IMG/VR virus record: IMGVR_UViG_3300042505_001681
Coordinates: 1 to 29,123 of that record
DNA from: a virus
Reading direction: 5' to 3' (one strand)
Length of the DNA: 29,123 nucleotides
Made by a program: the position numbers and the translations under genes. Positions within the stretch are counted from its first letter, which is position 1, and the number at the start of each line of letters is the position of its first letter. Shown here one piece after another: positions 1 to 29,123 of this stretch. The notes beneath the pieces were generated by a model. It made no database searches. It had not been told where the DNA came from and saw only the letters and a list, made by a program, of their open reading frames with translations.

Positions 1-138
1 TCCAAGCAATCTGATAGTAATAGGTGTATCATCCAATCCAAGTTGCTCAACGGCATATTTTACATACTTGGCAATAAGACGTTGACTATCTTCGTCTATT
101 TTAGGGCATCCTTTGACTATTACTAACTTAGCATTCAT
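1..138 (-). CDS. Unknown protein, N-terminal part, runs off the left edge
   Basis: This minus-strand reading frame starts with ATG at 138 and stays open for 46 codons to the window edge. The visible protein begins MNAKLVIVKGCPKIDEDSQR and continues with a helical stretch (LIAKYVKYAVEQLGLDD) and then TPITIRLLG. I do not recognise the family. It alternates short beta and alpha segments, as in a small alpha/beta protein, but no motif is visible. It diverges from the GMP reductase gene, and the 76 bases between them contain promoters for both directions. A second ATG four bases inside (at 134) is out of frame. Confidence is moderate, because the frame is truncated but sits in good divergent context. 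Confidence 0.6.
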   Translation of the reverse strand, partial: MNAKLVIVKGCPKIDEDSQRLIAKYVKYAVEQLGLDDTPITIRLLG

Positions 139-145
139 AATAATA

Positions 146-174
146 AATATATACCACTTTATATAAATTGACAC
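146..174 (-). promoter_or_regulatory. Candidate promoter for the left-edge gene
   Basis: Read on the minus strand, GTGTCA at 174-169 is followed after 17 bases by TATATT at 151-146. The start codon at 138 lies 7 bases past the -10 box, so the transcript would begin at or next to the ATG. The -35 box matches the consensus at only four of six positions. It overlaps the plus-strand TTGACA of the GMP reductase promoter, so the two promoters would compete or be controlled together. Confidence 0.4.
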
Positions 175-195
175 TTTTTTAGGTGCCCCTAAAAT
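168..195 (+). promoter_or_regulatory. Sigma-70-like promoter of the GMP reductase gene
   Basis: A perfect TTGACA (168-173) is followed after 16 bases by TAAAAT (190-195), and the start codon is at 215. The 16-base spacer matches six other promoters in this window. The -10 box lies within a tandem repeat (180-208) that could bind a regulator. No purine-rich ribosome site is visible before the ATG. Confidence 0.65.
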
Positions 196-208
196 AGGTG
201 ACCTAAAA
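180..208 (+). repeat. Tandem repeat over the guaC -10 box, possible operator
   Basis: Two near-identical units lie head to tail: taggtgcccctaaaa (180-194) and taggtgacctaaaa (195-208). Each unit has partial dyad symmetry (AGGTgACCT in the second). The pair covers the -10 box and the expected transcription start of the GMP reductase gene. This is where a repressor would act, but no regulator is known for it. Confidence 0.5.
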
Positions 209-214
209 TAAATT

Positions 215-1294
215 ATGCAAAAAACACAATATCTATCATATCAGGACGTTTTTCTAAAGCCGCACTACTCAAAGTATCATTCTCGTTCAGACGCAGATGT
301 TTCTGTAGAATTTGGACCAAAGAAGTTCAAGTTGCCTGTTACTCCCGCTAATATGAAATGCACCATTGATGCCAAGACGGCAAAATGGATGAGTGAAAAT
401 GACTATTTTTATGTAATGCATCGCTTCAATATCAACCATCACGACACTCCTAATACTGATAATATCAACTTCATTGAAAAAGCCAACGAAGAGAACTGGA
501 AGAATATCAGCATCAGTCTTGGCGTAAAGCAAGAAGATATGGATCTGGTTGAGCATTGTATCAAAAAGAATCTTCGTGTTGATTATATCACTATTGATAT
601 TGCTCACGCACACAGCGTGCGAATGAAGGAAATGCTTGCTTATATTATGCGAATGTATCGCAGTAGTATTTGCTCGGTTGAAAAGCCTTTTATTATTGCG
701 GGAAATGTGGCAACGCCAGCAGCGGTCGTTGATCTTGAAAATTGGGGAGCAGACAGCGTGAAGGTTGGCATTGCTCAAGGCGATGCCTGCACTACATATG
801 GTCAGACTGGATTTGGTATGCCAATGTTCACTTGCATGCTAGAATGTTCTGCTGCTGCCAGAAAGCCGTTGGTCGCTGATGGTGGAATTAGAATGAATGG
901 AGATATTGCCAAGGCGATTCGTTCTGGCGGTCAGATGGTTATGGTCGGTAGTGTGTTTGCTGCTTGCGTTGATTCGCCAGCCGAAACTATCCAAAAGGTT
1001 GTAAGAATGAACGAACTCAAAGAAACAATGAAGGTCAGTCCAAAAGGAGTTCTTGAACAAAGTCTAGATGAAATGCTTGCCAAGAAAAAGTATAAGCAGT
1101 ATTACGGCTCTGCTTCTGCCATTAACAAGGGATCAAATACTCACGTCGAGGGAAGATTGGTTACGCTCGAATGTAATGGAGTTACATACGAACAGAAACT
1201 CAAGGAAATGACCGAAAGCCTACAAAGCAGTATGTCATATGCCGGTGGAGACATTCGCCTCGCTGATTGGGGAGTTATCTACCACAAACACTAA
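215..1294 (+). CDS. guaC: GMP reductase (IMPDH/GMPR family)
   Basis: This enzyme would reduce GMP to IMP and ammonia with NADPH, shifting guanine nucleotides toward the adenine branch. The 359-residue protein has the IMPDH/GMPR barrel. Visible motifs are GNVATP at 163-168, the phosphate and active-site loop KVGIAQGDACTTYGQTGFG with the nucleophile Cys192 and Thr194, ADGGIR at 221-226, YYGSAS at 296-301 and VEGR at 311-314. The length is close to bacterial GuaC (about 325-350), and there is no CBS domain pair, which favours reductase over IMP dehydrogenase. It is one of only two plus-strand genes here. It has its own promoter, a terminator at 1353-1386, and a stop codon that overlaps the stop of the opposing gene. 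IMP dehydrogenase activity cannot be fully excluded. The role in purine supply for an AT-rich phage genome is inference. Confidence 0.88.
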   Translation: MQKTQYLSYQDVFLKPHYSKYHSRSDADVSVEFGPKKFKLPVTPANMKCTIDAKTAKWMSENDYFYVMHRFNINHHDTPNTDNINFIEKANEENWKNISISLGVKQEDMDLVEHCIKKNLRVDYITIDIAHAHSVRMKEMLAYIMRMYRSSICSVEKPFIIAGNVATPAAVVDLENWGADSVKVGIAQGDACTTYGQTGFGMPMFTCMLECSAAARKPLVADGGIRMNGDIAKAIRSGGQMVMVGSVFAACVDSPAETIQKVVRMNELKETMKVSPKGVLEQSLDEMLAKKKYKQYYGSASAINKGSNTHVEGRLVTLECNGVTYEQKLKEMTESLQSSMSYAGGDIRLADWGVIYHKH

Positions 1295-1464
1295 AGCAAC
1301 TTACGGAGAAAATCCAAGTGATTTACTCCCTCATACTTGCTCAAATAATAACAAAACGCCGCTACAACAGCGGCGTTTTCTTTTTTCAATAGTTCCGATA
1401 GTTCCAGATACTTGGCATCACGGAACAATTCAAGATAATCTACACACTTATCATCAACGCTCAT
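1291..1464 (-). CDS. Small unknown protein, 57 residues, convergent with guaC
   Basis: This minus-strand frame starts at ATG 1464 and ends with TAG at 1293-1291. It encodes MSVDDKCVDYLELFRDAKYL and continues through LKKENAAVVAAFCYYLSKYE to DFLRKLL. The pattern is strongly amphipathic and helical and looks like a real small protein, not a chance frame. Its start overlaps the end of the 53-residue gene upstream (GATGAGCGTTGA), which is typical translational coupling. Its stop overlaps the guaC stop in the sequence CTAA. The guaC terminator hairpin lies inside this coding sequence and encodes residues ENAAVVAAF. No family is recognised. It could still be a non-coding 3' region of guaC. Confidence 0.5.
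   Translation of the reverse strand: MSVDDKCVDYLELFRDAKYLELSELLKKENAAVVAAFCYYLSKYEGVNHLDFLRKLL
1353..1386 (+). terminator. Rho-independent terminator of guaC
   Basis: A perfect 11-base stem (aaaacgccgct at 1353-1363 pairing with 1369-1379) closes a five-base loop acaac. It is followed by C and six T residues (1380-1386). It lies 59 bases after the guaC stop. On the minus strand the same hairpin is followed by a weaker T-rich stretch, so it may also act on opposing transcripts. Confidence 0.85.
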
Positions 1465-1615
1465 CTTCTTCTATATGAGTGTCTTTTTGTTTAGGCTTAT
1501 TCTTTCCTTTTTTCTTGGGACGAAATTTTTCAAACTTTTCAGTTTCAATTTCGTCGAGTTCTTCTACGTCAATGTTTGAATAATCTTCTTTGTATCTATA
1601 ATTATTTTTGCTCAT
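1454..1615 (-). CDS. Small charged protein, 53 residues
   Basis: The frame starts at ATG 1615 and ends with TGA at 1456-1454. The product begins MSKNNYRYKEDYSNIDVEEL, has an acidic middle (DEIETEKFEKF), then a lysine-rich block RPKKKGKNKPKQK and an acidic end HIEEDER. It looks disordered and highly charged, and the basic block could bind nucleic acid. I do not recognise a family. The start has no clear ribosome site. Its end overlaps the start of the 57-residue gene, so the two are probably cotranscribed downstream of dut. Confidence 0.5.
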   Translation of the reverse strand: MSKNNYRYKEDYSNIDVEELDEIETEKFEKFRPKKKGKNKPKQKDTHIEEDER

Positions 1616-1652
1616 GTTATTCTGCAATAAACTTTACAAATATAAATATAAG

Positions 1653-1687
1653 GCAAAAAATAAAACAATTAACTATAAATTATAGTT
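1653..1687 (-). terminator. Weak AT-rich palindrome and T-rich stretch after dut
   Basis: The sequence at 1671-1687 is a perfect odd palindrome (AACTATAA-A-TTATAGTT) that spans the dut stop codon. On the minus strand it is followed by a T-rich run. The stem is all weak pairs except one per arm, so termination would be leaky at best. The 64 bases between dut and the next small gene hold nothing else that I can see. Confidence 0.3.
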
Positions 1688-2333
1688 TTACAATTAGAGT
1701 TTTGGAATAAGGATGAACTGTACCAGAATCATCCACAACACAAAGTCCTTTCATTCCACTTTCTTCATACTCATATATTTCACCATGAAAATTTCCCATA
1801 TAAACTTCAACTTTTTCCATGTTGAGTTCTCCGGTTTTATTTTCCGCAAAAAACTTTTTAACGGTTGTTGCTTTTTTTAGAGTGAATTTTTGAAATGTTG
1901 GTTTGGATGGTTTATCTGTTGAACCAAATCCGCCGTCACCCCGTTGAGTATTATCAAGCCCAGTCGTTTCAACAAAATCAACAGGATTATAAAACTCAAA
2001 TATAATCTGGGCAATCTTGTCTCCAATAACGACGTTGACATCTTCTTGACCAAGATTGATAAGAATAACTCCAATTTCTCCGCGATAATCTTCATCAATA
2101 ACACCGGCCATAACATCTATTCCCTTTTTGTATGCGAGACCGCTTCTTGGTGCAATTCTACCATACATTCCAGACCAAATAGACATCGATAGTCCCGTCT
2201 TGAACAGTTTTCTCTCGTTGGGCTTTAAAGTATGAGATTCTGTGGTATACAGGTCATATCCCGCCGCTCCAGTACTTCCCCGTGTGGGAATTATTGCTTT
2301 GCTTTCTAGTTTTGTAATAGATACTTTTTTCAT
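1680..2333 (-). CDS. dut: dUTPase with an extra C-terminal domain
   Basis: Trimeric dUTPase hydrolyses dUTP to dUMP and pyrophosphate, keeping uracil out of DNA and feeding dTMP synthesis. All five family motifs are present in order: AGYDLY (24-29), GRIAPRSGLA (58-67), GVIDEDYRGEIGV (77-89) with the catalytic Asp, GDKIAQIIF (104-112) and the mobile C-terminal motif RGDGGFGST (131-139). The normal enzyme ends near residue 145-150. This one continues to 217 with a further domain rich in beta-like segments (VEVYMGNFHGEIYEYEESG), whose function I cannot assign. The gene follows a small orphan gene by six bases at the distal end of the glycan operon, so it may be read from that transcript. Confidence 0.93.
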   Translation of the reverse strand: MKKVSITKLESKAIIPTRGSTGAAGYDLYTTESHTLKPNERKLFKTGLSMSIWSGMYGRIAPRSGLAYKKGIDVMAGVIDEDYRGEIGVILINLGQEDVNVVIGDKIAQIIFEFYNPVDFVETTGLDNTQRGDGGFGSTDKPSKPTFQKFTLKKATTVKKFFAENKTGELNMEKVEVYMGNFHGEIYEYEESGMKGLCVVDDSGTVHPYSKTLIVKL

Positions 2334-2339
2334 AAAATT

Positions 2340-2648
2340 TTAATATACACTAACTACCAAATCTGTATGTGTCAATCCATAATCACCTTTCCAGCCTTCC
2401 TCACTAACTCCAAATATTATATGTTCTTCGGTACCTTCTACTCTGTATATCACCATATTTGGATGTTCTTCTGATGTTACTTTCTTGTATTTCACAAACT
2501 TAGCTATTTCTGGGTCCAATAAAAAATCATCAAACAACTTAGTAATCTGGTCTAATGGAGTTTTTCTTACAATAATAACTCCGCGACCATTTCCACCAAG
2601 GTTTCGAACATATTCGACTGCAAATATAAAAAGATTTCTAGGGTTCAT
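2340..2648 (-). CDS. Unknown protein, 102 residues
   Basis: The best start is ATG 2648 (MNPRNLFIFAVEYVRN). A longer version would need a TTG at 2663. The start overlaps the last 11 bases of the sulfotransferase gene (ATGAACCCTAG), implying translational coupling. The protein has a beta/alpha pattern: GRGVIIVRKT, a helix PLDQITKLFDDFLLDPEIAKF, then strands VIYRVEGTEEHIIFGVSEE. No signal peptide, membrane segment or known motif is seen. It lies directly before dut. Confidence 0.65.
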   Translation of the reverse strand: MNPRNLFIFAVEYVRNLGGNGRGVIIVRKTPLDQITKLFDDFLLDPEIAKFVKYKKVTSEEHPNMVIYRVEGTEEHIIFGVSEEGWKGDYGLTHTDLVVSVY

Positions 2649-3249
2649 AATTAAATTTATCAAACATATACTTTTCAGTTTTATATATTATTTCTTTTGA
2701 TTTATCTGATATTGTGCGATTATATTCTTGCATGTTTTTACTTTTTAACAATTTTGGATCGGTGTTAATAATGCATAATAAATGCTGAAATCTTTTTTCT
2801 GCAAATTCTTCCTCTGCGAGTGTCAAAGCTTTATGCAAATCTCCGAAAAGATTTTCTGTTTTGCCAATAAAATTCATCTTTATATTTGAATTGTATAACG
2901 GGTCATCTCCAGTATATCTGGATACGAGTTTAGAATAATGCCCCATCCAAAAAGGACCATATTCTTGGACCCAAGTATCGAAATCCGGGCATGTTCTTTC
3001 CATCAAACTCAATCTGTCTTGTTTGCTCCATTGCCAGAAAGATGGCCACCAAGTATACGGATGACGAACAAAGCAAAAATTGTATGTATTTTCGCTTTCA
3101 ATCATTTGATGAAGAAATAAATGACCATTTTGTGGAGAGTTGTACCTTTTTTTAGCCAATTTCAATCTAAACAAAAGATTTTGCACAACAGTGCCTCCAC
3201 ACTTGGGTATATGAATAAAACTTGATTTATTTAACAAAAGATTGCTCAT
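2638..3249 (-). CDS. Sulfotransferase-family protein
   Basis: The protein (203 residues) has the two PAPS-binding signatures of carbohydrate sulfotransferases. The 5'-phosphosulfate loop is FIHIPKCGGT (11-20), and the 3'-phosphate region is FVRHPYTWW (60-68). After the first loop comes NGHLFLHQM, with His residues of the kind found near the active site of the heparan 2-O-sulfotransferase-like group. The usual reaction is transfer of sulfate from PAPS to a sugar or protein hydroxyl. Its place at the end of a run of glycosyltransferases suggests a sugar substrate, which is inference. Its start overlaps the preceding glycosyltransferase stop (ATGA), so it is cotranslated with it. No PAPS synthesis genes are in the window, so the donor would come from the host. 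Confidence 0.8.
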   Translation of the reverse strand: MSNLLLNKSSFIHIPKCGGTVVQNLLFRLKLAKKRYNSPQNGHLFLHQMIESENTYNFCFVRHPYTWWPSFWQWSKQDRLSLMERTCPDFDTWVQEYGPFWMGHYSKLVSRYTGDDPLYNSNIKMNFIGKTENLFGDLHKALTLAEEEFAEKRFQHLLCIINTDPKLLKSKNMQEYNRTISDKSKEIIYKTEKYMFDKFNYEP

Positions 3250-4430
3250 AGTTTAATAAGCGAGGGTGTAATGTCTCTTAATTCTCCATTTGTTTTTAGT
3301 TTAAATATTCCAAGCATCATTTCGGAATCTGGCTCATACCCATCCGATATGATTGTGCCAAGATTTTGTATGATGCTCATATTTTCCATAGGACTATTGG
3401 CTATAAAATCCTTCTGTGAAAAATACAATAGCATATTGTTTTTGTTTTGCTCAATATAATCGTGATTGAATATGCGAGTTCGTAAATCTACATTAGAATT
3501 TGGCTGTTCTCTGGCTATATATCGTTCTGCCAATATAGAGTTGTCGATATAGATGTGTGTGGCATATGGCTCTATATGATAAATAAAGTTTTCATCAGTA
3601 ACATCTGTAACTACAAATCCAATATTCAGTTTCTTTGATATGATTGGATGTTGATATTGATTATTCTGAATCCAACTCTGCCACTTTCTCATATAATATC
3701 TGGCAGAACGATTTCGCATAGCGTGAAACTTTGGATCTTGTGTTTGCTTTTCGACGCCATCTTGAAACTGCCCACCTCTACAAGTAAAATGATATACAAG
3801 AGCATCCCACGATTGTATCATTTTACATCCACTCAATATCATTCTCTGGAATATATCAGAGTCTTCATAATATGAATGCAGCGTTTCATCGTGCATACCA
3901 ATATCTGTCAATGTCTTTTTGTATGTCAGCCACGGTGCAAATATTCCGTTGGTAATAACATCCTTGTTTTTGACATTCAAGTTATCAACATAAGCATCAA
4001 ACTCACTCTTCTTGAAATCTTCAGGATACATTCCAAAATGCTCTACTATCTTTTCTTTTCCCGCTGGATGTAATGGCGGTTCTATTCTCGTCGCAGCCAC
4101 AACCGTATCCGCCTTTAGATGCTTTATTAGATTAATATCAAATCCCTTGCCCATATACATATCAGCGTGGAACATGCACACAACATCCGAAGTAGATTGT
4201 TCTATGCAGCGATTATATCCATAAGCAATACCTTTATACTCACCTGTAGTATTTTTTGTATATTTTACTTCGGGAGCATTATACTTCAGCCATTCTTCGG
4301 TTCCATCATTGTCGGCATCTATATACACAACTATTTCATACTGAAGTATAGAGTTTTCCTTAATAGATTGTACAGAACCCTTCAAATATCTAAGGTTGTT
4401 TTTTGTTGGCAGGCAGTATGATATTTTCAT
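3246..4430 (-). CDS. GT-A glycosyltransferase, family 2-like, with extra C-terminal domain
   Basis: The first 240 residues are a GT-A nucleotide-sugar transferase. MKISYCLPTKNN forms the first strand, IDADNDGTEEW follows, the metal-binding DXD-type motif is HAD at 88-90 (CMFHADMYMG), and a probable catalytic base is in YYEDSDIF (Glu189/Asp190), followed by VYHFTCRGG. The last 150 residues (from about 245) form a separate domain without an assigned function (NIGFVVTDVTDENFIYHIEP). It is a paralogue of the gene at 4889-5779, with the same order of motifs. The donor and acceptor are unknown. The start overlaps the stop of the 61-residue gene (ATGA). Confidence 0.82.
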   Translation of the reverse strand: MKISYCLPTKNNLRYLKGSVQSIKENSILQYEIVVYIDADNDGTEEWLKYNAPEVKYTKNTTGEYKGIAYGYNRCIEQSTSDVVCMFHADMYMGKGFDINLIKHLKADTVVAATRIEPPLHPAGKEKIVEHFGMYPEDFKKSEFDAYVDNLNVKNKDVITNGIFAPWLTYKKTLTDIGMHDETLHSYYEDSDIFQRMILSGCKMIQSWDALVYHFTCRGGQFQDGVEKQTQDPKFHAMRNRSARYYMRKWQSWIQNNQYQHPIISKKLNIGFVVTDVTDENFIYHIEPYATHIYIDNSILAERYIAREQPNSNVDLRTRIFNHDYIEQNKNNMLLYFSQKDFIANSPMENMSIIQNLGTIISDGYEPDSEMMLGIFKLKTNGELRDITPSLIKL

Positions 4431-4612
4431 GTTTTTCCGTGTTCTATTCCGACTATGTCAAGTAGTTGTTGTTCTTTTTCAGTCATTTCGTTGTATACTC
4501 TATACAACTCTTTTCGTGTCTTGTTGGCAAGTAATCCATCCTTCTCGCCTTCATCAATGCAGCGTTGTAGTTTATAATACAACTCAAAATATTTTTTAGC
4601 AGCCTCTGTCAT
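4427..4612 (-). CDS. Small helical protein, 61 residues, MTEAAKKY start
   Basis: The protein MTEAAKKYFELYYKLQRCID continues with GEKDGLLANKTRKELYRVYN and ends EMTEKEQQLLDIVGIEHGKT. It is almost wholly helical and charged, as in a small two- or three-helix adaptor. I do not recognise it. Its first eight residues are identical to those of the next gene upstream (4609-4905), because both start regions carry the same 25-base repeat. Start and stop overlap the neighbours as ATGA on both sides. Confidence 0.65.
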   Translation of the reverse strand: MTEAAKKYFELYYKLQRCIDEGEKDGLLANKTRKELYRVYNEMTEKEQQLLDIVGIEHGKT

Positions 4613-4613
4613 A
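4589..4613. repeat. 25-base direct repeat, copy 1
   Basis: These 25 bases (beginning atattttttagcagcc and ending ctgtcata) are identical to 4882-4906. The copy covers the start codon and first eight codons (MTEAAKKY) of the 61-residue gene. The copies lie 293 bases apart, flanking the whole 98-residue gene. Confidence 0.9.
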
Positions 4614-4905
4614 ATTTTTCATTTACTATAGTTGCTTCAAATTCTTCAATATAGCACCATTCACCATCCCACCGTTCTTCTCCAACGGCATAACCAATGT
4701 TCTGTTCGCCAACATTATCTTCACATACCCGAACTCCTCTAACAAATAGACCTGCCTCCTTTATTGCCGTTTGCCATTGCTCTAATGTAATGCGATACAA
4801 ATCATTCGGCGGATTGGAATAATAATCATATACTTCGGTTCCTGCTTTGAACCAAGTATCATGTTTGGCGATCAATTTTACATATTTTTTAGCAGCCTCT
4901 GTCAT
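4609..4905 (-). CDS. Unknown protein, 98 residues, MTEAAKKY start
   Basis: The protein begins MTEAAKKYVKLIAKHDTWFK and then changes to a mixed domain with LYRITLEQWQTAIKEAGLF, VCEDNVGEQNIGYAVGEE and RWDGEWCYIEEFEATIV. Only the first eight residues resemble the following gene; the rest is unrelated. The start at 4905 overlaps the last 17 bases of the upstream glycosyltransferase, and the stop overlaps the next start as ATGA. No known family is recognised. Confidence 0.65.
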   Translation of the reverse strand: MTEAAKKYVKLIAKHDTWFKAGTEVYDYYSNPPNDLYRITLEQWQTAIKEAGLFVRGVRVCEDNVGEQNIGYAVGEERWDGEWCYIEEFEATIVNEKL

Positions 4906-4906
4906 A
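4882..4906. repeat. 25-base direct repeat, copy 2
   Basis: This copy is identical to 4589-4613. It spans the stop codon of the upstream glycosyltransferase (4889-4891) and the first eight codons of the 98-residue gene. The exact identity over 25 bases suggests a recent duplication or recombination event at gene starts. Confidence 0.9.
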
Positions 4907-5779
4907 TAATTCTGGATTGTTATTATAGCGAGTTCGCATTTGTTCTGACACTTTTATGAAACCAACTTCATCATATGATGGCGGTTCTCCCCATAATGTC
5001 AACCAAGTTTTAAAGTTTTTCTGTTCGCTTAACTTTTGTCTATCGGATGTACCAACCAGTTTGTCGTGCTGTCCAAGAAAATGACTACTACGTGCTCCAA
5101 AATGCCATACAAGTGCTTTTGAAGTAACCACAAAGTCGTATCCTTTTATCTGCATCAATACATTCTGCATCATATCCTCATACGATGTAGGAGCAAATCG
5201 AGCATCGTTATTTATGAAATACTTGGTTCGCATCATATATGATACGCCTTCTACTTTTCTAAAACCAGATGGGTTTGGCGATTGTACGAAATGATCGGCC
5301 CAATATAGAAACTCCTCTTTTAGAAAATCGTGATGATATACACCAAAACCACCATTTACGGGGGCAAACATTGTTCCAACCCTATCTTCGTTGTTGAATA
5401 TGTTGGGCTCAAGACGCCAAGCACAAGCAACTAACGGTTTTTCTGTGCTTGAAACAAGATCAAGTAATGGCTTATCGTAATGGCGGCTAATATAAAAATC
5501 ACTATGAATGAGGCTAAAGTATTCTGTTTTGACTTGCTTGATTGCTTCATTTACACCTCCTCCTATACCTTTTGGGACTTGGTTATATTCTACAATGGAA
5601 GTTATGTCACCCTGATGTTTCAACCATTCTGCGGTTTCTTCATCATTTTCAACATATACCAAAATTGGTTGTTTTTTATAAAAAGCATTTTCTCGTATGG
5701 ACTCCACCGCGAGCTTGAGATATGGAAGTGAGCGAAAAGTATTAATCAGCCAAGAGAACTTTATATCATTATTATTCAT
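4889..5779 (-). CDS. GT-A glycosyltransferase, family 2-like
   Basis: The 296-residue protein has a GT-A domain: FSWLINTFRSLPYLKLAVESI at the N-terminus, VYVENDEETAEW (41-52), GIGGGVNEAI, and a DXD-type motif HSD at 92-94 (SLIHSDFYIS). A probable catalytic pair is in SYEDMMQ (Glu201/Asp202), followed by LVWHFGARSSHF. It would transfer a sugar from a nucleotide donor in the cytoplasm. The donor is unknown. It resembles the gene at 3246-4430 in motif order but lacks that protein's C-terminal domain. The start at 5779 overlaps the end of the upstream glycosyltransferase by eight bases. Confidence 0.82.
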   Translation of the reverse strand: MNNNDIKFSWLINTFRSLPYLKLAVESIRENAFYKKQPILVYVENDEETAEWLKHQGDITSIVEYNQVPKGIGGGVNEAIKQVKTEYFSLIHSDFYISRHYDKPLLDLVSSTEKPLVACAWRLEPNIFNNEDRVGTMFAPVNGGFGVYHHDFLKEEFLYWADHFVQSPNPSGFRKVEGVSYMMRTKYFINNDARFAPTSYEDMMQNVLMQIKGYDFVVTSKALVWHFGARSSHFLGQHDKLVGTSDRQKLSEQKNFKTWLTLWGEPPSYDEVGFIKVSEQMRTRYNNNPELYDRGC

Positions 5780-6542
5780 ATTTTTCAGCTTCTGCTCTAA
5801 GAGCCATATAATCGTTGTACATATTTGTTTTTACAAAGAAATTCTTCATTCCAGTTTCAGCAAGGCGGCAATATGTTGGAATATCCAGTCCAGCTACACC
5901 TCTTTTTACTGTAAGAGAATTGTGATGTAGAATACAGGCTCTATCAACTACACCAATCTTATATCCAAGTTTTTTAGCAGTCAGAGCAAACAGCCAATCT
6001 GGTCCCCATCCGTACATAAGGTCCGAATCTATATTTCCAACCGCTTCAATCAATCTACGAGAAATAAGAGGGCACTGAAAATCGGAATATACAACTTGTC
6101 TTATTTCCTTAGAACATCTGCTATGCATTCCTTTCCAATGACATTGTTGATTTGGTTCTATGTTATAGAAAGATGGAGCAACAATATCATACTTTATTTC
6201 TAGACTTCCCCACTTTCCGGCGAATATCTCATCGAACATTTCTTCTCTTAGCGTTCTTACAAACTCATATGGATGAATTGTAAGGTCATTGCTAAGAAAC
6301 AATAAAGAATCATATTGCGGATTTTCTTTTACAAACTCCATCGAGGCATTCAATCCGCCTCCAAAATATACATTTGTTTCCAACTGAAATGAAGTATATT
6401 TGCTTCTACCTTCAGGTTTAGATGCGTTATCTAATACAAACAACTCATAATCGTCTCTTTCATACGGCTTTAGAGACTCATACAGCATATCTGTATAGTC
6501 TGGTAAGTTGTGATTTAGAATGATTGCGGCGGTTTTACCCAT
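5772..6542 (-). CDS. GT-A glycosyltransferase, family 2-like (rhamnosyltransferase-type pattern)
   Basis: The start at 6542 (MGKTAAIILNHNLPDY) is preferred over ATG 6557, because a good ribosome site GGAGGA lies about eight bases before it. The 256-residue protein shows VLDNASKPEGRSKY (37-50), FGGGLNASMEF and a DXD-type motif SND at 84-86 (LFLSNDLTIHP). A later segment, YGWGPDWLFALTAKKLGYK, matches the D/E-D region of family 2 enzymes, followed by ACILHHNS. The donor is unknown. The start overlaps the stop of the membrane-protein gene by eight bases. This is one of the clearest Shine-Dalgarno sites in the window. Confidence 0.82.
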   Translation of the reverse strand: MGKTAAIILNHNLPDYTDMLYESLKPYERDDYELFVLDNASKPEGRSKYTSFQLETNVYFGGGLNASMEFVKENPQYDSLLFLSNDLTIHPYEFVRTLREEMFDEIFAGKWGSLEIKYDIVAPSFYNIEPNQQCHWKGMHSRCSKEIRQVVYSDFQCPLISRRLIEAVGNIDSDLMYGWGPDWLFALTAKKLGYKIGVVDRACILHHNSLTVKRGVAGLDIPTYCRLAETGMKNFFVKTNMYNDYMALRAEAEKYE

Positions 6543-6960
6543 AACTGGTTCCTCCATTGAATATTTTCATTTTGATACTTTTGCCAGACATCTCGGCGGG
6601 TTCTATAAAGAACTTCTTGTCTGGTTGCGTAATGCTAAAAAACAGCTCAAGTTCTTCTTCGTCATCCGCAAACATCATAAACGATTCTTCTGTTCCACTT
6701 TCTCTGCATTTGAACAGGTTGTATTTCGTAGTTGCTACAGTAGTATATCCTTCTCTATGCTTCATTGCCTCGGATATAATCATAAATTCGGCTGCAATGA
6801 TTGCTGCTACTTGTATAGTTGTTACAATATTAGTGCGCCAAGTGTCATTCAGTATAGCGTCCTTTATATAGAATAAAGACATACCCATTAGCGGCAGACC
6901 AATGATGGAAAATATAACCATCAAATAAAAATACAAACTTTTCTTTGGTTTAGAAGTCAT
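6535..6960 (-). CDS. Membrane protein with two N-terminal helices
   Basis: The 141-residue protein has two hydrophobic helices, at about 10-31 (YFYLMVIFSIIGLPLMGMSL) and 45-63 (IVTTIQVAAIIAAEFMIIS). A soluble C-terminal part follows with an acidic stretch (FADDEEELELFFSI). It probably sits in the inner membrane with the C-terminal domain in the cytoplasm. I do not recognise the family. It has its own promoter, so it can start a second transcription unit inside the glycan island, and it overlaps the next glycosyltransferase. A scaffold for glycosyltransferases or a role in membrane export is speculation. Confidence 0.65.
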   Translation of the reverse strand: MTSKPKKSLYFYLMVIFSIIGLPLMGMSLFYIKDAILNDTWRTNIVTTIQVAAIIAAEFMIISEAMKHREGYTTVATTKYNLFKCRESGTEESFMMFADDEEELELFFSITQPDKKFFIEPAEMSGKSIKMKIFNGGTSYG

Positions 6961-6971
6961 ACGATATTTAA

Positions 6972-6999
6972 ATCATAGCTAATTATGCCATATTGTCAA
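6972..6999 (-). promoter_or_regulatory. Promoter of the membrane-protein gene
   Basis: On the minus strand TTGACA (6999-6994) is followed after 16 bases by TATGAT (6977-6972). The ATG at 6960 lies 11 bases past the -10 box, so the leader would be only about four bases. This lies in the 48-base gap after the upstream glycosyltransferase and would supply transcription of the distal island genes and dut. Confidence 0.65.
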
Positions 7000-7008
7000 T
7001 CTATAGTA

Positions 7009-7887
7009 TTATATGGATTTTATTATATCTATGATTTGTTGAGCACGAGTTTCTGCACGATGATGTACATTTACTTTGCTGTATATTCTTTCTGCCATAG
7101 TTTCACGAACATATTCGTTATTTAACAAATACTCTATTTTTTCAACAGCTTCTTTTGGAGTAGAATAATACATTATATCTTTACCATCTACAAATAGGTC
7201 ATATATCCCCGTGGATGTAGATATTCTATTTGTAACTACGGCAAGTTTGCAGCCGCCCGCCTCAAATAATCTACGAGTTACTTCGTCGTATCTGGCATAC
7301 TGAAACGCAACTGTGCCAGAATTATAAAATGATGTATTTTCTTGAGCAGGTATTTTTTTGTTTATGAACTTATCACCAAGCGCAGATTGAACATAATCCA
7401 CACCGGGTCTATCTCCACAAGTTGTGATACATACGTTCTTTCTGGGAATTTCTTCTTTATATTTAAATAAAAACTCATCTCCCCAGTGGTTGAGCCAATG
7501 AACGTGTTTAAATCCCATCTCCTTATATCTTGCACAACATCTCGCGTCCGGTGTATATATCGCATCCGCTATTTTTGCTCGCTCAAATCCCTGACCAAAT
7601 GTCTGTGGCTCGTCTCCCATATCAAGTATCAGTTTTGTTTTACTAATAGTCTTTAGTTTATTTAGAGAACTATCGAGAGAAGGCGATGTCCAAGGCCAAA
7701 AAACGCTTACGAAGTCATATTTTTCTATATTTGGATACAATCTATCCAAATTACAGTTAGCGGCATCAAACTTATATACATCTACGTTATGTCCCAATCG
7801 CTTGAAGGCAAATGAAAGTCCGAGAGGACAGTTCCAATACTCCTCTGGTTGATTTTCATCTCCGTGCCACAACATTGCTATGTTCAT
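7009..7887 (-). CDS. GT-B glycosyltransferase, CgeB-like
   Basis: The 292-residue protein looks like the CgeB/Glyco_trans_1_2 group of GT-B enzymes. The N-terminal Rossmann-like half starts MNIAMLWHGDENQPEEYW and has LSFAFKRLGHNVDVY. The C-terminal half has RRLFEAGGCKLAVV (206-219), LFVDGKDIMYYSTPKEAVE (231-249) and a typical tail with RETMAERIYSKVNVHHRAETRA in segments. These match the donor-binding half of that group. It would add a sugar of unknown type. The start overlaps the SDR stop as ATGA, and the gene ends 49 bases before the membrane-protein start. Confidence 0.8.
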   Translation of the reverse strand: MNIAMLWHGDENQPEEYWNCPLGLSFAFKRLGHNVDVYKFDAANCNLDRLYPNIEKYDFVSVFWPWTSPSLDSSLNKLKTISKTKLILDMGDEPQTFGQGFERAKIADAIYTPDARCCARYKEMGFKHVHWLNHWGDEFLFKYKEEIPRKNVCITTCGDRPGVDYVQSALGDKFINKKIPAQENTSFYNSGTVAFQYARYDEVTRRLFEAGGCKLAVVTNRISTSTGIYDLFVDGKDIMYYSTPKEAVEKIEYLLNNEYVRETMAERIYSKVNVHHRAETRAQQIIDIIKSI

Positions 7888-8708
7888 AGTTTTTCAAGTA
7901 TCTTATCCACCGCCTGAAATATAGTGTATTTTTGACGAAATCCAAGATTTCTTATCTTTTCGCAATCCATAAAGAAGTTCGGTGCTTGAACTATTTGATG
8001 AAACTCTGGTACATCAACGTATGTTATTTTACTTGTAGATCCGGTTTTTTTGATTGCATAATCAATGATTTCGACAAGTTTAATGCTTTCTTCTGTACCT
8101 ATGTTATATATTTCATTCAATTTTCCACTGTAAGTCACCAAGTTTATCGCAGCGCATACATCTTCAACGTGCATGAAGTTTCTGTAATTGTCACCTTTGT
8201 ATATGCTTACTGGCTCGTTTCTGACAATGTTTCCGATAAGATATTCCAATGCGTTTTTCTTTTTTCCTGCACCAACATCTCCGCCAATTACATTACACAA
8301 ACGTAATATTCTATAATTTCTGTGGAATGTGCGGCAAAACGACTCTGTTAAGTCTTCTGCTGTTTTTTTGGTGATTGAATAAAATCCTTTGGGATTACAC
8401 GGGTCTCCTTCCTTGGCTGGGCGATATTTGGTGTATCCCTCGCCATATACAAACCAGCTACTTACAAAGTTGAACGTGCCTTGAACGTTTGGCAATACAT
8501 CCATTAGCTTATTGAGATTGGTATTGATATCCTTATGAAGATCATCAAAGACATGATAATTGTGAGTTGTGCTAATAAGATACAGCACATCTTTCAAATT
8601 CTCGGACCAATTTTCGTCGCGAGGCATTATTATGCTTTTTTGCGGATATAGTTTGGCAAAATTGCTGCCAACAAATCCAGAGCCGCCGAATATTGTTAGT
8701 TCGTCCAT
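7884..8708 (-). CDS. NAD(P)-dependent sugar epimerase/reductase (extended SDR)
   Basis: The 274-residue protein is an extended short-chain dehydrogenase. The nucleotide loop is FGGSGFVGSNF (7-17), the catalytic Ser region is FVSSWFVYGE (81-90), and the YxxxK pair is Tyr110/Lys114 (GFYSITKK). FMHVEDVCAAINLV is the usual late motif of the family. Such enzymes act on nucleotide-linked 4-keto sugars as epimerases, dehydratases or 4-reductases. Its gene overlaps the end of the RfbH/E1-like gene by 13 bases. Together with that neighbour, this suggests the final 4-keto reduction or an epimerisation in 3,6-dideoxyhexose synthesis, as with CDP-abequose or paratose synthases. The exact reaction is inference. 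Confidence 0.82.
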   Translation of the reverse strand: MDELTIFGGSGFVGSNFAKLYPQKSIIMPRDENWSENLKDVLYLISTTHNYHVFDDLHKDINTNLNKLMDVLPNVQGTFNFVSSWFVYGEGYTKYRPAKEGDPCNPKGFYSITKKTAEDLTESFCRTFHRNYRILRLCNVIGGDVGAGKKKNALEYLIGNIVRNEPVSIYKGDNYRNFMHVEDVCAAINLVTYSGKLNEIYNIGTEESIKLVEIIDYAIKKTGSTSKITYVDVPEFHQIVQAPNFFMDCEKIRNLGFRQKYTIFQAVDKILEKL

Positions 8709-10006
8709 GTTGATAATACGGTTTCAATATGATTTAGATTATCCGAAGATATTGTTGGAGCACAGCCTAAAAAGAATACAAGATCAAGAACTTTGTTTGA
8801 TTCTGGATATTTCTTATAATCGTCGAGATGCTTGTATCCATTATGCACAAGCAAGTTTCCAGCAAAATAGTTTCTTGTCTGAACACCGTTCTTTTCCAAG
8901 AACGTAACGAGCGTTTCTTTTTGCTTTTTATCTCTGCAAATAATAGGCACGCCAAAAGGAACCCAATCTGTTTCAGCAAATGTGTTTGGAAAATTCAAAC
9001 CATCGACATACTTCTTCAATGCAGATTGTATTGCGTCTTTATTAGATTGTCTTGTCTTACAGATATAATCAAGTTTCTTTAACTGCTCTAGTCCTATAGC
9101 GCCTTGGAGGTCCAGCGGTTTCAAGTTCCAGCCGATTCTATTAAACACATATTTATGATCAATGATAAGCTCTGGGAACTCTGGTAACCAGTTTGAAAAT
9201 CTCTTATTACACGAACCGTTACACAACAAGTTGGCTGCTCCCACGCAATAGCAATCTCTACCCCAAGTAGCAAAACTTCTGGCCAAATCAACAATTTCCT
9301 GTATATCCGAGGATACCATTCCACCTTCAAGTGTTGTTATTTCGTGTGCTGGATAAAAAGAACAACTGGATACTACGGCATATTCGTTCAAATATTTCCC
9401 TCGCCACTTAGAACCAAGAGAATCGCAATTATCCAACAAAAGTTTAAGGTTATGCTTTTTGGTAATAGCGAGCATTTCATCCATGTCAGGAGGATTCCCC
9501 AATACTGGACTCAAAAATACTGCTCTGGTTTTTTCATTTATCTTTTCTTCGATCTTTACCAAATCAAAGTTCAATGTAGACCATTCAATGTCTATAAACA
9601 CAGGCTTTAGATTATTGTGTACAATTGCAGATACAGTAGTTGGAAATCCTACCGCAGAAACAATGATTTCATCGCCATCTTTCCATCCAAAATACTCTTT
9701 GCACGCAGCAATCAATAGTAAGTTGGCACTTGATCCGCTATTGCAAAAGAACGAAAACTTATTATTGATATGTCTTCCAAACTCTCGCTCAAATCTTGCA
9801 CAAGTTTCTCCGGACGAAGACCATTTGCCAAAAAGCAAAGTTTCTATCGCAGCAACAAGTTCTGTTTCATCAAAGTATGGGCCAGAATAATACACTCTCT
9901 TTTTGTCTTTCGCCACAAGATTGTGGGCAAATTTGGGAACAACCCCGTGTTTTTGTTGCATGCTAGCAACAAATTCTTGTATGTCTTTAGTATAGTCTGA
10001 ATTCAT
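8696..10006 (-). CDS. rfbH: RfbH/E1-type NDP-4-keto-6-deoxyhexose 3-dehydrase, iron-sulfur and PMP
   Basis: This DegT/DnrJ/EryC1-fold protein (436 residues) has His221 in place of the PLP-binding Lys (SFYPAHEITTLEGG, 216-229), the mark of the 3-dehydrases that remove the C3 hydroxyl of nucleotide 4-keto-6-deoxy sugars. The four cysteines known to hold the [2Fe-2S] cluster in the Yersinia E1 enzyme occur here as Cys194, Cys252, Cys254 and Cys262. This is exactly the C-X57-C-X1-C-X7-C spacing. Asp192 fits the residue that binds the cofactor ring nitrogen. The enzyme belongs to CDP-3,6-dideoxyhexose synthesis (abequose, paratose, tyvelose, ascarylose). Neither its reductase partner nor a 4,6-dehydratase is in the window. 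The symbol is by homology; the nucleotide and sugar are not proven. Confidence 0.9.
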   Translation of the reverse strand: MNSDYTKDIQEFVASMQQKHGVVPKFAHNLVAKDKKRVYYSGPYFDETELVAAIETLLFGKWSSSGETCARFEREFGRHINNKFSFFCNSGSSANLLLIAACKEYFGWKDGDEIIVSAVGFPTTVSAIVHNNLKPVFIDIEWSTLNFDLVKIEEKINEKTRAVFLSPVLGNPPDMDEMLAITKKHNLKLLLDNCDSLGSKWRGKYLNEYAVVSSCSFYPAHEITTLEGGMVSSDIQEIVDLARSFATWGRDCYCVGAANLLCNGSCNKRFSNWLPEFPELIIDHKYVFNRIGWNLKPLDLQGAIGLEQLKKLDYICKTRQSNKDAIQSALKKYVDGLNFPNTFAETDWVPFGVPIICRDKKQKETLVTFLEKNGVQTRNYFAGNLLVHNGYKHLDDYKKYPESNKVLDLVFFLGCAPTISSDNLNHIETVLSTWTN

Positions 10007-10011
10007 AACTT

Positions 10012-10728
10012 TTATGGTAAAGATTTATTGTTTTCAAAGTCCGCCGGGGCGTCGCTCATATATATATGCGAAGGATACAAATCACTGTGGTGACTTTTTG
10101 GATGAGAACTGTGGAAAGAGAATGGATTAAATTCCGGCGATTCTCCTATCCAAAATTCATAATAAAATCTGTCAAATATTTGAGGAGGTGTTCTCAACGT
10201 TCTTGCGTATTGGGATGTCGTCCACCACATATTACCAGAAAAATGAGGAGATACACGTTTGCTGCAATTTATTCCCGCACAATTATATTTACCAGAGCGG
10301 AGAATAGTAGCACAATCTTTGTATCTGGTTATATAAAAATAGTTTAGAAGATTTCTCCAATCCGTTTCTTGTGGCCGAGACTGCGTCGTTCCTTTGGTAT
10401 GCACATAAAGAATTAAAGAATCATTTGTTTTTGAAAAATCCGACGCTCCTTTTATTCCATTATATACCGTATTATATTTCTCTAGATTACCATTCGGGTT
10501 TAAAAACTCTCCAACGTTGCTGGGGGTTGTAATTTTTACAACCACCTTCGGTTTGTTTAAAATAATCTGCCGATACTCTTCTATTTCGGCGTCTCCGCCG
10601 ATTAAATACGCATAAATTTGTTCACATTCATCATACAACCCAGACTTATGCATTAATTCAAACTGTTCTGTTACAACTTCTCTCCAATTATTAATCAAAT
10701 AGCAATGATAGAATACGTTAATTTTCAT
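10012..10728 (-). CDS. Glycosyltransferase-like protein of polysaccharide loci
   Basis: The 238-residue protein starts MKINVFYHCYLINNWREVV and has LILYVHTKGTTQ (105-116), a helix WRNLLNYFYITRYKDCA, CAGIN and the strong motif PHFSGNMWWTTSQYA (161-175). The set YxHTKG plus HFSGNxWW is common in glycosyltransferase-like proteins of surface polysaccharide clusters and large viruses. I take it as a nucleotide-sugar transferase with unknown donor, without assigning a CAZy family. The C-terminus is rich in Ser, His and Pro (HSSHPKSHHSDLYPSH). Its start overlaps the end of the next gene upstream by 11 bases. Confidence 0.68.
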   Translation of the reverse strand: MKINVFYHCYLINNWREVVTEQFELMHKSGLYDECEQIYAYLIGGDAEIEEYRQIILNKPKVVVKITTPSNVGEFLNPNGNLEKYNTVYNGIKGASDFSKTNDSLILYVHTKGTTQSRPQETDWRNLLNYFYITRYKDCATILRSGKYNCAGINCSKRVSPHFSGNMWWTTSQYARTLRTPPQIFDRFYYEFWIGESPEFNPFSFHSSHPKSHHSDLYPSHIYMSDAPADFENNKSLP

Positions 10729-11449
10729 AGTTTTGTAATTTTTTAAATATATTTTCCCAATTTACGACGGGGCTCATGAAATCCGGTTCACAGTGTGTTG
10801 AATAACCCGGTATTGGATTGATCAGAGTTTTTCCCGTTGATGTAAGTTCATAAAACTTATCAAAGTCTCTCGTTAGACCGCCCGCAACATCGCAGTACTT
10901 TACGTGAATAGCAAAGTCCCGTTTGAATGTTTTACCCAAACAAGCATATGTGTTTGTTGTATTAGGAATCGTTTTCCAGTGAACACTTGGCGTAAGTCCT
11001 ACTTTTGACATAAGGTCTTCGTACATCTCAAAAAAATATTTATCGTTATGATCGTATAATGTTATATAGTCTACGTCAATATATTTAAATCCCTCTCTCA
11101 ATATTTTTGGCCAACCTATATTATGTAGATAATCATCTTCAACAAAATATAAAATATCATAGTCCGAGAAGTCGGATGCTTTGACTGTATCTAATAAGTT
11201 CAAAAAGCTTTTGGCATCATTTCCACCTTGCTTTTCATATAACTTGAACTTTCCTTTATACTTGTCGTTCTCCAAGAAATGCCCACTCCCCGTCAAAGTA
11301 CCGTCAAAGCATATGTTTAGTTCACAGTCTGTATCAAGCGTATTGATAAAACTGTTGAAACAACCTTCTCTAGTAAACCAGCTTGGTCTGGCCTTATTGG
11401 CTGAGTTACTGGAGAACTTACAATGTCTGGCAAATATCCTTATTTTCAT
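10718..11449 (-). CDS. GT-A-like glycosyltransferase with EDD motif
   Basis: The 243-residue protein has an N-terminal strand MKIRIFARHCKFSSNSANK, a middle NICFDGTL, and the metal-site motif YFVEDDYLHN (101-110) with Glu104-Asp105-Asp106. Later segments are YITLYDHNDKYFF, TYACLGKTFKRDFA and a terminal PGYSTHCEPDF. The EDD motif and the His near the end fit a GT-A transferase of the type found in phage and giant-virus clusters. Donor and acceptor are unknown. The start overlaps the stop of the fusion protein gene as ATGA. Confidence 0.7.
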   Translation of the reverse strand: MKIRIFARHCKFSSNSANKARPSWFTREGCFNSFINTLDTDCELNICFDGTLTGSGHFLENDKYKGKFKLYEKQGGNDAKSFLNLLDTVKASDFSDYDILYFVEDDYLHNIGWPKILREGFKYIDVDYITLYDHNDKYFFEMYEDLMSKVGLTPSVHWKTIPNTTNTYACLGKTFKRDFAIHVKYCDVAGGLTRDFDKFYELTSTGKTLINPIPGYSTHCEPDFMSPVVNWENIFKKLQNYEN

Positions 11450-12804
11450 ACTCGCTCAAATATTACAAAATTATTTTTGATCCACGAGACTGTTGACGCC
11501 ATTCTGGCTTTTATAGACTCTTCCTTTAACACAGCAAAACCTTTTTTCTCAAATATGGAAACGACTTCATTTATATTCTTTTCATTGAAATGCCCCCACC
11601 CTCCTTGACCACGGTATGCCCAGCTTATGAAGAGATATTTATCGCAGTGTCTAACGATATTATCTATTGCGGCGTCTTCAAATTCGGCAGGTATATGCTC
11701 CAGTACTTCTATACACATCACAGTTCCTTTTTTGTTGAGGTCAAAAGGAGCCCCCAAATTATAGTCGAGAATATTTTTATATTCCAGATTTGAATGACTT
11801 GACGCATGCGGTTCAACTCCAATTAGTTCTAGTCCTTGTGTTCTTTCCGATATATATTTCAGAAAATAGCCAGTAGCGCAACCAAAATCCATTATTATTT
11901 TTTGATTTTTGTCTTTTAAGAATGTTAACAAATAGTCCATTAACCCAGTATCCAAGTTTTCTGAATGATTTTCTGAACTATCGTTCCAGTTCCATGAACC
12001 TTTATCTAATATTTTTATACCCATAGCACCATCGTCGGTGACGGAAAATTGCTTTAAATAAGGCTCAACGACCTCATACTCTCGGTTATCACCGAATATG
12101 ACATCCTTTCCTCTAAAAGGTTTTTCAAATTCTTCATGTACCAAAGCAATCCAGTTTTTATCTCTATTGTGACTCCATGCGGTAACTTTTTTTAACATCG
12201 CTTGCTTACTTCTTACCCACGAATAGTGATGAATAAATGGCTTGCCGTCCAGCATACAATTTCTGGCTCTTTTCGGGCAGGCGTCGAATATACCAGATCG
12301 TTCGTGTTCATGAAATATTAAAGAATCATCTCGTACCAAAGGTCCGTTTTTGACTAGAACAATTGAATCCTCCGTGTGCTTGGTTCTATACTTGAAATCT
12401 CTAAAATAAAAATAGTTGGCTATTTTATAACCATCCAACATATTCCCACCTGCTTTTTGTTGAGAAAACCATTCAACGAATTTATCCGACTCAATTATTT
12501 CGTCAGTGTCCAACAACAAAAAATAATCAACATCCGATGATGCCAGCTCAAATCCAAGTTTTCTGGAAGCATTACAATGCCATCTAGAAGTCATTGATGG
12601 TTCATATGAAAATTCGACGAACTGAACTCCCGTATTTTCTCGAATGGATCGGCTTAATAGGTCTTTATTTTCTGGTGTTCCGTCGTGAAACCGATCACAG
12701 TATGGCACAATTATCTCCGATGAAAATGATCTTACACCGTCTATACACGGTTTAAGATACATGTAGTCATTTGTACAGTAATTTATTATAGTTGCTATTT
12801 TCAT
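11446..12804 (-). CDS. Fusion: GT-A glycosyltransferase plus SAM methyltransferase
   Basis: The 452-residue protein has two domains. Residues 1-250 are GT-A-like, with MKIATIINYCTNDYMYLK, a Rossmann-type start, and the DXD motif LLLDTDEII with Asp99 and Asp101. HHYSWVRSKQAMLKKV lies near 192-207. Residues from about 285 are a class I methyltransferase: the SAM loop is IMDFGCATGYFLKYI (304-318), the acidic ribose-binding site is GVEPHA, and motif III is VMCIEVLEHIP (362-372). A single chain could thus add a sugar and methylate it or its neighbour. This is inference; the family match is clear for both halves. The gene is separated from the mini-GDPD gene by four bases. Confidence 0.82.
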   Translation of the reverse strand: MKIATIINYCTNDYMYLKPCIDGVRSFSSEIIVPYCDRFHDGTPENKDLLSRSIRENTGVQFVEFSYEPSMTSRWHCNASRKLGFELASSDVDYFLLLDTDEIIESDKFVEWFSQQKAGGNMLDGYKIANYFYFRDFKYRTKHTEDSIVLVKNGPLVRDDSLIFHEHERSGIFDACPKRARNCMLDGKPFIHHYSWVRSKQAMLKKVTAWSHNRDKNWIALVHEEFEKPFRGKDVIFGDNREYEVVEPYLKQFSVTDDGAMGIKILDKGSWNWNDSSENHSENLDTGLMDYLLTFLKDKNQKIIMDFGCATGYFLKYISERTQGLELIGVEPHASSHSNLEYKNILDYNLGAPFDLNKKGTVMCIEVLEHIPAEFEDAAIDNIVRHCDKYLFISWAYRGQGGWGHFNEKNINEVVSIFEKKGFAVLKEESIKARMASTVSWIKNNFVIFERV

Positions 12805-12808
12805 TATA

Positions 12809-13243
12809 TTATATGTTTATGTCGTCTACACATACACCATGTATTTTGTGTGTATATCTATATGTTCTCATAAAAGTTTTATCAGGTAATACCAATATTC
12901 CACTGGAGGTATAATAATTTGGATATGCCCAAATAATTCCTTTGGACGTTAACGTGTATTTATCTTGGTCGTGCCAAAAACAATGCATTCCTATATCTCT
13001 TAATTTTTCCAATGCTTCTATGTTTTTGGCGTGGCACCATAAGTGCGATTCGTTCTGTTTTAAAAAAGACTCTTCAATTTTATATTGAGGAAAATCGTGC
13101 CCCAAAAACCAAACTCCATCAACTAATCTTACATCTATTTCTACATCAATACCCTTTGATATAACCAATTCAATTTGATCAGGTGTATTTTCCACACTGT
13201 GGTCTGGACCGTACAAATTTCCTCGGTGACTTACTATAATCAT
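12809..13243 (-). CDS. Mini glycerophosphodiester phosphodiesterase-like protein
   Basis: The 144-residue protein carries the GDPD signature order. It has SHRGN (5-9), ENTPDQIE (18-25), GIDVEIDVRLVDG with Glu35 and Asp37, and FLGHD (47-51) with the second His. Normal GDPD proteins are about 230-350 residues. This is a shortened barrel ending with HGVCVDDIN. The key acid/base and metal ligands appear to be kept, so it may cleave or bind a phosphodiester. It is one base from the HAD-nucleotidyltransferase gene, so the two probably serve one pathway that adds or remodels a phosphodiester-linked group. That role is inference. Confidence 0.75.
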   Translation of the reverse strand: MIIVSHRGNLYGPDHSVENTPDQIELVISKGIDVEIDVRLVDGVWFLGHDFPQYKIEESFLKQNESHLWCHAKNIEALEKLRDIGMHCFWHDQDKYTLTSKGIIWAYPNYYTSSGILVLPDKTFMRTYRYTHKIHGVCVDDINI

Positions 13244-13244
13244 A

Positions 13245-14612
13245 TTACTTTTTCAGATACAAGTCCAGGTCTTCTGGCGTACCCAGACCCCACATTTTGT
13301 CAACAGTGTATGTTTTAAAAATTTTTCCATCAGCAATTGCTTCGTTATATACCGGACAAATATAAAACTCGTTGTTCACTCTTAGGTTTTTGGATATCAT
13401 ATTTTCGGCATACTTTACATAGTCTTGACCCTTAGACCAGTAGTATATTCCCACCGAAGCCTTGTCCGATATTGGATTTTTTTCAGCAACCTCCGTTATG
13501 ACTCCCATTTCATCTGTTTTACAAAAAGACCATTTTGGGTGTGTGGAAGTGAATGTCAGAATACCACCGTCGATACCGTCGGCTTCCATACTATACATAA
13601 ATTTGGAAGACTCCCATTCAACATATTGATCCGAATTCGCAATCAAAAGTGGCTGTTCATTATCTATATACTCCTTTGCCAGCAAAGTTGTACAGGCGGC
13701 ACCCTCAGTAACAGAGTCTATTTGTATTATTTTACAACCCGGTGCAACATTGTTTAATACCGTTTCCAGACTATATCTGGAATAGTGTTCTTTCAATACC
13801 AAAAATATATAATTGGCTTCTATGTTTATGTTTTCAACCACCAACTGTATCATCGGCTTTCCTTCAACGTCAATAAGTGGTTTTGGGAATGTATATCCAG
13901 CCTTCTCAAATCTGCTCCCTCTACCGGCCATAGGAACTAAAATATTCAGTTTATTATTTTTCCATTTCATAGAATTTTCTTTTTTGTTTAAAAAGTTATA
14001 CGCGAACGAAATTATAGAATTGTCGTTTAAATCTTTTGGGCTACTAACTGGAAATAGCCTTGCTCCAGATGCTTCGGCGGCGGATCTTCCCACATAAGAG
14101 TCTTCAACTATTATAGTATTTTTTGGAGATACGTTTGCTATTATCATCGCACGCAAAAAAATTTCAGGGCTTGGTTTTGAGTGAGAAACATCCTCGTTTG
14201 ATAGAAAAAAATCCACGTATGGGATAAGTCCAAGTTTCAATAACGAAATGTTTACTGTCTGTCTGATAGAGTTGGAGCAGACGGCAATAGTATAACCAAG
14301 TTCTTTCAACTGTTTGAACTTATCTACAAGACTATCATTTTTTTCTACTGCACTCAACATTTCATACGTGAACAGTTGTTTATTTTTCCATACCTGCTCG
14401 TGAACATGCTCAGGTAATTGCTTATCTTTTTTCAGAAAATCCAATTTTGTCTTGGTACTCAATCCATCATATTTGAAGAGATGTTCTTTTCTGGATATGA
14501 TATATCTATAATCTATTTGAGCCAACGCCTTATTCAAAGCATTATAATGAATTTCCTTGGCGTCTAACAACACGCCATCCAAATCAAATATAATTAAACG
14601 AGATGGTATCAT
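13245..14612 (-). CDS. Fusion: HAD phosphatase plus nucleotidyltransferase
   Basis: Residues 1-210 form a HAD phosphatase: the nucleophile motif is IFDLDGVLLDA (Asp10, Asp12), VCSNS is at 111-115, Lys146 is in HSKPSPE, and VEDSYVGRSAA is at 169-179. Residues 215-455 form a sugar-nucleotide synthesis domain with VPMAGRGSRF (226-235), the Lys motif FPKPLIDVEG, EGAACTTLLA and the metal motif IANSDQY (324-330). One chain would dephosphorylate a sugar or polyol phosphate, and it or a partner would activate a phosphorylated compound with CTP or another nucleotide. An internal ATG sits exactly at the domain border (Met215), so the second domain might also be made alone. The gene shares one base with the FkbM gene upstream (TAATG). 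Confidence 0.85.
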   Translation of the reverse strand: MIPSRLIIFDLDGVLLDAKEIHYNALNKALAQIDYRYIISRKEHLFKYDGLSTKTKLDFLKKDKQLPEHVHEQVWKNKQLFTYEMLSAVEKNDSLVDKFKQLKELGYTIAVCSNSIRQTVNISLLKLGLIPYVDFFLSNEDVSHSKPSPEIFLRAMIIANVSPKNTIIVEDSYVGRSAAEASGARLFPVSSPKDLNDNSIISFAYNFLNKKENSMKWKNNKLNILVPMAGRGSRFEKAGYTFPKPLIDVEGKPMIQLVVENINIEANYIFLVLKEHYSRYSLETVLNNVAPGCKIIQIDSVTEGAACTTLLAKEYIDNEQPLLIANSDQYVEWESSKFMYSMEADGIDGGILTFTSTHPKWSFCKTDEMGVITEVAEKNPISDKASVGIYYWSKGQDYVKYAENMISKNLRVNNEFYICPVYNEAIADGKIFKTYTVDKMWGLGTPEDLDLYLKK

Positions 14613-15430
14613 TAATATACTTCAAATCCCCCGTAATTTATTTCTTTTTGCCAATCAGTTCTATCAAAATTCAACTTTACAGATTTTCCGTCTACGATTT
14701 GTATTGGATACCCAACGTCCTTCATTATAATATCAAGTAAATCTTTTTTCTCTCTTGGAATAGCTACGTGATCACACGGATATTCATTGTTTATTCGGAC
14801 CAGTATATAATCCAACGACAAAATTTTATTGAGCAATGTTTCTGAACTCTGCCCAAAACAATTCAACCACTGGTTTTCGACTTCAATAAACATAATAGGT
14901 CTAGAATTTTGAATAAGTTTTTCGGCACCTTCCAATAAAAATATCTCAGATCCTTGTACATCTATTTTCAAGAATGATACACCCGAACTTATAACTTCGT
15001 CAATTTTTATCATTTGTACTACATCCCCGCCACCACCAATTTTAGTTGCTCCTATATTAATTCCTTGAGGTCTATCTACGTCAACATAGTCCATTTGAAT
15101 CATTTTGTTCTCATTCCCTAACGCCACATTGAAACAAAATACATTTCGTAGGTCGTTGATGAATACATTACCACATAGCTGTTGATATATTACTCTCAAT
15201 GGTTCAAATGCCAAAACTTTTCCGGCGGGTCCAACCATTTTTGCCATCGTTACTGCATGATATCCCAAGTTTGCTCCGCAATCCAAACAAATATCTCCGG
15301 GTTTTATTACGTTTTTGGCTACATTATAAAAATGTGGCTCAAAATCTCCATTGTTCATCAATGCCTGCCCCAGTGCGTCGTTTGGCAATATCAAAAACTT
15401 ACCGTGTCTGGCTTCTATTATGTTTGGCAT
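14612..15430 (-). CDS. FkbM-family SAM methyltransferase
   Basis: The 272-residue protein has the FkbM signature. The SAM loop is CLDCGANLGYHAV (48-60), the acidic strand is VLAFEPL (72-78), and the typical FLKIDVQGSEIFLLEGAE runs over about 153-170. FkbM enzymes O-methylate sugars or polyketides, and in surface-polysaccharide loci they usually methylate sugar hydroxyls. Methylating a glycan made by this operon is the likely role. The gene ends in TAA sharing a base with the next start, and is two bases from the upstream glycosyltransferase. Confidence 0.88.
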   Translation of the reverse strand: MPNIIEARHGKFLILPNDALGQALMNNGDFEPHFYNVAKNVIKPGDICLDCGANLGYHAVTMAKMVGPAGKVLAFEPLRVIYQQLCGNVFINDLRNVFCFNVALGNENKMIQMDYVDVDRPQGINIGATKIGGGGDVVQMIKIDEVISSGVSFLKIDVQGSEIFLLEGAEKLIQNSRPIMFIEVENQWLNCFGQSSETLLNKILSLDYILVRINNEYPCDHVAIPREKKDLLDIIMKDVGYPIQIVDGKSVKLNFDRTDWQKEINYGGFEVY

Positions 15431-15431
15431 A

Positions 15432-16376
15432 TTATTTTATGAATACTTCTTCAAATTGCTTCATCACGTTGGATGGAGAAAATTTTAATGAATAACAATC
15501 CCAGTCTATATCTTTAACATACTCTTTGTCAATTTGTAATAAGTATGAAGTTAGTTCTTGTTCGTTTTTATATTTCAACGCCTTTTCACCAAGCATATGC
15601 AAGTGCGCTTTCATATACCACCCATATCCACCGTCATATGTAAGTACTGGTTTGTTGAAAGAAGAAAATTCCGCGACCGCCAACCCGAACGTTTCGCCGT
15701 CACTTCGAGCGTGTATCATGGCATCGCACGTATTTATAAACTCACTTTTATACATCAAATTTGGATTGAATGGTAAAAATTTTACTTTTGGGTGAGAAAC
15801 AAATGGTTTAGTATTCAAAAATACGGCATATAAATCGTTTCTTTTTTCAATCGCAGTTATCAATGCTCGGTGCGCGATTTGTAAATCAAATTGATTGTAT
15901 CCACCCAATCTTCCCAATACGAAAGCATTTTTTGGTATTCCAAGTTCGTCGTGCAGACTTTCGTTTGTTTTTGGTAGATTTATTATATGCGGAACCCATA
16001 ATGGCTGATTAAACATTTTTGCTAACCATTCGCTTACGCCAGCGTATACATTGCCATGTGGTTCTGTCATACTGAATATACAGTGGATTGCGGTTTTACA
16101 ATTTGATGGGGTAGTTCCTTCATTTTTTCCGCCCGCCTTTATCATATAAAACAGATCTATTTTTTCACGTTCTACCAGAATTGGAATCTCACTTTCATTT
16201 TCATATAGATGATAGTTCAACCCATCAAACTTTTCCATTGGGCAAGTTGATTTTGATCTAGAACTCATTATGATTGGGTTATGACCAAGGCAGTCTCTTA
16301 TTCCCATATAATAGTCGTATGGCACTGTACCACAGCCTCGGTGATCAAGTTGTTCTACATGTATTGCTATTTTCAT
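15432..16376 (-). CDS. GT-B glycosyltransferase, GT4-like
   Basis: The start at ATG 16376 (MKIAIHVEQLDHRGCGTVPY) is preferred. It shares one base with the SDR stop (TAATG), and upstream extension would duplicate SDR coding space. The 314-residue protein has a GT-B layout, with the E-x7-E motif of retaining family 4 enzymes in SDGETFGLAVAEF (Glu228 and Glu236). GRLGGYNQFD marks the start of the donor-binding half. It would transfer a sugar from a nucleotide donor. The N-terminal half contains several Cys and a segment KAGGKNEGTTPSNCKT of unknown use. Confidence 0.84.
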   Translation of the reverse strand: MKIAIHVEQLDHRGCGTVPYDYYMGIRDCLGHNPIIMSSRSKSTCPMEKFDGLNYHLYENESEIPILVEREKIDLFYMIKAGGKNEGTTPSNCKTAIHCIFSMTEPHGNVYAGVSEWLAKMFNQPLWVPHIINLPKTNESLHDELGIPKNAFVLGRLGGYNQFDLQIAHRALITAIEKRNDLYAVFLNTKPFVSHPKVKFLPFNPNLMYKSEFINTCDAMIHARSDGETFGLAVAEFSSFNKPVLTYDGGYGWYMKAHLHMLGEKALKYKNEQELTSYLLQIDKEYVKDIDWDCYSLKFSPSNVMKQFEEVFIK

Positions 16377-17110
16377 TAGGTCATTCTTCGTAGAGTATAA
16401 ATCTCCTTGGATAAATCCTTGAAGTTTCTCCAACAATCCCACTTTGCACTTATAAATTTACCAGAAACACCGTCACTTTCATCGGAAATTAACCATTCGA
16501 CCAACTGCATAGCCGGTTCGGGGTCATCTCCGCTTTCGCTTTGACGCTTGGCTTTTTCGTATTCCTGAATACCAATTATTTCTTGCCCAGCATTTATTGG
16601 ACCATCAACGATTCCGGTCTTTATAGCGCCGGGAGCTATTGCGTTAATATCCAAGGTTGGCTCTTCCAAAGCCATCGTTTCCACCAATCTAACTACGGCA
16701 GTTTTTGCTACTGCGTATGCAGAAAAATATGCTCTGCCATTTCCAGCACCACCTCCAGCCATGCATACTATCTTTTGACGTTTGTTGGTACACATCAATG
16801 GATAAAATTCTTTCAAAACATTATATGTTCCATCCAAGTTTATTCTTATTGTTTGTGACCAATTTTCTGGATTTGTCTTTGACACCTTTCCCAATTCACC
16901 CTGCGTCCCCGCACACGTAATGATTGCATCAAAATAAACATCGCAATCAAGAAAGTAGTTAGACCATCCACGTACTTCTTCTATATTTGACACATCGCAA
17001 GGATATTTTGAAGAACGAGAAAGACCATAGACATTGTGTCCATTTTTCTCAAATCTATCGGACAGCATCTTTCCAATACCAAAAGTATTACCTGTTATTA
17101 GAATGTTCAT
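16376..17110 (-). CDS. Short-chain dehydrogenase/reductase (classical SDR)
   Basis: The start ATG 17110 (MNILITGNTFGIG) gives a normal classical SDR of 244 residues; the longer frame adds an unrelated N-terminus. Motifs are TGNTFGIG (6-13), CAGTQG (66-71), RINLDGTYNV (89-98), then MAGGGAGNGRAYFSAYAVAK, with Tyr132 and Lys136 as catalytic YxxxK, and NAIAPGAIKTG (156-166). The glycine-rich MAGGGAG stretch is seen in an SDR branch frequent in polysaccharide loci. It would reduce or oxidise a sugar-linked ketone. The gene overlaps the end of the UDPGDH-like gene by 23 bases. Confidence 0.84.
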   Translation of the reverse strand: MNILITGNTFGIGKMLSDRFEKNGHNVYGLSRSSKYPCDVSNIEEVRGWSNYFLDCDVYFDAIITCAGTQGELGKVSKTNPENWSQTIRINLDGTYNVLKEFYPLMCTNKRQKIVCMAGGGAGNGRAYFSAYAVAKTAVVRLVETMALEEPTLDINAIAPGAIKTGIVDGPINAGQEIIGIQEYEKAKRQSESGDDPEPAMQLVEWLISDESDGVSGKFISAKWDCWRNFKDLSKEIYTLRRMT

Positions 17111-17831
17111 CGTTCGATTTCTTGATTGATGGGATGAGAGACAGTCCAAGATTGTATTTTTGATCCAATTGAATGAGGTTATGTATTTCTCTTCCAAGTG
17201 TGTCGTTGGTATATGGACCACCGGCTTTTAGATAAGACAACTTACCTATGCGTTTGTCTGTTTGCAATCCTGCGGTTATATCTGACGAATTTGCTCCCAC
17301 CGCCTTTGCAACTTTATCTATTTCATTTATAAATGCAATAGACATTGCCAAATATGAATTCAATGCGTGTTTTACCATTTCAGCAGATTCCAAACTCATC
17401 CAAATTATATTAGAAGACAATGGACGAAACAATTCGGTAAGTACATCTTTTGAGAATCTATCACATCCAACAACAATTCGTTCTGGGTTCAGAAAATCAT
17501 TTATTGCTCTACCTCGCCTTAGATTTTCTGGAGAACAGGCAATTCTGATATCTGTATATACGTTCTCTAGCATTCTGCACGTTCCAACTGGAACTTGGGT
17601 AGATATCAAAGCAATAGCATTATTTTTGGCAAATGGAAGTACTCTTCCCAACCATTCAAATATGATTCTTGAATCTGGCTTTCCGTCCTTATCGACCGGT
17701 GTATCATAGCAAACCCAAATAACGTCACTATCTCCAACCTTAGAATCATCAACATTTACTTGATGAAATTGTTCCATACAAGCGGCAGTTATATATGCCA
17801 AATGTCCGTGTCCTATTACTGATATTTTCAT
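17088..17831 (-). CDS. Truncated nucleotide-sugar dehydrogenase-like protein without the catalytic Cys
   Basis: The 247-residue protein belongs to the UDP-glucose/GDP-mannose dehydrogenase family. It has an NAD loop ISVIGHGHLAY, the pattern ISTQVPVGTCRML, CSPENLRRGRAINDFLNPER (99-118) and the central helix ESAEMVKHALNSYLAM with Lys154 and Asn158. The catalytic loop of the family, GxGFGGSCLPKD, aligns here with GGPYTNDTLGRE (204-215), so the cysteine is Thr211, and the following Lys and Asp are Arg and Glu. The usual C-terminal UDP-binding domain (about 150 residues) is missing. Full four-electron oxidation to a uronic acid is therefore unlikely. It may oxidise once, act as an epimerase or be a binding protein. 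Confidence 0.8.
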   Translation of the reverse strand: MKISVIGHGHLAYITAACMEQFHQVNVDDSKVGDSDVIWVCYDTPVDKDGKPDSRIIFEWLGRVLPFAKNNAIALISTQVPVGTCRMLENVYTDIRIACSPENLRRGRAINDFLNPERIVVGCDRFSKDVLTELFRPLSSNIIWMSLESAEMVKHALNSYLAMSIAFINEIDKVAKAVGANSSDITAGLQTDKRIGKLSYLKAGGPYTNDTLGREIHNLIQLDQKYNLGLSLIPSIKKSNDEHSNNR

Positions 17832-17834
17832 AAT

Positions 17835-18518
17835 TTATCCTTGTCCCATGTTAGCTTGTTTGGACCAGTTTTGGTTATAAAACAGGTTTTGCGCACGTTG
17901 CCTGTCTATTGTTTTGTCATGAATAATAGACCATTCAACTTCTTTAGGAAGCATAGTTACATACTCAGCACCAATCACAGTCTCGTGTAGCGGTTTTTGC
18001 CATTGTACCTTTAGGCTATTTTTATATATACGAGATTGATAATCACCGTGATTCCAGTTTACTATTGGCTCATTACCAAAATATTCTGGTAGTGTACTAA
18101 GATGCCATCCCCACATAGCTGCATCTTGTGAAGTAGCTCCTCTTACAATATTTACTCTTGGAACTCTGTACAATTCAACTTTTGGATTAGACATTATCAA
18201 TTCTTGCATATTATACAACAGTTCAGGCCACAGATATTCATCCGCGTCCAACTGGACTATATAATCTCCTACACAACGTTTACTTCCATAGTTTTTATGT
18301 TCGGAAAAGTTTTTATTTAGTGCATGTTGAATTATACTAAAGCCATAGTTTTTAGCTTTTTCCAGTATCTTTTTAGTACCTTCGTTATCAGAAAAATCAT
18401 CAAGAATGACAACTTCGTCGTTCGGAGCATTAAAATCGATGTGAGTCTTGAGCTTCTCGATTAGTTCAAGAAGCTCAAGTGTCTCATTTTTACACGTAAC
18501 CAAATAACTTATTTTCAC
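17835..18518 (-). CDS. GT-A glycosyltransferase, family 2, WaaE-like
   Basis: The 227-residue protein starts with GTG at 18518 (MKISYLVTCKNETLELLELI), overlapping the preceding stop as GTGA. Family 2 motifs are VVILDDFSDNEGT (36-48), NFSEHKNYGSKRC and the metal motif VQLDADEYL (88-96) with Asp91 and Asp93. A late KPLHETV matches the WaaE/KdtX type of core-oligosaccharide glucosyltransferases. It would add a hexose to a growing chain on the cytoplasmic side. The donor is not proven. The tail is short and hydrophilic. Confidence 0.85.
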   Translation of the reverse strand: MKISYLVTCKNETLELLELIEKLKTHIDFNAPNDEVVILDDFSDNEGTKKILEKAKNYGFSIIQHALNKNFSEHKNYGSKRCVGDYIVQLDADEYLWPELLYNMQELIMSNPKVELYRVPRVNIVRGATSQDAAMWGWHLSTLPEYFGNEPIVNWNHGDYQSRIYKNSLKVQWQKPLHETVIGAEYVTMLPKEVEWSIIHDKTIDRQRAQNLFYNQNWSKQANMGQG

Positions 18519-19813
18519 GACGTTGTCGGAGTTATTTTTTTGAATTTTGGAAGCGTAATTCCTACCTTCTTCTCAAACACGGGGAGATGTTTGTCTAAGA
18601 CATCTACCAATACTTTTCCAGCAGCTTCAAGACTAAACTTTTCTGCATTTTGAACACGCAGTTTTTCGGCGTTTGGAATATAATTGATATAGTTTGTGTA
18701 TATATCTTCCAATTTCTGTGCAGCAACGCTGTAGTTTGCATTAAACCACTGACCTTCTTTTACCAGCCATTCGTTGCACGCACTCGGAGGTACGTTGACC
18801 ATTGTACCGGGTAACAAGTTTGCAAGATTATCTGGAAGAAAATCTACGTGACCGCTCCAATTAGTAGTAAGTAGTGGTTTTCCGCTTAGAGTTGCCTCTA
18901 GCAACGGTCTTCCGAAACCTTCTCCGTGAGTAAGACTGACGTGAGCTTTTACCTTTGGATGGTTATACAAACGATTCAATTCAGTCGGAGCCAGTTCGCC
19001 GTGTATAATATATATATTTGGAAGAGTTCCAGACAGTGGGGCACGAATGTCATTTATTTTCTTAAGTATTTCGGTTTTATCTATTTTGGAGAATGTTGCT
19101 CCGCTAGTCTTGAGAATTAACGCGGGTGCATTTTTCTTGTTTTTAAATACTTCGCTGAAGATCTTGATCAACATTCCGACATCTTTTCTATCTGCACCTA
19201 GGTCGCCTTGGATCCAATGTCCTACGAATAGATAGCAGAATGTTTCTGGGATCGCATTTAGCGCAGAATCTATTTCTTCGGACGGTTCATTAGTTTTTTT
19301 GTAAATACTTGTATCTACTCCTTCAAATACAACTTCAATAGGTTTATTGAGTTGAATCTTGTCCGTCATTCCCGTTCTTTCATCTCTACGGTCGTATGCA
19401 GTTTTTACAAATACTTCCTTAGAAAAGTTTGAAGGAACAATATTCAAGTTCATTCTATTCAGACCTTCAACCCATTCTGGCTTTGGTACAGTACTTTCAA
19501 TACCTGCCGTAACGCCAATATTATATTTTCCGCGTGGCTGGAACTCGTTGGGAATAGATACTTGAACAAATAATTCAGGCTGTGCGGTTAAGTTGGTAGT
19601 TAGTATTCTGCTCTTTATTTCTTTGACCATAGGACGACTTTCGTCATCCAACATCGTATTGGGACACACTCCCCATCGCATTGGTACGATCTTAACGTCA
19701 AACTTATCATACTTTATGATGTCTGCCGCAATTGCAAATGTATGGTCGCCATATCCAGAGCGAGATGCTATTGGACCTTGTATGACACATACTGGTTTAA
19801 TTTCGTTGCTCAT
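18515..19813 (-). CDS. GT-B glycosyltransferase, GT4-like
   Basis: The 432-residue protein has the GT-B architecture. The N-terminal half has VCVIQGPIASRSGYGDHTFA, and the donor-binding half has LFVGHW (195-200) and the E-x7-E motif THGEGFGRPLLEATLSGKP with Glu298 and Glu306. WSGHVDFLPD follows, as in many family 4 enzymes. The reaction is transfer of a sugar with retention from a nucleotide donor. The ribosome site before the ATG is the A-rich AAAAGGTTATATAA. It is separated by 19 bases from the small coiled-coil gene. Confidence 0.87.
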   Translation of the reverse strand: MSNEIKPVCVIQGPIASRSGYGDHTFAIAADIIKYDKFDVKIVPMRWGVCPNTMLDDESRPMVKEIKSRILTTNLTAQPELFVQVSIPNEFQPRGKYNIGVTAGIESTVPKPEWVEGLNRMNLNIVPSNFSKEVFVKTAYDRRDERTGMTDKIQLNKPIEVVFEGVDTSIYKKTNEPSEEIDSALNAIPETFCYLFVGHWIQGDLGADRKDVGMLIKIFSEVFKNKKNAPALILKTSGATFSKIDKTEILKKINDIRAPLSGTLPNIYIIHGELAPTELNRLYNHPKVKAHVSLTHGEGFGRPLLEATLSGKPLLTTNWSGHVDFLPDNLANLLPGTMVNVPPSACNEWLVKEGQWFNANYSVAAQKLEDIYTNYINYIPNAEKLRVQNAEKFSLEAAGKVLVDVLDKHLPVFEKKVGITLPKFKKITPTTS

Positions 19814-19832
19814 TTATATAACCTTTTTTTTA

Positions 19833-20024
19833 TTATGGTGCTGTACCGGGTGTGTTTTGACCTTCTTGTTCTTGAATAATCGCTTCCATCTCGGACTTAA
19901 CATCGTTGATGCGATCCTTGAAGTCAGTCATAACAACTCGCTTTTCCATTTCGATTTCACGAAGTTGCTTGGCAAGTTCGTAGATTTTTGTCTTTGCTTC
20001 TTCTTTAGTCAATGCTTTAGCCAT
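19833..20024 (-). CDS. Small coiled-coil protein, 63 residues
   Basis: The sequence MAKALTKEEAKTKIYELAKQ continues through LREIEMEKRVVMTDFKDRIN to a final QEGQNTPGTAP. The helical heptads from about 5 to 52 predict a coiled coil, with a short flexible Gly/Pro tail. It lies between two glycosyltransferase genes, eight bases from the one upstream. I do not recognise a family. It could pair with a larger protein as a small adaptor, which cannot be tested here. Confidence 0.65.
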   Translation of the reverse strand: MAKALTKEEAKTKIYELAKQLREIEMEKRVVMTDFKDRINDVKSEMEAIIQEQEGQNTPGTAP

Positions 20025-20032
20025 AATATTAT

Positions 20033-21511
20033 TTATTTGTTATATTTTTTTAGTACTTCATCTTTGTTAATCTTTGGAATCGGAAATCCAAGACTGTTGT
20101 TTGGCATATTGTGCCCAACATATTCGTCGTGACGATGAAGATTAAATCTTTCGCGACCTTTCCAGTTTGCCATCATATTTTCTAAGCCAGATGCCATTTT
20201 TTCACACATGCTTTCTGCACTTAGTCCACCAACTCCGCACATCCATTCTCTACCTTCCAGTGCATACTCAAGGCGCTTTTCCTTGCTGGTCAAATACCAA
20301 TACATAAATGCTTCAGCACAATCTTCCCACTTGGCATAATCGGCAAGAATATATGGAGTAGGAATACTACCTTGCATCATTCTTGCACCCGGAAAGATTG
20401 GTGTAACCCATCTACCGTGTTTCTTATATCTACCATCGGCATTAGTTCCCCATCCATTTTCAAATTGGACAGGATTTCCGGCATCGTCTGTAAATCCGCA
20501 CTGGTCCTGAAGTCCTCCCGTAACCGTGACGATGATTGGAGTACCCGCCATTACACTCTCCGCAGTGGCAATACCAAATCCCTCGTTGTCGGAAAGATTT
20601 ACCGTCACATCTGCCATGTTGTAAAGTTGATTCATTCTTTCTGGCAGAACCTTTTCAACACTGAACACTACATCATAATTCGGGCAAAATGCCTGCTTAC
20701 ACGCGGGCAAATCAGTGCCTGCTTCATCTACTGGGTGTGTATGTAGAAACAATACGCACTTTGCTGCTTCTTCTTTTGGTAGATTGTCGCAGAATGCTCT
20801 GTAGGCAAGCATTATTGTACTGGTTTGCTTACGACGAATATTTCTATTGTTATAGAATATTACAAACTTATAGTCCTTCTTGAAATACTGTCTACGTATT
20901 AGTTGCAGTTCACTTAGTTCAGCATCTGTGGTCAACGGTCTAAACATCTTGCGATTGATGCCGTGCGGTACATACGATACAGTTGTAGGATTATTTAGTG
21001 TAGTTCCAAGAATATTCTTTACGATATTTTCTGTCTGCTTGCTGATACAACCAATCCAATCGCACGATTCATAATATGGACGATTATACATAGGATATGG
21101 AAGATCGTCCCAGATGCTATAGAACCCGATTGGAATCTTCTGACGCAATTCACGCTCGATTTGATATAACCAGATCCAAAAACGCGGATCAGTAAAATGA
21201 AGCAGCGCATCAGGCTTTTCCATCTTAATAACTTCGTTTAGAAGATTGGCGTCGCCATAACCATCAACCGGATATAGGCGAACGTATGCGTCGTCTATGC
21301 CAGCAACTTGGTTGGTGGCTTGGTCAAGATTCATTATCTTGCCTTTTTCAGGATGCGTAACGCTACCTGCCATTTGTACCCAGTTGTATTTGCCTGCCAA
21401 GCCTGTAACAAACTCTCTTGCCATTGTAGCAATACCAGAATGCATTCTCAGGTCATCGCAAAGCAGTATAATCTTCTTTCTGTCCTTCTGAGGAATATAA
21501 CTATTTACCAT
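20033..21511 (-). CDS. GT-B glycosyltransferase, GT4-like, first gene of the glycan operon
   Basis: The 492-residue protein has the family 4 layout. The N-terminal half includes KKIILLCDDLRMHSGIATMA, with the Gly-containing acceptor loop, and HFTDPRFWIWL. The donor-binding half has VIFYNNRNIRRKQT (217-230), LHTHP and the E-x7-E motif SDNEGFGIATAESVMAGTP (Glu310 and Glu318). An unusually long insert with many aromatic residues lies around 335-395 (HGRWVTPIFPGARMM). It is longer than most family members. It is the first gene read from the promoter at 21524-21551, with AAGG just before the start codon, so it probably leads the island. Confidence 0.88.
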   Translation of the reverse strand: MVNSYIPQKDRKKIILLCDDLRMHSGIATMAREFVTGLAGKYNWVQMAGSVTHPEKGKIMNLDQATNQVAGIDDAYVRLYPVDGYGDANLLNEVIKMEKPDALLHFTDPRFWIWLYQIERELRQKIPIGFYSIWDDLPYPMYNRPYYESCDWIGCISKQTENIVKNILGTTLNNPTTVSYVPHGINRKMFRPLTTDAELSELQLIRRQYFKKDYKFVIFYNNRNIRRKQTSTIMLAYRAFCDNLPKEEAAKCVLFLHTHPVDEAGTDLPACKQAFCPNYDVVFSVEKVLPERMNQLYNMADVTVNLSDNEGFGIATAESVMAGTPIIVTVTGGLQDQCGFTDDAGNPVQFENGWGTNADGRYKKHGRWVTPIFPGARMMQGSIPTPYILADYAKWEDCAEAFMYWYLTSKEKRLEYALEGREWMCGVGGLSAESMCEKMASGLENMMANWKGRERFNLHRHDEYVGHNMPNNSLGFPIPKINKDEVLKKYNK

Positions 21512-21523
21512 ATATAACCTTGT

Positions 21524-21551
21524 ATTATGTTTTAAATCTGCGTTATGTCAA
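21524..21551 (-). promoter_or_regulatory. Promoter of the glycan operon
   Basis: On the minus strand TTGACA (21551-21546) and CATAAT (21529-21524) are 16 bases apart. The start codon at 21511 is 12 bases from the -10 box. The leader would be about five bases. The promoter sits directly after the ribbon-helix-helix-like gene and would drive the long run of genes to at least 7009. Confidence 0.65.
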
Positions 21552-21556
21552 ATTAT

Positions 21557-21766
21557 TTAAAATGCAGAACCGCTGATTTGTAAAGAATTTTCTTCGTTGA
21601 GCTTCTTTCTGAACTCTGGATCGTTGATATAAAGATATACACAACGATTTACGAGTTTTTGCAGCGTCATTCCACTTGATACACCTGCTTCCTTGAACGC
21701 AGTATATTTGTCCTTGAACAGGTGTACAGAAGTGAATGATGTTTCGTGGCTAGTTTTTAGTTTCAT
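21557..21766 (-). CDS. Small possible ribbon-helix-helix regulator
   Basis: The 69-residue protein MKLKTSHETSFTSVHLFKDK has a short N-terminal strand segment, followed by two helices: KYTAFKEAGVSSGMTLQKLV and NRCVYLYINDPEFRKKLNEE. The order strand-helix-helix with a Gly turn (SSGMT) fits a ribbon-helix-helix DNA-binding protein, though the match is weak. A 16-base inverted repeat spans its start codon and upstream region, which would suit autoregulation. It lies between the nuclease gene and the promoter of the glycan operon, so it may also control that operon. The family is uncertain. Confidence 0.6.
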   Translation of the reverse strand: MKLKTSHETSFTSVHLFKDKYTAFKEAGVSSGMTLQKLVNRCVYLYINDPEFRKKLNEENSLQISGSAF

Positions 21767-21810
21767 ATATATGATTGTTAGATTTCTCTATATACATATA
21801 TATGAAACTA
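21758..21810. repeat. 16-base perfect inverted repeat over the start of the small regulator gene
   Basis: TAGTTTCATATATATG (21758-21773) and CATATATATGAAACTA (21795-21810) are perfect inverted copies with 21 bases between them. The left arm contains the start codon and first codons of the gene at 21557-21766. As DNA it could be an operator. As RNA it could form a stem that hides the start codon. The 69-base gap to the upstream nuclease holds nothing else. Confidence 0.85.
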
Positions 21811-21835
21811 GGTTTTCCGTATATATAAAAAACTA

Positions 21836-22846
21836 TTAGCCTTCTTTTCCGTTACAATATAGTTCGCCTTTATCGTTCTTGAGTGTCTTGAAGATGCAAT
21901 ATTTACAGTTTTTGCGGCCTTTGCCAGGATTCTTTAGAAACACAGCGTCTTTATTATATTCGCCGTTGTCATCAAAACCATTTTTTATAAAGTCAAGAAA
22001 AGCAGATTCTACTTCTTTCATGTTCATCTTTCCATCTGGCGGCGATATACGTTGAATACGCTGCTGCGGAAACTCAGCATCTTCAAGCAACTTACGCTTG
22101 ACTACAAAGAACTCAACTTCTATATCAGACATAGGCACCTTGAATACCTGATGATAAAATCTCTTATATAGCAGTAGTTGGTCTATCTTTGTTCTATCTG
22201 CCTTTTGATATTTGTTCCAGCCCAGACGACTTGTCTTGAAATCTAAAATAAGTATCTTGTTGGTCGTTTTATCCTTGAACACAATATCCAGAAAGCCTTT
22301 GTATGTTATAGTATTGTTCTTTAGCGGTATTTCAAGCGGCAGTTCTATTCCCACTACCTCATACTTCTTTGACGGAAAATGTTTGCTGCGTATGGCATAA
22401 CTGGTTACGTGGTCAAGAATAGTTCTGCCATCTGACTTGAACTCTGCTACTTGAGATGGTGTGGTCAAGCCAAGTTCTTCTATATCTTCGGCAGACAATG
22501 TAGATACTTGCTCGTCTGTTGCCAGTTTGAGTTGTTTTAGTTCTTCATCAAACGCTGATATGAACTTGGCATAACAATCAAACTCATCGGCAGCAGAAGA
22601 GCCTACATTATATAACAATCTAAGATATTCTTGTAATGCTTCGTGAATGCCCGTTCCAAACGCAGTATTGATATTGGCTTCATACGGAGCAAGTTTGTCT
22701 ATATACGACAACTTCCATTGCTGCGGGCACTTTAGCCACATAGCATATTGAGAAAAACTTACGGTCTTGTTCTTCTTTTTTTCTTCAGTTGGAGTTACAG
22801 TAGGCACTTCTGCTACTGGTTCGGCGTAAAAATCATTTATAGACAT
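21836..22846 (-). CDS. PD-(D/E)XK nuclease, RecB/Cas4-like
   Basis: The start ATG 22846 (MSINDFYAEP) fits the promoter. An upstream TTG would lie inside the -10 region. The 336-residue protein has GTGIHEALQEY (64-74), GFLDIVFKD with Asp187, ILDFKTSRLGW with Asp202 and Lys204, and QLLLYKRFY with Gln223, the four motifs of PD-(D/E)XK exonucleases. Cys40 in LKCPQQWKL, with Cys314, Cys317 and Cys331 near the end, follows the arrangement of Cas4/AddB-type iron-sulfur nucleases. It probably processes DNA ends in replication, recombination or host DNA breakdown. It has its own divergent promoter. Confidence 0.85.
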   Translation of the reverse strand: MSINDFYAEPVAEVPTVTPTEEKKKNKTVSFSQYAMWLKCPQQWKLSYIDKLAPYEANINTAFGTGIHEALQEYLRLLYNVGSSAADEFDCYAKFISAFDEELKQLKLATDEQVSTLSAEDIEELGLTTPSQVAEFKSDGRTILDHVTSYAIRSKHFPSKKYEVVGIELPLEIPLKNNTITYKGFLDIVFKDKTTNKILILDFKTSRLGWNKYQKADRTKIDQLLLYKRFYHQVFKVPMSDIEVEFFVVKRKLLEDAEFPQQRIQRISPPDGKMNMKEVESAFLDFIKNGFDDNGEYNKDAVFLKNPGKGRKNCKYCIFKTLKNDKGELYCNGKEG

Positions 22847-22852
22847 AAAATC

Positions 22853-22880
22853 AGTATATATCAAGTATTGTTGATGTCAA
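22853..22880 (-). promoter_or_regulatory. Promoter of the PD-(D/E)XK nuclease gene
   Basis: On the minus strand TTGACA (22880-22875) is followed by TATACT (22858-22853) after 16 bases. The ATG at 22846 is six bases past the -10 box, so transcription should begin at or next to the start codon. The -35 box overlaps that of the plus-strand promoter at 22871-22898. Confidence 0.72.
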
Positions 22881-22898
22881 TTGTAAAGAGTTTATATT
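22871..22898 (+). promoter_or_regulatory. Promoter of the plus-strand acidic protein gene
   Basis: TTGATG (22871-22876) and TATATT (22893-22898) are spaced by 16 bases, with the start codon 29 bases further on. The shared decamer TTGATGTCAA forms a near-palindrome, so both -35 boxes overlap back to back. Confidence 0.6.
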
Positions 22899-22927
22899 TA
22901 TTTAGATAAACAAAAAATATATCATAT

Positions 22928-23386
22928 ATGGATAACAAAACATTCACACACGTTCTACAGAAAAAGGGAGTATTACGTACTTTTTCAGTGGCAAAGGTTG
23001 TAAAGAAAAAAGACATAGATGAGTTGAAAAGTTTAATTAAAAGTATTGCGGCAAATGATGCAGAGTATAATCAGATGCTAAAGGAAGAAATGGCTAAACT
23101 ATCCGACATGCATAGCGATAAAAATCCAATACCTGGCATCATATACAACAATGATGAGTTGTCGGCACGCAGAAACTTGATATATACCATCGCAAACAAG
23201 TTCTCAAAAAATATCAAGAGCATGAACTTTGATAAGGGAGAACTTGCTTTCTTGATTTCTTCTATCGTAGCCAAACTTGAGTTAGAGCACGAAGATTTTA
23301 TCAAACTAAGTGAAGAACTTGATAATGAACTTGGTGAAGATGACGATGAAGATCAAGAAGAAGATGGTGATGAATACAAATACTAA
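22928..23386 (+). CDS. Unknown protein, 152 residues, with an acidic tail
   Basis: The protein MDNKTFTHVLQKKGVLRTFS continues with a basic helical segment (AKVVKKKDIDELKSLIKSIA), a middle NFDKGELAFLISSIVAKLEL and a tail of Glu and Asp (ELGEDDDEDQEEDGDEYKY). The tail could mimic DNA or bind a basic partner. No family is recognised. It is one of two plus-strand genes, transcribed divergently from the nuclease, and its stop overlaps that of the dNMP kinase in CTAA. Confidence 0.7.
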   Translation: MDNKTFTHVLQKKGVLRTFSVAKVVKKKDIDELKSLIKSIAANDAEYNQMLKEEMAKLSDMHSDKNPIPGIIYNNDELSARRNLIYTIANKFSKNIKSMNFDKGELAFLISSIVAKLELEHEDFIKLSEELDNELGEDDDEDQEEDGDEYKY

Positions 23387-24000
23387 AACTTTTGTATCCA
23401 GATCTTCATAAACTTTTCTACGTGTTCATTCAGTTTTGGATTCAGTAATAGTTCCTCGGTTGTCATCTTGCCTTCATCTTCCCATTCTATGCGATGCTGT
23501 GCGGCGCTTCTGATTCTTGGATTGTTGGCTTCTTCGTGTTCGTTGGCGGGCAATACAAACTTCTTTACGCCATCAACAATGCTATACTTGCTGATATGAC
23601 ACAGCACTCCTTTGGTTTCTTTCTTCAAGAAGTATAGTTCATCTTTTTCATATACATCATATCGCACATCCGTAACGATATAAAAGTCATAGTCTGATTC
23701 ATCAATCGTTTTCTTGGCAAGATCAATCCAGTATCTACCATCTGTGCGTCTGCGTTGAGCATCGCCATACCATACAAGCATAGGACGAATAAGAATCTTT
23801 TCTTCAGGATCTTGTGTAAAAGCAGATATGCCAAGATTTTCCAATAAAAACTTATCGCAATGCTGCTTTAGCGGGTCGGCAAATGCGACCTTCTTGACGC
23901 TATAACCAGCCTGCTGTAATTTCATTTCTACAATAGAAGCAAATGTATCTTTACCGCTGCGGGCTGCGCCTCCAACTCCTATAACATTTTTAGTAGACAT
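23383..24000 (-). CDS. Deoxynucleoside monophosphate kinase, T4 gp1-like
   Basis: The start ATG 24000 (MSTKNVIGVGGAARSGKDTF) gives a 205-residue protein. The N-terminal P-loop is GGAARSGKDT (10-19), followed by KVAFADPLKQ, the usual substrate-side motif. A later segment WYGDAQRRRTDGRYW and VTDVRYDVYEKDEL complete the pattern of phage dNMP kinases. It would phosphorylate dNMPs to dNDPs for DNA synthesis. The gene is cotranscribed with the orphan gene upstream (four-base gap). Confidence 0.85.
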   Translation of the reverse strand: MSTKNVIGVGGAARSGKDTFASIVEMKLQQAGYSVKKVAFADPLKQHCDKFLLENLGISAFTQDPEEKILIRPMLVWYGDAQRRRTDGRYWIDLAKKTIDESDYDFYIVTDVRYDVYEKDELYFLKKETKGVLCHISKYSIVDGVKKFVLPANEHEEANNPRIRSAAQHRIEWEDEGKMTTEELLLNPKLNEHVEKFMKIWIQKF

Positions 24001-24004
24001 ATGT

Positions 24005-24439
24005 TTATTCCCATTTACGGTGATCTTCTGCCACCCACTCCCAACCATCATATTCAGCAATATGCCATTTTACATCGTCGGGCACTTCAACGATTTTTAT
24101 TTTACAACTGCTTCCGCTTGCTGCCTCTGACCCAAGTTCTTCAATCGCCTCAATCAAAAACTTATTGGTTCTGTCATCTGTAAACCCGTCGCCTATGCGA
24201 TAATCATGTGGATTTTTTTGCTCTTGAGGATTTGGTATAGAAAACGCAAGATTGTCGCGGCTATATTTTCCATGGTCAGTCAGATCATATGCAGGAACAA
24301 GTTTGCTCCTGAGCGTGGGTTCAGTAGTATATTCATACTTGAAGAAATAACAACTTATGCCTGCTTTTTCGCAGTATAGTTTTAGTGCTTCAGGTGATAG
24401 ACCAAACCCTCCATAAGATGCGTTGATGGCTACTTTCAT
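24005..24439 (-). CDS. Conserved phage protein of unknown function
   Basis: The 144-residue protein starts MKVAINASYGGFGLSPEALK and ends IVEVPDDVKWHIAEYDGWEW plus VAEDHRKWE. The pair of an N-terminal YGGFGLSxEA and a C-terminal VPDDVxWxIxEYDGxEWVAExHRxW is a pattern I recall from orphan proteins in many phages. There is no known catalytic motif. It is three bases from the gp62-like gene and may form a unit with it and the dNMP kinase. Confidence 0.75.
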   Translation of the reverse strand: MKVAINASYGGFGLSPEALKLYCEKAGISCYFFKYEYTTEPTLRSKLVPAYDLTDHGKYSRDNLAFSIPNPQEQKNPHDYRIGDGFTDDRTNKFLIEAIEELGSEAASGSSCKIKIVEVPDDVKWHIAEYDGWEWVAEDHRKWE

Positions 24440-24442
24440 ATG

Positions 24443-24913
24443 TTATGCCTCCATTAGTTCTTTGATTTGCTTTTCGTTATATCCGTATTTGCCAACAATG
24501 CCAACAATATCGGCCTTTGTCAAGATGGATATATACTCAAGCACATTTCTTTCGCTGTCTTGAAAATGGTTGGAGAGCAAACTAAGCAAGGCAGGATTAT
24601 ACTTCTCACTCTTGCTCTTGATATATGGATAAAATGCCTTACGCTTTGGCACAAAAGCAATCAGCACCTTATAAAACTCTTTGGGAGATAATACGCCGCT
24701 ATATTTCTGTACGTGATTCAATGTATCAATAAGTTCGGGTTGCATGCTTAGAAAACGGCACACCATAAAGTTGGACCAACTCTTTTTGTCGGCGTCGGTA
24801 AGTTTGTCAAAATAATCAATGTCCTGCTTTTCGCGGACATGATTGATATGATCAAACAATCCCTTGGGCTTTGTTATAGCAGCACCAGTTTCTGTTGCTT
24901 TTTTTCTTGGCAT
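24443..24913 (-). CDS. Clamp-loader small subunit, T4 gp62-like
   Basis: The start ATG 24913 (MPRKKATETG) is preferred to a longer upstream frame without context. The protein, 156 residues, aligns by eye with T4 gp62. SNFMVCRFLSMQPELIDTLN matches KFMVENALSQFPECMPAV, SGVLSPKEFYKVLIAFVPKR matches SGLSDEAHFNYLMAAVPRGK, and YISILTKADIVGIVGKYG matches YKSILTKNGKLPLVLKELKG. Gp62 with gp44 loads the sliding clamp on DNA. It is shorter than T4 gp62 (187). The gp44 partner is not in the window. The assignment rests on these blocks only and on my memory of the T4 sequence. Confidence 0.65.
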   Translation of the reverse strand: MPRKKATETGAAITKPKGLFDHINHVREKQDIDYFDKLTDADKKSWSNFMVCRFLSMQPELIDTLNHVQKYSGVLSPKEFYKVLIAFVPKRKAFYPYIKSKSEKYNPALLSLLSNHFQDSERNVLEYISILTKADIVGIVGKYGYNEKQIKELMEA

Positions 24914-24914
24914 T

Positions 24915-25124
24915 TTACGATTTAGTCCAGACACGCTTATCGTATTGTACAAAGGTTGTCAATCCAAAGCCATTCTTGGCATTGGACCATACACCAGCAT
25001 CATTTTTTGACGATGTAATCTTTGTGAATACAGCAGAAGTTGATTCTACAGGCTTAGTCAAGTAAAACTTGCTGCCAATAGCCAACTTGCCAAACTCAAT
25101 CTGCTTTGTTGTTTCGTCGCTCAT
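24915..25124 (-). CDS. Small beta-rich phage protein, 69 residues
   Basis: The true start is ATG 25124 (MSDETTKQIEFGKLAIGSKF); the longer version needs TTG. The segment FGKLAIGSKFYL, then TSAVFTKITSSK and NAKNGFGLTTFVQYDKRVW, is a compact beta-rich pattern that I recall from small orphan phage proteins. No function is known. The gene overlaps the end of the membrane coiled-coil gene by 29 bases and is one base from the gp62-like start. Confidence 0.65.
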   Translation of the reverse strand: MSDETTKQIEFGKLAIGSKFYLTKPVESTSAVFTKITSSKNDAGVWSNAKNGFGLTTFVQYDKRVWTKS

Positions 25125-25440
25125 TTTTGTTTTCCTCTTTTGGTAGTTCAACAGATTCTTTGTCTTTGGATAAAAGACGCTGAACGTGCTGTTCTAATCT
25201 ATGAAATCGTGATTGATATTCTGTATGTTTGCCTGATAGTTTATCCACCTTACTGGTTTGACGCTTTAGATTGTCAAATATTATTCTTAGTGTTTCTGTG
25301 ATGGCGTTGCCATTTTCAACTATAGTAGTTTTATTTGTCTTATCCATCTTCTTTATCATAAGATAAAACTTATAACAAGAATACGCCAGACACAACTCAA
25401 TTATGAATATCGCAGCCAGAAGTATATAAAAAAAGGTCAT
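25096..25440 (-). CDS. Membrane-anchored coiled-coil protein, 114 residues
   Basis: The N-terminus has one hydrophobic helix (about residues 2-26, FFYILLAAIFIIELCLAYSC). It is followed by a long helical charged part with heptads (about 45-95) and a basic/acidic tail with ERRNNKAD. The anchor with an extended coiled coil resembles spanin-like or inner-membrane scaffold proteins, but there is no lysis gene next to it. I cannot name a family. The promoter at 25457-25485 would serve it. Confidence 0.65.
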   Translation of the reverse strand: MTFFYILLAAIFIIELCLAYSCYKFYLMIKKMDKTNKTTIVENGNAITETLRIIFDNLKRQTSKVDKLSGKHTEYQSRFHRLEQHVQRLLSKDKESVELPKEENKNERRNNKAD

Positions 25441-25446
25441 AAATAA

Positions 25447-25473
25447 ATACCCCGATAATATAGATCAGGGTAT
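25447..25473. repeat. Inverted repeat around a -10 box
   Basis: ATACCC (25447-25452) and GGGTAT (25468-25473) are perfect inverted arms with 15 bases between. The candidate -10 box of the next promoter lies in the loop. The pair could be an operator or a weak terminator for the HNH gene. Confidence 0.55.
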
Positions 25474-25485
25474 AGTTGTTGTCAA
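25457..25485 (-). promoter_or_regulatory. Promoter of the membrane coiled-coil gene
   Basis: TTGACA (25485-25480 on the minus strand) overlaps the TGA stop of the HNH gene. TATATT (25462-25457) follows after 17 bases, and the start codon at 25440 is 16 bases further. This spacer is one base longer than the common 16. Confidence 0.55.
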
Positions 25486-26141
25486 GATGCTATTTCTTGT
25501 CTTACTTCGGTGACATTATCCAAGAAATGTATCCAACTTGGATGATGTGCGATTTGTATGGTTGAACTTACTGGCACAGCCCTTGGTGCCTTTGGCTTGC
25601 GAATAAGTTTTAGCCCAGCCTGTTCTGGCGTTTTATCACCTTTCTTGCTGTTGATTTCTTTATGACACCATACCATATTCTCAAACGTATTCTTGCCGCC
25701 CTTGGTACGAGGAATAACGTGGTCAATGTTGCCATCTTTCCAAGAAATCTGACGACCTGTATATTGACATACTCCACCATCACGTTTACGAATGCTTTCT
25801 TTGGTCGGACGAGGAGTAACTACAGGCATCTTGCTATAGTTTGGCTGAATAATGACACGCGGAGCCCGAATAGTCATATTAGAGGTATGTATAGCAAGAT
25901 CATAATCTCTTATAGGCAGATTCTTCCAAGTTTCCCAATCAACTGGCTGTACATATTCTGGATTATCCCAATCTACGCTGCCATTTTCATCCACACGAAA
26001 GTTCATATCTATGGCAAGAGCAGGCGGATTATTACCATCAACTCCACCCAGCATAGAAATAAGAGCCTCCTTGACAGTCTTTGTATTCAAAGCCTGCCAT
26101 AAGTTATTTAGGCACAATACTGGTTGGGAGATAACATTCAT
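25482..26141 (-). CDS. HNH endonuclease
   Basis: The 219-residue protein has a long N-terminal part (to about 110, containing IRAPRVIIQP and NYSKMP) and an HNH domain in 115-185. This has CQYTGRQISWKDGNIDH with Cys125 and His141, PRTKGGKNTFENMVWCHKEI with Asn155 and Cys159, then KKGDKTPEQAGLKL. A pattern with CxYTG and TPEQAG is common in phage and bacterial HNH proteins. It could be a free-standing homing or packaging nuclease. The start has a good ribosome site (AAAGGA about eight bases before the ATG). The target is unknown. Confidence 0.85.
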   Translation of the reverse strand: MNVISQPVLCLNNLWQALNTKTVKEALISMLGGVDGNNPPALAIDMNFRVDENGSVDWDNPEYVQPVDWETWKNLPIRDYDLAIHTSNMTIRAPRVIIQPNYSKMPVVTPRPTKESIRKRDGGVCQYTGRQISWKDGNIDHVIPRTKGGKNTFENMVWCHKEINSKKGDKTPEQAGLKLIRKPKAPRAVPVSSTIQIAHHPSWIHFLDNVTEVRQEIAS

Positions 26142-26161
26142 AATATATCCTTTCAGATATA

Positions 26162-26190
26162 ACTATGACTACAATAATATAAAAAGTCAA
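26162..26190 (-). promoter_or_regulatory. Weak candidate promoter of the HNH gene
   Basis: On the minus strand TTGACT (26190-26185) and CATAGT (26167-26162) are 17 bases apart, with the start codon 20 bases further on. The match is weaker than at other promoters, but the 52-base gap is otherwise empty. Confidence 0.4.
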
Positions 26191-26193
26191 GCC

Positions 26194-26397
26194 TTATTTC
26201 TTGGCAGGTATAACTTTTTCAATCCTGAAGTATGGGTCAAAGTCAATCTCCATATCATCATCAAATAATACAACGGTTCTATTAACCTTTTGTATTACGG
26301 CGGTTACTTTCATTTTTTTACCTGTTGAAGATATTACAACATCTCCAACTTCAAGACGCTTGGCGATTTTGTCTGTATGTGCTGTTTTTGTCATCAT
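26194..26397 (-). CDS. Small beta-barrel-like protein, 67 residues
   Basis: The sequence MMTKTAHTDKIAKRLEVGDV continues with VISSTGKKMKVTAVIQ, VNRTVVLFDDDMEIDFDP and YFRIEKVIPAKK. The LEVGDVV-VTAVIQ-TVVLFDD spacing suggests a small five-strand barrel of the SH3/KOW type, possibly RNA- or DNA-binding. No family is assigned. A tandem ATGATG gives two equivalent starts, and no ribosome site is seen. It is nine bases from the 63-residue gene. Confidence 0.6.
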   Translation of the reverse strand: MMTKTAHTDKIAKRLEVGDVVISSTGKKMKVTAVIQKVNRTVVLFDDDMEIDFDPYFRIEKVIPAKK

Positions 26398-26406
26398 AAA
26401 TAAATA

Positions 26407-26598
26407 TTAGTATTTTGTAGCAAGATGCCAATATCCGCAATAACTACATTTGTATGGTATTCTATCACTACGATACTCTGTCAGTATTCTTTTAGCATCA
26501 CGAATAGCATCGTTGCGAGATTCATAGTTTGTTTTAGTTTCGCAGGAAAGTTTGTGATGATCATTTAAGAACTTGGTATAAGATTTTCTTGTAGTCAT
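26407..26598 (-). CDS. Small protein with a zinc-finger-like CxxC
   Basis: The 63-residue protein MTTRKSYTKFLNDHHKLSCE has a helical middle (YESRNDAIRDAKRILTEYRS) and a C-terminal YKCSYCGYWHLATKY. The CSYCGYWH piece is half of a zinc site, and Cys19 and His14/His15 may supply the rest. This pattern occurs in small phage proteins. The start overlaps the last 38 bases of the RNA ligase gene in another frame, so it is coupled to it. The function is unknown. Confidence 0.65.
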   Translation of the reverse strand: MTTRKSYTKFLNDHHKLSCETKTNYESRNDAIRDAKRILTEYRSDRIPYKCSYCGYWHLATKY

Positions 26599-27676
26599 CT
26601 GCTGTTATTGGCTTACCGTCAAGCACTTTGAATACAATCGCAGATCTGCCTGTGCTGCCATGTGCTTGTAATATTTCTGCGGCAGCAAACTTGCGTGGCA
26701 TTTTAGAACGAGCGGCGGCAAAAGCAAACAGTGCGTTCATTATGGTATGAACTTCTTTCATCGCATCGCATATGCGTGAAATATGCCCGATTGCCATATT
26801 TGCTATTTCGTAGTCAAACTTATGCGTAAGATAATCAAAGAACTCAGTATAGCCAGTAGGTTCGTGAGATAGTGTATGACGGTCCATAAACCAATCAATA
26901 TATACATCAATTACCTTTTCTATGCTTGAGATTTCACTCTTGGCGCGATGCAGATACAAGTATTGAGCACTCTTGATCTTTAGAATATCCTGTTCGTCGT
27001 TGTAATACAGGCATATGCCCTCAAAGTCCCGCATATCAACCACTGCCTTCTGTAATTCGTCGATGGAGTTATAATTATAAAACTTTGGGCGGCGAAAGTT
27101 ATAGTTTCTGGCAATATGGTTTAGTGAGTGCTGGTCTACAAGCGAATAGTCATCGTGTACAATTGCGGCAATAAGAACCATATCGGGCTCTTTGCCATAA
27201 TCTAATACAATACGATTGGTAGGAGATAGCCACTCAAAGATATAAGAATGCTGAGTGGTGTCTTGCTTTTCAAGATATGATATAAACTTGGCATACTTAT
27301 TTAGCAATACATCTATTTCGTGTGCGTTTTCTTGCCTACGAGCATCTGTCGTTCCTCTTGTACGAATAACAGTATGCCCCTTATATCTTGAGAATATAAG
27401 CGTAGAACCGTCCAACTTCTCAATCATTCTTGAACCAACGAGAGAAGACGGTGTGGGTGATATGTCAGGCTTTTCACCAAGGTTAAAAAACTTCTTGAAA
27501 CTCAGTGAAACGGGATTTCCTTCCTTATCCCACAGTGAAGATCTAAAGATAAGATTCTGCTTGTTCCAAGTCGCTCCGATATGAATAGGTTGAATCAAAT
27601 AGCACTCGTGCTCACCAACGAGATGCTGGTGAACCATAAAAGAGTTTCTATCTATAGACTGTATGTCTATTTTCAT
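26561..27676 (-). CDS. rnlA: RNA ligase, T4 Rnl1-like
   Basis: The 371-residue protein has all the nucleotidyltransferase motifs of an Rnl1-type RNA ligase. Motif I is IEKLDGSTLIF with the adenylated Lys87. RTRGTT is next, then motif III SYIFEWLSPTNRIVLDYG (144-161, closely like T4 RnlA), motif IV FEGICLYY (218-225) and motif V LKIKSAQY (232-239). It would seal 5'-phosphate to 3'-hydroxyl RNA ends, as in T4 repair of host tRNA cut by anticodon nucleases. The C-terminal 120 residues match the helical C-terminal domain in size. No polynucleotide kinase is in view. It has its own promoter and terminator-bounded unit. Confidence 0.88.
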   Translation of the reverse strand: MKIDIQSIDRNSFMVHQHLVGEHECYLIQPIHIGATWNKQNLIFRSSLWDKEGNPVSLSFKKFFNLGEKPDISPTPSSLVGSRMIEKLDGSTLIFSRYKGHTVIRTRGTTDARRQENAHEIDVLLNKYAKFISYLEKQDTTQHSYIFEWLSPTNRIVLDYGKEPDMVLIAAIVHDDYSLVDQHSLNHIARNYNFRRPKFYNYNSIDELQKAVVDMRDFEGICLYYNDEQDILKIKSAQYLYLHRAKSEISSIEKVIDVYIDWFMDRHTLSHEPTGYTEFFDYLTHKFDYEIANMAIGHISRICDAMKEVHTIMNALFAFAAARSKMPRKFAAAEILQAHGSTGRSAIVFKVLDGKPITADDYKKILYQVLK

Positions 27677-27682
27677 AGAACA

Positions 27683-27710
27683 AGCATACTATGGATATAC
27701 TAAGTGTCAA
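27683..27710 (-). promoter_or_regulatory. Promoter of the RNA ligase gene
   Basis: On the minus strand TTGACA (27710-27705) is followed by TATGCT (27688-27683) after 16 bases. The ATG at 27676 lies six bases past the -10 box. The predicted transcript starts on the start codon itself, as for the nuclease gene. Confidence 0.7.
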
Positions 27711-27743
27711 TAAAAAATCCCCCAAAATAACTTGGGGGATTTT
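27711..27743 (-). terminator. Rho-independent terminator after the basic 71-residue gene
   Basis: A 12-base stem (aaaatcccccaa at 27714-27725 with 27732-27743) has a six-base loop, followed on the minus strand by a T run. It lies 22 bases past the end of the 27766-27981 gene and directly before the RNA ligase promoter. Confidence 0.85.
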
Positions 27744-27765
27744 GATATATCAATATTCTACAATA

Positions 27766-27981
27766 TTACTTGGTAAGAATACGGCGCAAAGCAGCAACTG
27801 CTCTACCATCAAGGCGAACCTTGTTCATCTTCTTGGTGACGGGATTGATACCAGTCACACTAAGATGCATAATCTCATCCTTTACACCCTTTACAGGGCG
27901 AGTAAAAGAAAGAGAATACTTTCCGTTCTTGACGAATGTATTGATTTTGCGGCCATTCTTTGTCTTGGTTGTCTTAGTCAT
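27766..27981 (-). CDS. Small basic protein, 71 residues
   Basis: The sequence MTKTTKTKNGRKINTFVKNG continues with KYSLSFTRPV, a central segment GVKDEIMHLSVTGINPVTKK and RLDGRAVAALRRILTK. It is highly basic throughout, suggesting DNA or RNA binding. I do not recognise the family. The gene forms its own unit between a promoter (28033-28060) and the terminator at 27711-27743, which suggests strong, separate expression. Confidence 0.7.
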   Translation of the reverse strand: MTKTTKTKNGRKINTFVKNGKYSLSFTRPVKGVKDEIMHLSVTGINPVTKKMNKVRLDGRAVAALRRILTK

Positions 27982-28032
27982 ATGCGTATATTTTTTGTGT
28001 TTTATTATTCTTATATTGAATAAGATAAATAC

Positions 28033-28060
28033 AGTATGTAGATTACTCGCAGATTGTCAA
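28033..28060 (-). promoter_or_regulatory. Promoter of the 71-residue gene
   Basis: On the minus strand TTGACA (28060-28055) lies inside the end of the UvdE gene, and CATACT (28038-28033) follows after 16 bases. The ATG at 27981 is 51 bases further, so the leader is about 45 bases and AT-rich. This is the longest leader among the promoters here. Confidence 0.6.
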
Positions 28061-28993
28061 TAAACTTTCGCGTGAAATCTTATTTATAGCAAGTTCTTTC
28101 ATCTTGAACTCGAAGTCAAGATGTAGATTGCCTTTGTAGTTAGCATAAATAGACGGCATCATAGTAGGAAAGTCGGCGTGAGCACGCGGATTTTTGCCAG
28201 GCAATGACTCGCTGAAATGAAACAACGGAATAACTCCAGTTGGCCAAGTTGATAGTGCTGTATCAAACGCAAACTCTTCGCTGGTTGAGTCTGGATTACA
28301 CATATGGTGCAGATTATCAAATGTAATTGGAATACCCAGTCGCTTGTATGTGTTTTCATATAATGCCATTACACTCCAACTCTTTAGTTTGTCTTCGTTC
28401 TCCAACACTAAACGACTACGCACACCGTCGCTCATATTATGATATACTTTCTGGAATCTATCTGTTGTTTCGGCATAGTTACCATTGTTATAACAGTTCA
28501 TATGAATATTAATCGGTGCTTCGTATGAACGAGGTAAATTAAGCATATCCATAATCATGGCGTGTTGATCCAAGTCTCGTATAGAGTTTTCAACAACTTT
28601 TGGATTTGGACTGGCAGGTACAACAAACTGGTCAGGATGCATGCTACAACGAATGTTATTGTCCTGTATGATCTTAGCGGCTGCTCTGAATTCCGAGTAT
28701 ATTTCTTCGGCGTTATAAAAATCATCCACAGTAAACTCCAGATCTGGGTGCGTCATCAATGGAAAAACATTACTACCAATGCGGTAATTCCAGTTATTAA
28801 CCGCACACTCTCCAAGAACAGCACGAATAGTCTTAATATTATTCAATGAACGATCAGCAAGCACTTTCATAGCAACCTTGCTACCCAACTTCTTATATTG
28901 GGCATATGTCATTACATTGAACTTGATTTTATGCTCTTGTAGTCCTGTATGGATACAGCATAGCGATGGAGTAATATTAGATGGTAAAATCAT
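28043..28993 (-). CDS. uvdE: UV damage endonuclease, UvdE/UVDE family
   Basis: The start at 28993 (MILPSNITPS) is preferred, because an ATG at 29002 abuts the -10 box. The 316-residue protein has the family motifs in order: RIGSNVFP (71-78), MHPDQFVV with metal-ligand His119, VLENED (196-201), FDNLHH (225-230) with the metal His pair, LFHFSES (257-263), AHADF (271-275) and LDFEFKMKE (292-300). The enzyme cuts DNA 5' to UV photoproducts in a TIM barrel with metal ions. T4 uses the unrelated DenV for this task, so UvdE may replace it here. Confidence 0.9.
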   Translation of the reverse strand: MILPSNITPSLCCIHTGLQEHKIKFNVMTYAQYKKLGSKVAMKVLADRSLNNIKTIRAVLGECAVNNWNYRIGSNVFPLMTHPDLEFTVDDFYNAEEIYSEFRAAAKIIQDNNIRCSMHPDQFVVPASPNPKVVENSIRDLDQHAMIMDMLNLPRSYEAPINIHMNCYNNGNYAETTDRFQKVYHNMSDGVRSRLVLENEDKLKSWSVMALYENTYKRLGIPITFDNLHHMCNPDSTSEEFAFDTALSTWPTGVIPLFHFSESLPGKNPRAHADFPTMMPSIYANYKGNLHLDFEFKMKELAINKISRESLLTICE

Positions 28994-29002
28994 AGCATAC
29001 AT

Positions 29003-29028
29003 ATTATACGGTAAAATGCTGTTGTCAA
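29003..29028 (-). promoter_or_regulatory. Promoter of the uvdE gene
   Basis: On the minus strand TTGACA (29028-29023) and a perfect TATAAT (29008-29003) are 14 bases apart, which is shorter than normal. A 16-base spacer would use TAATAT. The start codon at 28993 is nine bases past the TATAAT. Confidence 0.5.
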
Positions 29029-29034
29029 ATCAAT

Positions 29035-29060
29035 AAAAAAGAGCCTCGTGTGAGGCTCTT
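29035..29060 (-). terminator. Rho-independent terminator of the right-edge gene
   Basis: A nine-base stem (aagagcctc at 29039-29047 with 29052-29060) has a GTGT loop, followed on the minus strand by four further T residues. It terminates transcripts arriving from the right edge and precedes the uvdE promoter. Confidence 0.85.
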
Positions 29061-29086
29061 GATTATAACCAGTTTATGATATGTTA

Positions 29087-29123
29087 TTAAAACTTGACGG
29101 TAACAAATCCACCAAGCCAACTA
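29087..29123 (-). CDS. C-terminal end of a gene from the right edge, beta-barrel-like
   Basis: The minus strand shows eleven codons, SWLGGFVTVKF, then TAA at 29089-29087, followed after 26 bases by a terminator. The alternating hydrophobic pattern with a final Phe resembles the C-terminal strand of outer-membrane beta-barrel proteins. Another frame is also open for a short stretch, so the assignment is tentative. Confidence 0.35.
   Translation of the reverse strand, partial: SWLGGFVTVKF

Follow-up and report, generated by a model that had tools for sequence, protein, structure and literature searches.

Gene content and genomic setting of the island

Between positions 2638 and 21511 of the window, the whole 29,123-nt stretch of viral DNA analyzed, lie 21 open reading frames (ORFs) of 98 to 492 amino acids, all on the minus strand; those between 4609 and 18518 overlap or are separated by gaps of 1 to 48 bp. 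The description of about 20 co-oriented, overlapping genes in a first-pass annotation was thus borne out, most of the ORFs being overlapping. Of the eleven glycosyltransferase-like proteins counted there, six exceeded Pfam cut-offs (GT2a, GT2b, GT1_2, GT2c, GT4b, and GT4a), two fell below them (GT4c, 23.1 versus 26.4 bits, and a DUF707 protein, 22.8 versus 24.1 bits), and three were without a Pfam transferase match and are tentative (the N-terminal half of 11446-12804, 10012-10728, and 10718-11449). A total of eleven can be reached, of which only six are firm. The further enzymes are an RfbH-type 3-dehydrase, an epimerase-type reductase, a short-chain dehydrogenase (SDR), a HAD-nucleotidyltransferase fusion, two methyltransferase domains, and a marginal sulfotransferase; the family matches of the dehydrase, SDR, nucleotidyltransferase, and FkbM methyltransferase were clear. 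At the level of families, the encoded enzymes could assemble an oligosaccharide and add methyl and probably sulfate groups to it; family membership does not reveal sugar substrates or acceptors.

Three other metagenome contigs matched the island at 99.88 to 99.95% identity, one of them covering the entire window. Since these contigs agree, an assembly artefact was ruled out. The order of genes was maintained across five close island types, all of which kept RfbH, EPIM, GT1_2, and further transferases, and gene turnover between relatives was high.

Phage replication and nucleotide genes flank the island on both sides, likewise on the minus strand. Downstream lies a dUTPase (1680..2333; PF00692, E=1.9e-38), which adjoins the island in 5/5 types. 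The upstream anchor is a PD-(D/E)XK exonuclease (21836..22864; PF12705, E=3.7e-18), found at most 1.5 kb upstream of GT4a in 68/80 viral loci, and a T4 gp62-type clamp-loader subunit (24443..24952; phrog_225, E=1.1e-15) was upstream of GT4a in 55 of the 65 viral loci of sufficient length. The window also encodes an Rnl1-type RNA ligase and a dNMP kinase of T4 gp1 type, and had no match to the terminase family PF03237. A T4-type gp23 capsid gene was present in all five relatives of 144 to 365 kb; the 29-kb window ends short of the capsid genes. The first-pass annotation had called the island phage encoded and had named a bacterial O-antigen locus with host flanks as the finding that would speak against this. 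Because the flanks are phage and GT4a occurs almost solely on phage contigs, a bacterial O-antigen or capsule locus was ruled out, and the phage assignment stands. Judged by gene content and setting, the island is phage-borne and modular and lies among the replication genes of a phage that is probably T4-like.

Conserved core transferases

Three core glycosyltransferases are encoded on the minus strand next to the exonuclease: GT4a (20033..21511; PF00534, E=5.5e-10), GT4b (18515..19813; PF00534, 26.7 versus 26.4 bits), and GT2c (17835..18518; PF00535, E=2.1e-18). The gp62-exonuclease-GT4a-GT4b-GT2c order was found again in most of 87 loci; where viral loci were of sufficient length, GT4b lay downstream of GT4a in 59/60 and GT2c in 42/43. 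GT4a had at least 593 viral-contig matches versus seven loci among 84,980 genomes. These seven lay mostly on phage-like contigs of metagenome-assembled genomes, with gp62 upstream in six and an exonuclease match upstream in all seven, and a search at E 1e-40 of 197 further genomes from a single bacterial order gave no GT4a match. Divergence of GT4a correlated with that of the exonuclease (rho 0.70) and of gp62 (rho 0.61; 0/200 permutations). As measured by these correlations, core divergence follows the replication genes, and by its distribution GT4a is a phage-lineage gene fixed beside them. The sole PDB sequence match of GT4a was chlorella-virus B736L (3oy2; E 7e-10), over ~120 residues of the donor-binding half.

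Genes kept in all five island types

An RfbH/DdhC-type NDP-4-keto-6-deoxyhexose 3-dehydrase is encoded at 8696..10006 on the minus strand (NF011936 RfbH, 347.5 bits, E=9e-104). Because this score is under the NCBIfam equivalog cut-off of 423 bits, the predicted product is RfbH-like and not a certified RfbH. The His and Cys residues expected for 3-deoxy-sugar formation are retained: in alignment with 3bcx, the active-site His stands in place of Lys (SFYPAH) and the [2Fe-2S] cysteines are matched (GRDCYC...C...C), both being kept in 5/5 island types. At E 1e-100, RfbH had no match in 198 genomes of one order, a search made without a positive control.

The adjoining epimerase-type SDR, EPIM (7884..8708, minus strand; PF01370, E=7.2e-23), has Ser-Trp-Phe in place of the Thr-Asp-Glu of 4,6-dehydratases and retains Tyr/Lys. 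A role as a 4,6-dehydratase was set aside, the acid residues being missing, and EPIM is probably a 4-ketoreductase or epimerase. The GT-B glycosyltransferase GT1_2 (7009..7887, minus strand; PF13524, E=1.3e-21) adjoins EPIM and RfbH in 5/5 island types and is a candidate transferase for the 3-deoxy sugar. Also present in all five types is a small membrane protein (6535..6960, minus strand), the sole island protein with hydrophobic segments (Kyte-Doolittle 19-residue maximum 2.08, all others ≤1.44).

The swapped central cassette

Compared with its nearest variant, variant B, the window was 95.6% identical in DNA over 1-9942 and 97.5% over 17120-29123; inside 9943-17119, only patches of 65 to 84% identity and unmatched DNA were found. 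By this comparison, a cassette of ~7 kb (9943..17119, minus strand) holding transferases, methyltransferases, and sugar-nucleotide enzymes is exchanged between near-identical phages.

The cassette, all on the minus strand, includes a putative, tentative GT-A-like transferase (10012..10728) that belongs to no family; its low-confidence fold model (pLDDT 56.5) had GtrB/ArnC as top Foldseek matches (E ~2e-4, TM 0.45), weakly suggesting a GT-A-like fold. The conserved protein at 10718..11449, with a tentative transferase-like motif (VEDDY), is 42% identical to an island protein of Microcystis phage Mel-JY01, and its structure model (pLDDT 47) was too poor for use. At 11446..12804, a GT-A-like domain is fused to a methyltransferase (PF13489, E=1.1e-8, C-terminal half); relatives have the N-terminal half by itself, at ~253 to 276 amino acids. 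The short protein at 12809..13243, which by eye resembles a glycerophosphodiesterase at its N terminus, matched a PHROG of unknown function (phrog_34507, E=1.6e-26), and its homologue adjoins the following gene, HAD-NTP, in loci L081 and L109 too. HAD-NTP (13245..14612) joins a HAD phosphatase-like domain (PF13419, E=7e-28) to a sugar nucleotidyltransferase (PF00483, E=1e-9) and is 47 to 58% identical over its full length to Synechococcus phage proteins. Next come an FkbM methyltransferase (14612..15430; PF05050, E=2.6e-18; TIGR01444, E=2.8e-27); the GT4-like glycosyltransferase GT4c (15432..16376; PF00534 below cut-off), found in 5/5 island types and duplicated in type C; and the short-chain dehydrogenase (16376..17107; PF00106, E=6.8e-24; ORF to 17221, first domain ATG near 17107), which had no match in island types B and D.

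Outside the cassette and again on the minus strand, the putative sulfotransferase (2638..3249) scored 22.3 bits against the PF03567 cut-off of 22.0 and had no PDB match. Relatives show the PKCGGT and RHPY..WPSF motifs again, with some variation; as a candidate PAPS sulfotransferase the protein is marginal by score. The gene is swapped for a GT_PLOD-type protein in type D and has two copies in type E. Beyond it lie GT2a (3246..4430; PF00535, E=7.7e-14), a small protein without a Pfam or PHROG family (4609..4905) that is retained in types B and D and had no match in C and E, GT2b (4889..5779; PF00535, E=8.6e-8), and the GT2-like, DUF707-related protein (5772..6557; PF05212 below cut-off), with N-terminal GT-A-like motifs seen by eye. 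At 17088..17831, a short UDP-glucose/GDP-mannose dehydrogenase-like protein of 247 amino acids (PF03721/PF00984) has the N-terminal and central domains only. It is without the C-terminal UDP-binding domain and, where GGSCFPKD of 3gg2 aligned with PYTNDTLGREI, without the catalytic Cys, and UDP-glucuronate synthesis by it was set aside on both counts; the same short form recurs in type E (69% identity). The missing catalytic Cys of this protein, the conserved core, the swapped cassette, and the lack of membrane export genes go beyond the first-pass annotation.

Probable acceptor of the glycan

The best explanation, which we hold with about even confidence, is that glycan synthesis starts with the conserved core transferases, acting on a phage-borne acceptor, and that the swappable genes vary the outer sugars. 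GT4a, GT4b, and GT2c would place the first sugars on an acceptor that the phage makes in the cytoplasm, likeliest a protein of the virion (capsid, tail, or fibre). RfbH and EPIM would convert host NDP-4-keto-6-deoxyhexose to a 3,6-dideoxyhexose, GT1_2 would add it to the chain, and the variable genes would complete the chain with methyl, sulfate, and further sugars; cassette exchange would then alter the outer virion glycan in a manner resembling a serotype switch. This explanation is preferred because of the phage flanks, gp23 in relatives, the near phage-only GT4a, the codivergence of core and replication genes, the cassette swap between close relatives, the kept RfbH active site, the lack of membrane segments in the transferases and of a flippase or initiator in 16 records, and the chlorella-virus glycosyltransferase as sole PDB match of GT4a. 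In the chlorella-virus group, capsids bear glycans made by the virus. The exonuclease-GT4a-GT4b-GT2c order was also found in phage isolates from Flavobacterium and Microcystis hosts, and because it recurs there, the acceptor is suggested to be phage made rather than host. Counted against the best explanation were the small membrane protein in five types, the 4,6-dehydratase and E3 reductase required by RfbH chemistry, neither of which was seen in the window, and the location among replication genes. T4 DNA glucosyltransferase genes are likewise located among replication genes.

It is also conceivable, though unlikely, that phage DNA itself is glycosylated: GT4a and GT4b would place the first sugars on a modified base, the variable genes would extend them, and the product would protect from restriction. 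The core transferases lie near gp62, the exonuclease, the dUTPase, and the gp1-type dNMP kinase, GT4a had a secondary match to GT4-conflict, and the genome of Flavobacterium phage immuto encodes both thymidylate synthase and a pathway for 7-deazaguanine. DNA glycans are known in phages, according to PMC12619734 (citing Pyle 2024). However, the thymidylate-synthase/hydroxymethylase family PF00303 occurred in only 2/16 carriers and was not found in the 365-, 202-, and 144-kb records, all possibly incomplete; GT4a and GT4b fell in GT4-type families in Pfam and PHROGs and not in a DNA glucosyltransferase family; and methylation, sulfation, and frequent cassette exchange fit an exposed surface better.

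Somewhat more doubtful is a remodelling of host LPS, capsule, or exopolysaccharide during infection, e.g., against superinfection or re-adsorption to debris. Prophage serotype-conversion systems are a precedent, with GtrB-like PHROG matches here; RfbH, FkbM, GT2, and the sulfotransferase resemble O-antigen and LPS enzymes, and the one small membrane protein is retained. Yet a membrane-anchored transferase is absent from the island, whose transferases had no membrane segments by Kyte-Doolittle analysis, and no flippase or lipid-carrier initiating transferase was found among its proteins in the window. Flippase, WbaP-type, and WecA/MraY-type initiators (PF01943, PF02397, PF00953) were also absent from 16 related records, possibly fragments, with control genomes positive. 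Further, phages with this core infect both Bacteroidota and cyanobacteria, hosts with differing surface glycans. An assortment of unconnected auxiliary genes without a single product would accord with the gene turnover between relatives but is highly improbable given co-oriented overlapping genes, an order shared by five types, and retained active-site residues.

Glycosyltransferases are common in large phages and are usually listed as scattered auxiliary genes, target unknown. In this island, they make up a syntenic system of a phage lineage, its start conserved and its middle replaceable, that is common to phages of different bacterial phyla. Extending the preferred reading of a virion glycan, we tentatively propose that a widespread T4-like lineage may combine a fixed glycan-initiating core with an exchangeable cassette to make differing 3-deoxy, methylated, perhaps sulfated virion glycans, and so switch serotype. 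If the acceptor is the virion, coat sugars would be varied by cassette exchange much like bacterial O-antigens. Two island carriers, immuto and Mel-JY01, are isolates, so the target of the island is testable.

Comparison with known systems

No direct study of Mel-JY01, immuto glycans, or phage glycan islands was found in the literature. The earlier contrast with known phages, said usually to use one or a few transferases, was overstated: immuto has ~ten glycan genes in the same place, and Mel-JY01 a shorter set. In vB_FspM_immuto (Immutovirus; NC_055915, ~49.2-60.0 kb), the exonuclease-GT4a-GT4b-GT2c order is the same, with GT4a, GT4b, and GT2c 46, 43, and 33% identical to their window counterparts, followed by aminotransferases, a methyltransferase, an epimerase, and a GT2a homologue (37%). 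It differs in that its DegT proteins are annotated as WecE-like, not RfbH, and its annotation at the island site is without sulfotransferase, FkbM, or HAD-NTP. Mel-JY01 (PP395634, ~81.4-89.7 kb) has the exonuclease, GT4a, GT4b, GT2c, and the 10718-11449 homologue in the same order, with an IMP dehydrogenase gene between exonuclease and GT4a; its island is shorter, GT4a is present as two ORFs, and only putative glycosyltransferases and hypothetical proteins are annotated. Chlorella-virus B736L belongs to a eukaryotic virus, and the GT4a match to it is confined to the C-terminal half.

The contrast is further reduced by the moraphages, large aquatic phages with predicted hosts mostly in Bacteroidota: a paper from 2025 credits them with four core families of putative glycosyltransferases, together with variable regions (PMC12619734). 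Their core glycosyltransferases are alike by description, and the available part of that paper describes no glycan island. It also cites the decoration of mycobacteriophage virion proteins by phage enzymes (Freeman 2023), the mechanism proposed here, in another phage group.

Gene content of the island

The window, a complete linear virus record of 29,123 bases, carries 21 ORFs between 2638 and 21511, all on the minus strand, with neighbors overlapping or 1-48 bp apart from 4609 to 18518, as the first-pass annotation of some 20 co-oriented, overlapping genes had described. Its count of eleven glycosyltransferases is reachable, but only six are firm by Pfam, NCBIfam and PHROGs searches; two are sub-threshold and three further transferases are tentative. 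The same searches identified an RfbH-type 3-dehydrase (8696-10006), an epimerase-type SDR (EPIM, 7884-8708), a classical SDR (16376-17107), a HAD-nucleotidyltransferase fusion (13245-14612), an FkbM methyltransferase (14612-15430), a second methyltransferase domain and a marginal sulfotransferase (2638-3249).

The flanks encode an IMPDH-family protein, dUTPase (1680-2333), PD-(D/E)XK exonuclease (21836-22864), dNMP kinase, gp62-type clamp loader (24443-24952), HNH nuclease, Rnl1-type RNA ligase and a UvdE-type UV-damage endonuclease (28043-29002), the last close to the island and retained in relatives. The RNA ligase between UvdE and HNH is absent from contig G006 (L008:4901-2475 side) and locus L014, and present in other relatives. 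Three metagenome contigs match the window at 99.88-99.95% identity, and each of the five relatives with records of 144-365 kb has a gene for a T4-type gp23 capsid protein. Relative G007 also encodes a 1126-aa protein (L038:11570-14950) that contains RCC1-like (regulator of chromosome condensation) repeats and weakly matches tail proteins.

A conserved glycosyltransferase core in a phage lineage

Profile searching recovered at least 593 relatives of the transferase GT4a (20033-21511) on viral contigs, from at least 600 stretches, and seven loci among 84,980 genomes, all on MAG contigs. Among 198 genomes of one order, the sole match was a genome already known for such contigs. All seven genome loci had an exonuclease match upstream and the transferases GT4b (18515-19813) and GT2c (17835-18518) downstream, with a gp62 match in six and gp62 beside the exonuclease in at least five. 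Of the 80 highest-scoring viral loci, which are not a random sample, 68 carried the exonuclease no more than 1.5 kb upstream of GT4a. Where the locus was long enough, gp62 was found upstream in 55 of 65 cases, and on the downstream side GT4b followed in 59 of 60 and GT2c in 42 of 43. Pairwise GT4a identity correlated with that of the exonuclease (rho 0.70) and gp62 (rho 0.61), with none of 200 permutations as high, as would be expected under shared descent. The exonuclease-GT4a-GT4b-GT2c order also occurs in Flavobacterium phage immuto and Microcystis phage Mel-JY01. GT4a reads as two ORFs in Mel-JY01 (L023:15019-16510), either through a sequencing error or as a genuine break, and a similar split is found in L014 (6851-7660 and 7660-8163).

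Cassette exchange at a fixed site

Complete islands of related contigs occupy the same exonuclease-dUTPase interval and fall into five types: A (the window), B (G008), C (G006), D (G004/G005) and E (G007). Common to all are GT4a, GT4b, GT2c, GT4c (15432-16376), the GT-A half of 11446-12804, RfbH, EPIM, GT1_2 (7009-7887), 10718-11449 (distant in D), the DUF707 protein (5772-6557), GT2b (4889-5779), GT2a (3246-4430) and 6535-6960, a small membrane protein and the only one in the island. Variably present are a UGDH-like gene (17088-17831), the classical SDR, FkbM, the HAD fusion, a short phosphodiesterase-like gene (12809-13243), 10012-10728 and the sulfotransferase. Type D has a GT_PLOD-type protein in place of the sulfotransferase; type E carries two copies of the sulfotransferase together with a radical SAM protein (L039:11432-12235), perhaps another sugar-modifying enzyme.

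Between the window and type B, identity is 95.6% at positions 1-9942 and 97.5% at 17120-29123, and the cassette that separates these two stretches is replaced. The HAD fusion shares 47-58% identity along its entire length with proteins of Synechococcus phages, a resemblance suggestive of gene exchange between phages. A protein with the homing-endonuclease-associated NUMOD3 motif, encoded within the type C island (L028:10891-11781), could promote cassette exchange.

Predicted sugar chemistry

RfbH aligns to 3bcx, a CDP-4-keto-6-deoxyglucose 3-dehydrase, with active-site histidine and iron-sulfur cysteines retained across the five types, and scores below the NCBIfam equivalog cut-off. EPIM retains Tyr/Lys but not the acidic residues found in 4,6-dehydratases, which points to a probable ketoreductase or epimerase role. 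Since RfbH, EPIM and GT1_2 adjoin each other in all types, the gene order suggests that RfbH and EPIM would convert a host nucleotide sugar to a 3,6-dideoxyhexose for attachment by the phage.

The UGDH-like protein (UDP-glucose/GDP-mannose dehydrogenase-like) lacks the catalytic cysteine and C-terminal domain. This short form is maintained at 69% identity and is of equal length in types C and E, which rules out a fresh pseudogene.

Acceptor of the glycan

The core is shared by phages that infect two bacterial phyla, which favors an acceptor of phage origin, and a virion protein is the preferred candidate with about even confidence. Phage DNA is a doubtful acceptor: the core lies among replication genes and immuto carries thymidylate synthase and DNA-modification genes, but the hydroxymethylase family occurs in just two of 16 carriers. 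A host-surface target is unlikely, because the island transferases lack membrane segments and neither flippase nor lipid-carrier initiators were found in 16 related records (control genomes were positive), which argues against a self-sufficient surface-polysaccharide pathway and is compatible with use of host export.

Comparison with known systems

A 2025 paper on large aquatic phages (PMC12619734) describes four core putative glycosyltransferase families, leaves their role undecided among DNA, host and virion, and cites mycobacteriophage virion glycosylation. The literature searched yielded no published study of the window's island. What is added here is the phage-lineage core, its fixed location and the exchange of cassettes.

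Follow-up and report, generated by a model that had tools for sequence, protein, structure and literature searches.

The locus described here raises the question of whether a phage encodes an iron-sulfur sugar 3-dehydrase and, if so, which nucleotide sugar such an enzyme would act on. The window, meaning the whole stretch of DNA analysed, comprises 29,123 bases of IMG/VR virus record IMGVR_UViG_3300042505_001681. It was assigned to a T4-like phage because of its neighbouring genes, which include those for clamp-loader A, a T4-type RNA ligase, a dNMP kinase-like protein, a dUTPase and UvdE. A 297-kb relative (L020) has the same gene order as the window, an 80% identical dehydrase and a T4 gp23 capsid gene. 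The window also carries a GMP reductase-like gene at 215-1294 (324 bits against a cut-off of 344), which is encoded on the plus strand, whereas most of the window is not.

Positions 8696-10006 are filled exactly by an intact ORF of 436 amino acids on the minus strand, a strand that the original prediction did not specify; it is annotated from profile, structural relative, tree and fold as a putative E1-type [2Fe-2S]/PMP 3-dehydrase of a phage-type clade. The protein is a member of the DegT family (Pfam PF01041, E = 9e-70). Its nearest solved relative is the E1 dehydrase (3bcx, 5e-71), with ColD matching more weakly (4e-43), and E1 is also the top fold match of the predicted structure (pLDDT 82). 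Together with His221 and the conserved cysteines described below, the family and structural matches bear out the original prediction of an iron-sulfur-type 3-dehydrase in a phage, and the enzyme class supports its pointer to 3,6-dideoxy sugars. Within the predicted structure, the Fe-S loop (residues 248-295) has a pLDDT below 50, and the geometry of the cluster ligands is therefore not fixed by the model. Comparison with L006 indicated purifying constraint on the gene (pN 0.040 vs pS 0.452); dN/dS is saturated for most pairs, and these values are given for the least diverged pair only. Conservation across the clade and a pN far below pS indicate more than a chance resemblance. Judged by its sequence, the ORF is a genuine, conserved, E1-type iron-sulfur-class sugar 3-dehydrase in a phage, for which a bound cluster is predicted.

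His221 (9344-9346, minus strand) stands where aminotransferases have Lys, as had been predicted, and is invariant. Cys194 (9425-9427), Cys252 (9251-9253) and Cys254 (9245-9247), all encoded on the minus strand, are putative cluster ligands 1 to 3 by homology and are likewise invariant. The cysteine spacing had been given as exactly C-X57-C-X1-C-X7-C. Those letters are present (C194-X57-C252-X1-C254-X7-C262) but do not form the cluster motif. In an alignment of 17 phage proteins (A1), C194, C252, C254, C266 and H221 are invariant, while position 262 in the other proteins is A, S, P, K, E or another residue. Cys262 (9221-9223, minus strand), which differs in most relatives, was accordingly rejected as the fourth ligand on the ground that it is not conserved among clade proteins. 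Cys266 (9209-9211, minus strand) is the conserved candidate and aligns with the last Cys of E1 before (K/N)KRF. The E1 segment CYCAPG----CDNTCKKRF aligns with CYCVGAANLLCNGSCNKRF in the phage protein, which relative to E1 has a four-residue insertion just ahead of the fourth ligand. The cluster ligands of E1 are, we assume, C193/C251/C253/C261 (Agnihotri et al. 2004), and because of the insertion C261 of E1 corresponds to C266 of the phage protein. The alignment thus indicates that the homologous cluster spacing is C-X57-C-X1-C-X11-C and that the X7 distance to C262 is a coincidence.

All 131 viral and all 80 bacterial members of the family that were compared have the His and the four Cys. Among the viral proteins 127 show X11 spacing, and among the bacterial RfbH proteins 67 show X7. 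Some bacterial RfbH-like proteins have X9-X12 spacing, so X11 does not exclude membership of the wider E1/SpnQ class. A review confirms for both E1 and SpnQ a [2Fe-2S] motif of four cysteines, together with the Lys-to-His change (PMC8987622). Two other identities were ruled out. Sugar aminotransferases (DegT/DnrJ/EryC1/StrS) have a catalytic Lys in place of His221 and are separated from the phage enzyme in the tree. ColD, the GDP-4-keto-6-deoxymannose 3-dehydratase, shares the His-for-Lys change and the fold but lacks the iron-sulfur cysteines, four of which the phage enzyme has, and falls on a separate branch. Very divergent ColD-like proteins do occur in some of these phages, as second DegT proteins with the His and without cluster cysteines (L016:6540-7703, L017:3874-5037 and L223:455-1624), alongside the Fe-S dehydrase.

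Phylogenetic analysis united 55 proteins of phage origin and one of cellular origin in a single clade. Its deep member L044 is about 43% identical, and a stem of 0.93 (SH-aLRT 100) joins the other 55 rows. A tree against RfbH, ColD and aminotransferases had been proposed as a check on the original prediction, and the dehydrase did not fall among the aminotransferases. The phage-type clade is a sister of the group formed by bacterial RfbH and E1, not a part of it, and is separate from ColD and the aminotransferases; the placement holds once cellular Bdellovibrionota members are added. These form one group (support 99) nested in viral diversity, and L060 sits elsewhere inside it. Deep branching order within the clade is weakly supported, and we draw no conclusion on the direction of transfer. 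The phylogeny indicates that the dehydrase belongs to a distinct, mostly viral clade of its enzyme family.

This chemistry had been thought rare for a virus, a view contradicted by a profile scan of viral contigs that found at least 571 relatives in IMG/VR. Cyanophages S-H68, S-B05, S-B43, RB11-B and RN05-S carry the dehydrase at 53% identity, and rfbH/ascC/ddhC auxiliary metabolic genes of phages have already been reported from viromes (PMC10653327, PMC11295528). Among sampled whole genomes, a phage-type protein (>490 bits) was found in 6 of 369 from the phylum of L061, a Bacteriovoracales genome, and in 1 of 399 from the phylum of L060 (Pseudomonadota); the remaining matches in those samples scored 338-407, as for classic RfbH. 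The Bdellovibrionota loci L279-L283 and L061, from relatives of predatory bacteria, carry a phage-type dehydrase mostly accompanied by the SDR gene described below and in some cases by divergent rmlAB. An unverified 'Salmonella phage' contig (L224, OR851175.1) encodes a protein that groups with E1; it is therefore probably bacterial DNA contaminating a phage record, and it was excluded from the locus counts.

The dehydrase gene adjoins a gene for an extended SDR of 274 amino acids (7884-8708, minus strand), with a 13-nt overlap between its start and the dehydrase gene. The original prediction had described the partner enzymes as missing. This stands for the E3 reductase, not found in about 50 phage records, and for the 4,6-dehydratase, not found in the 60-297 kb contigs nearest the window; the overlapping SDR had been overlooked. 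Distant phages retain the pair, at 55-57% identity for the dehydrase and 43-47% for the SDR, which lies directly upstream of the dehydrase in 25 of 108 loci and directly downstream in 40. Residues S83, Y110 and K114 of the SDR are conserved. Where 4,6-dehydratases (RmlB) have STDEVYG, the SDR has SSWFVYG. Since the Asp-Glu acid/base pair ahead of the VYG motif is replaced by W85-F86, the SDR was rejected as the missing 4,6-dehydratase. Its fold is that of a generic sugar SDR, with the GDP-6-deoxymannose reductase RMD (6x3b) among the best matches. The SDR is probably a C4 ketoreductase, reductase being its likeliest role, and it could also be an epimerase or an epimerase-reductase.

The substrate was approached through the genes surrounding the pair. 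Locus counts were made after thinning near-identical loci, leaving 87 phage-type and 77 RfbH-type loci; these loci share ancestry and differ in flank length, so the counts are not independent and p-values computed from them are not probabilities. A homologous SDR is present in 59 of the 87 phage-type loci and in none of the 77 RfbH-type loci. RfbF/RfbG relatives show the opposite pattern (0/87 vs 49/77), and RmlA or RmlB occurs in 24/87 phage-type vs 5/77 RfbH-type loci. The contrast between the two kinds of neighbourhood is plain despite the shared ancestry.

These counts bear on whether the protein is a true RfbH that uses CDP-4-keto-6-deoxyglucose from the host, in which case the phage would tap a pathway of the abequose, paratose or ascarylose type, as the original prediction held. 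RfbH is indeed the best-matching named family (E = 9e-104), E1 is the nearest structure, and the S-H68 copy is annotated as CDP-4-dehydro-6-deoxy-D-glucose 3-dehydratase. The window dehydrase nevertheless scores 347.5 bits, below the RfbH equivalog cut-off of 423, and its cellular clade-mates are likewise below it at 354 and 367 bits. The placement outside the RfbH/E1 clade, the lack of RfbF or RfbG in the phage-type loci and the lack of TIGR02623 in 32 phage records also speak against the CDP chemistry and the RfbH identity, and we regard this reading as unlikely. In comparison with E1/AscC/RfbH (DdhC), the CDP-4-keto-6-deoxyglucose 3-dehydrase, the phage enzyme is alike in fold, PLP-family core, His-for-Lys change and four cluster-type cysteines. 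It differs in its separate clade, its X11 spacing to the fourth Cys (X7 in E1), its score below the RfbH cut-off, its lack of RfbF/RfbG neighbours and its own SDR partner. Both gene sets occur in one Nitrosomonadaceae genome (G045), which holds a phage-type pair (L284) as well as a complete, classic RfbF-RfbG-RfbH operon on a different contig (L285), the three products of which each score above the curated cut-off.

The association with rmlA and rmlB, which had been overlooked, points instead to a dTDP sugar. RmlB and/or RmlA passing curated cut-offs were found near the dehydrase in phages L144, L146, L182, L178 and L222 and in Bdellovibrionota L061, L281 and L279. The genes overlap in the order rmlB-rmlA-dehydrase in L147 and L182, and in L061, L281 and L282 rmlAB is oriented divergently to the pair of SDR and dehydrase. 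In cyanophage RN05-S (L222:5582-6990), a small protein annotated as a cytidylyltransferase, an unexpected type of nucleotidyltransferase for a dTDP pathway, overlaps the cut-off-passing RmlB. RmlB has a role in making rhamnose as well; for this reason, and with RmlA or RmlB in just 24 of the 87 loci, rml adjacency is suggestive only. The mostly viral branch seems to draw on the common, rhamnose-type dTDP-sugar pathway rather than on the CDP-sugar pathway. RmlA and RmlB are absent from the window's own contig clade, and RmlB, GMD and CDP-glucose dehydratase from its nearest large contigs (G001-G003 and G009; 60-297 kb). Since these contigs contain no 4,6-dehydratase, the 4-keto-sugar used by the window phage most likely comes from its host, in agreement with the predicted reliance on host supply.

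GMD-like proteins (330-365 bits, under the 415 cut-off) are encoded near the pair in L019, L040, L144 and L146. A GDP substrate is therefore possible, in which case GDP-4-keto-6-deoxymannose from GMD would be converted by an Fe-S route, with a ColC-like SDR, to a GDP-colitose-like sugar; the presence of RMD among the best fold matches of the SDR would fit. GMD-like genes are, however, rarer than RmlB near the dehydrase (6 vs 20 of 80 viral loci), were not seen beside cellular pairs, and have another explanation in the synthesis of GDP-fucose or GDP-rhamnose. ColD, the GDP 3-dehydratase already known, has no cluster. We consider a GDP substrate doubtful.

As to electron supply, a search of about 50 phage records, among them complete cyanophages and a 642-kb phage, detected no E3-type reductase (PF00175 NAD-binding domain). 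A motif scan found no E3 near 80 bacterial RfbH genes either, and E3 linkage therefore discriminates poorly. Plant-type ferredoxins are encoded in S-B43, RN05-S, S-H68 and G039. SpnQ, an Fe-S/PMP 3-dehydrase with the same chemistry that acts on a dTDP sugar, uses general ferredoxin/flavodoxin reductases (PMC8987622), and the absence of E3 is for that reason compatible with function and not diagnostic, a point that the original prediction had overlooked. As the review describes it, SpnQ resembles the proposed phage system, since its dTDP sugar and general reductases would fit the link to rmlAB in relatives and the lack of an E3. The substrate of SpnQ, dTDP-4-keto-2,6-dideoxyglucose, lacks the 2-OH, unlike the substrate proposed for the phage enzyme.

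When no reductase is present, SpnQ transaminates (PMC8987622). Given that no E3 was found in the phage records, the dehydrase might, without a dedicated reductase during infection, mainly transaminate the keto-sugar to a 4-amino sugar. E1 and ColD showed no transamination when treated likewise (PMC8987622), and the invariant cluster cysteines and conserved SDR partner favour the reductive route, making transamination very improbable.

Our preferred reading, to which we give a slightly better than even chance, is that the E1/SpnQ-class dehydrase and the SDR form a two-gene module converting dTDP-4-keto-6-deoxyglucose to a dTDP-3,6-dideoxyhexose. The substrate, dTDP-4-keto-6-deoxy-D-glucose, would come from host RmlA/RmlB, or in some relatives from phage RmlA/RmlB. 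PMP would form a Schiff base at sugar C4, His221 would take a proton from PMP, and the C3-OH would leave. The putative C194/C252/C254/C266 cluster would pass single electrons from a general ferredoxin of the host, or of the phage in some cyanophages, a donor proposed since the phage records searched yielded no dedicated E3 reductase. The SDR would then reduce the C4 ketone to yield the dTDP-3,6-dideoxyhexose, which phage glycosyltransferases may attach to a virion protein or a host surface glycan. We know of no description of dTDP-3,6-dideoxyhexose as a product of this enzyme class. The broader proposal, that a mainly viral subfamily, marked by a distinct X11 cluster loop and served by a dedicated reductase, makes dTDP-3,6-dideoxyhexoses, with the Bdellovibrionota and Nitrosomonadaceae copies inside viral diversity, appears to us evenly balanced.

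If true, a two-gene phage module would make a 3,6-dideoxyhexose from the common precursor of rhamnose and so offer a compact means of altering a surface glycan or the virion. The virome labels rfbH, ascC and ddhC assign phages a CDP-dideoxysugar step, which the gene neighbourhoods described here do not support. As most viral copies form a separate subfamily, often with a dedicated reductase and with a likely dTDP supply, the CDP pathway call is probably wrong in many datasets.

A candidate user of the sugar is encoded next to the pair, all of the following genes being on the minus strand. This GT1-like glycosyltransferase (7009-7887; PF13524 and synteny) overlaps the SDR stop by 4 nt. Further glycosyltransferase-like genes lie within 3246-6557 (3246-4430; 4889-5779, GT2; 5772-6557). 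On the other side of the dehydrase, the remainder of the sugar cluster spans 10012-21511. It contains genes of unknown function at 10012 and 10718, a gene for a methyltransferase-containing protein starting at 11446, an FkbM gene at 14612, glycosyltransferase genes at 15432, 17835, 18515 and 20033, and at 16376 an SDR gene separate from the partner SDR. The short nucleotide-sugar dehydrogenase at 17088-17831 (247 amino acids) stops inside its central domain, without the C-terminal part of the family. At 13245-14612, a 455-residue fusion protein joins a HAD phosphatase to a sugar nucleotidyltransferase domain.
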